A stretch of DNA of 57,498 nt from Clostridiales bacterium (lineage in GTDB: Bacteria; Bacillota; Desulfotomaculia; Desulfotomaculales; VENG01), in the NCBI GenBank assembly GCA_016278505.1, contig JADQBQ010000038.1, positions 1 through 57,498 on the forward strand, read 5' to 3'. This document shows positions 1 through 57,498 of this stretch, in pieces; position 1 is the stretch's first letter, and every line of letters begins with the position of its first letter. The position numbers were made by a program, and so were the translations under genes. The notes under the pieces were generated by a model, which saw only the letters and a program-made list of their open reading frames with translations, had not been told where the DNA came from and did no database searches.

Positions 1-397
1 GACAAAGACCTCCGCCAACGCCAGGGTAAAATGATCCGTTTAGAAGAACCATACCCTCTACATAACCTTTTCTTTTAGTTGGTTTTCCAACCAATCTCCA
101 AAATGAAAATGTTTCTCCTGGTTTGACAATTAAACCGTCAATTTTAGCTGTGGCCAATTTTAAGTTCTTCACTTTGTTGTGTTGAAGCCACATATCAACG
201 TTATGTAAGCGGCGCAATAGCGGGGTCTGGTGGTTAAAAACCGAAAACGGTAAAGATGTTGATTCTTTCACATTGGCATAATTTGTTCGGTAAAGGTACC
301 AAGAAATAAAACGTAGAGTGGAGAAATAAAGTTGTCCCAATAACAATCGAGATTTGGAACGTTTCTTTGGTGCTGAATTCAAGATACTCACTAACAT
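1..397 (-). CDS. vanW: VanW family protein, N-terminal part (runs off the window)
   Basis: The minus strand is open from an ATG at 397 to the window edge with no stop. The translation carries the VanW-type segment with VKPGETFSFW, then KPTKRKGYVEG and YPGVGGGLC, which is the conserved core of the VanW (vancomycin B-type resistance W) family. VanW proteins are common in Firmicutes outside van clusters and their biochemical role is unsettled, so resistance should not be inferred. The start is uncertain because the AGAAAGAAGG stretch lies directly against the ATG. It is divergent from the gene at 439, leaving about 41 bp for both promoters. Confidence 0.85.
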   Translation of the reverse strand, partial: MLVSILNSAPKKRSKSRLLLGQLYFSTLRFISWYLYRTNYANVKESTSLPFSVFNHQTPLLRRLHNVDMWLQHNKVKNLKLATAKIDGLIVKPGETFSFWRLVGKPTKRKGYVEGMVLLNGSFYPGVGGGLC

Positions 398-438
398 CCT
401 TCTTTCTGCTTACGGCAAAAATTTCTTGTGATTATAAC

Positions 439-1434
439 ATGGACTACTTGGAGGTGAGGGGTATTTCCAGGGCAAGAAAAATAATTACAGTGGTATATGT
501 GGTTACATTATTGTGGCTCATAATCTCAGCTTACTTTTTCTGTCAACATTTTTACACGGTAAAACGTATAGACCTCAACAAGAAAGTAGCTGTAGACAAC
601 GGAACTATATGGTTAGAAGAAATCGTGCTTACCAACGTCAAAAAGGATTATAAGGTTTTTGAAGACGCTCCCTGGTATTATGATTTTGCGTTTGAACACC
701 CGTCAAAACTCATGTGGCCCTTCATGAGAATATGTTATTTCTACAGCACTCCCTATGAAGTGAATGAGGACTTCGGAAAGATAGAGGTCAAGGGTTTTCT
801 CGCCTTGGAGTCTCCTAAGCCTGAAAAAGAGGAAATCTTCGATTTATTAGATGTTGATGTTGTAGATAAGCATAACGTTGCCCGTACCTCAGGTAAAGAA
901 TATACGGAAAGCAAAAACAGCTATGTTTATTATTTTTCTAGCGATGGGAAGGACTTCCCGTTAGAAACTGATATTTTTAGAGTCAATGTTGAAAATGAAG
1001 ACGATGTAAAGCTCTGGGAATTAACCTTTAATCAAACCCAATGGAAATCACATACCTATAATGACTTCTTTACCTCAAAACCCCCTCGGGAAGAGTTTGA
1101 AACGAAACAAAAATTAGCACAAATCTATTCCGCATTGCGAGAAGGTAATAAAGAGGAAATCGAAGATTTTGTTCTACCTGAAGCAAAAGACCAATTCTCT
1201 TGGGATAAACTTAACCACCAATATTGGGATTCCCCTTGTGGAAGTTATCTTAACTATGAGGGAAGGTATCAGGAAGACCGTGACGTATTCACTTATAACA
1301 TAACCTTTCACGTTCCTGATGACGGCTCAGCAGACGCCCTGCAGAAGGTTTACCTTATTTATATAGATGGGGTCTGGAAGATAATTGACGTTGGTTCCGT
1401 GGAGGAAGTAGATAATCAAGGTAATGATCGTTGA
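439..1434 (+). CDS. Membrane-anchored protein of unknown function
   Basis: This 331-residue protein has one hydrophobic segment near its N-terminus (about residues 14-34, IITVVYVVTLLWLIISAYFF) followed by a long polar, charged domain. That suggests a signal-anchored extracytoplasmic protein. I do not recognise the family. The frame is open from 367, but the ATG at 439 puts the membrane segment at the N-terminus in the normal way and avoids overlap with the divergent vanW. No good ribosome site precedes either start, so the start is uncertain. The C-terminal part (QIYSALREGNKEEIEDF and on) resembles a helical DUF-type domain, but I assign no function. Confidence 0.7.
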   Translation: MDYLEVRGISRARKIITVVYVVTLLWLIISAYFFCQHFYTVKRIDLNKKVAVDNGTIWLEEIVLTNVKKDYKVFEDAPWYYDFAFEHPSKLMWPFMRICYFYSTPYEVNEDFGKIEVKGFLALESPKPEKEEIFDLLDVDVVDKHNVARTSGKEYTESKNSYVYYFSSDGKDFPLETDIFRVNVENEDDVKLWELTFNQTQWKSHTYNDFFTSKPPREEFETKQKLAQIYSALREGNKEEIEDFVLPEAKDQFSWDKLNHQYWDSPCGSYLNYEGRYQEDRDVFTYNITFHVPDDGSADALQKVYLIYIDGVWKIIDVGSVEEVDNQGNDR

Positions 1435-1559
1435 TCGGTAACAGTTAGGGGGAAAGAACATTTCGCGCGGCAGAAGGATTATTACAACTATTTACGTTGT
1501 TGTCCTGACCTAGCAAAAATCACTGGTACCGGTGGGAGATGTTCTGTTCCCCTTAAACG

Positions 1560-1730
1560 CTACGTGATCGTTTTTTGTCCATGCAAAATGGCCCTTTGGT
1601 ATTTCGCTATGTCTTTATCAAGCTCCTGGCTGATCCTGAGCTGTTCATCATAACCCGTTTCTTTAATTGATTGGTTAATTAATTTAATGCGAAGCTCTTC
1701 TATTTTGGCAAGCAAGTCTTCATGCGACAT
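1560..1730 (-). CDS. Spo0E-like aspartyl-phosphate phosphatase
   Basis: A 56-residue protein with the hallmarks of the Spo0E family: an N-terminal helix (IEELRIKLINQSI), a turn, and a second helix with the signature SQELDKDI. Spo0E-type phosphatases dephosphorylate Spo0A~P and delay sporulation in Bacillus and Clostridia. A good ribosome site (AAAGGAA) precedes the ATG at 1730. The gene lies in what otherwise looks like an empty gap after the membrane protein. It supports a spore-forming host. Family call from motif and size; the specific target is inference. Confidence 0.8.
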   Translation of the reverse strand: MSHEDLLAKIEELRIKLINQSIKETGYDEQLRISQELDKDIAKYQRAILHGQKTIT

Positions 1731-1865
1731 AAATATTTCCTTTCTTAAATTGTTTATAAATCCATTGGTTACAAGTTAATATTTTACTGTTTCTGTCTAC
1801 ATATGTCAAATTGAGTTTATAATCATAGTAATCACGTGCTCATTAGATGTGGCGGTTTTTTGCCC

Positions 1866-1892
1866 AAAAGAAAGCCGCCCTTAATGGGCGGC
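1866..1892 (-). terminator. Intrinsic terminator of the Zn-ribbon gene
   Basis: A perfect 7-bp stem (GCCGCCC/GGGCGGC, 1874-1892) with a five-base loop is followed on the minus strand by TTTCTTTT. It lies about 120 nt downstream of the stop at 2014. A short plus-strand ORF across it is not credible. Confidence 0.6.
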
Positions 1893-2013
1893 TATTGCAT
1901 CGATTCGTATTTGTTTCAGCGTTACAACTTACCAACTTTTTTCTTGGCAACCCAACCAAGTAATTACTATCGCCACACGTTAATGAAAACAAGAAATAAG
2001 TACTATATCTTAG

Positions 2014-2331
2014 CTAATCTTCAATTTCAGTAACTTTACCACTAAACCAATGAATATATCCGCAACGCTTACAAATTAAAGTAATTGCAGATTCATTTAA
2101 CCAATCTAAATCAAAAAAAGTTAATCCTCTTGAGTTATGCAATGCTTTTCCAAATTGAAATTTTGTATGTTTACAATGAATACAATTAACTTGTTTATCG
2201 TTAGATTTATACTCCCGACCAATTTTATCGAATTCCATTTTCTTTGTCATTTCTTTTGCCTTTTCTTCACCATCTTTTTTCAACCGTTCTAACTCTTCTT
2301 TACTATAATACAACCGGATACCCCCCAACAT
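2014..2331 (-). CDS. Small zinc-ribbon protein, unknown function
   Basis: About 105 residues. The second half has two CxxC knuckles (CIHC and CKRC) about 35 residues apart, the spacing of a treble-clef or zinc-ribbon nucleic-acid-binding fold. The N-terminal half is a charged helix (YSKEELERLKKDGEEKAKE). The ATG at 2331 has GGAAG eight bases upstream; an ATG five codons earlier (2346) lacks a ribosome site. Monocistronic, with a terminator downstream. Whether it binds DNA or RNA cannot be told. Confidence 0.65.
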   Translation of the reverse strand: MLGGIRLYYSKEELERLKKDGEEKAKEMTKKMEFDKIGREYKSNDKQVNCIHCKHTKFQFGKALHNSRGLTFFDLDWLNESAITLICKRCGYIHWFSGKVTEIED

Positions 2332-2503
2332 AAAAGATACTTCCATAATATCAGCAGCTTTGGTATAACAAGTTACTAGAAATTAAGTAGTTTTACCAGA
2401 ACACAATAATTTATCGTAAATTAAATAACTAGGATATACTTGTGCTAAAATTTCAATTTAATGGAACCTGGCCGCCAATCTTTAAGTTTAGTCATGAGTA
2501 AGG

Positions 2504-3109
2504 TTAAGTTTTATCAAATAACTTCTTTTCATACTCAAATTCATTTGCGATGTATTCCTTAAAACGCTTATACCTATCCTCTGCATCAGAATAATTGCAA
2601 TAATTTGCAAAATTATCTTCCGTTAAGAATACAGAAAAACCCTCAAACACTTCTTTTAAACCTTCTTTTTCAGTTTGCAGTCCATTATCGAGCTGTTTCA
2701 CTTTCATCTTATTTATAGCCTGCAAGTAAGACTTGTCTATTTGCCAAAGAGTACTACCAAAGTCTTCAGGGCTTGACATTTCTTCATCAAAAAGGTTGTG
2801 AAACTTGACGTAATCAATTCTCAGTTCGTTTCTTCTGGCGTTCTGCCAAAGTATTTGGTCACCAACGTCGCCAAAATAATTATGAGATAAAACTGCTCCA
2901 ATAATATAAGCAGAATGACCTAACAATTCTTTTAATTTGTCGTGTTTTTCAGGCTCAATTCCATCAAAATTAATTTCAAACGATAATTCATCTTTAGTAA
3001 TAACCGTTTGCTCTTGTTGTTTATTATTGTTAACTTGTTTTTCTACGTTCTCACAACCACCGGCTATTAGCAATGCCAGCAAAAAAACGGTTACAATGAC
3101 ACTTTTCAT
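2504..3109 (-). CDS. Lipoprotein of unknown function
   Basis: 201 residues beginning with a lipoprotein signal: MKSVIV, a hydrophobic run, and a lipobox LIAGGC. The mature part is acidic and helical with no recognised domain. The ATG at 3109 follows GGGGAG; a longer open frame to 3226 enters the left-end hairpins of the IS200/IS605 element and is not the true start. The transposon sits directly upstream and has probably replaced the native promoter region, so expression may depend on the element. Confidence 0.7.
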   Translation of the reverse strand: MKSVIVTVFLLALLIAGGCENVEKQVNNNKQQEQTVITKDELSFEINFDGIEPEKHDKLKELLGHSAYIIGAVLSHNYFGDVGDQILWQNARRNELRIDYVKFHNLFDEEMSSPEDFGSTLWQIDKSYLQAINKMKVKQLDNGLQTEKEGLKEVFEGFSVFLTEDNFANYCNYSDAEDRYKRFKEYIANEFEYEKKLFDKT

Positions 3110-3278
3110 CTTGAACTCCCCTTTTGCGATTCTATCATTACTCGCCCAGAGGACTCCCGCCTCTATAAGCGGGAGGTGAATGGGCGGCCAGGCTGTTAAG
3201 CCTGGCAATTGTTTGTAATTTACCAAAGTTATTATATAATATAATCAGTAACTAACTAATGAAAGTGTTGATACAACT

Positions 3279-3679
3279 ATGAAACTAGATAGCAATTACC
3301 ATTCAGTGTTTAAGTTAACTTATCACCTTGTCTTGGTAGTCTAGTATCGTCGAAAGGTGATTAATGACCAGGTTGCTGTACGTATCAGAGAGATAGGCGA
3401 ATATATTGCGCCAAACTACAATATTACATTCCAAGAATTTAACCACGACACTGACCACGTGCATATACTTTTCAGTGCTCACCTTAACAGTGCCCTGTCC
3501 AAGTATATCAATGCCTTCAAGAGTGCTTCATCCCGACTGGTCAAAAAGGAATTCCCGGAAATTAGAAATATCTTTGGAAAGATTTTTTCTGGTCACGAAG
3601 CTTTTGCCTTTTAACTACTGGTGGAGCACCGATTGAAGTGATTAAAAAATATATTGAGTCCCAAGGTGAAAAGAAATGA
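3279..3679 (+). pseudogene. tnpA: IS200-type Y1 transposase TnpA, broken
   Basis: The ATG at 3279 opens a frame with the IS200 start (NYHSVFKLTYHLVLVV). It meets TAG at 3342-3344, where the family has Lys (KYRRKV), and then continues with the HUH motif DHVHILF. A T6 run (3583-3588) carries a one-base insertion. In the corrected frame the C-terminus reads FWSRSFCLLTTGGAP then VIKKYIESQ, with the likely catalytic Tyr, and stops at 3679 overlapping the tnpB ATG. One nonsense and one frameshift mutation mean no active transposase. Confidence 0.9.
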
Positions 3680-4744
3680 TTACCGTTCACCGGTTTCATA
3701 TTGAGCCAACTAAAGAGCAGGAACGGAAACTTTTCCAAACACTTACCTTGTGCCGTCAGCTGTATAATACTGCCTTGAAGCAGCGAGAGATTTGTTACCG
3801 GCAAAAAGGTAAGTCACCGTGCTGCACTACTCAAAAGAACGAGCTGCCAGCGTTAAAAAGGGAACTACCTGAATACAAACAAGTTAATGCCCAAGCGTTA
3901 CAGGATTGCCTACAAAGGCTGGACAATGCTTTTGACCGGTTTTTCAAGGGCCTTGCCGGGTACCCCCGTTATAAAGATCGAGACCATTACAGGTAGTTCA
4001 CCTATCCCCAGGCATATAAGCAAGACCACTTTAAAAAACCGGGCTATATTTACTTGCCCAAGATAGGCGATGTTAAGATGAAAGCACATTTTAAATATGA
4101 CCCGGCCAAGGTGAGCCGGATCAACGTCAAGTACCATAACCGCAAATGGTACGTTAACCTAACTTCTGAAATTGAAGAAACCCAAACTGTGGAAGTGATT
4201 AACAAGATAGGCATAGACGTTGGGCTTTTAACTTTCGCCGCATTATCAGACGCCGTTAAAATAGATAACCCCAAATTTTCGTAAATCCGAAAGGAAACTG
4301 GCCCGGTTACAAAGACGGCTTTCCCGCAAGAAGAAAGGTTCAAATAACCGAGGGAAGGCCAAAGCTAAAGTAACCAGGTTACATGATAAGATAGCCAACC
4401 AGCGCAAGGATTTTTTGCATAAAATATCATATCGTATAGTCCAGAAGTATGACTTAATTGCCGTGGAAGATTTAGCTGTTAAAAACATGGTCAAGAACCA
4501 CCGTTTAAGTAAAAGCATTTCAGATGCCGGATGGGGTAAGTTTTTGGATTACCTTGAATACAAAAGCCAGAAATACGTCAAAACGTTCGTAAAAGTCCCA
4601 CCCGGCGGCACATCCCAGACATGTGTATGCGGTGCCCATGTACCGAAAGATTTGAGCGTCCGGGTACATAAGTGCCCGGAATGTGGGCTAACCGCCGATC
4701 GAGACGTGGTTTCTGCAATGGTAATACTGCAAAGGTCAGGTTAA
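3676..4744 (+). pseudogene. tnpB: TnpB RNA-guided nuclease, broken
   Basis: TnpB is the IS605 accessory RuvC nuclease guided by an RNA from the element's right end. The frame starts at 3676 and reads to TAG at 3994-3996 (HYR*FTYPQ, where Ser is expected). It resumes in frame to RuvC-I (GIDVGLLTF), then shifts near 4278 (CCCAAATTTTCG, one extra T). The remainder in the next frame has RuvC-II (IAVEDLAV), the CxxC...CxxC zinc finger (CVCG, CPEC) and RuvC-III (DRDVVSA). All catalytic motifs remain recognisable, so decay is recent. Confidence 0.9.
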
Positions 4745-4769
4745 GTTTCGTTGTTTCAAGTAGGGCTGG

Positions 4770-4875
4770 TAGCACCCGAACTTACGCCTGTGGAGATCGT
4801 GTAAGACCCACGCGGCTACGGTCGATGAATCAGGAAGCTCCCGCCTCTTAGCGAAGCGTAGGCGGGAGAGACTTC
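4770..4875 (+). ncRNA. Right end / candidate reRNA scaffold of the TnpB element
   Basis: After tnpB there is a structured stretch ending in the hairpin CTCCCGCC/GGCGGGAG. In TnpB elements the guide RNA is made from the 3' part of tnpB through the right end, and the guide is the flanking sequence. By that rule the guide would begin near ATTGTGC after 4876. With tnpB broken it would be orphaned. Confidence 0.5.
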
Positions 4876-4959
4876 ACATTGTGCTTATACTAAAAAGAGA
4901 GTATACTACCAGTAAAAGGAAGTTGGAATATTCAACGGTTACTTTAGGAGTTGATACTA

Positions 4960-5217
4960 ATGCGGACATTGACTTTAAATATACCTATATCGGAGGAATT
5001 ACTGTTTGTACTTAAGAAGGATGAACAGTCTTTACAGGAAGAAGCAAGAAAAATACTTGCTATGCAATTCTTTAAGGAACGTAAGCTATCCCTTGGTAAG
5101 GCGGCTGAGTTGGCTGGTATTGACAAGAATGAGTTTGTGATTCTGCTTGGAAAGAATCAAATTGATATTTACCAATATACAGAAAAAGAATTAGAGAGAG
5201 AGAGTTTGAAGCCATAG
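4960..5217 (+). CDS. UPF0175-family antitoxin-like protein
   Basis: 85 residues, matching the UPF0175 small-protein family: a leading strand (LTLNIPISEELL), then a helical part with a helix-turn-helix-like segment LSLGKAAELAGI. UPF0175 proteins typically precede DUF3368 PIN-like toxins, as here (stop 5217, next start 5242). The ATG at 4960 follows TAGGAG by nine bases. The likely role is DNA binding and toxin neutralisation. It appears intact although its partner is damaged. Confidence 0.75.
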   Translation: MRTLTLNIPISEELLFVLKKDEQSLQEEARKILAMQFFKERKLSLGKAAELAGIDKNEFVILLGKNQIDIYQYTEKELERESLKP

Positions 5218-5241
5218 ACAGGTTTGTGGAGGATTTTAAGA

Positions 5242-5639
5242 ATGAAGGCGGTAATTAATTCGTCTCCCCTTATAAGCCTAGCACTAGTTAAACAACTGGA
5301 GTTGCTACCAAAGCTATATGATGAGCTTATAATACCGGAATCAGTATACAATGAAGTCGTGGTTAAAGGTAAAGGCAAGACAGGTAGTGAAGCCGAGGTA
5401 ATTGCAATAGCCAAAGAAGAAGGAATTCAGAATGTTATTATTGACGAGTTTGCGGGAAGACAATATGCTTACCTACTCGGATTGAATGTAACAGGTGTGT
5501 TAGGTATACTTCTTATCAGTAAAAAACTAGGGTTTGTTGAAGAAAAGGGCCTTTGATGGATATAATGATCAAACACAACCGTTACATAAGCCGAAAGTTA
5601 TACCTCACAGTACTCAGAAAGGCTGAAGAAATTAGATAA
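5242..5639 (+). pseudogene. DUF3368 PIN-like toxin, damaged
   Basis: It begins like DUF3368 (VINSSPLISLALV, then IPESVYNEVVVKG) and later has the family's conserved GLNVTGVLGILL. The frame ends at 5556 after FVEEKG, but a one-base deletion near the A-run at 5541-5550 restores a typical C-terminus (LMDIMIKHNRYISRKLY) ending at 5639. The segment between VVKGKGKTG and SEAEV also looks about 25-30 residues shorter than usual, probably an internal deletion that removed part of the PIN core. A toxin remnant paired with UPF0175 is the best reading. Confidence 0.7.
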
Positions 5640-5900
5640 ACTTTAATAACCAATAGTATTCGTGGAACTTTAGCTTATTGAAGATGCCTTAAAGAAGACC
5701 AATAAGAATATGCAAAAACTGATCAAAAGTCAACTACAACAATGGTTCGCAACTTACCCAGCTACATCAAGGCTTACTTGCCTGTTTCAGTCTGCGAAAG
5801 TTGAGTTATTATAAATCCCTGTCTTGCAAAAAGTAAGGTGGGGTTTATTTTACGCTTACCTTTCTTTATGCGGACCCTCTTCATATTTTCTTTTACCAAA
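5640..5900. other. Intergenic stretch with no recognised feature
   Basis: Between the toxin remnant and the c-di-GMP operon. Both strands are broken by stops and I see no gene, RNA or repeat. Confidence 0.4.
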
Positions 5901-5927
5901 TTCTTAATACGGTCTAAGTATTAAGAA
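5901..5927 (-). terminator. Hairpin downstream of the CBS-GGDEF gene
   Basis: A perfect 10-bp inverted repeat (TTCTTAATAC/GTATTAAGAA) with a 7-nt loop lies just past the stop at 5930. It is A+T-rich and lacks a clear U tract, so termination is likely but not certain. Confidence 0.5.
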
Positions 5928-5929
5928 TT

Positions 5930-6781
5930 TCAACTTATGCTCCCTATATTGAAATATATTCTTGTTTTATGTCTTTTTGCTTTTGTAGAGGCGAGGCTTG
6001 CCTCATTTATAAGGCATTGCGTCGCCTCATAATAATCACCTTCAGCTTCATGTATCTTTTCCCGATATTCACTTATCCCTGCCGAAACAGTAATAGAGAG
6101 GTTATTCCCCAGGTTTATTTTTGAGATTTTATCTAATACTTCTTTTGCTATTACCATGGCTTCTTCTGAATTTCTAAGTGTAACAATTACAAATTCATCC
6201 CCACCGTACCTACAAAGGAAATCGTTTTTGCTATTAATTACACTCTTTAAAACTGAGGCAATTCTTTTTAGACACTTATCACCAATAACATGACCCCATT
6301 TTTTGTTCATCTCACCAAAATCATCCACATCCAGTAAAATTACAGATATTTTATGTCCGAGTTTTAAAAGATTAAATGCAACCTGATAGATATATTCGGA
6401 ATTAAACGTTTCGGTTAAGGGGTCATATAGGCGACTAGTGTGCTTTACCATTTGAACCTCGGTTATTATCCCGATAACTTTATCGTGCTCTACTACAGGC
6501 AATCGTTCAATTTTGTACTCATTCATTAAAGCTACAGCATCCCATGTTGTACTGTCCGGGGAGCAACATATTACCGGTTTAGTCATGGCATCAGCCACAA
6601 TTCGATTCGGATGATTAATTCGTACATCTCTGGACGTAATAATTCCAACCAACTTGCTATCTTTAACTACCGGTAACCCACCAAGGTTATATTCTTTCAT
6701 AAATTCTGCGGCTTGAGAAACACTTGATCCCAGACTAATTGTATTTACCGGACTGGTCATAATATCTCTAACTTTATACAT
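5930..6781 (-). CDS. CBS-pair diguanylate cyclase (GGDEF)
   Basis: 283 residues. Two CBS domains (about 1-118: VRDIMTSPVNTIS and IVADAMTKPVICC, each followed by a LPVV segment) are fused to a GGDEF domain with an intact active site (RYGGDEFVIV). CBS pairs sense adenine nucleotides or other ligands, so this should be a ligand-gated c-di-GMP synthase. The autoinhibitory RxxD I-site is absent (SKND at that place), which predicts no product inhibition. The ATG at 6781 overlaps the upstream stop. Third gene of the riboswitch-led operon. Confidence 0.88.
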   Translation of the reverse strand: MYKVRDIMTSPVNTISLGSSVSQAAEFMKEYNLGGLPVVKDSKLVGIITSRDVRINHPNRIVADAMTKPVICCSPDSTTWDAVALMNEYKIERLPVVEHDKVIGIITEVQMVKHTSRLYDPLTETFNSEYIYQVAFNLLKLGHKISVILLDVDDFGEMNKKWGHVIGDKCLKRIASVLKSVINSKNDFLCRYGGDEFVIVTLRNSEEAMVIAKEVLDKISKINLGNNLSITVSAGISEYREKIHEAEGDYYEATQCLINEASLASTKAKRHKTRIYFNIGSIS

Positions 6782-7142
6782 TATAAAGCTCAACTTCCTT
6801 AAATATGGACATAGTGACATCTAACTGTGCCTTAATTAATGAGTTTTCATTACTTATGGTGTCACCTTCTTCAACTAATGTGTTTACTAACTCGTCACGG
6901 GAAATCCAGTTAAAAAGGGTAGTTTTGACAGCCACTGCTTCAATGTGTGTATGATCAATCAGTATTACCTCATACTGCCCCGGTGCCAAAGCCTCCACCA
7001 TTCTACGCACTGCCTCAGGCCCAATAGGCGCACGTCTCCCGACTAATAATACGTCCTGCATTGGGGGGAGGTCAAATTCTGAAAAATGTATATGCAGGCC
7101 CACTTTGCGTTTAGTAGGACTTTTTCCCCGGCCATTTTTCAT
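6774..7142 (-). CDS. Conserved hypothetical protein in the c-di-GMP operon
   Basis: 122 residues with no family I recognise. It starts with a basic tail (MKNGRGKSPTKRK) and continues with an alpha/beta-like segment (VLLVGRRAPIGPEAVRRM, then YEVILIDHTHIEAVAV). No membrane segment. It lies between the HD-GYP and CBS-GGDEF genes and overlaps the start of the latter by 8 nt, so translation is probably coupled. Context suggests a partner or adaptor of c-di-GMP turnover, which is inference. Confidence 0.6.
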   Translation of the reverse strand: MKNGRGKSPTKRKVGLHIHFSEFDLPPMQDVLLVGRRAPIGPEAVRRMVEALAPGQYEVILIDHTHIEAVAVKTTLFNWISRDELVNTLVEEGDTISNENSLIKAQLDVTMSIFKEVELYNV

Positions 7143-7200
7143 ACTATTACCTCTTTATTCAAAATCTATCTCTTTTTATTATAGCTATAAACATAAATTT

Positions 7201-7770
7201 TTACTTGATATATTTTTCTTTGACTTTTAATGACGCTAATATGTATTCCTCAAATATGTCAACTAATTTCGGTGCAAACTGAGTACCTTTGCTATTACTT
7301 AGTTCTTCAAGAGCTTCAGTTAAACTTTTGGGCCTCTGATACGGGCGAATACTCGTCATTGCATCGAATGCATCGGCAATGTTTACAATTTGAGCAAATG
7401 CCGGTATTTCTTCTTGAAAGAGGCCATAATAACCCATTCCGTCCCACCGTTCATGGTGGTATAAAACGATAGGTTCATATTTGTGGCTGTCATCGCATTT
7501 TCTAATCATATCCGCGCCCAATAAGGTATGCTGCTTTACAAGCTCAAATTCTTTTTCTGTAAGTTTATGTGGTTTATTAATTATTTTAGGGTCAATACAG
7601 CATTTACCGGCATCGTGAATCAATGATCCAATTAATAAAATATGTATTTGATCTTCTTTATAACCTAAATACCTTGCTATTCCGGTAGCTATATTGCAAA
7701 CATTATACGAATGAACTTGCAAATCTCTGGGAAATCTGTTCACAAAAGATTTTGCTGTTTCCAATTTCAA
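7201..7770 (-). CDS. HD-GYP domain c-di-GMP phosphodiesterase
   Basis: 189 residues forming a stand-alone HD-GYP domain: HSYNVCNIA, LIHDAGKC (HD), HTLLGADMI, then HHERWDGMGY and IVNIADAFDAMTS. Metal ligands are present. The signature Pro is Tyr (GYY instead of GYP), a variation that may alter specificity. No receiver or sensor domain is fused. First gene of a three-gene operon preceded by a c-di-GMP riboswitch, so an enzyme that degrades c-di-GMP is controlled by its own substrate. Confidence 0.88.
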   Translation of the reverse strand: MKLETAKSFVNRFPRDLQVHSYNVCNIATGIARYLGYKEDQIHILLIGSLIHDAGKCCIDPKIINKPHKLTEKEFELVKQHTLLGADMIRKCDDSHKYEPIVLYHHERWDGMGYYGLFQEEIPAFAQIVNIADAFDAMTSIRPYQRPKSLTEALEELSNSKGTQFAPKLVDIFEEYILASLKVKEKYIK

Positions 7771-7847
7771 TTATTATAACCCCCACTATACCTCGACTTA
7801 GCATAAACATCGAAAGAAGGGGAAACATAGCAAAAAAACAAGAACAA

Positions 7848-7950
7848 CTGTTTCTCCCGCAACCTGGCAATCATGGCACTGTTTTAAAGCGCTTTAGACC
7901 CATGGCTTTGCGCCCTACTCTTTCGATATAGTTCGCCTTTATTGAAACAG
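7848..7950 (-). ncRNA. c-di-GMP-I (GEMM) riboswitch
   Basis: Read on the minus strand, a P1 stem closes the element (CTGTTTC at 7950-7944 with GAAACAG at 7854-7848). Inside is the P2 hairpin with its GAAA tetraloop (ATCGAAAGAG), the invariant GCGCAAAGCC, and a P3 arm closed by CATGG...CCATG followed by TGCCAGGTTGC. This matches the Vc2-type class I c-di-GMP aptamer element by element. It sits 78 nt upstream of the HD-GYP start, and a seven-T run follows P1 (on the plus strand, about 7832-7838). The ON/OFF sense cannot be decided by eye. Confidence 0.85.
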
Positions 7951-7969
7951 AAATTTAACAATCTAACAC

Positions 7970-7999
7970 ATTATACAACTATGAGTATACATATTTCAA
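7970..7999 (-). promoter_or_regulatory. Sigma-A-type promoter of the riboswitch operon
   Basis: TTGAAA (7999-7994), an 18-bp spacer and a perfect TATAAT (7975-7970) on the minus strand. They would start transcription near 7963, about a dozen bases before riboswitch P1. Confidence 0.6.
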
Positions 8000-8065
8000 C
8001 ATTAAATACAACTGTGAGTTTAAATATATCGGTTTTTAAATATTTTTGTAGAAGAGATGAGCTAA

Positions 8066-8398
8066 ATGCTAAAAGAAATAATTGGAAGAAACATTCGTTA
8101 TTACAGAGAGAAACAAGAATTAACTCAAAAAATGGTGGCACATCGTGCAGGTTTTACCGCTGCATATTTGGGATACCTTGAACGGGGAGAAAAAAACCCA
8201 TCCATAGAGGTAATTGAAAGAGTTGCCGATTCACTTGGTATTGAACCATATTACTTACTATTGGATAACTTAGAAGAGAATCTTCCTTCTGAGTTAATGC
8301 ACCTTTTACACGTAGTGAATAACCTGGGAGAAAACCATACCGAGTTTTTCTTAACAGTCATTAGGGCATACTTGAAAACTCATCATAATTCAAGGTAA
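8066..8398 (+). CDS. XRE-family transcriptional regulator
   Basis: 110 residues. Residues 1-65 form a Cro/CI (XRE) helix-turn-helix: IGRNIRYYREKQELTQ, then AHRAGFTAAYLGYLERG and NPSIEVIERVADSLGI. The C-terminal 45 residues are helical and likely dimerise. ATG 8066 follows AGAGATGAG. It is divergent from the c-di-GMP riboswitch operon across about 115 bp, so it may regulate that promoter or its own. Targets are unknown. Confidence 0.85.
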   Translation: MLKEIIGRNIRYYREKQELTQKMVAHRAGFTAAYLGYLERGEKNPSIEVIERVADSLGIEPYYLLLDNLEENLPSELMHLLHVVNNLGENHTEFFLTVIRAYLKTHHNSR

Positions 8399-8820
8399 TG
8401 TATTTTACCCACATTACGGCTATTTATTTAGAATGGCGAAAATTCCATTAACAATAGTCCGACCAAAGTCTATGCCCCTATAACTCTTCTTAACAAATAA
8501 TCAGCCTCTGAACTTAATGTGACTCCTTCCATGTAACGAACAATAAGCTGTTCGTTACACTATCTTTAAGTAGACAGCTTCTAAAAATCATAATAAAAAT
8601 TTAGATCATTAAAGAAAAATGTGCCTTCATGAGGAAATTTTTTAGGACAAGGATTACCATGGCTTTTCCGCTTTCTCTTAACAAGTCTCGGCGGTCTAAC
8701 ACACACACCACCGGATCTGTCAGAAGGTAATAAACAGTACGAGGATTTCCTTGTGGGAGAGTTAAATATTATTTTTAGGAAATATTAAAGATACTAAAAA
8801 AAATAATGGGGGTTTTAGAA
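8399..8820. other. Intergenic region with a perfect 11-bp palindromic hairpin
   Basis: The stretch holds one clear structure: TGTAACGAACA at 8532-8542 and its exact reverse complement at 8549-8559, loop ATAAGC. With no U tract it looks more like an operator or processing hairpin than a terminator. A minus-strand reading around 8610-8740 has coding-like runs but no start and no family. I call no gene. Confidence 0.45.
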
Positions 8821-8821
8821 A

Positions 8822-8965
8822 TTGCCGAAATCAAAAGACCATAAAAAAAGAAAAGTTGATTCTTTGATACCCAAAGAAGATACCCATCCAGGACCAGGCT
8901 TGCAAGAGCTTAACGGCAGAGTAGAGGAAATTGATGCACGGAGTATGTTAGGGGAAGATGATTAG
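8822..8965 (+). CDS. Small charged protein (47 residues), unknown
   Basis: A TTG start at 8822 preceded by GGGGG opens a 47-residue frame: a basic N-terminus (PKSKDHKKRKVDSL), a central THPGPGLQEL, and an acidic C-terminus ending MLGEDD. The composition is protein-like and the frame is the only open one here. Family not recognised; the non-ATG start makes the call tentative. Confidence 0.4.
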   Translation: MPKSKDHKKRKVDSLIPKEDTHPGPGLQELNGRVEEIDARSMLGEDD

Positions 8966-9039
8966 CCGTGATGTTTCCTGACGCAAATTGCACCCACCTT
9001 TCGGCAGCGGGGCTATTATTGCTTAAAATCACACCACTA

Positions 9040-9258
9040 TTAGCCTTTGTTTTCTTCGTTGCCGGGTTCAGGCCCGCTGGTATGCTGCCGTTCCATTTCC
9101 TCCAGCCTATCCGTAAATAATTTACCATCCTGGTTAACATCGATCCCCAAAGCCTTCTTGATTTCCTTTAGCTCTTCTAAAATTTGAGCTGTTCTAACTG
9201 CAGCCAAAATTGAACATATTAAAATTGTAAGAGTAATTAATAGACCTATTAACTCCAT
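9040..9258 (-). CDS. Small single-pass membrane protein
   Basis: 72 residues: an N-terminal membrane helix (LIGLLITLTILICSILAAV), then a charged helix (QILEELKEIKKALGI) that could form a coiled coil, and a polar tail. AGGAGG lies about 14 nt before the ATG, longer than ideal. Faces away from the membrane-tethered HTH gene at 9505. No known family. Confidence 0.55.
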   Translation of the reverse strand: MELIGLLITLTILICSILAAVRTAQILEELKEIKKALGIDVNQDGKLFTDRLEEMERQHTSGPEPGNEENKG

Positions 9259-9504
9259 GGTTATTGCATAATACCTCCTGCGCAGGAAACAGGGGGCGGT
9301 CCCCTATCTCCTTTTTATAAATGTCCTTGTTTATTTTGACTGACTGCTTAATCTCTGATTATGTTCCAGGCGACCATACAGGAATACCGAGAAATAAAAA
9401 GAACTTGTAACTATAACCATGTTTTAGTACTAATAGAGTGGATTGGGCTTGAAATAGTTAATGCCAGCCCTTTCGGATTAACAATACATTATTAGGAGGC
9501 ACAA

Positions 9505-9906
9505 ATGAACAAAGACAAACTGTTAGTTCCCGCCGCAATCGTATTTCTTGGTTTAAGCTTTCTCATTGGATCTCACGTTTTAGCAAATGCACTAACAGAC
9601 TTTGGACGAAGGCTTGATATTGAAACTGAGGACATTGGATCTCCCCTCCGATATATGGCTTCAGAACTGCATGAGTTTAGGCAAGATAGCACAAGGGATT
9701 CTGAAACCACCCAGGAAAAACAAACCATGTATCTGAGCGAGGCAGCGGAATACCTGGGGTTTAGTTTCAAAGAATTAAAATTTCTCATTGAGGAAGAAAA
9801 CATAAATATCCCCTATATCAAGATAAACCGTAAGTATGTTTTCTATAAAGAATCACTGGACCAGTGGCAAAGAAAGATTGAACAACAGGAATACGTCCTT
9901 GAATAA
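9505..9906 (+). CDS. Membrane-tethered helix-turn-helix protein
   Basis: 133 residues. Residues 7-28 form a signal anchor (LLVPAAIVFLGLSFLIG). After a polar linker, residues 74-120 form an excisionase/MerR-like winged helix (MYLSEAAEYLGFSFKELK, IPYIKINRKYVFYKESLDQW). Excisionase-type HTH domains bind DNA, so a membrane-anchored version is unusual and suggests a membrane-linked regulator, provided the HTH faces the cytoplasm. ATG at 9505 follows TAGGAGG. Monocistronic. Confidence 0.7.
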   Translation: MNKDKLLVPAAIVFLGLSFLIGSHVLANALTDFGRRLDIETEDIGSPLRYMASELHEFRQDSTRDSETTQEKQTMYLSEAAEYLGFSFKELKFLIEEENINIPYIKINRKYVFYKESLDQWQRKIEQQEYVLE

Positions 9907-9926
9907 ATACAATCAATCTGGACCAG

Positions 9927-10214
9927 TTAACTTGGAAAAATCCTAATAATGGCTAGAAAAATAAAAATCAAACCTAGTAATCTATAGGAACCGGCTTTGT
10001 TTCCCTTCTTTGCTACAAGCGCTACATATTGCGGAGCGATCAATAGTATTACTCCCCACAGGCCAATTAAAAAATAGGCACAATTAGAGAAAAACCTTCT
10101 TTCAAGACTGTGTAAATCATACTGCATGCTGACATATGCCAAAATCACAAATGCTATGCAAATAATAAGATGTGTTAATTTTATTACATTTCCAACTATG
10201 TGTTTTCTATCCAT
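9927..10214 (-). CDS. Small multi-pass membrane protein
   Basis: 95 residues with three predicted membrane helices (about 10-30, 44-62 and 76-94). No enzyme motif and no family recognised. Its ATG at 10214 follows GGGGG, 16 nt after the stop of the small membrane gene at 10231, so the two form an operon. Confidence 0.6.
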   Translation of the reverse strand: MDRKHIVGNVIKLTHLIICIAFVILAYVSMQYDLHSLERRFFSNCAYFLIGLWGVILLIAPQYVALVAKKGNKAGSYRLLGLIFIFLAIIRIFPS

Positions 10215-10230
10215 TTAAGCTACCCCCATA

Positions 10231-10404
10231 TTACGTATGGTTGGATAAAAGCCTGAAAGATTGCCAGAAGTTTATTTCCGGTATATTAAAAACCTGAGGC
10301 ATAGTAATATTCCAAAGCCACTGGAGAACCCGGGGTAGGAAGAATAACAGAAAAACAATTAAGCCGGCAATATATGACAGTGAAACTAGTGTGGGTGAAA
10401 GCAT
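10231..10404 (-). CDS. Small membrane protein (57 residues)
   Basis: A strong ribosome site (AAGGGGAG) precedes ATG 10404. The product has one long hydrophobic helix (LVSLSYIAGLIVFLLFFL) then an amphipathic, Trp-rich tail (VLQWLWNITMPQVFNI). First gene of a two-gene operon with the membrane protein at 9927. Function unknown. Confidence 0.65.
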   Translation of the reverse strand: MLSPTLVSLSYIAGLIVFLLFFLPRVLQWLWNITMPQVFNIPEINFWQSFRLLSNHT

Positions 10405-10458
10405 AATATCTCCCCTTCCGGTTGTGTGATTTATGCCATCTTTAGGCTTGTAAGATTT

Positions 10459-11475
10459 TTATTTACTTGCAAGTCGCCAAGGCCTCTCCCCCGTTTTTAG
10501 AATTTTGATAACTTTATGGGTGGCTGGATTTATTACGGTAACAGTTCCTCTGGAGTGATTGGAGGCGTACAGTCTACTATCTTTGTGAATTAAATAACTA
10601 GGCGTAGAGATATGTTTGATCTCTGATTTTAATTCATAACTGTTTAGATCTACGATAGATATGGTATCAGGACTGTGGGAATCAGACCCAAAGTGGGGTA
10701 TATATGCTTTATTATTATTAACTGTAACATTACCGGGGTATTTGCTGTTAAGATTAATTTCTTTTTTTATTTCGCCAGATGTAACATCTATAATCAACAA
10801 CTGGGCCCGATGTTGATTTACAACTGCTAATATCTCATTTCCATTATTCGGGGATATGACAAAATTAGTAATTTTATATTTATCACTTAATAATTTTCGG
10901 AAATCACCGTTTTCCCAGACACCTAACGATCGGACTGCTTTTTTAGGGTCAAGGTAATTTACTATTATTGAACCAGATTTCCTAATACAAAAATGGTTTG
11001 CTATAAATGGTATTTCTATATCCTCTATAAAATTTAGCTCTTTATCAAATACAGAGATAAAGGAACCATTAGGCCCCATAACTGAGTAACTTATGTAAAT
11101 CCTATTGTTAAATATTTCTATTTGGTATGGTCCGGCATGTGGCAATTCTTTCATTTGTATTGGCAAATTGTCTTTTATTAATCCTATTTGACATTCTGTT
11201 TTTGAGCTCCTAACAAATATTAAACACCCGTCAATTAATTCTAAATCGCCAATAAGCCTGGGAGTTTGAATATTGCCAACCACCTTATTATTAGTTCTGC
11301 TAATAACCGAAATTTTCCCATCGCAAAGTGCAAATATATGATTAGCCGTATTGTAGAGCTTAACATTAACAGAATCAACTTCCTTTTCTTCTGACAATGT
11401 TGGACTTGGATGGTCAATACAACCACTGAAGATTAACGTGGCAAGGATGGCAATAACTATTAACTTAGATCTCAC
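10459..11475 (-). CDS. Beta-propeller (YncE-like) lipoprotein
   Basis: 338 residues starting at a GTG (11475) with GGAGG upstream. A lipobox (ATLIFSGC) follows a hydrophobic signal. The mature protein has repeated beta-blade segments such as NRIYISYS, TISIVDLNSYELKSEI and LYASNHSRGTVTVINP, the pattern of YVTN/YncE-type propellers. These are usually extracytoplasmic binding or scaffold proteins. The longer frame to 11511 lacks a ribosome site. Ligand unknown. Confidence 0.75.
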   Translation of the reverse strand: MRSKLIVIAILATLIFSGCIDHPSPTLSEEKEVDSVNVKLYNTANHIFALCDGKISVISRTNNKVVGNIQTPRLIGDLELIDGCLIFVRSSKTECQIGLIKDNLPIQMKELPHAGPYQIEIFNNRIYISYSVMGPNGSFISVFDKELNFIEDIEIPFIANHFCIRKSGSIIVNYLDPKKAVRSLGVWENGDFRKLLSDKYKITNFVISPNNGNEILAVVNQHRAQLLIIDVTSGEIKKEINLNSKYPGNVTVNNNKAYIPHFGSDSHSPDTISIVDLNSYELKSEIKHISTPSYLIHKDSRLYASNHSRGTVTVINPATHKVIKILKTGERPWRLASK

Positions 11476-11649
11476 GTTAGTTACCTCCAAATTATAACTC
11501 TGTGGCAACATAGGAATCGTGGGCTGCAGGTGAAGGCACTCACTTAAACCACAGACTTATGGCTAGAAGTTTCGAAGTGAGTATGAAACTCAAGGTGTCT
11601 TCTCCAAACAAATTAAAGCCCTGCTAATTAACGATATATTGCTCTACTT

Positions 11650-11888
11650 CTATAAGGCAATAAGCAAACGTAACACACCTACTAAGGTATAAAAAACGGT
11701 AGACAAGCTAAGCCTCTCCAATTTTTCAAAGTCTTCCTTTCCTTAACCAGCACTTCGTATAACTCTTTTTCCCTGCTTTTCCCTTTGGATAAGATTTGTC
11801 TTGCCTTTTCCAGGCTGCGCTGTATCTTCCGGTAAGTGCCTAATTTTTCCGAAACGTCGGCAAGGCGCTCGCTAATTTTGTTATACAT
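11650..11888 (-). pseudogene. Coiled-coil gene fragment with frameshift
   Basis: From 11888 the frame encodes a coiled coil (ISERLADVSEKLGTYRKIQ, then RQILSKGKSREKELYEVL) and ends at 11682. Moving one base at the A/G run near 11741 gives EDFEKLERLSLSTVFYTL, which matches the continuation LEGLSLT..FYTLFG of a family of longer coiled-coil proteins. It stops at 11650. Both the shift and the truncation suggest a remnant. Confidence 0.5.
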
Positions 11889-12009
11889 GCCTTCCCCTCC
11901 GAATTTAATACCAACTTATTAAACACCGTTATTAATTGGAATACCTGACAGAGCTTCATAAGAGGCTTCCAGACGAGTTAACAAAACTCAATGAAACTGG
12001 TAAAAAGTC

Positions 12010-13485
12010 TTAATTGCCTGAAACGGGTATTTTAAACTTTACCCGCTCCAGTTTTTCACCCACACTGCGCAGCTTCAGAGCTGTTTTTTCTGTGTCAGGC
12101 ATTGAGTGAAATGTAACTTTTACCTGGGACCCTTCCAGGTGCTTCAATACCGGGCCCTTTTTCCAAAACTTGCCCGCCCTTAACCTAAAGTCCGGACGGT
12201 AGTAATCTGAAGGCTTATCACCGGCACCGCTGTATTTAAGATAGAATGCTAATTTGTCATCCTCCAGGGCAACCTTTTCCAGTGTATAGGAAAGGGGTCC
12301 CCATTTGAAAATCTTGTTAACCGTCTTTTCCCCTTCCCGGGGGATTTCCATTTCCAGGACTTGTTCCTGTTCCGGGAAGCGGTACAGGTAAAGAATTGGC
12401 GATGTGAGTTCCAGTTCACGGGCCGACGGGTCCACTGCATTAAAGTGAAAGGCTCCGTCTATACCGCCGGTTATGGTGTCGGTTGAGGTGCGGGTCTCCC
12501 TGAGCTTTACCTTTTTTCCGTTGGTTATATCCACCATCCGGGCCCACGGCCCCGGCAGCCCGGTGTTGGCTCCCTTGATCCCCGGGGCGGGAAGCGGGCG
12601 GCTTATACGGGTTTCTGCGCTGTTAGGCCCGTTAGGCCCCATTTCCGTATACATGGGAGGCGCTGTTTCGACACCAACTCCTGCAATCTCAGGCTCCAGT
12701 GTCCAGCGGGCGCGGAAAAAGAAAATACTCTCCGAAAGGCCCAGCACAGCTCTGTCTATGCTCAGCTCCACCGGTCCGGTCTGCGCTGTAAGATTCGGGT
12801 ACAGCTCCCTGGTATTCTGTGCCACCAGTGTGGGATCCACCGGTATCGTGAAACTTACTTCCACCGGCATACTGTCAGTATTAAAGGTAAGAATAATTTC
12901 TTCAGCATCCAGATTAACCGGCTCCAGGTCGTACACAAAATTTTTGCTGTGCAAACCCCGGCCACTCCGGGGCTGGTAGTTTACACCTTTGTCATCGGTC
13001 ATGCTGACTTCTAAAAAATCCTCCCCTGCCATTCCCGGATCCACCTGGTAAAATACCGTGGTGCGGGCGGTATCCAGTAGAACACGGTTAACGGTAACCA
13101 CGTACGGGCCTAGTTTTTTACTCTTGTTAACCTCGGTGAAAAGGTCCATTTGTTCAGCCTGCTGAAAGGAAGGGTCTCTTAAGGCCAGGTTTTTACCGGC
13201 ATTATAAGACGTCCAGGCGATGGCCGTGGCAGCAAAAAGGAGAATTGCAACTGACAGTGCTGCCACCCGGCGGAACCTGCCGGTAAAGCCAGGCTTTATG
13301 CTCGGGGTTTTTTCGGTATCGACTGAAGCAGGGATAATTGGCTCTTGGTATATTTCTAGCAATTCCCGGCAGTCGGCGCACTTCTCCAGGTGCTTCTCCA
13401 CAAACTCTCCGGTAGCCCCTCCTGCTTCTCCGTCAGAATATATAGGCAAAAGGTCGCGAATTATTTGGCATTCTCTTTCAGTCAC
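12010..13485 (-). CDS. Anti-sigma factor (ZAS zinc finger, single TM, large sensor domain)
   Basis: About 491 residues. The N-terminus has the ZAS signature HLEKCADC (HxxxCxxC) that binds ECF sigma factors. One membrane helix (AALSVAILLFAATAIAW) follows at about residues 90-112, then a roughly 370-residue outer domain of DUF4179/DUF5643 type. The GTG at 13485 has GAGGGTGAT upstream; a GTG at 13494 is possible. It overlaps the sigma gene stop at 13478, so the pair is translationally coupled. Its role is to hold the sigma factor at the membrane until a surface signal arrives. The region is richer in G+C than its neighbours. Confidence 0.85.
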   Translation of the reverse strand: MTERECQIIRDLLPIYSDGEAGGATGEFVEKHLEKCADCRELLEIYQEPIIPASVDTEKTPSIKPGFTGRFRRVAALSVAILLFAATAIAWTSYNAGKNLALRDPSFQQAEQMDLFTEVNKSKKLGPYVVTVNRVLLDTARTTVFYQVDPGMAGEDFLEVSMTDDKGVNYQPRSGRGLHSKNFVYDLEPVNLDAEEIILTFNTDSMPVEVSFTIPVDPTLVAQNTRELYPNLTAQTGPVELSIDRAVLGLSESIFFFRARWTLEPEIAGVGVETAPPMYTEMGPNGPNSAETRISRPLPAPGIKGANTGLPGPWARMVDITNGKKVKLRETRTSTDTITGGIDGAFHFNAVDPSARELELTSPILYLYRFPEQEQVLEMEIPREGEKTVNKIFKWGPLSYTLEKVALEDDKLAFYLKYSGAGDKPSDYYRPDFRLRAGKFWKKGPVLKHLEGSQVKVTFHSMPDTEKTALKLRSVGEKLERVKFKIPVSGN

Positions 13486-13990
13486 TGCTATCACCCTCAG
13501 TTAGTTGATTGAACAGAACCCGAAACTTTTCCTTAGCGCGAAAAAGAATTACACGTGCCGTAGAGGGAGACACGTCCAGCACGGCGCCCAGTTCTTCGAA
13601 AGTAAGTCCCTCTATTTCCCGCAACACTATTGCCGCCCGGTATCTAACCGGAAGCTGTTGCAGAATTTCTCTAGTCTGGCGCATACTCTCCGCATCTTCA
13701 GCGACACGGGCCGGATCCCCGGCCATATTTGTATCAGGAATATCCCAGTCAAGGGACCGGACTTCACGATTACGGCGCAGGTGTCCTGTATAAACGTAAA
13801 AAGCGATGCGGAATAACCAGGTGGAAAGGGCAGATTCCCCCCGGAAACCGTCCAGGGAGAGCGCAGCCTGATAAAAGGTTTCCTGAGTGAGCTCTTCCGC
13901 CAGGTGGTAATTGCCACCCATCCGGTAAAAATACCTGAATATTGATGCCCTGTGCCGACGGTATAGTTTATCTACAGTGTTCTTGGTCAT
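13478..13990 (-). CDS. ECF RNA polymerase sigma factor
   Basis: 170 residues with sigma-70 region 2 (YRMGGNYHLAEELTQETF, STWLFRIAFYV) and region 4 (LPVRYRAAIVLREIEG, FEELGAVLDVSPSTAR). No region 3, so group 4 (ECF). The next gene is its anti-sigma factor. A sigma-X-like promoter (TGTAACATT-N12-GACACT) begins 49 nt upstream, and the same motif occurs before the divergent sigma-like gene. Likely autoregulated, with cell-envelope stress as the probable input (inference). Confidence 0.92.
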   Translation of the reverse strand: MTKNTVDKLYRRHRASIFRYFYRMGGNYHLAEELTQETFYQAALSLDGFRGESALSTWLFRIAFYVYTGHLRRNREVRSLDWDIPDTNMAGDPARVAEDAESMRQTREILQQLPVRYRAAIVLREIEGLTFEELGAVLDVSPSTARVILFRAKEKFRVLFNQLTEGDSSD

Positions 13991-14012
13991 CTTAACACGT
14001 CCTACTTATTCC

Positions 14013-14039
14013 AGTGTCTAAAAGATAAGGAATGTTACA
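14013..14039 (-). promoter_or_regulatory. ECF-type promoter of the sigma/anti-sigma operon
   Basis: On the minus strand TGTAACATT (14039-14031), 12 bp, then GACACT (14018-14013). TGTAAC is the classic -35 of sigma-X-like ECF factors. The same two blocks at the same spacing occur on the plus strand at 14266-14292. Confidence 0.65.
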
Positions 14040-14265
14040 GTTTTTTAAAATTTTTTCAGCAAAAATAAAAAAGCTGCCGTGGTTATTTAGGCATAGCCCT
14101 CCCTATCATGCCATTTTTTGCCCTCAGTGGCCTTAGTGAAGATGGTTTAATTAATCACCCAAGCATTCCCATATTCTTGACATATTTCCACTCTCCTTTA
14201 TTTTTTTGAAGAAAAATGGAATTTTATATTGCTTAAAAAAAACATAACTATGTTTTTTAACTATG

Positions 14266-14292
14266 TGTAACATTTTTCCCGTTCAGGACACT
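14266..14292 (+). promoter_or_regulatory. Second copy of the ECF-type promoter
   Basis: TGTAACATT (14266-14274), 12 bp, GACACT (14287-14292) on the plus strand, identical in both blocks and spacing to the copy before the ECF sigma gene. It would drive the sigma-like gene at 14381. The 12-bp spacers are unrelated, so this is not simply a repeat. Confidence 0.65.
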
Positions 14293-14380
14293 CATATATA
14301 TAGATGTTTTGAAAAAAGCATATCACCGGTGTTGATTTCCGGTGTTTCTTTTATTTATAGAAAGCAGAGGAGGGAGTGCC

Positions 14381-14893
14381 GTGTCCAAACCGGGCGGGGT
14401 ATTAGATAAAGTAGAATCAACTGAACAAATAGTTAACCGGATTTATGCTACTGCGTTTAGGTTAACCGGAAAACGCCATAGTGCTAAAGAACTTACTATC
14501 AAAGCGATAAACGCAGCGATTAACAAGAAAGAAAATCTAACTCTACAATCGGCCCTAAAAGGTTTATGTGCTTCATTCTTACATAATCCCAGCCCGGTAA
14601 TGCTTAAAGGATTTGAGGCAAAAAAAAGTATCTCTTCCCACCGGGAAGTTAATGCTGAGCAGATACAGCAGGCACTTCTTTACCTGCAGCCAATGGAGAG
14701 GTTGGTTATTGTCTTGCGGGAGATGTGGCACCTTTCGTATTGGGAAATTTCACGGTTAGTGGGGCTGGACAAAAAAGAGGTAGCAAAAGAGCTAGCACAG
14801 GGGAGGTTACGTTTTAAGAATTATTTTTTCTCGCAGATGACCAGTAAAGGTTCGGATTGTAACATGGGGGTAGGGTATGAAAAGGGAAGATAA
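14381..14893 (+). CDS. Sigma-70-like protein (degenerate ECF type)
   Basis: 170 residues with the outline of a sigma factor: a region-2-like helix (VNRIYATAFRLTGKRHSAKE) and a region-4-like HTH (LQPMERLVIVLREMWH, then YWEISRLVGLDKKEVAKEL). Region 2 is poorly conserved, so it may be a divergent sigma factor or a sigma-like regulator. The GTG at 14381 has AGGAGGGAG six bases upstream. It is divergent from the ECF operon, carries the same promoter motif and overlaps the small membrane gene at 14877. Confidence 0.75.
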   Translation: MSKPGGVLDKVESTEQIVNRIYATAFRLTGKRHSAKELTIKAINAAINKKENLTLQSALKGLCASFLHNPSPVMLKGFEAKKSISSHREVNAEQIQQALLYLQPMERLVIVLREMWHLSYWEISRLVGLDKKEVAKELAQGRLRFKNYFFSQMTSKGSDCNMGVGYEKGR

Positions 14894-14987
14894 AGCGATT
14901 GCGGTAATATTAATTGTGATGATGTTGTTTCTTATCCTCGGAATGTTGGTAATGACGTTTTATGGCGAAGTCATTTCCCCTAAATAG
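14877..14987 (+). CDS. Small membrane protein (36 residues) coupled to the sigma-like gene
   Basis: Starts inside the end of the sigma-like gene (overlap 17 nt) after GGGGGTAGGG. The product is KREDK, one membrane helix (AVILIVMMLFLILGMLVM) and a short tail ending ISPK. Overlap and ribosome site argue that it is real. It could act as a small membrane anchor or anti-sigma-like partner, which is speculation. Confidence 0.6.
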   Translation: MKREDKAIAVILIVMMLFLILGMLVMTFYGEVISPK

Positions 14988-15030
14988 TCAATAAGTCAAA
15001 TATATTCTCATTAAGAAAGGATAATATCCT

Positions 15031-15454
15031 GTAACCTTCTCCCCCCACTAAAGTGGGAGGCTTCCCAATTCCGGAAAGCCGGGGTCCATGATTAGGTGCC
15101 CCGGAGATTTCTGCACGAATGCAGCACACCATACTGCACTCCGGACACCGTTAGACGCGCACAGACGGGTCTAGCTTAATGCGGTGGCCGTAGTGGTTAC
15201 ATTTCTGGGTGCTGTATCTTTTATTTACAGGCAGAAAAGCTTCCCAAGCGGTATCTCAGCTTATAGTTAAGAAACTGGCTGTACTTTTTAAGGGGCCAGT
15301 TGTTCTGGACAGCCCGGTTGATGTTCTGATTACCCTTACCTTTGTCGGGGCTAACTAATGCCCTTCCTTGGCATTGCCTTACTGGCCAGAAGTTATGTGT
15401 AGTTGTTGCAAAATAACCGGTGATTTCCTGAACATTACAGACACAAAGCGACAT
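15031..15454 (-). pseudogene. TnpB C-terminal relic
   Basis: The minus strand shows NRAVQNNWPLKKYSQFLNYK and then, one frame over, VNKRYSTQKCNHYGHRIK and RCPEC. That is the TnpB helix before the zinc finger and the zinc finger itself, interrupted by at least one frameshift and a TAA. A right-end-type hairpin (CCCAC/GTGGG, about 15047-15058) follows. No N-terminal or RuvC-I part is present. A second, older IS605-family copy, not the one at 3.2-4.9 kb. Confidence 0.65.
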
Positions 15455-15554
15455 TTTTTTAAACTTTCACAAAAAGGAATTGCTATATGGATACTTAAAT
15501 ATTGCAAGTGTGGTCTTATTTAAAAGTAGATAATTATTAAGGGGGGGGAGCTTT

Positions 15555-16094
15555 ATTAAAAAAATATTTACTGTTTTTCTTCCCGTTTTATTCATAATAT
15601 GTATGTTTATATTTGTAAACCAATTAGATTATTCACAACTAAATTCCGATACAGAAATTCGGCATGGAACTCAAAAGGATGCAGTAGAATTATATAAAAA
15701 AATACAAGTCCTAGTAAAGGAAAATAGAGAGATCCCTTTTACCGGTGCATTTATTGACGACAATGATGTTCTAAATATTGGTTTGAAAGGTAATCAACAA
15801 AAATACCGCAACTTGTTTAAACATATAGCTGGTAATACCCCCGTAAAATTTTATGAAACTGATTTTACATTTAAAGAGTTGCGTGAATTACAAATAATCA
15901 TAAGGCAAAATTGGGGGGAACTCGAGGAAAACGGAATTGATATAAACTTTCTTTGCCTTAATGAAAAACTTGGAGTGCTTGAAATTGGATTAGAAAAAGT
16001 TACCGATGAAGCAAAACATACAATAGTTAATTATTTAAATTGTAAACCTTCAGCTTTAAAATTTATTAAAGCACAACCCGCCCAACCACTATAG
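15555..16094 (+). CDS. Signal-anchored protein of unknown function, possible ATT start
   Basis: The first ATG in frame (15603) lies inside the membrane helix. Extending upstream gives KKIFTVFLPVLFIICMFIF, a normal signal anchor, and the only fitting start is an ATT at 15555, six bases after a G8-AG ribosome site. The mature part (about 150 residues) is alpha/beta-like with no family I recognise. With ATG it would be 163 residues, with ATT 179. Either the start is non-standard or a start codon has been lost by mutation. Confidence 0.55.
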   Translation: MKKIFTVFLPVLFIICMFIFVNQLDYSQLNSDTEIRHGTQKDAVELYKKIQVLVKENREIPFTGAFIDDNDVLNIGLKGNQQKYRNLFKHIAGNTPVKFYETDFTFKELRELQIIIRQNWGELEENGIDINFLCLNEKLGVLEIGLEKVTDEAKHTIVNYLNCKPSALKFIKAQPAQPL

Positions 16095-16326
16095 ATATAA
16101 GATTCTTTTGACCCACTGATTGGTACAGGTAGCTTTTCTATATTTACTGCTCCGCACACAGACAAAATGTGCATTAAGCTCCCTTTTTCCCTGTTGAGTA
16201 ATCTTTTTGCCAATGTGCAGCAACATTTTATTTTGTAAATGCTTAATCCCTTCTTTATAGCTTTTCTAGAATAAAGAGGTTTATGCAGAAATATGTAGAA
16301 TATGCCATTTAAGGAGGGGAATTAAA

Positions 16327-17025
16327 TTGAAGAAAATTATATTGGTTGCGTTTCTTTTGTCATTTTTGTTTGCAACACCGTCATACGCAAAAGGGTCGAT
16401 ATACATTAATGGTCAAGAACAAAGCTTTAAACCTATAGTAGTAGACGGTACCACGTACGCACCTTTACGTTCCGTTGCTGAAAATCTTGGAGCTCAAGTG
16501 AATAGCTATGATGGTAATGTTCATATCTCAAAAGATTCTAATAATAACCAGTTGCATAGGCCTGAAATAATTGGAAACGAAAATTTTCGAGTTGTTATGA
16601 ATGAGGCCCTAAACTTACTCGAAGAGCTGGATTTCCCTCATTATACGATGATCTGTCAAAATGCAAAGTCTATAATAGCTATATCGGACGATGAAGCCTC
16701 TTCAGTTCAAGACAAGCCATTAGAATATTATAAAAATAGACAATTAAAAATAAATCAAAACATCTTTGAAGCTGAGGATCTATTTACACCCCAAATTATG
16801 GCAAGTGCTTTAGTTCATGACTGCACTCACTTTGTGCAATTTCGTTATGGTTATTATGAAACACAGAATAAAGAATTGGCTGATATACAGGCTTATATGA
16901 ACGAAATAGTTACTTCAAGTCTCTTAGGTGCGCCAGAATGGTATATTGATTATGTCTTTAAGAAGTTACTTGAAGAAAATCCTGATGTTGATTTAGAGGA
17001 TAAAAGGCAAGCGGTTTATATTTAA
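16327..17025 (+). CDS. Exported copper-amine-oxidase-N domain protein with a putative metallopeptidase-like region
   Basis: 232 residues from a TTG start preceded by AAGGAGGGG. A cleavable signal ends at ATPSYA. Residues 23-75 form a copper amine oxidase-like domain (IYINGQEQSFKPIVVDG, YAPLRSVAENLGA), common in Clostridia envelope proteins and not catalytic. The C-terminal part has LVHDCTHFVQ with two His in HxxxH spacing and a downstream ELADIQAYMNE, suggestive of a metal site. Activity is unproven. Confidence 0.75.
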   Translation: MKKIILVAFLLSFLFATPSYAKGSIYINGQEQSFKPIVVDGTTYAPLRSVAENLGAQVNSYDGNVHISKDSNNNQLHRPEIIGNENFRVVMNEALNLLEELDFPHYTMICQNAKSIIAISDDEASSVQDKPLEYYKNRQLKINQNIFEAEDLFTPQIMASALVHDCTHFVQFRYGYYETQNKELADIQAYMNEIVTSSLLGAPEWYIDYVFKKLLEENPDVDLEDKRQAVYI

Positions 17026-17300
17026 GACCGAACAATCTTGTTTCATACTCCTCACCTTCACAACGCAGCTTTTGGAGTCGCTGTATCAAACGCGATTGGT
17101 TCAATTATTTTTGGCCTTGGACATGCTTTAGCATTGTGTTATTTGAGATGCGACATTCAGTTTCATTTCACAAGCAACCCGTTAGTTCAGTAAGCTGAGG
17201 AGCATTTCCGTCGCCTCAATCAAATCTAGTGACGAAAACCATTTAATAATTTATCTTCTCTTGAAAGATAACACGGAAAGTAGAGGCTGAAATAATCATC
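17026..17300. other. Intergenic, nothing recognised
   Basis: Between two convergent genes. All frames are broken and no hairpin with a U tract stands out. Confidence 0.4.
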
Positions 17301-17946
17301 TTACAGTTCGATTCGCTCCTCTACTTTTATCTTAAGTAAAAGTACATTTTTGTCCTCATTTATCATTTTGGTAATAGAATCTAAATCTTGATAATCGTAA
17401 CCTGTTCTTAAGGCTTCTTACCCTTGTCGATATACTGCCAAAACCTTTTCTTCTCCAGGTTCTAATCCAACTGGCTCACTTCCGATAGCATAATCCCTAC
17501 TATTAATACCTGATTTAATCAAAAAATTATTTTCAATCCCACGGGGGGGGGGTTATGCTGGCGCCTGAAGAGTATAAGAACAATTGCGGTTCGTCACTAT
17601 TAGGATTTATAATTCCAAACCCCAATTGCCCTTCTTCTACTTGTCTAGGACTTAAACCATAAGAAAGTTGCCTTAGTGGAAAAGGCTCTACGGCTTTTCC
17701 ATTGCTATAACCTTCCACCCAGATGTTAACCCAACTTCTGTCAGCGTTAGGTACTTTCAAATTAAAATCAAATAATACCCCGAGATTAAGTTCTTTAAAT
17801 GTGCCTTCATACTTCGAATCAACATTTGTTGAAACATAAGCGATTTTACCCTTATTATTACTTTTAGTTTCCCCACTACATCCAGCGATAAATATCATCG
17901 TTATAGATATTATTAGCACCAGAAATATTGGAAATCGCCTTATCAT
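17301..17946 (-). pseudogene. Lipoprotein gene broken at a ten-base G/C tract
   Basis: Starts with a lipoprotein signal (lipobox FIAGC, residues 18-22) and reads to TGA at 17533. A run of ten C on the coding strand (17543-17552 as G) sits just before. Removing one C restores the frame through NNFLIKSGINSRDYAIG to a TAA at 17418-17420, and the same frame then continues with EALRTGYDYQDLDSITKM to a final stop at 17301. So there are two lesions: a homopolymer shift that could be reversible, and a nonsense codon. Family not recognised. Confidence 0.65.
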
Positions 17947-18153
17947 AATACCCTCCCCCTCATAACGAGAAATAACAATGTTAAATATTACTTAGCATTT
18001 TCTTGAAAATAGCCCAATATCCCTGCTTAAATCTTTCTATGCGTACTTTTTAAACGTCTTTTAAATATTGCAAGATAACTGTCCGTTAGCTTAAGATGTT
18101 TCACATTTTACCTAAAGTACGTCAAAACCTTTTTAATCCTATAATAAAGCCAT

Positions 18154-18187
18154 CTCGCCGGTCTTTCGGGACTGGCGAGTGTTTTTT
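18154..18187. terminator. Intrinsic terminator, works best on the plus strand
   Basis: CTCGCCGGTC and GACTGGCGAG pair (10 bp with one G-U) around TTTCGG, followed by TGTTTTTT. It lies just past the minus-strand stop at 18208 and is probably used in both directions. Confidence 0.65.
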
Positions 18188-18207
18188 ATTCCCCTAAAAG
18201 ATGTTAA

Positions 18208-18747
18208 TTATTTAATTGGTTCATAAAATATTTCTACCTTTGGTTTGCCGATGTGGAATTTGCCAATAATAGTTTTACCATCAACGGCATACAGCGGGAT
18301 TGTTCTACCATTGGGGTATTTACGCTCCTGAGCCAAACCTTCTTCCGGTGTTTTGGGCAATTCGGGATTTAGATCTTCATTTAGAACATAACCTTCAGTA
18401 CCGTCCACACCCCGTGCCAAAATTAGATCCGGTCTTGTTTCTGGAGAAGTAGCAAGTGCTTCAGGGCCATACGTCTGACCATATTCATTCGTTGGATAGA
18501 CTAGTGTTTGGCTTTGGTTTGGCATGGTGTTGGCAAATGTAGGGCAGAAACCTAGCATCCCCGCTGTTAAGCCAGTTGCAAGGGCAATGCCTTCGTTCAT
18601 TGAATATACGGTAGCAGCAGGTGCTTTACTTTGGTTAGTGCTAGTATTTGCGACTGCAGGGTAAAAACCAAGCAATCCCGCTGTTAAACCAGTTACAACG
18701 GTAACCCCGATGATTATTAGTCGTCCCACAAAAGACTCAAGCCACAT
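18208..18747 (-). CDS. Exported protein with an internal duplication, unknown function
   Basis: 179 residues. An N-terminal membrane/signal segment VTGLTAGLLGFYPAVANTS is repeated about 40 residues on as ATGLTAGMLGFCPTFANTM, each followed by NQS. This shows a tandem duplication of the signal region. The second half is soluble (GVDGTEGYVLNEDLNPELP, then IPLYAVDGKTIIGKFHIG), with a short beta-rich end. Family not recognised. The duplicated hydrophobic segment may give two membrane passes. Confidence 0.6.
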   Translation of the reverse strand: MWLESFVGRLIIIGVTVVTGLTAGLLGFYPAVANTSTNQSKAPAATVYSMNEGIALATGLTAGMLGFCPTFANTMPNQSQTLVYPTNEYGQTYGPEALATSPETRPDLILARGVDGTEGYVLNEDLNPELPKTPEEGLAQERKYPNGRTIPLYAVDGKTIIGKFHIGKPKVEIFYEPIK

Positions 18748-19036
18748 TTCGTTCCCCCCTTAAATAAATGACGTTTGGGCTTAGGTATATGATGAACCTT
18801 TGATATCAACTGCCGTTATAAGTAGCGGTCAAACCTTTAAAAATCACTCATTTCTTCCATATTATTGTAATATACAATTCGGACATCTGCCAATAATTAT
18901 TTGTTTTGCAATTCAGACAAAAATCGACAAACTTAAATACCCTGCCATAAGCTAAATAGGATATAATGGCACAAAGAATTTCAATTGGTCACGGCTTATA
19001 TAGCCTAATTAGTGACTACGTTGTGGAGGGATAGTA

Positions 19037-19210
19037 ATGAATGCGGATCTGATTGGTATCTTATATATAGTTTTTATGTTGCTTTTCTGTGGCTCGATTT
19101 TTGGTTTAATATTTTTAATAGTTAAATTCTTAAAACGCAGAAGTGAACATAAAAAACAAGTTCTACATAAACTTGATGAAATTATTCTTTTACTCAAGGA
19201 AAAAGATTAA
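19037..19210 (+). CDS. Small membrane protein (57 residues)
   Basis: ATG 19037 follows GGAGGGATAGTA. The product has one membrane helix (ILYIVFMLLFCGSIFGLIFL) followed by a basic, coiled-coil-like tail (KRRSEHKKQVLHKLDEIILL). This helix-plus-charged-coil layout resembles the small protein at 9040. It probably forms a pair with the membrane protein at 19257, 46 bp downstream. Confidence 0.6.
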   Translation: MNADLIGILYIVFMLLFCGSIFGLIFLIVKFLKRRSEHKKQVLHKLDEIILLLKEKD

Positions 19211-19256
19211 CCAAATAAACTTTTAAAATACCATATACTGGTGTGGGGGGGGTATA

Positions 19257-19469
19257 ATGAAATTATTAATTGCTTTTATTGGTGCAATAGTGATTACAAT
19301 ACCAACAGTTTTTCATATAGCAAAAGTCTCGTCAAAACAAAATCTAATGCTAGGTTTTGGGTATTTACCTGAAAGATTAAAGAAACCGCCGTTATCATAT
19401 TTGATTGCTCTTCCTATTTTTGTTTTTTTCTTTCTTGTTATATATGGGATGGCTATAATTATTTTGTGA
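19257..19469 (+). CDS. Small two-pass membrane protein (70 residues)
   Basis: ATG 19257 lies four bases after a run of eight G (19245-19252) that acts as the ribosome site. The product has two membrane helices (LIAFIGAIVITIPTVFHIA and LIALPIFVFFFLVIYGM) joined by a basic loop. Family not recognised. Length changes in the G8 tract would change ribosome-site spacing. Confidence 0.6.
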   Translation: MKLLIAFIGAIVITIPTVFHIAKVSSKQNLMLGFGYLPERLKKPPLSYLIALPIFVFFFLVIYGMAIIIL

Positions 19470-19559
19470 ATAATTTTTAAAGAGACTCTATTGCTGCTAC
19501 CTATAAACGTGCAGGACACAGGATTATACCCTATTGCAAGAAGGTACTTTAAAATGTTT

Positions 19560-19597
19560 TACCCCCGGCACTCAAAACCGGGGGTAAACTTTTTTTA
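19560..19597. terminator. Bidirectional intrinsic terminator
   Basis: TACCCCCGG/CCGGGGGTA (19560-19568 with 19578-19586), then AAACTTTTTTT on the plus strand. It separates the plus-strand small membrane genes from the minus-strand S1-domain gene and serves both. Confidence 0.8.
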
Positions 19598-20437
19598 ATG
19601 TGTTTTATTTTTCCTGATCAATCGGATCACGTTACCGGTGATTTTCCTCTTATTACCGTCTACGGTTGAAACCCGTACGGCTACCATGTCACCTTTCTCT
19701 ACGTTGTACTTGTCTGTTTTTAAATGCTGGCACAGGGCGTTTACACCGGGTTCTAACGCTACGAACACTCCGTAGCGGGTTGTGCCGGTCGCAATGCCCT
19801 GGTAGATACCGTTCTTTTTATATTTCTTCGTTGCCTGCGGCCACGGGTCGGGTAGTAGGGCTTTTAATGATACGGTGACTTTTTCGTTTTCGGGGTCTAA
19901 GTTTACTACCTTTACGTTGAACTGGTCGCCGGGTTGGATAACGTCGGTGATTTCTTCTACCCAGCCGTGGTTTAATTCGTAGATAGGTAGGAACGCTTCG
20001 ATGCCGTTGAATTCTACTACGGCTCCGTTGTCGTTAATACGCCGGGCGACTGCTTCTACTATCTGGTCTTCTTTTAGATTCGTCCAGGCTTGGGCTGCTA
20101 AACGGCCTAGGGCGGCTTTGCGTGAGGCGATGAATACGTCTTGTTCCTGGTCGATTGCTATCACGACAAAGGCTACGTCTTGGCCCAGGTATTTTACCAG
20201 ACGGTTACGGTTAATCTTGTTGTTGTCGCTCTCTTTTATGCCGGATTCCGGAAGTGGGATGATACCTTTTACTCTTTCTTTTTCTACTGTCATACACGGG
20301 ATTTTCTTTTCTCCTTCTGCGGTGCGAAGTTTCTGTTCTTCTACGCCGGTTACTGTCCATTTTAAGATTGATCTGTTCTGTCGTGAGGAGAACACTTCTG
20401 GCCATACGTCATGTACAAATTCTTTTTGCGCTTGCAT
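19595..20437 (-). CDS. S1 RNA-binding-domain protein (ribosomal-S1-like)
   Basis: 280 residues. After a roughly 110-residue N-terminal region come S1 OB-folds: EAVARRINDNGAVVEFNG with AFLPIYEL and then LDPENEKVTVSLKAL, followed by NGIYQGIATGTTRYGVFVAL. It is much shorter than ribosomal protein S1 (4-6 repeats). Last gene of the mobile-element-like minus-strand block, next to the VirD4 gene. S1-domain proteins recur beside TraG-type genes in Clostridia elements; a role in RNA binding is likely, the target unknown. Confidence 0.8.
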   Translation of the reverse strand: MQAQKEFVHDVWPEVFSSRQNRSILKWTVTGVEEQKLRTAEGEKKIPCMTVEKERVKGIIPLPESGIKESDNNKINRNRLVKYLGQDVAFVVIAIDQEQDVFIASRKAALGRLAAQAWTNLKEDQIVEAVARRINDNGAVVEFNGIEAFLPIYELNHGWVEEITDVIQPGDQFNVKVVNLDPENEKVTVSLKALLPDPWPQATKKYKKNGIYQGIATGTTRYGVFVALEPGVNALCQHLKTDKYNVEKGDMVAVRVSTVDGNKRKITGNVIRLIRKNKTH

Positions 20438-20497
20438 AAAATCGCTCCTTTTTTTAATTTTGGTCTTTATAAAAGTCCCCGTTGGCTATGGGGGTTT

Positions 20498-21696
20498 TTA
20501 CCATGCCCAGTCGTCTTTACTTTTTATTTCCTGTATTACTTCGGTGTCGTCGAAGTCTTCAATGCCGTTGATATCTATATGGGGGCTTATTTCTTCCGGG
20601 TCGGCTGCGTCTTCTGGGGATTCCTCCGGAACATCCTCTGGGAGGTCTACGGTTATGTCTTCGCCAAATTCGGGGATGGGTAATGTGTCTTCTGGGTCAT
20701 CTTCCGAATCGGGTGGGGGGGTGTCTGGTATATCGGTTGTTGGTGTGCCCCATTTAATTTCTATCTCGCTTGTTGTTTCGGTTTGGTAGGCTGGGATATA
20801 GTTCGAGATTTCTTGTTTTTCAAGTTGGGTTGCTAGTGGGTGTTTGGTGTAGGCCAGTTTTTCTACAATTAGGGGGTCGCGGCCTCTTATGATTAGTACG
20901 GCGTTGTTTTCTTCCATGCGTAATATTTCGTCCATTGTCATTAGGTTTCTTTTGGTTGGCCCTTTTTGGAGCATTGCTACTGATGGGTTGTTTAAGCTCC
21001 GCCGGATTGCTCTGGTTTCTACGGTGCTTTCTCCTAGTGATTCGGATAGGTATTTTGCTGTTTCGTTGTCGCTTATGCCTAAGAATAGTCGTGTGTCACA
21101 GCATGAGATTATTTCCATCCAGGCTTTCTCGGGGTAGCGGTTTTCTAGTTGTGGTAGTGATTGGTTGATTATTGTGCATGAAATACCACGGGATCGCATG
21201 GTGGCAATTCGTTTTTTGAAGTCGGGGATTGCACCGATGTTACAAAATTCGTCCAGTAGGAAGTTGATCGGGACGGGGCATCTGCCGCCATTTCTGTCGC
21301 CGAGTTTGGTGAGTTTAATGAACAGGAAGCTGAAGTATAGTGAGGATAGGAAGTCGAATGTGCTGTCGGTGTCTGATACTACGTTGTAATATGCACAGAG
21401 TTCTTTGCCTGGGGCTTCTAGGTTTATGTCGCTGGTTGCGGTTAAGTTTCTGACGTATTCGTTTTGGAATACCTGGAGGCGTGTTCCCAAGCCTTGGATG
21501 ACGCCGCCTTTTACGGTGTCGGCTGCTTGGGAGTATATATTGAAGGGTGGTTTGGCGGGATGGTCTTCGTCTAGGCTGCCAAAGACGATGTCCAGTTCGT
21601 CTTTGTGGCCGGATGCGAGTAAGTTGTAAATGGAGTACATGTTTTGTTCTTCATATGGGTATTCGGTTTTTATATACATCGTAAGAGCTTTTAGTA
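20498..21696 (-). CDS. VirD4/TraG coupling ATPase, 3' exon (C-terminal part)
   Basis: From the intron's 3' edge (21696) this exon reads LLKALTMYIKTEYP, then the TraG/VirD4 core with Walker B (FLLDEFCNIGAIPDF) and a conserved RSRGISCTIINQSL. It ends in a long acidic tail (DTPPPDSEDDPEDTLPIPE) and DDWAW. Joined to the 5' exon (24988-24199) it makes a 662-residue protein with no frame loss. Coupling ATPases bring DNA-relaxase complexes to a secretion channel at the inner membrane. Without splicing only the separate halves are made. Confidence 0.88.
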
Positions 21697-21757
21697 GTAG
21701 GCTAAGTGCCCGACGCCTTACTGAATCACTTCAGCAGGTTTTCAAACACTCGCCTCC

Positions 21758-21791
21758 GAACCGGACGTACACATTCCTGCGTATCCGGCTC
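21758..21791 (-). ncRNA. Group II intron domain V
   Basis: The 34-nt catalytic hairpin: GAGCCGGATACG, a bulge and tetraloop region, then TGTACGTCCGGTTC. It contains the AGC triad at the base. Its intactness suggests the ribozyme is functional. Confidence 0.85.
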
Positions 21792-21805
21792 TCCACTTAT
21801 GAAAT

Positions 21806-23632
21806 TCAGTCTAGTTTTCCCCAGTGTAGTTTTGAGTGGCATGACACGCATAGCGCTAGTGTTTTCCTGTGTCGGGCAATCATAAATGAATCCCAGAAGT
21901 CTTTGTTGTTAAGGTCTTTAACTTTTTTAACATGATGGATCTGGATGTCTGTGGTTTCTTTGCCGCAGACTTCGCATTTGTTTGCCCGCAACCGGTCGAT
22001 CAGACTGGTGGAGGTATTAAATAACGCTATTGGGATCATGATGTCATGGTTTTCGTATGAACAGTCTGTTTTGCGCTTAAAACCTTCGTTGTAAAATAAC
22101 CTGGTGATTTTTTCACCTTTTGCATTTGTGTAGGTTACGCCAAAGTCTTTTCCAACTCGGTATTTCTTTATAATTTCTGACTTTGTGTTATTGTATTTAC
22201 CTGCAAAGGTCTTGAGCATACTATATTTCATGATGTAATAAAAACTATTGAGAATTGAACTGTTGTTGGCAATGCGGTAATAATTGTAAAATCCGCGAAT
22301 TTGGGCATTATAGGATTCGAGGATTTCAAGGTCGTCTTGGTTTTTTAATTTGTTGCGATGCCATGGTTTCCAGATTTCCTTTCCCTGATGATGGATTATT
22401 TTAACCACTCCATAGTCAAGTAGTTTTTTACGAATGGTGCTGTTTGGTATCGCCAGGACTATTTTTTTATCGAAGTCCCTGGATAGCCTGCCAAGGGCGT
22501 TCCGTTTAGCTGCATTGGTATGACGGACATAGACATCAAAGCCTAAAAAATGAGCCCTGTCTTTGGCGTTGGTGATTAGTGTTTTTTCTTCTGACAGCTC
22601 CAGACGCAGGTTGTTGTAAAGAAATTGCTTGATATTTTCTTTAATAATCCGGCAATCCTCTTTGCTACCAGTTATTCCACACAGCCAGTCATCCGCATAG
22701 CGAATATAAAATAGCCGTTTGTAACCGGTGGCAATCGGTAAGGTTGGGGAAAGGGTCATGCGCTCTTGCTCCAGTTGCTTGATTTGTTCAATAATTTTTT
22801 TTCTTTGGGCTTTATCGGTCGTTATAGTAAGCTCTTTACGGGTTTTTAGCATTTGGGTTTCGTTCTGGCGATACACCGGGTTTCTGTCCCGTCGTTTTCC
22901 TTTATGGAATGCTTTACAGTATTCTTTCATGTATTTGTCAAACTTGTCCAAATAAATATTTGCCAAGATTGGACTAATAATGCCGCCTTGAGGTGCACCG
23001 GAGTAGGTTTTATGGAATGTCCATTCTTCCATGTACCCAGCATTTAAGAATTTTCTGATCAGGCGCAGGAAACGATCATCTGCAATTCGTTCCCGTAGTA
23101 TAGTGATTAGGATGTCATGGTCGATGCAGTTGAAGAAATCGCGTATATCTCCCTCAATGAACCATTTTATTCCTGTGAAGGTTTTCTGCACCTTAAGTAA
23201 GGCTGTGTGGCAGCTCCTACGTGGGCGAAAGCCATGGGAAGTTGGTTCAAAACTGCCCTCGTATATAGATTCCAGTATCATACGGATGACTTCCTGCAAT
23301 AGTTTATCGTTGAACGAAGGAATCCCAAGTGGGCGTGTTTTCCCGTTTTTCTTGGGGATATATGTTCTCCGTGACGGTTTGGGTTGGTAGCTTTCATCCT
23401 TTAGGGATTCGATAATTGTGTTGATACGTTTTATGCTCATGCCGTCGATAGTGGATTCATCCGTTCCTTTGGTTAGGTTTCCCGGTTTGGCATATATTTT
23501 CTGGTAAGCGATTAAATACATTTCCTGATTGTAAAGCATACGGTACAAACGTTCATACTTGTATTCTTTTTGTGCACTGTGTTTTGCTAGACTGCTCAAC
23601 ATTTTTTCGGGATTTCTCATGGTGTCTCTCAC
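21806..23632 (-). CDS. ltrA: Group II intron reverse transcriptase/maturase with HNH endonuclease
   Basis: 608 residues. Reverse transcriptase blocks are all present: PLGIPSFNDKLLQEVIRM, HGFRPRRSCHTAL, EGDIRDFFNCIDH, GAPQGGIISPILANIYL and the catalytic FYIRYADDW. The maturase X domain follows, with a C-terminal HNH-type zinc motif (CEVCGKETTDIQIHH, then CVSCHSKLH). Length is normal and no disruption is seen, so both splicing assistance and retrohoming are plausible. Encoded in intron domain IV. Confidence 0.93.
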   Translation of the reverse strand: MRDTMRNPEKMLSSLAKHSAQKEYKYERLYRMLYNQEMYLIAYQKIYAKPGNLTKGTDESTIDGMSIKRINTIIESLKDESYQPKPSRRTYIPKKNGKTRPLGIPSFNDKLLQEVIRMILESIYEGSFEPTSHGFRPRRSCHTALLKVQKTFTGIKWFIEGDIRDFFNCIDHDILITILRERIADDRFLRLIRKFLNAGYMEEWTFHKTYSGAPQGGIISPILANIYLDKFDKYMKEYCKAFHKGKRRDRNPVYRQNETQMLKTRKELTITTDKAQRKKIIEQIKQLEQERMTLSPTLPIATGYKRLFYIRYADDWLCGITGSKEDCRIIKENIKQFLYNNLRLELSEEKTLITNAKDRAHFLGFDVYVRHTNAAKRNALGRLSRDFDKKIVLAIPNSTIRKKLLDYGVVKIIHHQGKEIWKPWHRNKLKNQDDLEILESYNAQIRGFYNYYRIANNSSILNSFYYIMKYSMLKTFAGKYNNTKSEIIKKYRVGKDFGVTYTNAKGEKITRLFYNEGFKRKTDCSYENHDIMIPIALFNTSTSLIDRLRANKCEVCGKETTDIQIHHVKKVKDLNNKDFWDSFMIARHRKTLALCVSCHSKLHWGKLD

Positions 23633-24198
23633 ACCTTCCTAAAGCAATGTTAAGTTCATAAGCTGCCGCCCTTCGCCATGTAAACGGCTTTCCCGTTCTC
23701 GGACTACTGCGGCGGCTCCGTTGCCATATTGGATATTCATAAGCCTATGCTTAATAGCTTTGTAAGCGTTCCAACTTAGGCAATCTCCGTTTAGCTAATA
23801 TAGAAACTGGCCCAATAGATTGTCGGATACGACTTTCGCCCTTTATTTCTTATTGAAATTGTGCTGTAAATTTCCCATGCTGTCTTTCCAAAACCTGGGG
23901 AAAGGCAGATTTACAGTATGACGATTTTAGTTACCTTACGTCATAGACCCGAGTCAGACCACTTGGACTATCGTTTAGCCAATCCAGGCTTTATCCTTGT
24001 ATCTATTGGTCGGCTTGCGCCGGATTTCATCTACCCATTCAGTCGTGGCATGGTAACTTGCCAACTTATGGTGTTGCCGGTATGCTATTTTCCCTTTTGA
24101 GGTTTCCCTCTCCGGTTAACCGGTTGATGATAGGCATATGATGGGGCACGCCCACTGCTTGCCAAAGCAGATTTTCTATATTGCCATTACGGACGCAC

Positions 24199-24988
24199 AA
24201 TTCTGCTCAGCCCGGTCCCAGAACGGGTCGCCGCCCATTTTCGTTATACCGGGGACTGATGTGTTTGCTATCACCACTTCGGTAAAGAGTTGGGCTTCGG
24301 TGTCGTTTGTTACTTCGTCTAGTGGGTTCCATCTGTCGGAGTGTTCCATGTCTACCAGGTTAAAGACTTTTACGTTGTAGTTGTTTTCTTGAAAGAATCT
24401 TAAGGTTTCTCGGGCGATTTCGCTTTTAGGGTCAACGATTACGGTGGATTCCTGGTTAGTTACTGCTTGTAAGCAGTTGGGTAGGATTTCACTCCATGTT
24501 TTTCCTGATCCGGGGCCGCCGAAGACTATCACGTTTCGGTTTAGACGGCCTTTGTTATGCAGTCGTATTGGGGTTCCTTCGTAGGTTCCGATAAGGAAAC
24601 CTTTGCCGTGTTCTGTGTTTAGGGTTTCTGTGATCTTTTCTGGGGGCATCCATTTGGCACTACCGCTGGTTTCGTCTTCGGAATAACGTATTTTTTTGCG
24701 TGTTATTTTATCTGCCAGCTCCGGGACACGGATCATTAGGATCAATAAGGCACTGCCTAATAGGAATGTGGTTATTACGTTTATGATTACCCATCGTGAA
24801 ACGGCGTTGGATTGTGGGATTTCGATAGCCGCTGATAGTGGGTTGCCGTAATAGTACATTCCCTGGTCTATACTGCCTAACATTACTGCGAATGAACCTA
24901 ACAGCCATGCGTCTAGGAAGTATATTACAAGCAGAATTAGGAATGTCTTCGCTAGTCGCACGAGTGTTTGGTTATTGATTGCTTGCAT
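24199..24988 (-). CDS. VirD4/TraG coupling ATPase, 5' exon (N-terminal part)
   Basis: ATG 24988 follows GGAAAGGAG. Two N-terminal membrane helices (about 10-33 and 62-85) precede the nucleotide-binding domain with Walker A (FGGPGSGKTW) and the segment STVIVDPKSEIARETL. The exon ends in DPFWDRAEQN, where the group II intron begins. Typical of inner-membrane VirD4/TraG proteins. The start overlaps the stop of the replication-relaxation-like gene (24972), so the two are coupled. Confidence 0.88.
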
Positions 24989-25907
24989 AGGTTTTCTCCT
25001 TTCCTGGATGAATTATTGTTTGTTCTACTTCCGGGAAGTCCAGACTGTATTCTTTTGATTGGCTTTCCAAACATAAGATTCTTGTTTTCTTTTTCTCTTT
25101 TTTTACTGCCCCTTGCATGTAGTTGAAAAGCTGCGTCTTTTTTATTAGGTCGTTAAATACCAGGCTTGTGATATATTCGTTTTCTTTTTCAAAGTCGGCA
25201 AAGGAACGGTTACTGAGCTGATATTCCTGGAATTGGTTCCTGATCTTCGCGTTGATCTTTTTCATGTGATTCACGTATTTAAGCATTACCATGGTGTCCG
25301 TTTTCTTTATCTGGTCAGGGAACGGGAGCAACAGCAACTCGGTTAAACTGGTATCTCTGTAAAACCGGCCAAATTTGTTAGCTGAATTATAGTTGTTGTC
25401 GTATGAACAGAAGACTATGGCGCGCTGGATACCATAGAAACTTAAGTCGTCCAGTTCGTTTTTAATCCTGGTGATTGTACTCGCCTCGGGGTTCCTGGCT
25501 AATATATAAATTGCGTAACCCCTGCCGCTGTTCTCAATATACATGTTTATCAAGGCTGAATCGTTTAAGCTGGTTCTCCTTTTTATCTCTAAACTTGAAT
25601 ACACTTCCCAGTTGGTTAGGCTCATGCTGATCTCTGCAAGTTTTACACGGTGGTCATACTGCGATGACTTTGGATAGTATACTCTCTCTTTACCGGTAGC
25701 CTCTTTCATGCCGCTGCCGGTTATCCTGACGTGTTTCCCGTCCAGGATTATTAAACCACGATCTTGTAACTGTCTGCTCCGGCGATAGTGATAATGTTTT
25801 TTGTCACCGTATATCCTTTTGAGTTGCTGATAATTAATTACAGTCGTGATTGATAAAATCTTTAAAAGGTATTGATCCCTGTCCGATAAATGTCTCTCTG
25901 GTGGCAT
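24972..25907 (-). CDS. Replication-relaxation-like winged-helix protein
   Basis: 311 residues. Residues 5-60 look like a winged helix (LSDRDQYLLKILSITTVI, YQQLKRIYG, SRQLQDRGLIIL), followed by a nuclease-like alpha/beta part (VYSSLEIKRRTSLND). That is the outline of the replication-relaxation family of plasmids and conjugative elements, usually next to VirD4 as here. Upstream are three iteron-like repeats, so it may bind them. Family call rests on layout and context. Confidence 0.55.
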   Translation of the reverse strand: MPPERHLSDRDQYLLKILSITTVINYQQLKRIYGDKKHYHYRRSRQLQDRGLIILDGKHVRITGSGMKEATGKERVYYPKSSQYDHRVKLAEISMSLTNWEVYSSLEIKRRTSLNDSALINMYIENSGRGYAIYILARNPEASTITRIKNELDDLSFYGIQRAIVFCSYDNNYNSANKFGRFYRDTSLTELLLLPFPDQIKKTDTMVMLKYVNHMKKINAKIRNQFQEYQLSNRSFADFEKENEYITSLVFNDLIKKTQLFNYMQGAVKKEKKKTRILCLESQSKEYSLDFPEVEQTIIHPGKEKTYASNQ

Positions 25908-26003
25908 CTTTTTTACCCCCCTTTCGCTGGTAATTGATTTATCCTTTTTAGGGTTTGTTTTTAATGGCCTGGTTTAAGTTTTTATGCCCCCAAAATCATA
26001 AAA

Positions 26004-26088
26004 CTCACTAGAGGTCATCAAATAATTAACTCACTAGATGTCATAAACTACAGCCGAGTCCATTGACATGATAATCACTAGCAGTTAT
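26004..26088. repeat. Three iteron-like repeats
   Basis: CTCACTAGAGGTCAT at 26004-26018, CTCACTAGATGTCAT at 26030-26044 and a weaker ATCACTAGCAGTTAT at 26074-26088. All point the same way, with start-to-start spacing of 26 and 44 bp, in the intergenic region upstream of the replication-relaxation-like gene. They could be replication iterons, an oriT-proximal site or operators. Confidence 0.6.
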
Positions 26089-26226
26089 GAAAAAACAGAA
26101 AGGCCAATCATAATGTGGCTTTAACTAATTTTCGTTCGTGTAAAAGGTGGACATAAAAGTTCGTGTTTTTATTAATCATGTCAAGAAAGCGAAATATTGA
26201 CACGAAAAAAAGATTTTTCCTACTAT

Positions 26227-26760
26227 TTAACTGCCAACCTTCAATTTTGACACGATTAATTGTGGATCTAAGGGTTGTTCTAATAAATAAATTTCTGTTC
26301 TGGGATACTCAAAATCAATCTGGCCAACTACCATAAATGTTAAATACTTACTGTTATCATCTTCTATAATATGGGATAATCTTACTGCGTTGATTATATA
26401 GCTATAGGCCCGGTTATCGGTATCCCAATTCTTTTTTACTGGAGAATATATCGCAATAATACAAAGTGCTTGGGAAAATTTAATGTTTATTTCCGATAAG
26501 GCACTTACAATTTTACTCACCCAAAACCGGCGCTGGTTTCGGTAACCTGTACGAGTTCGCGGTAATACTTCGTCTACAGTAACTCTAAGCACACCGTCCT
26601 CTACCCATGCCCGGGCTCCTTCAACCTTATCCAAGATATCCCCCTCTGTATCCTGCATCTCTTTTTTCTCGTTTTCAATTATTTCGTCCAGCTTATATTT
26701 AGCTTCATCCAACTGACGATATACTGTCTTCAACTTTTCGCAATTGCTCGTTCCCTGCAC
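26227..26760 (-). CDS. RusA-like nuclease candidate
   Basis: 177 residues. An N-terminal coiled coil (LDEAKYKLDEIIENEKKEM) precedes a domain with the pattern VKKNWDTDNRAYSYIINAV then HIIEDDNSKYL. The DxDN...DD spacing fits RusA-type Holliday-junction resolvases. Overall similarity is weak, so a RusA fold is inference. It overlaps the NusG-paralog gene by 56 nt in another frame; a start at a later Met would reduce the overlap. Confidence 0.45.
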   Translation of the reverse strand: MQGTSNCEKLKTVYRQLDEAKYKLDEIIENEKKEMQDTEGDILDKVEGARAWVEDGVLRVTVDEVLPRTRTGYRNQRRFWVSKIVSALSEINIKFSQALCIIAIYSPVKKNWDTDNRAYSYIINAVRLSHIIEDDNSKYLTFMVVGQIDFEYPRTEIYLLEQPLDPQLIVSKLKVGS

Positions 26761-27160
26761 TTATAACTACCTCCCCATCAAAGAATTCTACCTGGCTGTG
26801 GTTCATGCCGCCTTTCTTAATAACCCCTGCTAATCCCTGAAAAGAGCCGGAAACGATAGTAACGTTGTCACCTTTTCTGAAACTTGGTTTAGGTTTTACA
26901 GGGTCGGCGTTATTTTCTCTGTACTTTTCTACTTCATCTTCCGATACTGTGCCTAATACCCTTACCTTGGAACTGGTTACATATAGTTGAGGCCAGTAAT
27001 GTGAGTGAATGAAAAGGTAACCCGGCATTATATATTTCTTTTCTTTTGTCGGGATAACGATATCGTTAACAGTATTAAAACCATTATTGCTTTGTTTTTT
27101 CAGGTATTTTTTAATTTTTTTCTCATGACCCGTTGTTACTTGAATGGCAAACCACGGCAT
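26705..27160 (-). CDS. NusG-family specialised antitermination factor (RfaH/LoaP-like paralog)
   Basis: About 151 residues: an NGN domain (PWFAIQVTTGHEKKIKKYL, YIMPGYLFIHS) and a C-terminal KOW (FRKGDNVTIVSGSFQGLAG). The genome's housekeeping nusG is expected beside secE/rplK, so this is a specialised paralog. Such paralogs (RfaH, LoaP, UpxY) let RNA polymerase read through terminators in long operons. Three hairpin terminators directly after promoters of nearby genes are plausible targets. ATG 27160 follows GGAGG. Confidence 0.85.
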   Translation of the reverse strand: MPWFAIQVTTGHEKKIKKYLKKQSNNGFNTVNDIVIPTKEKKYIMPGYLFIHSHYWPQLYVTSSKVRVLGTVSEDEVEKYRENNADPVKPKPSFRKGDNVTIVSGSFQGLAGVIKKGGMNHSQVEFFDGEVVISAGNEQLRKVEDSISSVG

Positions 27161-27162
27161 AT

Positions 27163-27315
27163 TCACCCCTCCTTTCTTTTACCTTTAATGTTTAAATGAA
27201 TGCTTATAATGAGTGGGATAAGTGTACTAATGATGATCGGTGCAGAAAAATTCATTAAAGTAAATAATAGTACCAATATGAAGCTGAAAAGAGTACCTAC
27301 AAACACAAGGTCCAT
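27163..27315 (-). CDS. Small two-pass membrane protein (50 residues)
   Basis: ATG 27315 to TGA 27163, overlapping the ribosome site and start region of the NusG-paralog gene. Two hydrophobic stretches (LFSFILVLLFTLMNF and PIIISTLIPLIISIHL) with a basic end KGKRKEG. The coupling with the downstream start argues that it is translated. Function unknown. Confidence 0.5.
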   Translation of the reverse strand: MDLVFVGTLFSFILVLLFTLMNFSAPIIISTLIPLIISIHLNIKGKRKEG

Positions 27316-27332
27316 AAAGCCAAACCTTTCGT

Positions 27333-27635
27333 TTAAATATCCATGAAAGCATCTATATCTATTTCTGGCCTTTCTGAAGTTGTTTCAGTTTTTTGTTCTT
27401 CCTTTTTAGCAGTAATAGTTGCACCGTCTTCTAATAGATGCTCTATCTTTGATAGCCTTTGATCAATTCTTTGGTTCAACCTTTGCTCTAAATTGTCAAT
27501 GGATTCCATTATTTTACCTGTATTATCCAGTAAATTTCTAATCACCTCACTTCTTTTTCCACGAGGCAAATCATAAATCCAATGATCTTTCGGGACATAA
27601 ACAGTTAATCTTCTAAAATCCTTTATATGGATCAC
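27333..27635 (-). CDS. Ribbon-helix-helix protein, likely ParR-type adaptor
   Basis: 100 residues. The N-terminus has one strand and two helices (RLTVYVPKDHWIYDLPRGK, RSEVIRNLLDN), the ribbon-helix-helix outline of ParR/CopG proteins. A coiled coil follows (IDNLEQRLNQRIDQRLSKIE), then an acidic end. It is the second gene after a ParM-like actin, so it probably links the filament to a centromere. The frame starts at a GTG directly after a G8 run that doubles as the ribosome site. Confidence 0.6.
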   Translation of the reverse strand: MIHIKDFRRLTVYVPKDHWIYDLPRGKRSEVIRNLLDNTGKIMESIDNLEQRLNQRIDQRLSKIEHLLEDGATITAKKEEQKTETTSERPEIDIDAFMDI

Positions 27636-27722
27636 CCCCCCCTACAAAGCTTAAATGTAGACACTCCTTAGTTCTTGAAACACTCATTTTACGCGGTTTC
27701 CCAAGTTGCGGCTTGTAGAAAA

Positions 27723-27860
27723 TGTACACATGAGTTCAAGCAAATTTTTAAAGGTTTACTAAGTGTCACATTTTAAGACAATAAAAATCTCTCTAACCCC
27801 ATGAATAAAGGGTTAGAGAGATTACTGATTGTACACATTACTTTTTCAACGATGTATACA
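27723..27860. repeat. Three palindromic TGTAYACA sites, candidate parC/operator
   Basis: TGTACACA at 27723 and 27830, and TGTATACA at 27853, all within the 287-bp gap between the ParM and ParR-like genes. A TTGACA box (about 27877) and an intrinsic terminator lie between or near them. Palindromic sites around a partition gene pair fit ParR binding for segregation and autoregulation. Confidence 0.5.
27781..27823 (-). terminator. Intrinsic terminator between the ParM and ParR-like genes
   Basis: A perfect 14-bp stem (AATCTCTCTAACCC with GGGTTAGAGAGATT, 27786-27823) and a 10-nt loop, followed on the minus strand by TTTTATT. It ends parM transcripts and would attenuate any transcript from the TTGACA box at about 27877 toward the ParR-like gene. 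Confidence 0.8.
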
Positions 27861-27922
27861 TTTTCATAAATTACAATCTTGTCAACCCAAGGAAACACCG
27901 GGTTTTTTAGAATTCCAACGTG

Positions 27923-28879
27923 TCACACAATGCTTAAAAACCCATCAGCGTTTGCCCATTGGGGATTCGGAAGTATCTCGGCACCAGCAAAATTCATTGA
28001 AAGTGAAGGTAACATCTCGACTCCTCCACCGGTGAGGTATATCTTTTTAATGAATGCCAATCTATCCCCTAAAGAAGCCTGTACCTGGTCGGCAATTATG
28101 CGGGCCGTCTCAGTTTGTGCCTTTTCAATGACTTGCCTGAAGTTCATCTCTTTTCCATAAAAAGTACACATACCGTTATCCTCAATAATCCCGGGTACTC
28201 TTACAATAGCCAACGGCATACCCGTCCGGGATTGAAATTCCTGCGAAATATCATCATAAATATTGTGAACTCCGACTTCAATAGACCCACACAGGCTGGA
28301 TATAGGTTTCAATTTCCCATTTGCCAACTCTGCGGTAACATAGTCAGTAGTCTTTTGGCCAACGTCAATAAGTAATACCATACCATTCCTGGGCAGTTCC
28401 GGAGCAGTCAATAAGGACCCTGCCCCTTGTGGGTATATGATAACATTTCCAAAGCTGATACGGCTTAACTTCTGGCCGTTAATGGAAACTTCAGCATGTA
28501 AACCTTGAAGGTGTTCCTGAAGTTCCTTCTTTTGAGTACGGTAATAAGCAACAGGGAGGCCGGCCACAAGTGTATCCCCCGGAGTGCTGTTTAACCCTCT
28601 GGCAGCCGTAAAAACTAAAATGTCATGGTTCGGGTGATGGTGTTTCTCTCTGTCCAGGGAAAAACTTGCGACGTGACCCTCTTTCAGAGCCATATCACCT
28701 ACAAAGTATTTACTCGTATCCCCGTTGACGTAACAGATTTCAACTACATAACCTGTACCGTTTTTTGAAAGGTCAGCCAGTGGTAAGTCTTTATAAGGGG
28801 ATACCACTGACGGTATTATTAACCTGTTAGTTGGGGTTACTGCCTTAACATGGCTATATCCAACATCAATTGCAATCAT
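27923..28879 (-). CDS. parM: ParM/StbA-like plasmid segregation actin
   Basis: 318 residues with actin-fold motifs: phosphate 1 (AIDVGYSHVKAV), phosphate 2 (VLLIDVGQKTTDYV) and the adenosine motif (KIYLTGGGVEML). ParM-like actins form filaments that push plasmid copies apart together with ParR and parC. ATG 28879 is preferred; a TTG seven codons earlier overlaps the GGAG ribosome site. The ParR-like gene follows downstream. A partition actin argues for a plasmid or plasmid-like stage of this region. Confidence 0.85.
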   Translation of the reverse strand: MIAIDVGYSHVKAVTPTNRLIIPSVVSPYKDLPLADLSKNGTGYVVEICYVNGDTSKYFVGDMALKEGHVASFSLDREKHHHPNHDILVFTAARGLNSTPGDTLVAGLPVAYYRTQKKELQEHLQGLHAEVSINGQKLSRISFGNVIIYPQGAGSLLTAPELPRNGMVLLIDVGQKTTDYVTAELANGKLKPISSLCGSIEVGVHNIYDDISQEFQSRTGMPLAIVRVPGIIEDNGMCTFYGKEMNFRQVIEKAQTETARIIADQVQASLGDRLAFIKKIYLTGGGVEMLPSLSMNFAGAEILPNPQWANADGFLSIV

Positions 28880-28900
28880 TAAAACAATCACTCCTTTCAA

Positions 28901-29395
28901 TTAACCAACTTCAACTGAAATACTTGTTATCTGATTTTCTTTTAAAATCTTCTCAACACGCCTTTGTACGATTTTTACTCCTTTTACTTTACAGTTTTTT
29001 AAGATAACGATTACATGGTTTTCATCCCATACCACATAGTCATTCTGCCGCAGGTTATTTTTAACCTGCGTTTTAACTTGATCAGACACCGGATAACTAA
29101 AGTGAATGATAATGGCAACTTCATTCTTCTTATTTGCACCTAATATTTTAACAATGTTCTTATAGAAATCTTGCATTTCCCAGGGTTTAACCACATAATC
29201 GACATAATATTTAGTGTCATTTTTAGTTAAGAACGCATTACAAAAAGGCCAAAAATCAATTAACGTATCGGCAGTATCTTGATTTTTGGTTTTAGCACGG
29301 ATATTATAATGCGACACTTTACCTTTAGACTTAATTATATTAATTGATTCAATTCCTTTTACCTTAGTGAATTGGGCAATCACTTTGGTGCTCAA
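28901..29395 (-). CDS. Degenerate GGDEF-like protein
   Basis: 164 residues, not matching a named family. The C-terminal third aligns by eye with the neighbouring GGDEF: NDYVVWDENHVIVIL, then KGVKIVQRRVEKIL, against DFLARYGGDEFVAVL and NKVSRRVQELI. The active-site loop reads WDENH in place of GGDEF, so catalysis is not expected. Its ATG overlaps the stop of the active GGDEF (ATGA), giving coupled translation. A c-di-GMP-independent partner or receptor is plausible. Confidence 0.5.
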   Translation of the reverse strand: MSTKVIAQFTKVKGIESINIIKSKGKVSHYNIRAKTKNQDTADTLIDFWPFCNAFLTKNDTKYYVDYVVKPWEMQDFYKNIVKILGANKKNEVAIIIHFSYPVSDQVKTQVKNNLRQNDYVVWDENHVIVILKNCKVKGVKIVQRRVEKILKENQITSISVEVG

Positions 29396-30162
29396 GATGA
29401 ATACCTCCTTTTTTTATTTTCATACATCCTGACATCAGCTAACCCAATTAATTTTTCTGAATTATCTGCATCTAATGGATAAACAGATAATCCAACCGAT
29501 AATGTAATAGTAATGCCGTGCCTTGCCTTAATGATCAACTCCTGCACTCGTCTTGATACTTTATTACCTTTTTGCATAGACGAACCCGGTAATACAGCAA
29601 CGAATTCATCACCACCATACCTTGCTAAAAAGTCGGTTGATCTAACAACTTTTTTTAACTCTTTAACCGTTTCCCTTAAAGCATCATCACCTATTAAATG
29701 TCCATACTTGTCATTTATAATCTTGAAATTATTCAGGTCCATAAAAAGTATACAAAACATTATTGACTTATCTATCTGGTTATCAATCTCCTCGTTTAAT
29801 GCGGCACGATTTGGAAGACCGGTAAGGGCATCCAATGCTGATTTCTGCTGAATTAAGTTATAAGCTATAGAGTTTTCAATAGCTTGAAAACAATAATGTG
29901 CTATAAACTGTTGGTCATCAAGGTTACTGGGATTGTTTAACCCTAACCATCCACTGTTTTTCAGTGGAATATAAATCATGTTATTGCCCGAGATATGCGA
30001 TTCTAATGGCTCAAAAAAATCACCCGCAGAATTATATCCTGTAAGGTGACTGTTCTCATTCGGTTTTATTATCAAGTATTTGGACCCGGTGCTTTTTAAA
30101 ACATGGGGCAGGATAAACTTAATAGTTTCCTGTAGCCCGTTTAACGGAGGTAGAGGGAGCAC
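29392..30162 (-). CDS. Diguanylate cyclase with N-terminal sensor-like region
   Basis: 256 residues. The N-terminal 110 residues look like a GAF-type fold (KYLIIKPNENSHLTGYN, YIPLKNSGWLGLNN). The GGDEF domain has DALTGLPNR, the catalytic RYGGDEFVAV and an RxxD I-site (RSTD), so it should make c-di-GMP and be product-inhibited. GTG 30162 has GGAGG eight bases upstream. Lies downstream of the gene interrupted by IscB and within the pilus/partition block, so it may set local c-di-GMP levels for the pilus. Confidence 0.88.
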   Translation of the reverse strand: MLPLPPLNGLQETIKFILPHVLKSTGSKYLIIKPNENSHLTGYNSAGDFFEPLESHISGNNMIYIPLKNSGWLGLNNPSNLDDQQFIAHYCFQAIENSIAYNLIQQKSALDALTGLPNRAALNEEIDNQIDKSIMFCILFMDLNNFKIINDKYGHLIGDDALRETVKELKKVVRSTDFLARYGGDEFVAVLPGSSMQKGNKVSRRVQELIIKARHGITITLSVGLSVYPLDADNSEKLIGLADVRMYENKKRRYSS

Positions 30163-30355
30163 ACGATACACCTCCGTTCTTCATATAGTCTCGAAGTTGT
30201 TCCGGTTTAACCAACCCGGTTATAACGATACTGGTTTCTTTTTTAAGGTCTAATTCTTCATGATCATCTAGCAGGATACCCCTCATTTTAATGAGGGGAG
30301 GAATGCGTCGGGAATACCCGAGCATATTTTTCACTGTTACTTACCACCTTTCTTT

Positions 30356-31651
30356 TTAAATTGCATAAGAATACCCATCAGCACGCAGGGTTAAGCTCAG
30401 ATACCTGTGGTGTACCCCTTGTGCTATAACGGTACCTTTGACGTTTTTGATGTCAAAGTAACCACTTGACCGTACAGCTATGAAACCAATATAGTTACCT
30501 TGATATTTTCCTTTAGTTACAATGGCCTTAACTAAGTCGCCGGTCTGGAAACCGAAATGTAACTTTTTACGCTGACGGTGCCCTTTAGGGAAACCAAAAC
30601 GGTCAACTCTAGCCATTAGACGATTACCACGGCCCACTGCTCTTATTATTATTGGTTTAATGTAGGTATTCTTTAGCTGTGAGGTACTGGCCCCCACACA
30701 GGCTGCGTCAAAATAGTGGGTCTTGGGTAGGTTTTGAATCGTGCGGTTGTATTTTGTTCTACCACCTGTGCCCATTTCTAGGTTGTCGGTTATCTCCTTT
30801 GCCTGATTCCAAATGTACCACCGGGTGCTATTTAGTATTGCAACGTTTTTGAGCGGTTTTTTAGCATTGGACTGTACTTCCGGGTGGCCATATTCCTCGG
30901 CTGTATGGTTACCCTTGTCTTGATTACAGGTGTGGCAAGCTACGGTCAGGTTACTTACCCGGTCACTGCCGCCACGGGATTTTGGTATAATATGTTCTTT
31001 TTCTAGTCTGGTGTCTTTGCTCTTACCGTGGCAATATTGACATATGTGGCCGTATTTTTTGAGTAAATATTCCCAAACTTCGTAGCCGAAAAGAGTACCG
31101 CGCTGGTACTCTATGCCTTTGATTTCCGGGTTCTGTAGCTTTTGGGTGTCGAATCGTACGGTTTCTATGGAGATTGCTGTTATGGGACATAGACGCATAA
31201 GCTTCTTGATCCAGTTAATTACACAGTCGGCTTTGGCTTTAACTGTAGGCGGTAGCCAGCCTTTGGGTCTTTTGCGGTTGTCGAATCGTTTTGGACGGTA
31301 TCTAGTTTTACGACTCCTACGGTTACGCCTTAACATGGAACGCTTGTACATAACCGTAACCATCTTGCCGTCTTTGTTTTTAACCATGAATTGCTTATGG
31401 TGTAGCTCTGCCGCCCATAAGATATAACCGTCAGATTCACGAATGATTGCTAGTCCAGTTATTTTACTGCCGGGGTCGATTTTAAGTCGTAACGGTTCTG
31501 TTACACCTACAGCAATTTTCAACCGTATGGTGAATGGGTGTAATTTATGCACCATTGCCTTGCCTTTGCTGAGTAATTCCCTGGCCCTTGCCGGGTGGCA
31601 GGGCATCAGGGAATGATGATTCTTGTCTAACACAAATACCCAGTTTTGCAT
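30356..31651 (-). CDS. iscB: IscB RNA-guided DNA endonuclease
   Basis: 431 residues with all IscB parts: an N-terminal PLMP-type region (VFVLDKNHHSLMPCHP), RuvC-I (LKIDPGSKITGLAI, Asp59), an Arg-rich bridge helix (RRNRRSRKTRYR, 109-120), RuvC-II (ISIETVRFD, Glu163), and an HNH with zinc Cys (CQYC 204/207; CHTC 239/242) and EKEHIIP (His220). RuvC-III is HYFDAA (His312, Asp315), then a C-terminal TAM-interacting domain. Every catalytic residue is present. IscB is the ancestor of Cas9 and uses the omega-RNA encoded just upstream. Confidence 0.95.
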   Translation of the reverse strand: MQNWVFVLDKNHHSLMPCHPARARELLSKGKAMVHKLHPFTIRLKIAVGVTEPLRLKIDPGSKITGLAIIRESDGYILWAAELHHKQFMVKNKDGKMVTVMYKRSMLRRNRRSRKTRYRPKRFDNRKRPKGWLPPTVKAKADCVINWIKKLMRLCPITAISIETVRFDTQKLQNPEIKGIEYQRGTLFGYEVWEYLLKKYGHICQYCHGKSKDTRLEKEHIIPKSRGGSDRVSNLTVACHTCNQDKGNHTAEEYGHPEVQSNAKKPLKNVAILNSTRWYIWNQAKEITDNLEMGTGGRTKYNRTIQNLPKTHYFDAACVGASTSQLKNTYIKPIIIRAVGRGNRLMARVDRFGFPKGHRQRKKLHFGFQTGDLVKAIVTKGKYQGNYIGFIAVRSSGYFDIKNVKGTVIAQGVHHRYLSLTLRADGYSYAI

Positions 31652-31654
31652 TTC

Positions 31655-31991
31655 GAGTTACCTCGCTCTCTCATGTATGGTGACGCCACTAACCGTGCCC
31701 GGTTAGGGTCTCTCCTCGGGAATGCACTGGAACGGCTTGACCCGTACCCGTTTCGTGGTTACCCCTACCGTATCTGCAGTACAGGTTTTAGGGTCCGGGA
31801 CTGGAGAAGCATCCCGGAGTAAGTCTTTACGCCTTCCAGGTGCGGTGCGTGGTCAACGGGTGCCCCCTCCCACGAAACATATTAGCTTTGCCGTGCAAGC
31901 GACTAGAGTCTCCGGCACTACCCTGGTCAATCGCAACTAAAGTAAAGGTTTGTAGGTGTTCTACATGCCTCCGACTTTAGTCGGGGGTGAT
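31655..31991 (-). ncRNA. Omega-RNA (HEARO) of the IscB element
   Basis: The roughly 335 nt between the left end and the iscB ATG has the strongly conserved HEARO blocks, for example TGCCGGAGACTCTAGTCG, GCTAATATGTTTCGTGGG and AGACCCTAACCGGGC. It has no open frame worth keeping. In IscB systems the guide is the flank at the 5' end of the RNA, here the host-gene sequence CGGGAAACTATTATTGTTA just outside 31991. Confidence 0.9.
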
Positions 31992-32097
31992 TAACAATAA
32001 TAGTTTCCCGTTTGGACCATATAAGTTACCCGAAAGTAACATGCCAGCTCTAAGATATGCAGCAGGCAATTTCAAATTATCACCCCCATTAATGTAA

Positions 32098-32127
32098 AAA
32101 AGGCTGTCATATCAGACAGCCTTTTCC
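32098..32127 (-). terminator. Terminator of the pilus operon end
   Basis: On the minus strand AAAAGGCTGTC and GACAGCCTTTT pair around TGATAT and run into TTTTTTAC. The stop codon of the TadE-like gene (32112) lies inside the stem. Confidence 0.8.
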
Positions 32128-32744
32128 AAAACTACTATATAGTCACCCTTTTGTTTTACTATCTTTGCTGCCGTCCAACGGGTATAAGTTGTTTTTTTTC
32201 CTGCCACCTGTTTTAATTCTGCTTGCACAACCGCAATTACACCTGGTGACGATAATCTTACCTTAACTGATTCATCCAGAGTAAACTCTTCAGGGAATCC
32301 ATTACAATGAAATTCGTTTCTAGTTGTGTTCTGGCCATCGTAATCGAATTGAATTCCTGAATTACCGTTATATATTATTAACTTGTATCGTGGTTTTTCA
32401 GAAAAAGCAGAGTGTTTAGTTGGTTGAAGATTGTCTAATTCTAAGTTGTGACTCAGGATATTTTTAAAAGATTCATGAGCCCTTTGAGGGTCAATAACCG
32501 GATATTTGTCTTTAGGCTTTTTAGCGTTAGGATTCTTTTTATCCTTCTTTCCTTTATTTTTGCCTTTATCATCATATTGTTTAGCTGCAGATTTTACTGC
32601 CATGGAGGTACCTTCTTTAAGGATAACATCCCCGGATACTACACCCTGGGATAATCTTATTACCCAAAATAATACTAAAAGGCATAAGAAGATTAACGAT
32701 AGGCTTACTACAATATTACCGTTCTCATTATTGTATAGCATCAT
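32112..32744 (-). CDS. TadE/TadG-like membrane-anchored pseudopilin
   Basis: 210 residues. A short N-terminus with NENG precedes a membrane helix (IVVSLSLIFLCLLVLFWVI), as in TadE/G-like minor pilins processed after a Gly-type site. Then comes a very basic, Lys/Asn-rich linker (KNKGKKDKKNPNAKKPKDK) and a beta-rich domain. Last gene of the Tad pilus block. The family call rests on layout and position. Confidence 0.6.
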   Translation of the reverse strand: MMLYNNENGNIVVSLSLIFLCLLVLFWVIRLSQGVVSGDVILKEGTSMAVKSAAKQYDDKGKNKGKKDKKNPNAKKPKDKYPVIDPQRAHESFKNILSHNLELDNLQPTKHSAFSEKPRYKLIIYNGNSGIQFDYDGQNTTRNEFHCNGFPEEFTLDESVKVRLSSPGVIAVVQAELKQVAGKKTTYTRWTAAKIVKQKGDYIVVLEKAV

Positions 32745-32764
32745 TGAACCACCTAATTTCCTTG

Positions 32765-33202
32765 CTAATTCTTGGTTTTTGAACTTACTACACTACCTTC
32801 TACTCCGATCTTCAGCGGTTCCCCGGGAGTACCTCCTATAATTGTCCTGGCAGTGAAGTTATCGAAATCCTTTGGTGTAAATTCTATCCGCAAACTAACT
32901 TCATCCGGCCAATATACTGGTTTTTTATTATTTTCAAGGATGTCGCCTGTTATCTGAATCGTATCGGGGTCTGCACCCCGGTCTATCAGTTTTTGCTCCA
33001 ACACCATCTTATCTTGTTGGGTTAAGCCCCCATTGACTTCCATCTTGGACAACGTATTATATTTTAAACTTTCAGTATGGTTGTAAATAGTAAAGACTCC
33101 CCAAATCTGAATTGTAAGGATCAAAATACAGATTAAAACGGGTAAGGTTAACAGAGTGGTTATTATTGTCCACCCATCTTCTTCTTTTAATAGCCGGACC
33201 AA
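32765..33202 (-). CDS. TadE-like pseudopilin
   Basis: 145 residues from a TTG at 33202. A start LLKEEDGWTIITTLLTLPVL has the E-G-(W/F)-T-type processing motif and the membrane helix of TadE minor pilins; a soluble domain follows. The frame is open to 33316, but that extension overlaps the 59-residue Flp-like gene in another frame and has a non-native composition. Sits between the Flp-like gene and the TadE/G-like gene. Confidence 0.65.
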   Translation of the reverse strand: MVRLLKEEDGWTIITTLLTLPVLICILILTIQIWGVFTIYNHTESLKYNTLSKMEVNGGLTQQDKMVLEQKLIDRGADPDTIQITGDILENNKKPVYWPDEVSLRIEFTPKDFDNFTARTIIGGTPGEPLKIGVEGSVVSSKTKN

Positions 33203-33366
33203 ATCATATCCCTGATTGTATTTTCCCCTTCTGATCCTACTCCGTTTATTGCCTCTGCTATGCCCAGGACTATTGGTATCGTGCCTACTCCTATGATTAC
33301 CGCCCCGACTAACCACTCGACAATTCCCCCTTCTTCTGATAACAGAAAAAATTTGAAACTACTCAT
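33187..33366 (-). CDS. Flp-like small membrane pseudopilin (59 residues)
   Basis: ATG 33366 overlaps the stop of the prepilin peptidase gene (33363). MSSFKFFLLSEEGGIVEW is followed by a membrane helix (LVGAVIIGVGTIPIVLGIA), the EEG plus helix pattern of Flp/Tad pilins without the Tyr. Overlaps on both sides support translation. Confidence 0.65.
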   Translation of the reverse strand: MSSFKFFLLSEEGGIVEWLVGAVIIGVGTIPIVLGIAEAINGVGSEGENTIRDMIWSGY

Positions 33367-33917
33367 ATCAAAAACCCTCCGGTAAGGGCAGATACTGTGC
33401 TTATTACTAACCCTAAAAATATTGCCGGTGCTCCTATGTGTTGGATACCATCACCGTGGGTAATGTAACCAGCGTCGGGAATTCTGTATATCCCTTCCAT
33501 CTTCATCTCCTCTTTTATTGCTGAAAGAGCTTTCCTGATTTTAAAACCATGAATCTTAAACCTCATAAGGAGCCCAGCAATCAAAAACGACAGTAAAACA
33601 AACAGGAAGAAGACTACATTATACATGGGCTGCAGGCAAGCTACGATCCCTGCTATTAGTTTAACGTCACCGGCACCAATGCCTCCTGTTTTTGTTATTA
33701 AGAATCCCAGTCCTATGGTAACGGCTATGTTAATCAAAAACAGATTAATATCACCGAAGATAAGTGTCCAGGCCCATCCGAAAATAATAAGAGGAAATGT
33801 TACTACATTTTTAATCTTACCCCATTTGATATCGGTAACCACCGATACGGTTGCTCCTATCAAGGCAACGAGAACGGGTACATAGTAAAAATCAGAAACT
33901 AAAGGAATTAATTGCAT
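33363..33917 (-). CDS. cpaA: Prepilin peptidase CpaA/TadV (A24 family)
   Basis: 184 residues with six hydrophobic segments. The two catalytic Asp motifs of A24 aspartic prepilin peptidases are visible: VVTDIKWGKIKN (Asp in TM2 region) and GIGAGDVKL (GxGD). TadV-type peptidases cleave Flp and TadE pilins after Gly. No N-methylation domain, as usual for TadV. Overlaps the small Flp-like genes on both sides. Confidence 0.9.
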   Translation of the reverse strand: MQLIPLVSDFYYVPVLVALIGATVSVVTDIKWGKIKNVVTFPLIIFGWAWTLIFGDINLFLINIAVTIGLGFLITKTGGIGAGDVKLIAGIVACLQPMYNVVFFLFVLLSFLIAGLLMRFKIHGFKIRKALSAIKEEMKMEGIYRIPDAGYITHGDGIQHIGAPAIFLGLVISTVSALTGGFLI

Positions 33918-34053
33918 TGATCACATTACCCCCTTGTAAACGTAATGCTGCGAGAATCCCGAACAAGATGGCGGTACTTCCCAGGCTGACAATCGTGACT
34001 CTTATTAAATATTCAGCTATTGTGCCTTCTTCATTTAATAAAAAATTTTTCAA
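33892..34053 (-). CDS. Flp-like pilin (53 residues)
   Basis: TTG 34053 with GGAGG eight bases upstream. MKNFLLNEEGTIAEY matches the Flp motif (EEG, then A-E-Y), followed by LIRVTIVSLGSTAILFGIL. Overlaps the prepilin peptidase start (33917) by 26 nt. A minor Flp pilin is the likely role. Confidence 0.75.
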   Translation of the reverse strand: MKNFLLNEEGTIAEYLIRVTIVSLGSTAILFGILAALRLQGGNVINAINSFSF

Positions 34054-34101
34054 AACAAATCCTCCCTTTCTGGAAAATTTAATTACTCTGAAAAATAAAA
34101 A

Positions 34102-34136
34102 ACAGGGCAGTTTTTATTTAAACTACCCTGTTTTTA
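34102..34136 (-). terminator. Terminator between major Flp pilins and downstream genes
   Basis: AACAGGGTAGTTT/AAACTGCCCTGTT with one mismatch, flanked by T runs on both strands. Partial termination here would give more pilin than assembly protein. Confidence 0.7.
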
Positions 34137-34209
34137 AATATCCACTTTCAAGAATACCGCCGGGTATTCTTCCCATTTGAACTGGGGAGTAGTTGACTGC
34201 TATAGCTCT

Positions 34210-34485
34210 TTACTCACTGACAGTACCACTGGTAACTTCAATTTCGGTAGCTGCCCCGGTCATGCCCGGATTACCGGCGTCAACAACTTCTCCACCCGTG
34301 GGAAGCTGGTTTACTGTTTGCAGGCTACCCATATCATGAGCAACTTTACCACCCTGTTCATAGTTGGCACCGTAAATTCCGAAACAAACAGTGGCCGCTC
34401 CGACACCCAGAATTGCAGTCCATGTCAAAGATTCTGCGGTATAACCTTCTTCGTTCTGTACGAATTTCCTTACCTTGCCAAACAT
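34210..34485 (-). CDS. Flp-type major pilin 1
   Basis: 91 residues: a short basic leader (MFGKVRKFVQ), NEEGYTAES as the processing region, then the helix LTWTAILGVGAATVCFGIY. The C-terminal third is Gly/Thr-rich. The first 57 residues are identical to pilin 2 upstream, and the DNA of that part is nearly identical, so the pair arose by recent duplication. Prepilin cleavage is expected after the Gly of NEEG. A pilin with a longer C-terminus than classic Flp. Confidence 0.8.
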   Translation of the reverse strand: MFGKVRKFVQNEEGYTAESLTWTAILGVGAATVCFGIYGANYEQGGKVAHDMGSLQTVNQLPTGGEVVDAGNPGMTGAATEIEVTSGTVSE

Positions 34486-34588
34486 ACAATAAACCTCCTG
34501 TAAAATGTTTTAATATTAAAATCCGAAGATACTTACTGGTTTATCCCGTCCGTCCAACTCAAATTTACTTTATGATTCTACACAAGAA

Positions 34589-34855
34589 TTAATTGCTGCC
34601 TGTAACTTCAATAGTGGTAGCTGCCCCGGTCATGCCCGGATTACCGGGCTGAATAACTTCTCCACCATGAGGGAGACTTTCTACAGTCTGCAGGCTGCCC
34701 ATATCGTGAGCAACTTTACCACCCTGTTCATAGTTGGCACCGTAAATTCCGAAACAAACAGTGGCCGCTCCGACACCCAGAATTGCAGTCCATGTCAAAG
34801 ATTCTGCGGTATAACCTTCTTCGTTCTGTACGAATTTCCTTACCTTGCCAAACAT
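34589..34855 (-). CDS. Flp-type major pilin 2
   Basis: 88 residues. Identical to pilin 1 for the first 57 residues, then different (ESLPHGGEVIQPGNPG against NQLPTGGEVVDAGNPG) and with a different end. First gene after the leader hairpin and the TTGACG/TAATAT promoter at 34955-34983. Ribosome site AGGAGG. Encodes the likely main shaft subunit together with pilin 1. Confidence 0.8.
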   Translation of the reverse strand: MFGKVRKFVQNEEGYTAESLTWTAILGVGAATVCFGIYGANYEQGGKVAHDMGSLQTVESLPHGGEVIQPGNPGMTGAATTIEVTGSN

Positions 34856-34900
34856 ATAATAAACCTCCTGTAAAAATTTCCCCTTAAATTAGGGTATAAA

Positions 34901-34948
34901 AATAGACGGGAAAACCAGCAAGTTATCTTACTTACGGTTTTCCCGTCT
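34901..34948 (-). terminator. Leader hairpin/intrinsic terminator of the Flp operon
   Basis: ATAGACGGGAAAACC/GGTTTTCCCGTCTAT pair perfectly (15 bp) with a short loop and run into TTTTTATA. It starts within a few bases of the expected transcription start, so it is an attenuator or stability hairpin in the leader. It also lies after the giant gene. Confidence 0.8.
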
Positions 34949-34954
34949 ATATAC

Positions 34955-34983
34955 ATATTACAACACTTCTACAGTTTCGTCAA
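34955..34983 (-). promoter_or_regulatory. Promoter of the Flp pilin operon
   Basis: TTGACG (34983-34978), exactly 17 bp, TAATAT (34960-34955) on the minus strand. Close to consensus for the housekeeping sigma. Transcription would begin about 34948, directly at the leader hairpin. Confidence 0.7.
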
Positions 34984-35010
34984 CATCTAAATAAAATTTC
35001 TACTATTGGG

Positions 35011-38000
35011 TTAATCGATAGTTACTGGCACGATACAGGTTGCATCTTTATATTTTGCTTCCAAGTTCCATGTTCCCGTACTTATACCAGTAATTATTCC
35101 TTCATTGGAAACGTGTATTGGAGAGAACCAACGAGTATTATAGATAACCTTTTCGGTTACATCTTCACTCGTACCGTCATCGTAATGAATAACGGCTTTT
35201 AACTGCTTGGATTCCCCTACTTCCAGGTTGATAGGGCTAGGTGTTATGACCAGTCCATCAACTGATGAAGTGGTTTCCGATACCTTCACTGTAATGGTAT
35301 CAGTAAACCCTTTGTAGCTTACCTCAAGGCCCATCTGTCCGGCGTGTTGGGTTGTCATTAACCCATTGCCATCTACCAGTACCGGTGTGGCCCAGTAGGT
35401 ATCGTAGTCTGCTTTATTGGTTACATCTTCGGTTGTATCGTCACTGTAGTTAGCTGTTACTGTAAGTTGTTGAACCTCACCCATTTCAAGTTCTACTAGG
35501 CCCGGCTCAACAGTTATACCGGTGATTTCGGGTTCAGGCAGAACCTTAATCGGTACGGTAACATTTACTCCGTCGTAGCTTATCTCGAAGTCTACTTCGC
35601 CGCTATTAAGCGTTGTTACCAGACCCGTGTTGGATACATGGACCGGGTGGTTCCAGTAGTTGTCGTAACTTGCTTCTTCCGTTACTTCTACGGTGGAACC
35701 ATCACTGTAGTTAGCTATCACCGTAAGCTGTTCGGTATCGCCCGGGTTAAGCTCTACGGAATTAGGTTCAACGGTTAAGTGGGTTACTTCCGGTTCTGAA
35801 TTCACCTTTACATGAACCGTGTCAGTAAATCCCTGGTACTTAACCTTAACGTCTGCTTCACCGGCCTGTTTCGTACTAACCAACCCGGTGACGTCAATGT
35901 TTACCGGATAGGACCAGTGGTTTTCGTAATTCGTTTCATCAGTTACGTTTACATTCGAACCATCATCATAGTTGGCTGTTACCGTTAGCTGTTGGGTATC
36001 ACCAGGGTCAAGTTCTACGGAATTAGGCTCAACATCTATGCTTTCAATTTGAGGCTCTGCATTAACTTTTACATGAACTGTATCGTTGAATCCTTCGTAC
36101 TTAACCTTAACATCTGCTTCCCCAGCCTGCTTGGTTGTTATTAACCCTGCATCATCAATAATTACCGGGAACGACCAGTGATTCTCGTATTCTGCTTCAT
36201 TTGTTATATCCACGGTAGCACCGTCATCGTAGTTGGCTGTTACTGTAAGCTGCTGCGTTTCGTCTAATTCAAGCTCAACTGAATCAGGGGCTACTGTAAT
36301 GCTGGTAATCTGAGGTTCCTGGTTTACCTTAACGTGGACTATATCGTTGAATCCTTCATATTCAACCCTAATGTCTTTTTCACCGGCCTGCTTGGTAGTG
36401 ATTAGCCCCGTATCATTAATGTTCACTGGAAAGGACCAGTGGTTTTCGTATTCTGCTTCCTCTGTTACATCTTCAGTTGTACCATCACCATAGCTGACTA
36501 TAGCCGTTAATTGTTGTTCTTCACCCATGTCCAAGGTTACATTTTTGGGTGTTACGGTTAAGCCTGCAACATTCGGGTCGGTTACGGTTACTTCTGCTTC
36601 GGTATTCTTACCATCATACTCTATCGAGATAGTGGTATTGCCCTGGTTTTCACCGGTTATTAATCCATTTTCACTGACCGAAGCTGTATTAGAATCGTTG
36701 GAATTGTAATTCGCTTCGTCAGTTATAGAAACCGTGCTTCCGTCAGAGTAGTGAGCTGTTACTTCTAGCTGTACAGTCTCAGCTTTGGAAACACTTACAT
36801 CCTCTGCGGAAATGGATTCTAATACAGGGGCAATGATATTTACTGGAACATCGACTGATTGACCATTAAATTCAACGGTAATATTCGTATTACCTTCGTT
36901 TATTCTGTTGACTAACCCATTGTTCACGTTTGCAATTCCTGAATCATCTGAAGTGTAGCTCGATTGCTCCGTTACATCTTCGGTTGTTCCGTCGGAGTAA
37001 TTAGCAACTACCGTAAGCTGTTCAGATTCACCGGCTGTTACGTTTACTTCCGTGGGGGTTACTGTGATACTTTCAACTACCGGTGCGGATACGTTAACCT
37101 GTACGTTAACACTCTGGCCTTCGTAGGTTACCTCTACGCTGGTTGTTCCTTCACCTACGCCGGTTACTGTGTTCTCGTCTGTAGTAGCTATTGAATCATT
37201 GTCAGGATTGTAATTTGATTCGTTGGTTACTTCTTGACTGCTACCGTCGGAGTAATTAGCAACCACCGTGAGCTGTTCGGATTTTCCGGCTGTTACGTTT
37301 ACTTCCGTGGGCGTTACTGTGATATCCGTCAGTACAGGTTCAGGATCGTTTACTGTTACCGAAACTTCCACTGATTCTTCTTCGTAAGAGAGCGTAAGCA
37401 TGGTTGAACCTGGTGATACTCCCGTAACTAGACCATCGTTACTTACGGTTGCTGTATCTTCTTCGCCGGAAGTGCATTCTACAAGTCCGGTTACATTAGC
37501 GGAAGTACCGTCGCTGTAGTTCGCTGTTACGGTCATTTGTGCCGTTTCATCCTGGTCTATATTAACCGGATCAGGCTCTACCGTAAAGCTGTCTATCGCT
37601 ATGGTAGAAGGATTTTCTCCTTCTATCCCATCTAGGTCGTCTAACGGGTTACCGTTTTCATTCTCAATCGGGTAGTCTTCGTCAGGGTTGTAATCTATCA
37701 CAGGGTCACCAAAGAGTGGGGCTCCAAGGGTTAGAATTATCTTGTTACCCTCTACATCAACGGAAACTATGGGTATTTCGGTACCCTGATCGAAAACTCT
37801 AAAGCCTGCGTTACCTTCGTAATGTGTTTCATTCATGTCGCTTGGGGTTATTATTGTAACCGTCCGGCCATCTTCAAATACTACAGGTGTTTCTCCTACT
37901 ACAACTGGTGCAGTGCTGTTATTCTCATCTACTACGATTGTACTGCTTCCCCCACCGGAACCTATCTCTGTTAGCGGTGTTCCGCCCCCAGTGATGATTT

Positions 38001-41000
38001 CGTAGTCAGGGTTGGGTGTGTACCCAATGTTTATTGTTTCACCGGAAGGTACAGGGTAGTCTAAATGCAGATCAAGGCCAGTTCCATTACCATCTGTTAC
38101 TACTCTATTAACTGGAATGGTTGTACCTCCACTGATAATTTCAAACCCGGCACTTCCGTCATAGTCAATGTGTTCAATTACGGTCGGCAGGTCAATGTGA
38201 ACAACGTCGCCACTATCACCTACTACCACGGTTGAACGCTCTACTGTCAATGGGGTTTCACTGTTGTTCTCTTCAACTCCGGTTGTAATGTCCAGTTCAT
38301 CACCTTCTACTGGTGTGATCGGACAGTCATCGTTAGGATTGAAGTCAACTACTACGTCACTTCCCATGGTTATTTGGTGATCCAGGTGAAGCCATACTTC
38401 GCTGAACGGCCACTCTGTACCGTCTTTAACTTCAACTTTGGTTACAGGGACATCTATACCGTTTTCTGTTACAGTGAATCCGGCTGCGCAATTATAAGTT
38501 ACGGTCTCTAATAATTGCGGAACACGCAGTACGATAATGTCACCCTCGGGTAATACCTCGTTTGCCAGTTCAAATACGGTTACCGTAGCAGTTACGGTGA
38601 GATCGTCATATTCTGCGGTTATTGTGGATTCCCCAGCTCCTACCGCTGTTACAAGCCCGTTCTCGTCTACCATTGCTACTGATTGGTTATCGCTGGTGTA
38701 GCTGGATTCGCTTGTTATATCGTTATCGTTATTGTCGGTTACAGTGAGTTGTGCAGTCTCGTCTACTAGAAGGTCAACTTCAGTAGGTTCTACTGAAATG
38801 CTTGTTATATCAACCGGGTCAGTTGCTCCGGTTGGGCTGAATGCGGCGGCTAAAACAATATCAGAATGCCCGGTGAAGTTTGTTATCACTTGCCCTGTCT
38901 CTACATCCCATACCTTGGCGGTGTCATCATAACTACCCGTTATGGCTTTGGTACCGTCCGGGCTGAAGGCGGCGGCATTAACCATACTAGAATGCCCGGT
39001 GAAGTTCGTTATTACTTGGCCAGTCTCTACGTCCCATACCTTGGCGGTTTTATCACTACTACCCGTTATGGCTTTGGTTCCGTCCGGACTAAAGGCGACA
39101 GCATTAACCCAATCATAATGCCCAGTGAAGTCTGTTATCACTTCCCCGGTCTCTACGCCCCATATCTTGGCGGTTTTATCACCACTACCCGTTATAGCTT
39201 TGGTTCCTTCCGGACTGAAGGCGACTGCCGAAATAGCCTTAGAATGCCCGGTGAAGTTCGTTATTACTTCCCCGGTCTCTACGTCCCATACCTTGGCGAT
39301 GCTGTCAAGACTGCCCGTTATAGCTTTGGTGCCGTCCGGACTGAATGCGGCGGCAAAAATAGTATCAGAATGCTCGGTGAAGTTTGTTATTACTTGCCCT
39401 GTCTCCACGTCCCATACCTTGGCGGTGCCATCAGTACTACCCGTTATGGCTTTGGTACCGTCCGGGCTGAAGGCGGAGGTACTAACCAAACCAGAATGCC
39501 CGGTGAAGTTCGTTATTACTTGGCCAGTTTCTACGTCCCATACCTTGGCGGTTTTATCATTACTACCCGTTATGGCTTTGGTTCCGTCCGGACTAAAGGC
39601 GACTTCCTGAATAGTATCAGAATGCTTGGTGAAGTTTGTTATTACTTGGCCAGTCTCCACGTCCCATACCTTGACGGTATCATCAACACTACCCGTTATT
39701 GCCAGTAAGGGCTGACCGTTTTCTGCTTCAACCGTTACTGATACGGTCTCTGTAATGTCCTCGTAGGATACGGTTATCTCTGTTTCCCCGACTCCTACCG
39801 CTGTTACAAGCCCGTTCTCGTCTACCGTTGCTACTGATTCGTTATCGCTGGTGTAGCTGGATTCGCTGGTTATATCGTTACCGTTATTGTCGGTTACGGT
39901 GAGTTGTTTGGTTTCGCCTGTCATTATATCAATCGTGTCAGGTTCTATCACTATAACTTCAATTGGTTGTTCCACATTACCAAAGGTTTGCAAGTAAGGA
40001 TAGCTTGTACTTTCATTGATCCCCCAGATGTTAGTGAAGTTCCAATTATTGAAGGTGGATTGTTGCATCATTTCTGTTGTGGTTTTAGGGGCTCTATCGC
40101 CACGTCCATCCGTTTGACCCGTGGTCATAGCGTCAAAGTAATTGTTAGAGATAGAGGTGTTGGTATAGTCCCCGAATAAGCCTCCAACATCACTTCCGTT
40201 ACTATCTACATACCCAGCTGCGTAACTTCTGTTTATACTCACCCTATCATAGGTATCTCCACTGGCTTGTCCTACTAGCCCTCCTACAACATCAGAACCG
40301 GATACATCAGCAGTTGAGAAACAATCATTTAGGCTGGTTTCCATCCTGGCAAAACCGATTAGTCCACCAACCCTTGTTTCGTCACCTTCTACTATGCCTG
40401 TGGAGTAGCTTTGGTTTACTCTTGCATCATAAGCATAACCAATTAACCCACCGACTGTGCTTGCACCACTTACATTACAGGTAGAATAACTGTCTTCGAT
40501 TGAATTTCTTGAGGCATTACCAATTAGCCCACCAATATTAGAAGAATTACCGTTAACACTGCCTGTAGAATAACATTTAGTTATCGTTTTGAAAGAGTAA
40601 ATATTACCAGCTAAAGCTCCTACACCGGCCCTGCCTGTTATATCTACATCTTCTAATCCCAGGTTTTCTACAGTACCTCGTAAACTTCCAAAGAATCCTA
40701 CATATGAATCATCGGGTTGATTGATATAAAGGTTTTTTATTACATGATTGTTTCCATTAAATGAACCTTCAAAGTTATCAATCGGTTTCCATCCTTCTCC
40801 ATCCTGCCATTTGGTCAGAGTAATGTCATTGGCAAGTTTGAAGTGACTGCTTAAATCGTACCTCACGTTGTTTAATTGATCTTCGGTTTCAATGATAAAC
40901 GGGTCATTCTCCGTACCACTGCCGCTTGCGTAAACACCGGTACTATCAACATATACGCTCTCGGGTGCTTGTGAGAATGCTTTTAGGTATGGGTAGCTGT

Positions 41001-42066
41001 TTCCTTCATCAATTGCCCAGATGTTTGTAAAGTTCCAATTAGTATATCCCGTTTGAAACTGCATTCCGTAGGTTGACTTCTGGGCTCTATCGCCACGTCC
41101 GTCCGTTTGACCCGTGGTCATAGCGTCAAAGTAATTGTTAGAGATAGAGGTGTTGGTATAGTCCCCGAATAAGCCTCCAACATCACTTCCGTTACTATCT
41201 ACATACCCAGCTGCGTAACTTCTGTTTATACTCACCCTATCATAGGTATCTCCACTGGCTTGTCCTACTAGCCCTCCTACAACATCAGAACCGGATACAT
41301 CAGCAGTTGAGAAACAATCATTTAGGCTGGTTTCCATCCTGGCAAAACCGATTAGTCCACCAACCCTTGTTTCGTCACCTTCTACTATGCCTGTGGAGTA
41401 GCTTTGGTTTACTCTTGCATCATAAGCATAACCAATTAACCCACCGACTGTGCTTGCACCACTTACATTACAGGTAGAATAACTGTCTTCGATTGAATTT
41501 CTTGAGGCATTACCAATTAGCCCACCAATATTAGAAGAATTACCGTTAACACTGCCTGTAGAATAACATTTAGTTATCGTTTTGAAAGAGTAAATATTAC
41601 CAGCTAAAGCTCCTACACCGGCCCTGCCTGTTATATCTACATCTTCTAATCCCAGGTTTTCTACAGTACCTCGTAAACTTCCAAAGAATCCTACATATGA
41701 ATCATCGGGTTGATTGATATAAAGGTTTTTTATTACATGATTGTTTCCATTAAATGAACCTTTAAAGTTATCAATCGGTTCCCAACCCTCTCCGTCCTGC
41801 CATTTGGTCAGCGTTATATCGTTGGCAAGTTTGAAGTGGGCCGATAAATGATTCCGAACATTGTTTAGCTGGTCTTCGGTCTCGATAATATACGGGTCAC
41901 TTTCCGTACCGCTACCACCCGCGAATTCACTTCCCCAGGCAAAACTCGCCGTGCCGACCATCATCGCAAGGGTTAGAATAAACACCATTAAAAACTTTAA
42001 ATTTCGTGTATACACTTCTTTTTCGCTCCCTTCTTGAATTTTAAAAGAGGGAGCTGCGCATTTCAT
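35011..42066 (-). CDS. Giant exported multidomain protein (GLUG, WD40, BIG2 repeats)
   Basis: 2351 residues. The signal (LKFLMVFILTLAMMVG) ends near FAWGSE. Next are two nearly identical 331-residue blocks rich in GLUG motifs (GGLIGNAS, SYSTGIVEG). A first BIG2 Ig-like domain follows, then a seven-blade WD40 propeller (about 788-1080; KVWDVETGQVITNF repeated). After a second BIG2 come three copies of a beta domain (GSAGFEIISGG type) and ten more BIG2 domains to the end. No LPXTG or SLH motif. Probably a secreted adhesin or pilus-linked surface protein. ATG 42066 has AGGAGG, part of a hairpin with the upstream leader. Confidence 0.88.
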   Translation of the reverse strand: MKCAAPSFKIQEGSEKEVYTRNLKFLMVFILTLAMMVGTASFAWGSEFAGGSGTESDPYIIETEDQLNNVRNHLSAHFKLANDITLTKWQDGEGWEPIDNFKGSFNGNNHVIKNLYINQPDDSYVGFFGSLRGTVENLGLEDVDITGRAGVGALAGNIYSFKTITKCYSTGSVNGNSSNIGGLIGNASRNSIEDSYSTCNVSGASTVGGLIGYAYDARVNQSYSTGIVEGDETRVGGLIGFARMETSLNDCFSTADVSGSDVVGGLVGQASGDTYDRVSINRSYAAGYVDSNGSDVGGLFGDYTNTSISNNYFDAMTTGQTDGRGDRAQKSTYGMQFQTGYTNWNFTNIWAIDEGNSYPYLKAFSQAPESVYVDSTGVYASGSGTENDPFIIETEDQLNNVRYDLSSHFKLANDITLTKWQDGEGWKPIDNFEGSFNGNNHVIKNLYINQPDDSYVGFFGSLRGTVENLGLEDVDITGRAGVGALAGNIYSFKTITKCYSTGSVNGNSSNIGGLIGNASRNSIEDSYSTCNVSGASTVGGLIGYAYDARVNQSYSTGIVEGDETRVGGLIGFARMETSLNDCFSTADVSGSDVVGGLVGQASGDTYDRVSINRSYAAGYVDSNGSDVGGLFGDYTNTSISNNYFDAMTTGQTDGRGDRAPKTTTEMMQQSTFNNWNFTNIWGINESTSYPYLQTFGNVEQPIEVIVIEPDTIDIMTGETKQLTVTDNNGNDITSESSYTSDNESVATVDENGLVTAVGVGETEITVSYEDITETVSVTVEAENGQPLLAITGSVDDTVKVWDVETGQVITNFTKHSDTIQEVAFSPDGTKAITGSNDKTAKVWDVETGQVITNFTGHSGLVSTSAFSPDGTKAITGSTDGTAKVWDVETGQVITNFTEHSDTIFAAAFSPDGTKAITGSLDSIAKVWDVETGEVITNFTGHSKAISAVAFSPEGTKAITGSGDKTAKIWGVETGEVITDFTGHYDWVNAVAFSPDGTKAITGSSDKTAKVWDVETGQVITNFTGHSSMVNAAAFSPDGTKAITGSYDDTAKVWDVETGQVITNFTGHSDIVLAAAFSPTGATDPVDITSISVEPTEVDLLVDETAQLTVTDNNDNDITSESSYTSDNQSVAMVDENGLVTAVGAGESTITAEYDDLTVTATVTVFELANEVLPEGDIIVLRVPQLLETVTYNCAAGFTVTENGIDVPVTKVEVKDGTEWPFSEVWLHLDHQITMGSDVVVDFNPNDDCPITPVEGDELDITTGVEENNSETPLTVERSTVVVGDSGDVVHIDLPTVIEHIDYDGSAGFEIISGGTTIPVNRVVTDGNGTGLDLHLDYPVPSGETINIGYTPNPDYEIITGGGTPLTEIGSGGGSSTIVVDENNSTAPVVVGETPVVFEDGRTVTIITPSDMNETHYEGNAGFRVFDQGTEIPIVSVDVEGNKIILTLGAPLFGDPVIDYNPDEDYPIENENGNPLDDLDGIEGENPSTIAIDSFTVEPDPVNIDQDETAQMTVTANYSDGTSANVTGLVECTSGEEDTATVSNDGLVTGVSPGSTMLTLSYEEESVEVSVTVNDPEPVLTDITVTPTEVNVTAGKSEQLTVVANYSDGSSQEVTNESNYNPDNDSIATTDENTVTGVGEGTTSVEVTYEGQSVNVQVNVSAPVVESITVTPTEVNVTAGESEQLTVVANYSDGTTEDVTEQSSYTSDDSGIANVNNGLVNRINEGNTNITVEFNGQSVDVPVNIIAPVLESISAEDVSVSKAETVQLEVTAHYSDGSTVSITDEANYNSNDSNTASVSENGLITGENQGNTTISIEYDGKNTEAEVTVTDPNVAGLTVTPKNVTLDMGEEQQLTAIVSYGDGTTEDVTEEAEYENHWSFPVNINDTGLITTKQAGEKDIRVEYEGFNDIVHVKVNQEPQITSITVAPDSVELELDETQQLTVTANYDDGATVDITNEAEYENHWSFPVIIDDAGLITTKQAGEADVKVKYEGFNDTVHVKVNAEPQIESIDVEPNSVELDPGDTQQLTVTANYDDGSNVNVTDETNYENHWSYPVNIDVTGLVSTKQAGEADVKVKYQGFTDTVHVKVNSEPEVTHLTVEPNSVELNPGDTEQLTVIANYSDGSTVEVTEEASYDNYWNHPVHVSNTGLVTTLNSGEVDFEISYDGVNVTVPIKVLPEPEITGITVEPGLVELEMGEVQQLTVTANYSDDTTEDVTNKADYDTYWATPVLVDGNGLMTTQHAGQMGLEVSYKGFTDTITVKVSETTSSVDGLVITPSPINLEVGESKQLKAVIHYDDGTSEDVTEKVIYNTRWFSPIHVSNEGIITGISTGTWNLEAKYKDATCIVPVTID
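40088..41780 (-). repeat. Direct repeats, 993-bp period, inside the giant gene
   Basis: About 690 bp at 40088-40786 recur nearly base for base at 41081-41779, offset 993 bp (331 codons). The flanks of the copies have diverged much more. Silent sites match too, so the duplication is recent or kept uniform by gene conversion. Confidence 0.85.
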
Positions 42067-42069
42067 TCA

Positions 42070-42116
42070 ACCCCCTCCTCTCTTGACTGGTCACCACAAC
42101 TTACTCGGGAGGGGGT
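42070..42116 (-). promoter_or_regulatory. Ribosome-site-sequestering hairpin before the giant gene
   Basis: ACCCCCTCC (RNA side 42116-42108) can pair perfectly (9 bp) with GGAGGGGGT (42078-42070), which contains the ribosome site of the giant gene. A 29-nt loop separates them. Folded, the start at 42066 would be hidden. Confidence 0.55.
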
Positions 42117-42133
42117 CTTATTAAGTTCTCCAT
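42101..42133 (-). CDS. Possible leader peptide (10 residues, PPP)
   Basis: ATG 42133 to TAA 42101 encodes MENLIRPPPE. Its proline codons are the arm that would mask the giant gene's ribosome site. A GGAGGTGAT lies upstream (42156-42148) with longer spacing than ideal. No other gene uses that ribosome site. Confidence 0.35.
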   Translation of the reverse strand: MENLIRPPPE

Positions 42134-42180
42134 TTCCTTGAAAAGTATCACCTCCAATACCTAAATTACATGAACACAAA

Positions 42181-42222
42181 AAAAGGACGGGGCAACCGTT
42201 GTATCACGGTTTCCCCGTCCTC
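42181..42222 (-). terminator. Leader hairpin/terminator upstream of the giant gene
   Basis: GGACGGGGAAACCGT and ACGGTTGCCCCGTCC pair almost fully, then TTTTTTT. A weak promoter (TTAACC-N17-TACTAT) lies just before it on the minus strand, so it may be an attenuator as well as the end of the tadC transcript. The 5' arm resembles the Flp leader hairpin. Confidence 0.7.
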
Positions 42223-42288
42223 TTATATAGTAACATAATTCTACTTATTGGTTAATATATATTGTTTCGTTCTACTCTTAGGTGGAAT

Positions 42289-43029
42289 CTAACTAAGATT
42301 CACAGACATTATTGTCTGGGAAATATGGTAGCCAATCGGTAACAGTGTAACTCCCACCAGGGCCAGGCCCGGAAATAACAGATACAACGTCTGGATCAAA
42401 GGACGTGCCCCGATACCTTTCTCGATTCTGTACTGCCGAATTTTTTCCAATGTGGCACTTTCCTGACTTAAGAAGTCGGCTAACCTGTTGGGACCGACTG
42501 TTATTGCCCTCTGAAGTATTTTGGATAGTGTCTCGGCTTCTATACTGCCGATATCCTCTGCCATCTTTTTAAGTGCTCTTTCGGGACCCTGCCCCCATTG
42601 CCGTAAGCATTTTTGAAGTGGTTTCTTGGTTAAGTTAGCAAAGTAAAGGCTGGCTGAAATAGCTTCGTAGAGTGAATATCCGGCTAATGAGTAAACGCTT
42701 ATCACTTCAAATAACATTAAAATTTCACCGGATTTTTTTTCTTCCGTTAGTTTATGAAAGAACCAGTTATAAAGTTTCCGGCTGCCCAATCCTAACCCTG
42801 CACCTAATATTCCACACGGGATTGCACATATTAAATTTTGGCTCATTACAGAAAACCCCATCAGCCCGCCGATTAGTTCAGGAAGGTGTTTCTTTTTATT
42901 GTCAAGGTTTACCTTTGGTCCCCGCTTACGAGGTTTGGGAATAAACTTTACTAGTTGCAGTAGGATCACTATAATGCTTATGAAACTCAAGAAAAGGAAT
43001 AGTTCACCTTGGTGTTCTTTTATAAGCAA
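42289..43029 (-). CDS. tadC: TadC-like inner-membrane protein (motor set 2)
   Basis: 246 residues with hydrophobic segments at the N-terminus, middle and C-terminus (LFPGLALVGVTLLPIGYHI) and a cytoplasmic T2SSF-type domain (VYSLAGYSLYEAISAS, ALKKMAEDIGSIEAETL). Pairs with TadB-like 43041 and CpaF-like 43981 to form the second motor platform. Last gene of this transcript before the leader hairpin at 42181. Confidence 0.8.
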   Translation of the reverse strand: MLIKEHQGELFLFLSFISIIVILLQLVKFIPKPRKRGPKVNLDNKKKHLPELIGGLMGFSVMSQNLICAIPCGILGAGLGLGSRKLYNWFFHKLTEEKKSGEILMLFEVISVYSLAGYSLYEAISASLYFANLTKKPLQKCLRQWGQGPERALKKMAEDIGSIEAETLSKILQRAITVGPNRLADFLSQESATLEKIRQYRIEKGIGARPLIQTLYLLFPGLALVGVTLLPIGYHISQTIMSVNLS

Positions 43030-43040
43030 TACATATTCAC

Positions 43041-43991
43041 TTATAAGTCAACCCTCCTAAGCAACTGGTCAAGCATAATCCCAACGATCACGGACAGGAA
43101 GATGAACATGATTACGAGTTTTCCTATTGGGCTATAAAAAAACTGGGTAGCTTTTGAAAAGAATACCTGGGTCAGTATAAAACCTGGTATTATGAGCACG
43201 TTCAGGATTATCCCGATCCGTTTTTCTCCACTTATATCTTTAATGTTCTTCTGCTGCAGTAGTCTTTGCTCGCTTAACCGGGAAATAAGCCGTGGCATTA
43301 ACTTTACCACGGTCATGTCCTCCGTGGATGCAAGTAACATTTGTGCCCACATACGTCCGTATTCACAGTTAAGGCTCTTGGCTAGTTTATCAAAGGTTTC
43401 CTTGGCAGGCCGGCTGGCTCCAAGGTTTTTAGCGCATAGTTTAATATACTTATCTGTTGGCTTACCAACTCCTTCTGCGGCACGTTCTAAAGCTTCTTTA
43501 ATGTTTTGGGTCATTTCAAACTCTATAGAGAACAGCTGGATTGCAGTGGGAAGTTGATCCATGATCTTTTGTTCATGTTTTTGAGTTGCCCAGTTAAGTA
43601 CCATAAACGGTATCAGTACGATGATTATAGCAGAAGTTATAGTTAATATTATATCCCTAGAAAATGTGAATACGATGGTCATGCCTAGAAGTGCAACTGC
43701 AAGCGATAGTGTTATAAAAGTTGAGGGTTTTATTTTCCAGCCTATACGTTCAATCTGTCCCCCGGTAAAGTTGTGTAGATAGTTATATCGTCCAGTTCGC
43801 TTCCTTTGTGGGGTTTCAAATGATTTTCTTACTACACCGGGGAGCCGGGCCAGCTGTGCTTTACGGTTTTTACGGGCATTTGTCCTTTCTTGAACTTTAA
43901 GACCCGTTTTCCATACGCTTTCCAATAGGAATGACGCAACCACCATTACTGGGAGTGCAATACCTAGCAGGAACATAAGGTCAGGCTGCAT
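43041..43991 (-). CDS. tadB: TadB-like inner-membrane platform protein (motor set 2)
   Basis: 316 residues. Membrane helices lie near residues 8-24, 90-130 and at the C-terminus. The T2SSF-type cytoplasmic domain has IQLFSIEFEMTQNIKEALER and GRMWAQMLLASTEDMTV. Overlaps the CpaF-like gene by 11 nt. Part of the CpaF-TadB-TadC order typical of Tad loci. Confidence 0.82.
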   Translation of the reverse strand: MQPDLMFLLGIALPVMVVASFLLESVWKTGLKVQERTNARKNRKAQLARLPGVVRKSFETPQRKRTGRYNYLHNFTGGQIERIGWKIKPSTFITLSLAVALLGMTIVFTFSRDIILTITSAIIIVLIPFMVLNWATQKHEQKIMDQLPTAIQLFSIEFEMTQNIKEALERAAEGVGKPTDKYIKLCAKNLGASRPAKETFDKLAKSLNCEYGRMWAQMLLASTEDMTVVKLMPRLISRLSEQRLLQQKNIKDISGEKRIGIILNVLIIPGFILTQVFFSKATQFFYSPIGKLVIMFIFLSVIVGIMLDQLLRRVDL

Positions 43992-45315
43992 GTTTTCGCA
44001 TCCTTTCCAGGGTTAAAAGCTCTTTCTTGGTAACCCCGTATTTAAAAAGTTTGGCGGCTAACGTCGGTGAGATAGGGTTAGGGTACTCCCACACACCTTT
44101 CTCGTAGCTTTCTTCTGATGGTTTCCAAATGCACAGGTCGTTAAATTCCGGTCCGTCTTTACCTTTAAAGACTTCAGTGATGTGTTCTATTTTTCGAGTA
44201 CCGGTAACATCACTGCCGTACATCTGAAGGATAACATCGAACGATGCGGCCACCTGATTTTCCAGAATAGATATAGGCAGTTTCCTGCCTTCTTCAAGGG
44301 CCATTTGAGCTAGGATACTTACCGCTTCATAAACCGAAAACACATGGATTGTGCCCATTGACCCGTGGTGACCGCTGCGGCAGGCGTTTATCATTTGCCC
44401 TGCTTCTCCGACCCCGCGTGCTTCGCCCACGATGATAACATTAGGTGAAAGTCTTAAGGTTACCGTGAAACACCTTCGTATATCCCAGTTTATCTCCGGG
44501 TGGGCTTCAATAGCTGTTATATCTCTGTCGGGGTACCATTCATCTAAAAGGAGTTCTCTGTCGGTTTCAATGGTCACTACACGAAGGTTAGTTCTCATGA
44601 ATTTTGCCAACCACCGCAGTAAAGTGGTCTTGCCGGTATTAGAATCCCCTGCTATTAAAATATTGGCCCGGCCTTTAACCAGTGTGGCGAGCAGTTGCAT
44701 GGTGTATTTATCCATAGTACTGCTTTTAATATAGTTATCGTCAGAGATATTAAAAGTACCGTGCCTTCGTAAGACCATAGAAGGGTTTTTTACTACCGGC
44801 GGGCCAAGGGCTGTTATCCTTGTCCCGTCAAGGCGTCTTGATTCACAGCCGGGGTTACTTTCATCCAGGCTGGCCCTATCGTGTTCTAGCATCCGGGTTA
44901 TGATTTTGTTAACGTGTTCGTTATCTTTAAACGATACATCGGCTTTCATGTTCCTGCCTTTATCCTGGTAATATACTTTATCCGGGCTGTTCACCCTGAT
45001 CTCGTCAATATTAGGGGATTTATAAATATCTTCAATTACATCAAGGCCCCAGAGGTATTTATAGATTTCCTTGGCGGCGTCACGGTTATCCATATCGGTG
45101 ATTGTAAGGCCATAGGTTTCCATTAACTTTACGATAATATCCTGCACTTTCTGGTCGCATCCCGGTTGCCCGGCCTTTGCACGGTGTAATATAGTTTCGA
45201 GGTCGTTAAAGTCTAACCCGGTATCGCTTACAGGATCGGTTATCAATTCTTGAATATATGAAGTGGCCTCGTGTAAGTGTTTCTCTCCGAGTTCTAATCT
45301 TGATTCAAATTTCAT
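43981..45315 (-). CDS. cpaF: CpaF/TadA-like secretion ATPase (motor set 2)
   Basis: 444 residues. Walker A AGDSNTGKTTLLRW, Asp box and Walker B region (NVIIVGEARGVGEAGQM), and a His box (SGHHGSMGTIH). The N-terminal domain has IDEIRVNSPDKVYY as in CpaF. It powers pilus assembly or retraction. Begins 14 nt after the SAF protein stop; overlaps the TadB-like gene. Differs clearly from the CpaF at 52542. Confidence 0.92.
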   Translation of the reverse strand: MKFESRLELGEKHLHEATSYIQELITDPVSDTGLDFNDLETILHRAKAGQPGCDQKVQDIIVKLMETYGLTITDMDNRDAAKEIYKYLWGLDVIEDIYKSPNIDEIRVNSPDKVYYQDKGRNMKADVSFKDNEHVNKIITRMLEHDRASLDESNPGCESRRLDGTRITALGPPVVKNPSMVLRRHGTFNISDDNYIKSSTMDKYTMQLLATLVKGRANILIAGDSNTGKTTLLRWLAKFMRTNLRVVTIETDRELLLDEWYPDRDITAIEAHPEINWDIRRCFTVTLRLSPNVIIVGEARGVGEAGQMINACRSGHHGSMGTIHVFSVYEAVSILAQMALEEGRKLPISILENQVAASFDVILQMYGSDVTGTRKIEHITEVFKGKDGPEFNDLCIWKPSEESYEKGVWEYPNPISPTLAAKLFKYGVTKKELLTLERMRKHAA

Positions 45316-45329
45316 AGAAAAACCCCTCC

Positions 45330-45986
45330 CTACTGTCGTTTGGCAAGATAGATTGTTCCGTTCCCGATTGCGGTTATGATGCTTTGGACTTCACTGTTGT
45401 TTACTTTAAGCACGGCAACTGTTGGAGCTTTGCCCTCTTCTGCATTTGTTGTGATATTGTACATACTTTGGTTCTGGGTATTTAAAACGTCGAGTATAGT
45501 AGCGTTAACTGCTATTAGTTCAGCTTGTCTCATATCTTCTTCAGTGGTGAGTGTTGCTTTATCACCTTCAAGCCAGTAAACGTCCACGTTATTGCCGGGG
45601 TTTATGGTCATACCGGCGGCTTTTACAATATCAATCGGGATACCAACTGCACGGTCTTCTTGTTTTAAAGCTAACGAGCTTTCAGTCAGTTTTTGAGGTA
45701 AGATTTGTTCCCCTTTATATATGGTTTCAGTTGTTTTCTTACCGACGATTTCTTTTGGGTCCTGGACAGATTTCTCGTGTTTACTTCCTTCCGGTAGTTG
45801 CTTATAGACAAGGGATTCTGAAGTTATAACTGCATAAGGAAGTATATCTGCTTTTGCAACTAAAACTTTCTTTAAAGGTCGATTGGTTGCTACATAATCT
45901 TTGTATTGGTACATACTAAACCCGGCAATAGTTGTGGCAAGAACAATAAGAAGGACCCGTATAATTATGGTTTTGTTCGGTCTCAT
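45330..45986 (-). CDS. cpaB: CpaB/RcpC-like SAF-domain protein (set 2)
   Basis: 218 residues: a membrane helix (IIIRVLLIVLATTIAGFSMY), then a SAF domain (VLVAKADILPYAVITSESL, VGKKTTETIYKGEQILPQKL) and an RcpC-like end. CpaB proteins sit in the periplasm or wall space and stabilise the Tad apparatus. ATG 45986 follows GGGGGGAG, and it overlaps the MinD-like gene end (45991) by none or a few bases. Confidence 0.8.
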   Translation of the reverse strand: MRPNKTIIIRVLLIVLATTIAGFSMYQYKDYVATNRPLKKVLVAKADILPYAVITSESLVYKQLPEGSKHEKSVQDPKEIVGKKTTETIYKGEQILPQKLTESSLALKQEDRAVGIPIDIVKAAGMTINPGNNVDVYWLEGDKATLTTEEDMRQAELIAVNATILDVLNTQNQSMYNITTNAEEGKAPTVAVLKVNNSEVQSIITAIGNGTIYLAKRQ

Positions 45987-45990
45987 TAAA

Positions 45991-46869
45991 TCAACTCCCC
46001 CCAAAGATACTTTTGAGGATACCTTTTTGTTTACGTTCAAATAAAAGGTCTCCTACTTGTTTAATCCCTCGCATGAATATTGTCTTTTCGCCGGGAAGGT
46101 CACACCGGTCCAGTATTTTGGAAAGAGAGTTATCGTGTTCTATCTTGACGGTTTCGTAGTTAGTAAAGTATTCCTTAGCATCACCTGATAAGTTGCAGGC
46201 ATTTGCTGTTACGATAATATTCTTTTGCTGATACTGGGAAAGGATTGTGGCCAGCCGTACTATTTCTAAAGCTGTGTCGCTGGTAACGGCGACTAAAGTA
46301 TTGGAACATTCAAGGGCTGTCATTACAAGGTCATCATCACGGTTCGGCAGGTCAATGACTATTGCATCATAGTCCTGCCGGGCATGGTTAATAATCTGAC
46401 TTACTTTTTGCTTTTCATTGTCAGTCATGTTGGGTGCCTGCAGCACATCAAAGTTGAGTTCGACAGGGATAACACAGTTTAATAAATTGTCTTTATATAC
46501 CCCCAAATGAGGATAATCCGGTAAGTTAAGATAGAAAGATAGGTCACCGCCGCCATTTGTAAGGTTTAAGTCAATTAATAACACTTTGATTTCTTTACTT
46601 AAATGGTATGAAAGTCCTAAAGAGATTACGGAGCACCCGACTCCCCCTTTGGCCCTCATTACAGAGATAATCTTTTGACGATAAGCTGTTTTTACTGAAT
46701 TAACATGAATTACAGGGGCTGAATCGTTTTCCTGGGTTTGAATTTGTTCCACGTTGGCTTTCCCTTCCAGGATATCGACAACTGTTTCTTCAGGGATTTT
46801 TAATGCACTCGCAATAGCATCATTGTCCAGATATTGCGATAGTTCGTGTACCTTCTTAATAATATCCAA
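45991..46869 (-). CDS. MinD/TadZ-like ATPase with an altered P-loop
   Basis: 292 residues. A short helical N-terminus (LSQYLDNDAIASALKIPEE) precedes a MinD/ParA fold with VMRAKGGVGCSVISL where KGGVGKTT is expected. The P-loop lysine and threonine are replaced (C, S), so normal ATP hydrolysis is doubtful. TadZ proteins often have atypical P-loops and mark the pole for pilus assembly. Starts at TTG after GGAGGTGATGATCC. Confidence 0.75.
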   Translation of the reverse strand: MDIIKKVHELSQYLDNDAIASALKIPEETVVDILEGKANVEQIQTQENDSAPVIHVNSVKTAYRQKIISVMRAKGGVGCSVISLGLSYHLSKEIKVLLIDLNLTNGGGDLSFYLNLPDYPHLGVYKDNLLNCVIPVELNFDVLQAPNMTDNEKQKVSQIINHARQDYDAIVIDLPNRDDDLVMTALECSNTLVAVTSDTALEIVRLATILSQYQQKNIIVTANACNLSGDAKEYFTNYETVKIEHDNSLSKILDRCDLPGEKTIFMRGIKQVGDLLFERKQKGILKSIFGGS

Positions 46870-46884
46870 GGATCATCACCTCCA

Positions 46885-46918
46885 AAAAAAAGTTAACAAC
46901 CCCAAGATTGTTAACTTT
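46885..46918 (-). terminator. Intrinsic terminator at the end of the CpaE-like gene
   Basis: AAAGTTAACAATC and GGTTGTTAACTTT pair around TTGG, then TTTTTTT. The stop (46911) is inside the stem. Confidence 0.75.
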
Positions 46919-48368
46919 TCTTAAATGATATTTTTTTAATTCCTGAAATTAGATCTTTAATACTTTTCTTTTCTTTCTTGGAGCTTTGCTTGTAACCGTA
47001 CCCTGCCAATTGAGCAATTCTTTCTGCTAACCGGTGCCATTGGCTGTTAATGTCCTCTAAACCAACCACTTCCCCTTTATACCCCTTGGAAACGTGTGCA
47101 TCCCAATCTTCTGGAATTACGGCTGCGATCTTGGGCAAGGTTTTAACATTCTTTTTAAACCCTGCACAGAATTCTTTCTCTACTTTCTTAGGATGGTCAA
47201 GTTTGGGACTGTATTTATTTAATACAATACCGATCCTTTCGGGACTGGCACCCATGGTTAATAAATACGGGGCATAGGCTCTTGTGTTTTCCTCGGACGT
47301 TTTGGATTGGTCAACCACTGCAAAAACGTAATCCGCTTTTTTGAATAGCTCGGTTATCCATGGTTTTGTCCAGTGTTCGGGCGGGGTATCGCATACCACT
47401 ACACCGTACATCTCTTTCAGCATGTCAATTATTTGCCATAACTGGCCTTCCTTAAATTTGGGAAGAGTTCTATTCATCACACCCGGGAGAATGTTCAAAT
47501 TTCCTTTTTCAACGATAATATCTTGAAGGTTACTGTGTCTAATAGTTCGGCCTGCAAGGGCTTCAATCCCTGATACGTCTTTAATCTCAAGGAAATTTGC
47601 AACTGCTGGTGAACCAAGGTCGTAGTCAATCAATACAGTGGGGACCCCGGCCCGTGAAAGGGCTTCTGCTACGGTGACGGCTACCGTTGTTTTACCTACA
47701 CCACCACGGTTTGCCGCGCTAAGTACAAGTATCCCTCCCCCTTTTGCCATTTTGGACATTGGAGTTTTTTCTTGTTCACCAGTGTTCAACATTTTTACAA
47801 TCTGTTCAAGCTCATTTATTTTGGTTTTTAGATCCTCTACATTATCATTGTCCCGAGGTTGATCATCTTCTACGGGTGCGGGAGTATCATCAATGTCTGG
47901 TTCTGTTAATATTTCCTCGGGATGAAGGTTAATTAACTCATCGTTTTCCTCGTCATCTTTTTCCTGAAAATATTCTTCTACGTCAATATACCCTTCTCGG
48001 TCCGGGTGTTTGGGTGTTTTTACAGCAGTAAAGATATCGTAAGGCATATCCCCAGGCAACGTCCCGGTCACAATATTGAAAAGGCCGTTATCTTCAGCGG
48101 CCTTTATATATGCTCGCTGGTGTTCTCCATCCACACCTACCAATAACACGATATGGGTTGAGAAAAACATGAGCTTTAATTCTTTTAATAGTTTAAAAGA
48201 ATCTTCCGGTAAAAACCTGCTTAAAACTAATACATTAACCTCGTCACTGTACCGTGAAAGGGCCTGTGCGTCCGTACAGGTATCGAATTTCCAATCGGGG
48301 TAACATTTATTGAGTTCAGTTTTTATTACTTGTGCTACATCATTTTCAGCCGCGATTAAACAAAACAA
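46911..48368 (-). CDS. cpaE: CpaE-like pilus assembly ATPase (receiver-like N-terminus, ParA domain)
   Basis: 485 residues. Residues 1-120 resemble an atypical receiver domain (VLVLSRFLPEDSFKLLKELK). An acidic linker follows, then a ParA/MinD domain with normal Walker A (ANRGGVGKTTVAVTVAEAL) and DYDLGSPAVANFLE. CpaE/TadZ ATPases localise the Tad machine. TTG 48368 has GGGAGGTGAT upstream. Flanked by terminators on both sides. Confidence 0.82.
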   Translation of the reverse strand: MFCLIAAENDVAQVIKTELNKCYPDWKFDTCTDAQALSRYSDEVNVLVLSRFLPEDSFKLLKELKLMFFSTHIVLLVGVDGEHQRAYIKAAEDNGLFNIVTGTLPGDMPYDIFTAVKTPKHPDREGYIDVEEYFQEKDDEENDELINLHPEEILTEPDIDDTPAPVEDDQPRDNDNVEDLKTKINELEQIVKMLNTGEQEKTPMSKMAKGGGILVLSAANRGGVGKTTVAVTVAEALSRAGVPTVLIDYDLGSPAVANFLEIKDVSGIEALAGRTIRHSNLQDIIVEKGNLNILPGVMNRTLPKFKEGQLWQIIDMLKEMYGVVVCDTPPEHWTKPWITELFKKADYVFAVVDQSKTSEENTRAYAPYLLTMGASPERIGIVLNKYSPKLDHPKKVEKEFCAGFKKNVKTLPKIAAVIPEDWDAHVSKGYKGEVVGLEDINSQWHRLAERIAQLAGYGYKQSSKKEKKSIKDLISGIKKISFKKS

Positions 48369-48385
48369 TTCTAATCACCTCCCAT

Positions 48386-48420
48386 AAAAAAAAGCCCGGC
48401 TGGATTACCAACCGGACTTT
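48386..48420 (-). terminator. Intrinsic terminator after the first CpaB-like gene
   Basis: AAGTCCGGTTGG and CCAGCCGGGCTT pair around TAAT, then TTTTTT. Overlaps the gene stop at 48405. Three of the Tad sub-operons end in such overlapping terminators. Confidence 0.75.
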
Positions 48421-49052
48421 GATTTAACTAAATAGACTGCTTTATTTGAAGCGGCATGTACTATTTGTTCTGCATCACCTATCGGTACCTCTAAACCTAC
48501 TGATGCTGGTTCATTTTTCCCGGCGGCTGCTTTGGCAATAGCGTTTCCGTTACCTTCACTTATTGCCTCGGCCTGGTTATCAAAACAATGCAGGACTCGT
48601 ATGTTTTTCAAAACTACGGGTGCAGTTCCGGTTTCACGGTCTACTATATGAACATTTACTGAATGTCCGGCTAACGCATACGCAGAACTTGATAAGTCTA
48701 CGGGTACGAATACCTCTACATGTCCGGAACGTAACGGTTTGGCTGTGTCAAGGCTGTCTTCATGTATTAATTGGCCATCAATAATAGATACTAATGCTGT
48801 TTTGTCTTTTATCTGGTCAGGTGTTGCCAGGTTGTTTGCCATTGATTCTATAACCTCTACCTTTTCGGTATTCATGGTTGTTATTGTCTCACCTGCAGGT
48901 ATATACTGTGTAGCCCTTACAACTTCAACGGTTTCGCTTACCTGTTCAAACTTTTTATTTGCTGTATTGACAATCAAAAAAGTAAACACCAGTGCCAATA
49001 CAAGGGAAACGATGATACCTAATTTCCTGTTCAAAATTCCTGCCGCATTCAT
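48405..49052 (-). CDS. cpaB: CpaB-like SAF-domain protein (set 1)
   Basis: 215 residues: a membrane helix (LGIIVSLVLALVFTFLIV), SAF domain (VVRATQYIPAGETITTMN, IKDKTALVSIIDGQLIHEDS) and a RcpC-type end (VEVFVPVDLSSSAYALAG). Overlaps the upstream membrane gene by ATG/TGA. Second CpaB paralog of the locus. Confidence 0.8.
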   Translation of the reverse strand: MNAAGILNRKLGIIVSLVLALVFTFLIVNTANKKFEQVSETVEVVRATQYIPAGETITTMNTEKVEVIESMANNLATPDQIKDKTALVSIIDGQLIHEDSLDTAKPLRSGHVEVFVPVDLSSSAYALAGHSVNVHIVDRETGTAPVVLKNIRVLHCFDNQAEAISEGNGNAIAKAAAGKNEPASVGLEVPIGDAEQIVHAASNKAVYLVKSKSGW

Positions 49053-49660
49053 CCTTTAACTTTAATCAGGGGATAAATGCGGCTACACCTCCCTCGTGTT
49101 TGATCATTTCTTAACAGAATAGCACCCCGTCTTACATTACGATGATTTAGTTCAGTTTCAATGAACGGGATATGAGGGACCGGCCATTTTCCTTTTTCCA
49201 AAAACCCGTTACCTTCCTTTTCCGACTTCTTAACTAATGCACGTATGGAGGAAGGAATAGGTGCTGGAGTTTCCCATAAAAAAAGGGCTTGTGGATATAA
49301 GCTCTTGGCCAGGTTTAAATCTACGTCCATTGCCTGCAGGAATTCGGTTAAACTTAGTTTGGGTGACTTAATATGGACTTCAAAGGCGTTTAATCCTTTA
49401 TCTTTAAATCTCCTGCCGGTTAGTTTAATTAAAAACTCCGCTAAATTATAGTTTAAAGGAAGCAGTACAACGTATTTTAAACCCAGTCCCCGGCTGGTTT
49501 TTCGAGCTTTGTAAGAGTAATAGTAATAATAAATTACTCCTATCCCTGAAATTAAGTTGATAAAGAAACTTGCAGGGAGGATAAAACCCTTCCCTGCAAT
49601 TGCAAGCGGGGCGCTGATTGTAAACATTAGCAGTAATAAGTTTCTGCCCTTTGTACCCAT
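49049..49660 (-). CDS. Membrane protein of the Tad operon, unknown
   Basis: 203 residues. Two hydrophobic segments near the N-terminus (LLLLMFTISAPLAIAGKGF, FINLISGIGVIYYYYYS), then a soluble, basic domain. No family recognised. Position between a TadE-like pilin and CpaB suggests a pilus assembly factor. Confidence 0.6.
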   Translation of the reverse strand: MGTKGRNLLLLMFTISAPLAIAGKGFILPASFFINLISGIGVIYYYYYSYKARKTSRGLGLKYVVLLPLNYNLAEFLIKLTGRRFKDKGLNAFEVHIKSPKLSLTEFLQAMDVDLNLAKSLYPQALFLWETPAPIPSSIRALVKKSEKEGNGFLEKGKWPVPHIPFIETELNHRNVRRGAILLRNDQTRGRCSRIYPLIKVKG

Positions 49661-49674
49661 ATCTCAGAACCTTT

Positions 49675-50085
49675 CTACGGGTAGGTATAAGATGCGCTGT
49701 AAGCCCCGTCAAGGTAAGTGCTGACGGATCTACCGTAACCGGTAAGTTCATATACACCTACTTCTATTTCTCCAATTTCAAAGTTGAACTGGGATTTTAT
49801 CTCTGCCCAAACTTCCTGACCCCAGGGTGCAGGATAACCGGAGTTGCTTACGTTTAAGCGTAAGTCGTTACCATAGGTGTGGTTTATTTCGTTAGCAAAT
49901 TGGATAGTATCGGTCTTGGTTTCAGTAGTTAACCCACCCCATTTTCCCATTGAAGTAGCTACGAATTGTGCTTGATTCTGAATCATGCACCACTGTCCAA
50001 ACATTATCACTCCGGTTATTCCCACAAAGAAGAACATGAAAATTAAAACCATAGTAAACGGGAGCATTATAACCTTGTCTAACAT
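49675..50085 (-). CDS. TadE/DUF4320-like minor pilin
   Basis: 136 residues: an N-terminal membrane helix (LPFTMVLIFMFFFVGITGV) and a small outer domain with a Trp/Tyr-rich end. Looks like the DUF4320 class of Tad-associated pseudopilins. Gene order supports this. Confidence 0.6.
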   Translation of the reverse strand: MLDKVIMLPFTMVLIFMFFFVGITGVIMFGQWCMIQNQAQFVATSMGKWGGLTTETKTDTIQFANEINHTYGNDLRLNVSNSGYPAPWGQEVWAEIKSQFNFEIGEIEVGVYELTGYGRSVSTYLDGAYSASYTYP

Positions 50086-50097
50086 ATAGAAATCCCC

Positions 50098-50301
50098 TTA
50101 AATACCAAATTCGCCTGTTGCGTAATCAATGAAACTGTCCCAAACATCTTCAGCGGTATCCGGTGCCAGGCTCATAAATACCACTATAATAAGCACAACG
50201 ACCACTGCACTGCCGATAATCCAGGTTAAATTGTCAAGTGACCCATCTTCATCTTGAATAAATTTGTTAACTTGAAAGAATTTCTTAATCCTTTTAATCA
50301 T
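50098..50301 (-). CDS. Flp-like small pilin (67 residues)
   Basis: ATG 50301 after AAAGGAG. A basic leader (MIKRIKKFFQVNKFI), QDEDGSLDNLTW as processing region and a helix WIIGSAVVVVLIIVVFMSL. The DEDG-S-x-D-N-L-T-W pattern parallels the major pilins at 34.2-34.9 kb. Confidence 0.65.
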   Translation of the reverse strand: MIKRIKKFFQVNKFIQDEDGSLDNLTWIIGSAVVVVLIIVVFMSLAPDTAEDVWDSFIDYATGEFGI

Positions 50302-50317
50302 GAAAAGCACTCTCCTT

Positions 50318-50764
50318 TTAGTTGACTCGCTCACTTTTTGTTACTGCAAAGTACCTCATTGGAACTTCAACACTTTGGTTGCCTACCATCCCGACATACC
50401 CGTCAAATACAGGGACAGTGATAGTAGCAACGTATCCTGGGCTCTGTGCAACCCCTCCTGGGATTGACTGTCCTACATTTACTGCATGAAAACTTTCTAA
50501 GTAATAATCATCCATAAACTCGTCCATAGCCAGGGTGAAATATTCCCTTGCTAAGTATTCATTAAGTGTCACCTCCCCTGTATCACCCGTAATATTAGAA
50601 GCTTGCGCGGCAAAATCCATCGCTTCTGTAAACCACTGGTATTTAGCCGTTGATTCTTTCCATACTCCTATACAGGTCCCAAAAATAAAAAAAAACATGG
50701 TCAGCAGTACCACAAGGCAAGTGACCAGCATTTGTAATTCAATAAACCCCTTTTCGTTTTTCAT
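50318..50764 (-). CDS. TadE-like minor pilin
   Basis: 148 residues. MKNEKGFIELQ, with the KGFIE processing motif, then a membrane helix (MLVTCLVVLLTMFFFIF) and a soluble domain: a typical TadE-like layout. Overlaps the tiny membrane ORF upstream through ATGA. The frame is open to 50881, but the ATG at 50764 fits the pilin start. Confidence 0.7.
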   Translation of the reverse strand: MKNEKGFIELQMLVTCLVVLLTMFFFIFGTCIGVWKESTAKYQWFTEAMDFAAQASNITGDTGEVTLNEYLAREYFTLAMDEFMDDYYLESFHAVNVGQSIPGGVAQSPGYVATITVPVFDGYVGMVGNQSVEVPMRYFAVTKSERVN

Positions 50765-50859
50765 ATCCACGTCCAGACGGTTGATGTGACCCAAAGACCG
50801 GCAAGTATTGTTATCACGAACATCACTAAGTACAACACCAGAAGAATTAGTTTTCTCAA
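50761..50859 (-). CDS. Tiny membrane protein (32 residues)
   Basis: TTG 50859 with GGAAG upstream. One membrane helix (LILLVLYLVMFVITILAGL) and a Trp-rich end. The stop overlaps the next ATG (ATGA). It fills the gap between TadC and TadE in the right strand. Coding status rests on the overlap. Confidence 0.45.
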   Translation of the reverse strand: MRKLILLVLYLVMFVITILAGLWVTSTVWTWI

Positions 50860-50877
50860 TTAAATCCGCACTTCCTT

Positions 50878-51684
50878 TCAAAACCCGAAGCCTCCAGTCA
50901 TCTTGTTCATTAAATAGCTCATACCTGGATACCCGTATATGAGTACCATCCCAACAAGACCAAAGACGCAGACAAGGGCCATGTAACCTGTTTTAGCTGT
51001 AGTTGCTCTGGTAGCTGCCATCTCCGTCATATCATCTACCTGATCACTTAAATCACCGAAAATATCAGATGTAACTTTAGCATCCCAGGTAGCGGATATT
51101 CTAAAACTTATGGCATCTACTAAAGGGTGGTTTGCTCTTTGCGAAAGTACGTTCATAGCATCACGCACCTTTCCGGTACGTCTTATCCTGTCAATGGCGG
51201 ACCACATTTCACTCCTTAAAGGTTCAGGTAAGAAGGGCAGGGTATAGTTTAATGCTTCGCGGGGTGTTATACTTTCGATTTCAAGAAATGCCGGGGTAAA
51301 GTTTACTAATGTGGGGATACCCTCAAACAAGCGTTCCTGCCATTTCTTATATTCACTTTCTACGAGTTTTTCTGCCAGTATAAACCCGGATAAGACGGTT
51401 AAAAGGCCGGCAACAACAGCAAAGGGGCCAATAAACTTAAAGGTTAACAGAGTAACAATAAACCCTAATCCAATACCTACGAGCAGTCCGGTTTTGACTA
51501 TATCTTTTATGCTCCGGTTAAGTATTCCTAATATATTCTTTTTACTATCCGTGGTTAACCGGGCACCGAAACTACTTTTAACCTTTTCTATAGCTGCATT
51601 TCCCGGACTGACATCGTATTCATCCCGTGGGACTAACACAAGTAAGAAGGTTATTAATATGCAAATAAATAAGGCTATAGCCAT
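50878..51684 (-). CDS. tadC: TadC-like inner-membrane protein (motor set 1)
   Basis: 268 residues. ATG 51684 follows AAAGGAGGGAGG. An N-terminal helix (MAIALFICILITFLLVLV), two central helices, the T2SSF-type domain (LNYTLPFLPEPLRSEMWSA, ISFRISATWDAKVTSDIF) and a C-terminal helix (GYMALVCVFGLVGMVLIYG). Third gene of the first motor set. Confidence 0.82.
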   Translation of the reverse strand: MAIALFICILITFLLVLVPRDEYDVSPGNAAIEKVKSSFGARLTTDSKKNILGILNRSIKDIVKTGLLVGIGLGFIVTLLTFKFIGPFAVVAGLLTVLSGFILAEKLVESEYKKWQERLFEGIPTLVNFTPAFLEIESITPREALNYTLPFLPEPLRSEMWSAIDRIRRTGKVRDAMNVLSQRANHPLVDAISFRISATWDAKVTSDIFGDLSDQVDDMTEMAATRATTAKTGYMALVCVFGLVGMVLIYGYPGMSYLMNKMTGGFGF

Positions 51685-51756
51685 TTTTTCCTCCCTCCTT
51701 TCTACTTTGCAAGTATTAAACTTTGGATACGGCAATGCACTATCTTTTCCAACCAA

Positions 51757-52542
51757 CTACGCCAAGTCCTTGAATCTCATCACGTTTGTAATGATAAAAA
51801 TAAGCCCTACCAGTAACATAGAGCTGAATGCCATGATAAACTTACCCGGCCCTTCAAACAGGTGTTTGAATAGCGTCGCATCTAATAAAAGTCCTACCGC
51901 TAAAATAATAACTACCACTATAGCCGCAATCTTAGATTCCATGATTGCTTTCTTACGTTCTTTTATTAACCTGTCACGTTGTCGCAGTGCGTGTCCTAAC
52001 CGTTTTAAACCTTTAGCTGCTGCCGTTGGCCCTCCGGCCTGATCGGAAGCTGATAGAATTGTGGATACTGCTTTAAACTCTGAAAGATTGTATTTTTCGC
52101 TGAGATCGTTAAACATTCGTGGAAATGAGGCATGTGGGCTCACGTTTCTTGTCCGGATCATATCCTGAAATTCAGCGGCAAGTGGTTCTGGGAGCCGGTC
52201 AGCCATTGTTCTTACAACTTCAGAAGTCATCTGCCCTGCCGCAAAAAGGCCGGAGGCACTGGTAACAAAATCTCTAGCGAGATCCCTTAACCTATCCTGT
52301 TTGTGGTTATATACTGCATCCGTGATCCATCCCGGTATAAACCAGCCAAGAATAGCCCATGGTAACCCAGCCAGTGGGGTTTGAAATAATAAAGTACCGG
52401 CAAGGAAAAAAAATACAGCACTTCCTCCAGGTAACACGAACCGTTGGATGACTTTTTTAAGGTTAGTAATATCGGGGAATTGCCCCACGGTCAGGCTATA
52501 AAACAGTAGCAAAAGGCTGATTAGTAATAGAATTTTTACCAT
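51757..52542 (-). CDS. tadB: TadB-like inner-membrane platform protein (motor set 1)
   Basis: 261 residues. Starts one base into the CpaF stop (TAATG-type overlap). N-terminal and C-terminal membrane helices flank a T2SSF-type domain (LARDFVTSASGLFAAGQMT, FKAVSTILSASDQAGGPTA). Typical TadB. Confidence 0.83.
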   Translation of the reverse strand: MVKILLLISLLLLFYSLTVGQFPDITNLKKVIQRFVLPGGSAVFFFLAGTLLFQTPLAGLPWAILGWFIPGWITDAVYNHKQDRLRDLARDFVTSASGLFAAGQMTSEVVRTMADRLPEPLAAEFQDMIRTRNVSPHASFPRMFNDLSEKYNLSEFKAVSTILSASDQAGGPTAAAKGLKRLGHALRQRDRLIKERKKAIMESKIAAIVVVIILAVGLLLDATLFKHLFEGPGKFIMAFSSMLLVGLIFIITNVMRFKDLA

Positions 52543-53888
52543 TACGCATCACCATTGTATAAATAATTTTGGTGTATATCTTTATATTCAGGTTTAATCG
52601 TTGCACCATTGAAAGCTAATTGAGACAGCCTTTCCTGCGAAATAGGGTTATTATAAATCCATCGACGTGTTTTACCACCGGTCAGGGCGAATTCTTCCTG
52701 GTCAAATTTTATTATCGTGTTATACCCCTCGGGAGTAACCTCCACGATAGACATTAAAGTACGTTTACGTTCTTCCGTTTTGGTTTCTTTATCAAGGAAC
52801 ACTACGAAATGGAACATTGAGGCTATGATTTCATCTAAAAACTCTTTGGGAAGCTGTACACCACCGTCGAGAAACATACCGAAAAGGCGTGTCCGTAGCC
52901 CGTTAATATTACCAGCGTGCCCGGTTGTCCAAAACCCTCCTGATGTACTGGAAGCTATCTGAGAAGCGGCAATGATTTCTTTTGAACGCAATTCCCCGAC
53001 TATAGCCCTGTCAGGGTTATTCCTGTTCATGGTTTTACAGAGTTGGGTCATATCTACGAGTGTTTTATCACCGTAAACTACTTCAACCAGGTTGATACAG
53101 TTAGGTAAGTGCGGCATATACATTTCAAAGCTGGTCTCTGCAATAAAGGTTCTTTCTTCCGGGCTTATAAAGAGCCCTAATGAACGTAAGAACGTAGTTT
53201 TACCGCTATCAGTCCTGCCGAATACTCCCAAGTTTGCGTTACCGTTCACTATACAATCAGTTAGAAGGTCTGCTGCAAAAGGTGGCAGTGTTTCAAATTC
53301 AACCAGCTTGTCTAAAGACATTGGAGATCGTGATGTGGGAGATTTCCTGATAGTGGCTGCAACACCTAACGGGCTGGTTTTAAAACCTATCGTAGCCAAC
53401 CGGGAGCCGTCCCGGAGCCAGGCATCAACAATCGGAGCATCTTCAGTGAATGGCCGGCCTGCATCTTCGCATATCTTTTGGCAGTATTCCTGTACTTCAC
53501 GATTGTTTTTAAAGTATTGCTTTTCTGAAGGCCAGGACTTACCCTGTCTACTGTAAAATACTTTGGGGCCGTTAGATGTTGGGTTAATAAAGACTTCTGT
53601 TATATCTTCCGCTTCTGGTAAGAAAAACTCTTGTAATGTACCATAGCCAGTAGCCTGTCCTATGATTTTGCTTACAATTTTTTCTATCTCAGTGGGAGCA
53701 ACGTCATTTCTAGTTTGGACAGCGTTACGGACTATGTTTTCTGCCTCAACTCTTTTTTCTTCGGAAAGACTGCCTTCAAATAATTCAGGATGTTCTTTGG
53801 CAACTTCAGACGCTATTTGGTTTAAAAGTTCTTCCTTTTCGTACTCAACTTGTTCAAGCCAGTTACCTTTTTTAAACTCAAGGCCCAT
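52542..53888 (-). CDS. cpaF: CpaF/TadA-like secretion ATPase (motor set 1)
   Basis: 448 residues. Walker A GRTDSGKTTFLRS, Walker B region (NPDRAIVGELRSKEII), a His-containing switch (TTGHAGNINGLRTRLFG) and the N-terminal ITEVFINPTSNGPKVFY. ATG 53888 follows AAGGAGG. First gene of the Tad operon. The 47-bp terminator repeat lies directly upstream. Confidence 0.92.
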   Translation of the reverse strand: MGLEFKKGNWLEQVEYEKEELLNQIASEVAKEHPELFEGSLSEEKRVEAENIVRNAVQTRNDVAPTEIEKIVSKIIGQATGYGTLQEFFLPEAEDITEVFINPTSNGPKVFYSRQGKSWPSEKQYFKNNREVQEYCQKICEDAGRPFTEDAPIVDAWLRDGSRLATIGFKTSPLGVAATIRKSPTSRSPMSLDKLVEFETLPPFAADLLTDCIVNGNANLGVFGRTDSGKTTFLRSLGLFISPEERTFIAETSFEMYMPHLPNCINLVEVVYGDKTLVDMTQLCKTMNRNNPDRAIVGELRSKEIIAASQIASSTSGGFWTTGHAGNINGLRTRLFGMFLDGGVQLPKEFLDEIIASMFHFVVFLDKETKTEERKRTLMSIVEVTPEGYNTIIKFDQEEFALTGGKTRRWIYNNPISQERLSQLAFNGATIKPEYKDIHQNYLYNGDA

Positions 53889-53914
53889 TCAATGTACCTC
53901 CTTCTATAGGTTTG

Positions 53915-53961
53915 TAAAATTAAAAAGTCCCGGAAGAGAATTTCTCTCCCAGGACTTTCTT
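53915..53961. repeat. 47-bp hairpin repeat, copy 1 (terminator-like)
   Basis: AAAGTCCCGG.AGAGAA and its pair form a hairpin with a T-rich tail on the minus strand. The same 47 bases, with two differences, are at 54880-54926. On the minus strand it is an intrinsic terminator ahead of cpaF. Confidence 0.75.
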
Positions 53962-53965
53962 CAAA

Positions 53966-54013
53966 ACTGTAAGATTGTTGCCCCTGAATCTCGGCTAAAG
54001 CCGGGGGCTTTAC
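53966..54013 (+). other. Solo IS605-type right-end hairpin (relic)
   Basis: ACTGTAAGATTGTTGCCCC, then GAATC and a hairpin CGGCTAAAGCCG with GGGGGC. This is the pattern of TnpB-element right ends (compare GTAAGA...GAATC...hairpin at 4801-4868). No transposase is nearby. Confidence 0.4.
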
Positions 54014-54038
54014 GGCACTTTTTGGTAAAATCTATCGA

Positions 54039-54233
54039 TTATTCTTTATATTTATGGTAGAAATAGATAAGACCGACTGTAGTTGCTACTATTGAGATCA
54101 ATATTTTTTCTAAACCCGAATACTGAATTGCAGGCTTTAAGTTAATGTTCGGATTGATGAAACTTACCACGTCATCATATTTTACCATTAATGTAAAATT
54201 TAACAAGTATAACAGAAAGAAGATTAAAATCAT
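54039..54233 (-). CDS. Small two-pass membrane protein (64 residues), tentative
   Basis: From ATG 54233: ILIFFLLYLLNFTLMVKYD, a polar loop (FINPNINLKPAIQY), then ILISIVATTVGLIYFYHKY. Divergent from the CPBP gene by 34 bp. No clear ribosome site. The two regular helices and basic end speak for a real product. Confidence 0.4.
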   Translation of the reverse strand: MILIFFLLYLLNFTLMVKYDDVVSFINPNINLKPAIQYSGLEKILISIVATTVGLIYFYHKYKE

Positions 54234-54267
54234 TAAGGTTATTTTTTTTACTGAAAGGTTGTATAAT

Positions 54268-54882
54268 ATGGGTAATTTAATTCTTGTTTTGATAGTGCTC
54301 TTCGATGTGTTATTATTTTTTTTATCCTTTTTAGGTTTTACACAATATCCGGAATTGTTGCTTGGCATAGACATAACCACCTCCTTAATTTATGGCATTA
54401 TAACCGGCCTGTTAATATCACTAATTGGCTATGTATTATTAATTAAATGCCGTTTATGGAGTAATAGCATGACATTTCTTCTTGGTGGACAACTCACGAA
54501 AGGCAGCTTATTTACACTTTTACGCCTTTCTTTGGCAGCAGGAATATTTGAAGAAATTTATACCAGGGGTATATTGCTTATTCTATATAACATTGTATTT
54601 GCTAGGATGCTCACTATTCATTTTGTATTTATATATTTTGCCATTAATATAATCTGGGCTTTAGGACATGTCTTACACCGCAAAAAAGAATTAGACATTG
54701 ATACACTAGGTACTTTAATAAAAGCATTACCGCATTTAGTAATAGTATTTATATCATCAATTCCATTTGCTTTGCTAGTTTATAAATTCGATTCGTTACT
54801 ACCAGCAATGGTTGCGCATTTCACCTTAGATTTTGTATTTGGCGTGCTTTACAGAATTAGCAGGAGAACCTTGATACATTAA
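54268..54882 (+). CDS. CPBP-family intramembrane metalloprotease (Abi/CAAX type)
   Basis: 204 residues, six to seven membrane helices. The CPBP motifs are present: FEEIYTRG (EExxxR) and a later WALGHVL (FxxxH-like), then MVAHFTLDF with the third His. CPBP proteases are often linked to bacteriocin immunity, maturation or abortive infection. It is the only plus-strand gene between the two 47-bp repeats, against the direction of the pilus operons, which suggests insertion. A plus-strand terminator follows (54880-54926). Confidence 0.8.
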   Translation: MGNLILVLIVLFDVLLFFLSFLGFTQYPELLLGIDITTSLIYGIITGLLISLIGYVLLIKCRLWSNSMTFLLGGQLTKGSLFTLLRLSLAAGIFEEIYTRGILLILYNIVFARMLTIHFVFIYFAINIIWALGHVLHRKKELDIDTLGTLIKALPHLVIVFISSIPFALLVYKFDSLLPAMVAHFTLDFVFGVLYRISRRTLIH

Positions 54883-54926
54883 AATTAAAAAGTCCCGGAA
54901 GAGAACTTCTCTCCCGGGACTTTCTT
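54880..54926. repeat. 47-bp hairpin repeat, copy 2 (terminator)
   Basis: Same as copy 1 except for two bases. It terminates the CPBP gene on the plus strand and the small gene/transglutaminase transcript on the minus strand. Confidence 0.75.
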
Positions 54927-55007
54927 TTATGGTGTGCCAATGCCTGGCATGAAAATAACTACCAGTGCCAGAAACATGATGAAACCGAAAAACTTAAGAA
55001 ATGCCAT
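54927..55007 (-). CDS. Tiny hydrophobic peptide (26 residues)
   Basis: ATG 55007 after TAGGAG. AFLKFFGFIMFLALVVIFM plus GIGTP is a single membrane helix. Directly follows the transglutaminase-like gene (stop 55026) and precedes the terminator, so it would be co-transcribed. Could be a small accessory or a type-I-toxin-like peptide. Tentative. Confidence 0.45.
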   Translation of the reverse strand: MAFLKFFGFIMFLALVVIFMPGIGTP

Positions 55008-55025
55008 ATTATCATTCTCCTACTA

Positions 55026-57498
55026 TTAATATTCTAGTAACGAATACATTTCAGTCAAAGTGTACCCAATCCGTTCACCAATAAGCCGTTCCTCTGTAGT
55101 TTCGGCAAAGTAGTATTTCTTACCCCGATAGGTTGTATAAATAAGCGGGTAATCCCGGCTTGGTACTTGTTCCGCAAAAGAGATACCTATGGCCATATGA
55201 CCAGCATCGTTACCCGTGCTTTGGGACGAATAGTACATTAATGCTGAATCGTATCCCATTTCCGTTAACAAAGCACCCATTAAAATTGATTTACCGTCGC
55301 AGTCACCGGTTTCAAATACCGTCTGCGTGGGTAGTTGTGGATATTGAACGGCTTCGTATGGTATTGACTGTACGAAACTTAATGCGAATTCGGCTGTTTC
55401 AAACTCTGTAAACCCTTCTGTTTGAGCTTGAGAATTTAATGTATTGGCCAAATATTTAATATATTGGACGTTGTTGGATTCCTTCACCCAGGGTCTTCTG
55501 TCACCATTTGCGCCCATTGAGCAGGCTAATACGATTGCTCTTAGTTCCGGAGTTAATGATTGAAGTATCTGCTGTTGTGTATATGGATCGCTTTCGTAGT
55601 ATTGTTTGGTCAGGCCTTGTATCTCTTTACTGTAATCGTATAAGTACTGCGGTGCTTCAACATGCCATTTATAATTTGTACCGTTATAGGTCCACTGGAA
55701 TTGTTTACTTTTTGCTTCACCGGGAAAGGTTACTGCAGGAAGAGTTTTAACTTCCTGTGCATCCTGTACATTCACCTGTACTGTAGTAGAGATCCCCTCG
55801 AAAGTAGCTGTTACCTGTGCTGTTCCTGTTGAATTCCCTATTACGGTACCATTGTCCACTGATACGATTTCGGGGTTGCTGGTTGACCATACCGTACTGT
55901 TAGTTACTGTCTTGGTTGTGCCATCGGTATAAGTCAGTACTGCAGTTAGGTTTCTATCTTCGTCTACGTTTAATTTAAGGTTATCAGGTGATACTAACAA
56001 ACTTTCCGGTTCCAGGTCCTGCATAGGTTCGGATACTTCTACGTTTACGATTTGAGAAAAACCACTCTTTTCCACGGTTATTTCAGTAATACCCTCGGAT
56101 TTTGCTACAACCTTTCCATTAATCACAGAAGCTATTTGACTGTTATTACTGGTCCAATCAGCACTTTGAGTTACATCTTCTGATGACCCGTCTGAATACT
56201 GTAAAATTGCAGTTAACTGTTCATGTTCATTCAGTTCCAGGTTCACCATACTGGGAAACGTGTTTAACTCTACCGGTTCAGGAGTAGGGGTATCCTTTAT
56301 TACTTCAACTTGAAGTATCTCACTAAACCCGTACCCACGGACGAGTATCTTTGCATTACCCGGCTGTCCGGCTATGATTTTGCCGTCGCTGACGGTTGCT
56401 ATGCTGCGGTTGGTTGTCCCGAATGTTGCATCATGTGTTATGTCCCTCGTTGACCCGTCTGAAAACTCAACCATTGCCTCGAACGATTTTTCATGGCCTG
56501 TTTTTAATGTTACCGTATCAGGTGTAAGTATTAATTTTTCCGGTTCGGGCGGGGTGTCTTCTTTTTCTACCGTTACAACTACAGTTGCGGTTTCATTGTT
56601 GCTTTTAACCAGAATTTCTGTTGTGCCGGAGGTATTTGCTATTACTTTACCTTCTGTAACTGTAGCAATATTACTATTGTTCACGGACCATACGGCATCC
56701 TTGGTTACATCGTCCCTGCCCCCGTTGGAGTATTCCAATAATGCCATTAATTGTTTCGTTTCACCGGGCTTTAAAGTAAGTTTGTCCGGTGTTACCTTTA
56801 AACCCGTTACCTGGGGTTGTTCCTCGTTTACGTTAACTTGAATCGTAGCGGTCTTACCCTGGCTTTCAATCACAATGTCTGTTGATCCGGGGGAATGAGC
56901 TGTGATTGTGCCATTATTTACAGTTGCAATTTGGCTATCACCCGTCACCGCATTGTGAGTTACATCTTCGGTTGAACCGTCAGAGAAAACCAATACCGCT
57001 TCAAAAGACTGCTTTTCACCGGGGGTTATTGTGACACTGGAAGGAGCAACATCAATTTTTTCCGGTTCAGGTGCTGTTTCAATCACTTCAATGTAAGCTT
57101 TAGCTGTTTGTCCTTCACAGGTTACGGTTACTTTAGTTGTCCCTGGTCCTTTTGCGGTTACTTTACCTTTATTTACGGAAGCTATACTGGTGTTTTCAAC
57201 TGACCAGTTAGCTTGTTGAGTAACATCTTGTGTTGAATTATCTGATAATATCAAGATTGCTTCTAGTTGCCTTGTTTCATCTGGTTCCAAGTTAATGTTC
57301 CCAGGATTCACGGTCAACCCTTCCGGTTGGGGTTCGGGGTTATCTACGGTCACTTTAATCAGCTTTTCCAGACCGTAACTGCGGATAAAGATTTCTGTGT
57401 CTCCGGGATCACCGGCGGTAATTTGCCCGTTATTTATTGTTGCTATGTTTTTATTGTTCACTACCCAGACAGCATTATTAGTCACGTTTTTCTCTGAC
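55026..57498 (-). CDS. BIG2-repeat protein with transglutaminase-like C-terminus (5' end outside window)
   Basis: The open frame runs off the right edge (SEKNVTNNAVW continues past 57498), so at least 824 residues. Seven BIG2 Ig-like domains, one partial, precede a C-terminal domain with TGDCDGKSILMGALLTEMG (Cys), then NDAGHMAIG (His): the core of transglutaminase-like cysteine proteases. Such proteins can cross-link or cleave surface proteins. BIG2 domains match those of the giant protein, so the two may act on the same surface structure. No start or signal is visible. Confidence 0.85.
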   Translation of the reverse strand, partial: SEKNVTNNAVWVVNNKNIATINNGQITAGDPGDTEIFIRSYGLEKLIKVTVDNPEPQPEGLTVNPGNINLEPDETRQLEAILILSDNSTQDVTQQANWSVENTSIASVNKGKVTAKGPGTTKVTVTCEGQTAKAYIEVIETAPEPEKIDVAPSSVTITPGEKQSFEAVLVFSDGSTEDVTHNAVTGDSQIATVNNGTITAHSPGSTDIVIESQGKTATIQVNVNEEQPQVTGLKVTPDKLTLKPGETKQLMALLEYSNGGRDDVTKDAVWSVNNSNIATVTEGKVIANTSGTTEILVKSNNETATVVVTVEKEDTPPEPEKLILTPDTVTLKTGHEKSFEAMVEFSDGSTRDITHDATFGTTNRSIATVSDGKIIAGQPGNAKILVRGYGFSEILQVEVIKDTPTPEPVELNTFPSMVNLELNEHEQLTAILQYSDGSSEDVTQSADWTSNNSQIASVINGKVVAKSEGITEITVEKSGFSQIVNVEVSEPMQDLEPESLLVSPDNLKLNVDEDRNLTAVLTYTDGTTKTVTNSTVWSTSNPEIVSVDNGTVIGNSTGTAQVTATFEGISTTVQVNVQDAQEVKTLPAVTFPGEAKSKQFQWTYNGTNYKWHVEAPQYLYDYSKEIQGLTKQYYESDPYTQQQILQSLTPELRAIVLACSMGANGDRRPWVKESNNVQYIKYLANTLNSQAQTEGFTEFETAEFALSFVQSIPYEAVQYPQLPTQTVFETGDCDGKSILMGALLTEMGYDSALMYYSSQSTGNDAGHMAIGISFAEQVPSRDYPLIYTTYRGKKYYFAETTEERLIGERIGYTLTEMYSLLEY

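Follow-up and report, generated by a model that had tools for sequence, protein, structure and literature searches.

The window analysed here, a stretch of 57,498 nucleotides from a Clostridiales bacterium, carries the genes for Flp-type pilins and for a giant surface protein on the minus strand of a mobile element. Both sets of genes are preceded by a leader (A for the pilins, B for the giant protein) in which a promoter leads directly into a strong intrinsic terminator, and the 5' arms of the two terminators follow the same pattern. We consider it somewhat probable, judging from sequence comparison, that these leaders are conserved and conditional transcription attenuators in which the 5' arm would be the putative recognition site of an antiterminator.

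Two leaders with a common terminator arm

All features of the two leaders are located on the minus strand. The first Flp-type pilin gene (34589..34855) lies directly 3' of leader A and is followed by a tandem copy, pilin gene 2 (34210..34485), which is 89% identical. The gene 3' of leader B (35011..42066) encodes a protein of 2351 amino acids with WD40 and Big_2 repeats and a signal-peptide-like start. A first-pass annotation had described both promoters as leading into intrinsic terminators, and both arrangements were located. The promoter of leader A, TTGACG-N17-TAATAT (34955..34983; -35 box at 34983-34978, -10 box at 34960-34955), is separated by a 7-nt gap from the conserved arm of a terminator (34903..34949) with an RNA fold of -28.9 kcal/mol (z -8.8) that is followed by TTTTTATA; the predicted transcription start at about 34948 coincides with the first bases of the stem. 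The promoter of leader B, TTAACC-N17-TACTAT (42227..42255; -35 box at 42255-42250, -10 box at 42232-42227), is weak (8/12) and leads into a terminator (42181..42224) with a fold of -27.3 kcal/mol (z -6.9) and a T run behind it.

In both leaders GACGGGRAAACCGT begins 7 nt past the -10 box and opens the strong terminator. The conserved 5' arms read GACGGGAAAACCGT in leader A (34947-34934) and GACGGGGAAACCGT in leader B (42219-42206), and the likeness between them that had been noted earlier was borne out, as they share a 14-mer pattern, GACGGGNAAACCGT, which has exactly two occurrences in the genome of 3.92 Mb, one at each of these leaders. When one mismatch was allowed, the pattern was no commoner in this genome than the control. 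The similarity of the leaders extends beyond the arm: from the -35 box to the arm 21/36 positions are identical without gaps (shuffle p 0.0006), and over a longer stretch upstream of the arm 41/81 are identical, again ungapped (shuffle p ~7e-5). GTAGAA direct repeats 31 bp apart were found around each -35 box, starting at 35003 and 34972 in leader A (34967..35003) and at 42275 and 42244 in leader B (42239..42275). A degenerate arm, GACGGGATAAACCAGT (34535..34550), was observed before pilin gene 2, where the 3' arm of the terminator has been lost.

When counted generically, the promoters and terminators of the leader region were at shuffle level; the case therefore rests on conservation and not on bare consensus matches. 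No Rfam match was found at leader A or B up to E=1, and the exact leader pattern had 0 matches in genome_contigs (85k genomes) and viral_contigs.

A third terminator, described earlier as following a TTGACA box, is indeed present together with that box (27885) between the genes for ParM and an RHH-like protein (27786..27823, minus strand, -23.5 kcal/mol). No recognisable -10 box was found at 16-18 nt from this TTGACA, and the terminator arm, AATCTCTCTAACCC, is unrelated to those of A and B; lacking both a -10 box and the common arm, the terminator was not retained as a member of the set. Three TGTRTACA-like palindromes surround it at 27718-27865, possibly a partition or operator site.

Conservation of the leaders in related genomes

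Tad modules of relatives were sought within the order with the pilin and the Tad ATPase as queries. Two close Tad/Flp modules were found, one in G051 (ATPase 66% identical), which belongs to a different family than the source genome (G000) and carries a homologous module, and the other in G029 (63%). The pilins of these two genomes are 42-44% identical to the window pilin (42% in G051). The leaders of the G051 pilin, the G051 giant homologue and the G029 pilin are referred to as C, D and E respectively.

Leader C consists of TTGACA-N18-TAAAAT (11/12), 7 nt, GACGGGAAAACCGT, a terminator and the pilin gene. Its arm is identical to that of leader A at 14/14 positions and lies at the same distance from the -10 box; the flanks cannot be aligned, with 12/36 identities upstream of the arm and 13/40 downstream, which is the chance level. 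Leader D has a variant arm, GGCGGGGGGACCGT, within a strong terminator (-27.3 kcal/mol) and has no promoter. Leader E consists of TTGACA-N17-TACACT, GCGGGGGAACCGC, two tandem terminators and the pilin gene; its arm starts about 25 nt past the -10 box, with GGCGGGGGAACCGC placed within a long-loop hairpin (-47.7) and the second terminator immediately behind. The upstream genes vary among leaders A-E and the downstream gene is always that of a pilin or a giant protein, which suggests that the element goes with the downstream gene.

By chance, the consensus of the arm would be expected about 0.0015 times per 300-nt leader. In 113 genomes searched with a relaxed arm pattern, every match outside G000 and G051 overlaps an ORF on either strand. 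A covariance model (R1), which misses the long-loop form of leader E, scored the true leaders at 48-59 bits and all others at 37 bits or less, and the lower-scoring matches, where inspected, were mostly ordinary terminators without the mini-hairpin described below. A look-alike ACGG-CCGT terminator in G029 was rejected, as it precedes an ssb-like gene and does not have the leader layout. The Tad ATPase search yielded only relatives below 60% identity in plasmids and none in viral contigs.

A possible mini-hairpin within the arm

On its own, the arm is predicted to fold as a hairpin with a 4-bp stem and a loop of five purines in which G is first and A is last (RCGG-GRRRA-CCGY). The predicted mini-hairpins are ACGG-GAAAA-CCGU in leader A (34934..34946, minus strand, -4.6 kcal/mol) and ACGG-GGAAA-CCGU in leader B (42206..42218, minus strand), and the further forms among the leaders are GCGG-GGGGA-CCGU and GCGG-GGGAA-CCGC. 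The closing pair is A-U, G-U or G-C across the leaders with pairing kept, and a covariation test on four of the five leaders was not significant. The mini-hairpin and the terminator are mutually exclusive folds.

About 25% of terminator arms form a 4-bp mini-stem by chance; foldability was therefore discarded as stand-alone evidence, and it is the conservation of the arm that is informative. A conserved GAC in leader C lies outside the predicted terminator stem, and in leaders B and E the base that follows GGTT in the 3' arm is mismatched, which indicates that the 5' arm is kept beyond the pairing needs of the terminator.

The NusG paralog

The specialised NusG paralog reported near 26705-27160 is encoded at 27166-26705 (26705..27166, minus strand; 153 aa, NGN and KOW domains, Pfam NusG 1.5e-7). 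The housekeeping NusG is encoded separately on contig C46, and the paralog is an additional copy within the gene cluster. By family cut-offs it is distinct from LoaP, RfaH and UpxY, with 37.3 bits against the LoaP family NF033641 (cut-off 125; relatives 37-50 bits) and 23.6 bits against the RfaH family TIGR01955 (cut-off 144.5). In a structure model (pTM 0.49) its C-terminal domain shows KOW-like strands, and the domain might also switch fold, as to the alpha-helical autoinhibitory form of RfaH.

Matches to the paralog were found in ten of the 150 genomes searched, its own included, and one of these is weak, leaving nine clear carriers; none was found in plasmid records. The paralog belongs to a conjugation block with the conserved order ParM - paralog - VirD4 - S1, and nearly all carriers have it in a conjugation block with VirD4, mostly behind ParM. 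This conserved setting suggests that its most natural role is at conjugation genes. In the window, virD4/traG is apparently interrupted by a group II intron (20498-24988, minus strand; maturase at 21806-23632, domain match at 21697-21793), and the two halves are contiguous in relatives.

The search for the hairpin beside the paralog in relatives, advised in the first-pass annotation, was positive in part: among the nine clear carriers a noncoding arm motif was found in G000 and G051, and in none of the other seven, by a pattern search that diverged copies may escape. G029 has the same ParM-RHH-VirD4-S1 backbone with other genes at the site of the paralog. The sole extra NusG-like protein of this genome (L088 1255-1803, on contig C12) has an NGN domain and no recognisable KOW domain, and is encoded on the contig that also carries the Tad module and T4SS-like genes. 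The co-occurrence of paralog and leader is suggestive at best.

Proposed attenuation and alternative readings

The comparison rests on five leaders in three genomes, among which the layout of an intrinsic leader attenuator is complete in A, C and E, with a weak promoter in B and no promoter in D. Conditional attenuation of the pilus and adhesin genes, as proposed at first, gains support from the order promoter-arm-terminator-pilin recurring in two other genomes, and it is the link to the NusG paralog that fails to follow. In the sequence, a sigma-70-type promoter places the predicted start of transcription on, or close to, the first base of the strong terminator that lies between promoter and gene. 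In an attenuator of this kind, most transcripts would by default stop after about 45-50 nt. A trans-acting factor would then bind the arm, probably in the form of the nascent mini-hairpin RCGG-GRRRA-CCGY, and would either keep the 5' arm from the 3' arm or modify the polymerase. Relief of termination would allow transcription to enter the pilin operon and the giant gene.

The leaders might instead end in ordinary 3' terminators of the upstream genes, with promoter boxes that either occur by chance or give rise to short abortive RNAs and with the true promoters located downstream. Most of the terminators do follow a stop codon at a distance of no more than about 100 nt and could double as such, regional consensus counts are at shuffle level, and a 9/12 promoter-like site between terminator C and its gene counts against attenuation. 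We nevertheless regard this reading as unlikely, as the motif and its spacing track the downstream gene despite different upstream genes, the stretch from terminator to gene contains no promoter better than 7-8/12 in A, B and E, and a plain terminator has no need of a 5' arm conserved to the letter. A still less probable reading takes the arm as a DNA operator, since its ACGG-N5-CCGT inverted repeat at about +2 to +14 is palindromic as DNA and would suit a dimeric repressor, the likeness to a terminator being a by-product. This agrees with the position of the arm at about +1 in A, B and C, but not with leader D, where the arm is not near a promoter, nor with the distance from the -10 box in leader E, and the arm is always embedded in a terminator hairpin. 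It is very unlikely that the hairpins chiefly stabilise the mRNAs through a 5'-terminal stem that blocks 5' decay, with little termination. The predicted start falls on or near the first stem base in A, B and C as this would require; T runs, however, lie behind the hairpins, G029 has two tandem terminators, and leader E starts further in.

If the leaders are attenuators, the element-borne NusG paralog is one candidate for the factor, although a doubtful one. It would read the arm either as LoaP reads an RNA hairpin or as RfaH reads ops in non-template DNA, and would let the polymerase pass the terminators. The paralog is on the same contig as the leaders in G000 (about 8 kb away) and G051 (about 38 kb), in both of which GGDEF and W28901-like genes separate the Tad module from the paralog block; NGN and KOW folds are present in the structure model, and LoaP, which suppresses intrinsic termination and binds to a hairpin in leader RNA (PMC12691694), provides a precedent. 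Against the earlier claim that the paralog may read through the leader terminators stand the seven of nine carriers in which the pattern search found no noncoding arm motif, and G029, which has a leader without this paralog family. In addition, a second NusG-like gene occurs anyway in about 23 of 105 genomes (~22%), and the loop is GRRRA and not UNCG.

We think it improbable that the full proposal holds. In it, a new antitermination signal would operate on mobile elements of Desulfotomaculales-type bacteria, in the form of a 13-nt boxB-like pentaloop hairpin inside the terminator 5' arm at +1. Its reader would be the NusG paralog or some other factor encoded by the element, a single event would both recognise the signal and disrupt the terminator, and the pilus and surface-protein cargo would be switched with conjugation. 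An attenuator at these leaders would be an undescribed cis-element that, on conjugative elements, gates the genes for Tad/Flp pilins and giant surface proteins. As a minimal testable case, it would have the same 14 nucleotides serve both as recognition hairpin and as terminator arm, and it would bear on the targets of the numerous orphan NusG paralogs that conjugative elements carry.

Comparison with known antitermination systems

A 13-nt pentaloop element fused to a terminator arm at +1 of element-borne Tad pilin operons was absent from Rfam and from the literature searched. Attenuators with an antiterminator hairpin overlapping the terminator are known from BglG/LicT and ANTAR systems. The RAT of BglG, SacY and LicT and the dual hairpins of ANTAR systems are the closest mechanistic analogue of the leaders described here, in that the antiterminator hairpin overlaps the 5' arm of the leader terminator. 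They differ in size and loop, as RAT is about 30 nt long and ANTAR targets have two hexaloops, whereas the arm here has 13 nt and a pentaloop; among the 40 window proteins scanned, none had a BglG/ANTAR-type RNA-binding domain. Lambda boxB, with a GAAAA or GAAGA pentaloop, resembles arms A-E in its short stem and GRRRA loop, but it is separate from the terminator, with no overlap, whereas arms A-E lie within one.

The LoaP/dfn leader of Bacillus velezensis (PMC12691694) is alike in being a terminator-bearing leader in a Gram-positive-type bacterium, with a NusG paralog on hand and a small conserved RNA hairpin. The dfn hairpin is of the UNCG type and is located upstream of the terminator and separate from it, whereas the GRRRA pentaloop here lies inside the terminator 5' arm, and a UNCG-type hairpin upstream of the terminator is absent from leaders A and B. 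RfaH/ops and ActX (PMC7819879, PMC8955417) are similar as specialised NusG paralogs tied to conjugation or pilus operons, ops being a short and G-rich element of the operon in non-template DNA. RfaH is, however, inefficient against intrinsic terminators, the arm here is not ops, and the paralog here is modelled with a KOW beta barrel. The conAn system of pLS20-type conjugation operons (PMC8955417) likewise works by antitermination, on conjugative elements of Gram-positive bacteria that contain many internal terminators, but it has other components than the leaders here.

A second leader type in paralog carriers

A second conserved leader motif, AAAAARATGTCACAATRWT followed by a terminator, was found at loci L175-L183 and L214-L221 (G009, G051, G109 and G060). 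These leaders consist of a promoter-like box, a short hairpin, an A-rich motif, an intrinsic terminator and the gene, a layout similar to that of LoaP- or conAn-type leaders. The 16-mer AARATGTCACAATRWT has two, two and four copies in the paralog carriers G009, G051 and G109 respectively, and beyond these it occurs in one other of the 113 genomes, G041, without a terminator. A sequence model of this type identified extra copies in both G009 and G051, as well as a single copy in G060, a genome without such a paralog. Leaders of the second type thus occur in several copies per genome, mostly in carriers of the same NusG-paralog family, and have no Rfam match. The motif is absent from the window, with nothing above noise in G000, and was therefore rejected as the signal of the paralog in the window.

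Additional features of the window

The giant gene contains an internal duplication at 40465-41567 with a spacing of 993 bp and seven WD40 repeats of 126 nt each at 38834-39715. Behind leader B, a hairpin of about -19 kcal/mol (42070-42116, minus strand) pairs CCCCCTCC with the ribosome-binding site of the giant gene, GGAGGGGG, and a short ORF, MENLIRPPPE, terminates within it; translational control of the giant gene by this hairpin is possible.

An RRXRR/HNH (IscB-like) gene (30356-31995, minus strand) forms an insertion with the Flp operon on one side and the GGDEF gene on the other, and a HEARO RNA, scoring below the gathering threshold, lies just 5' of it. A c-di-GMP-I riboswitch was found at 7855-7947 (minus strand), 5' of a gene with an HD domain (7770-7201) and of one for a CBS-GGDEF protein. 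Finally, two near-identical and roughly bidirectional terminators (53925-53957 and 54890-54922) enclose a CAAX-protease-like gene, which lies on the opposite strand (54145-54882), an arrangement that resembles a cargo insertion with the terminator duplicated.
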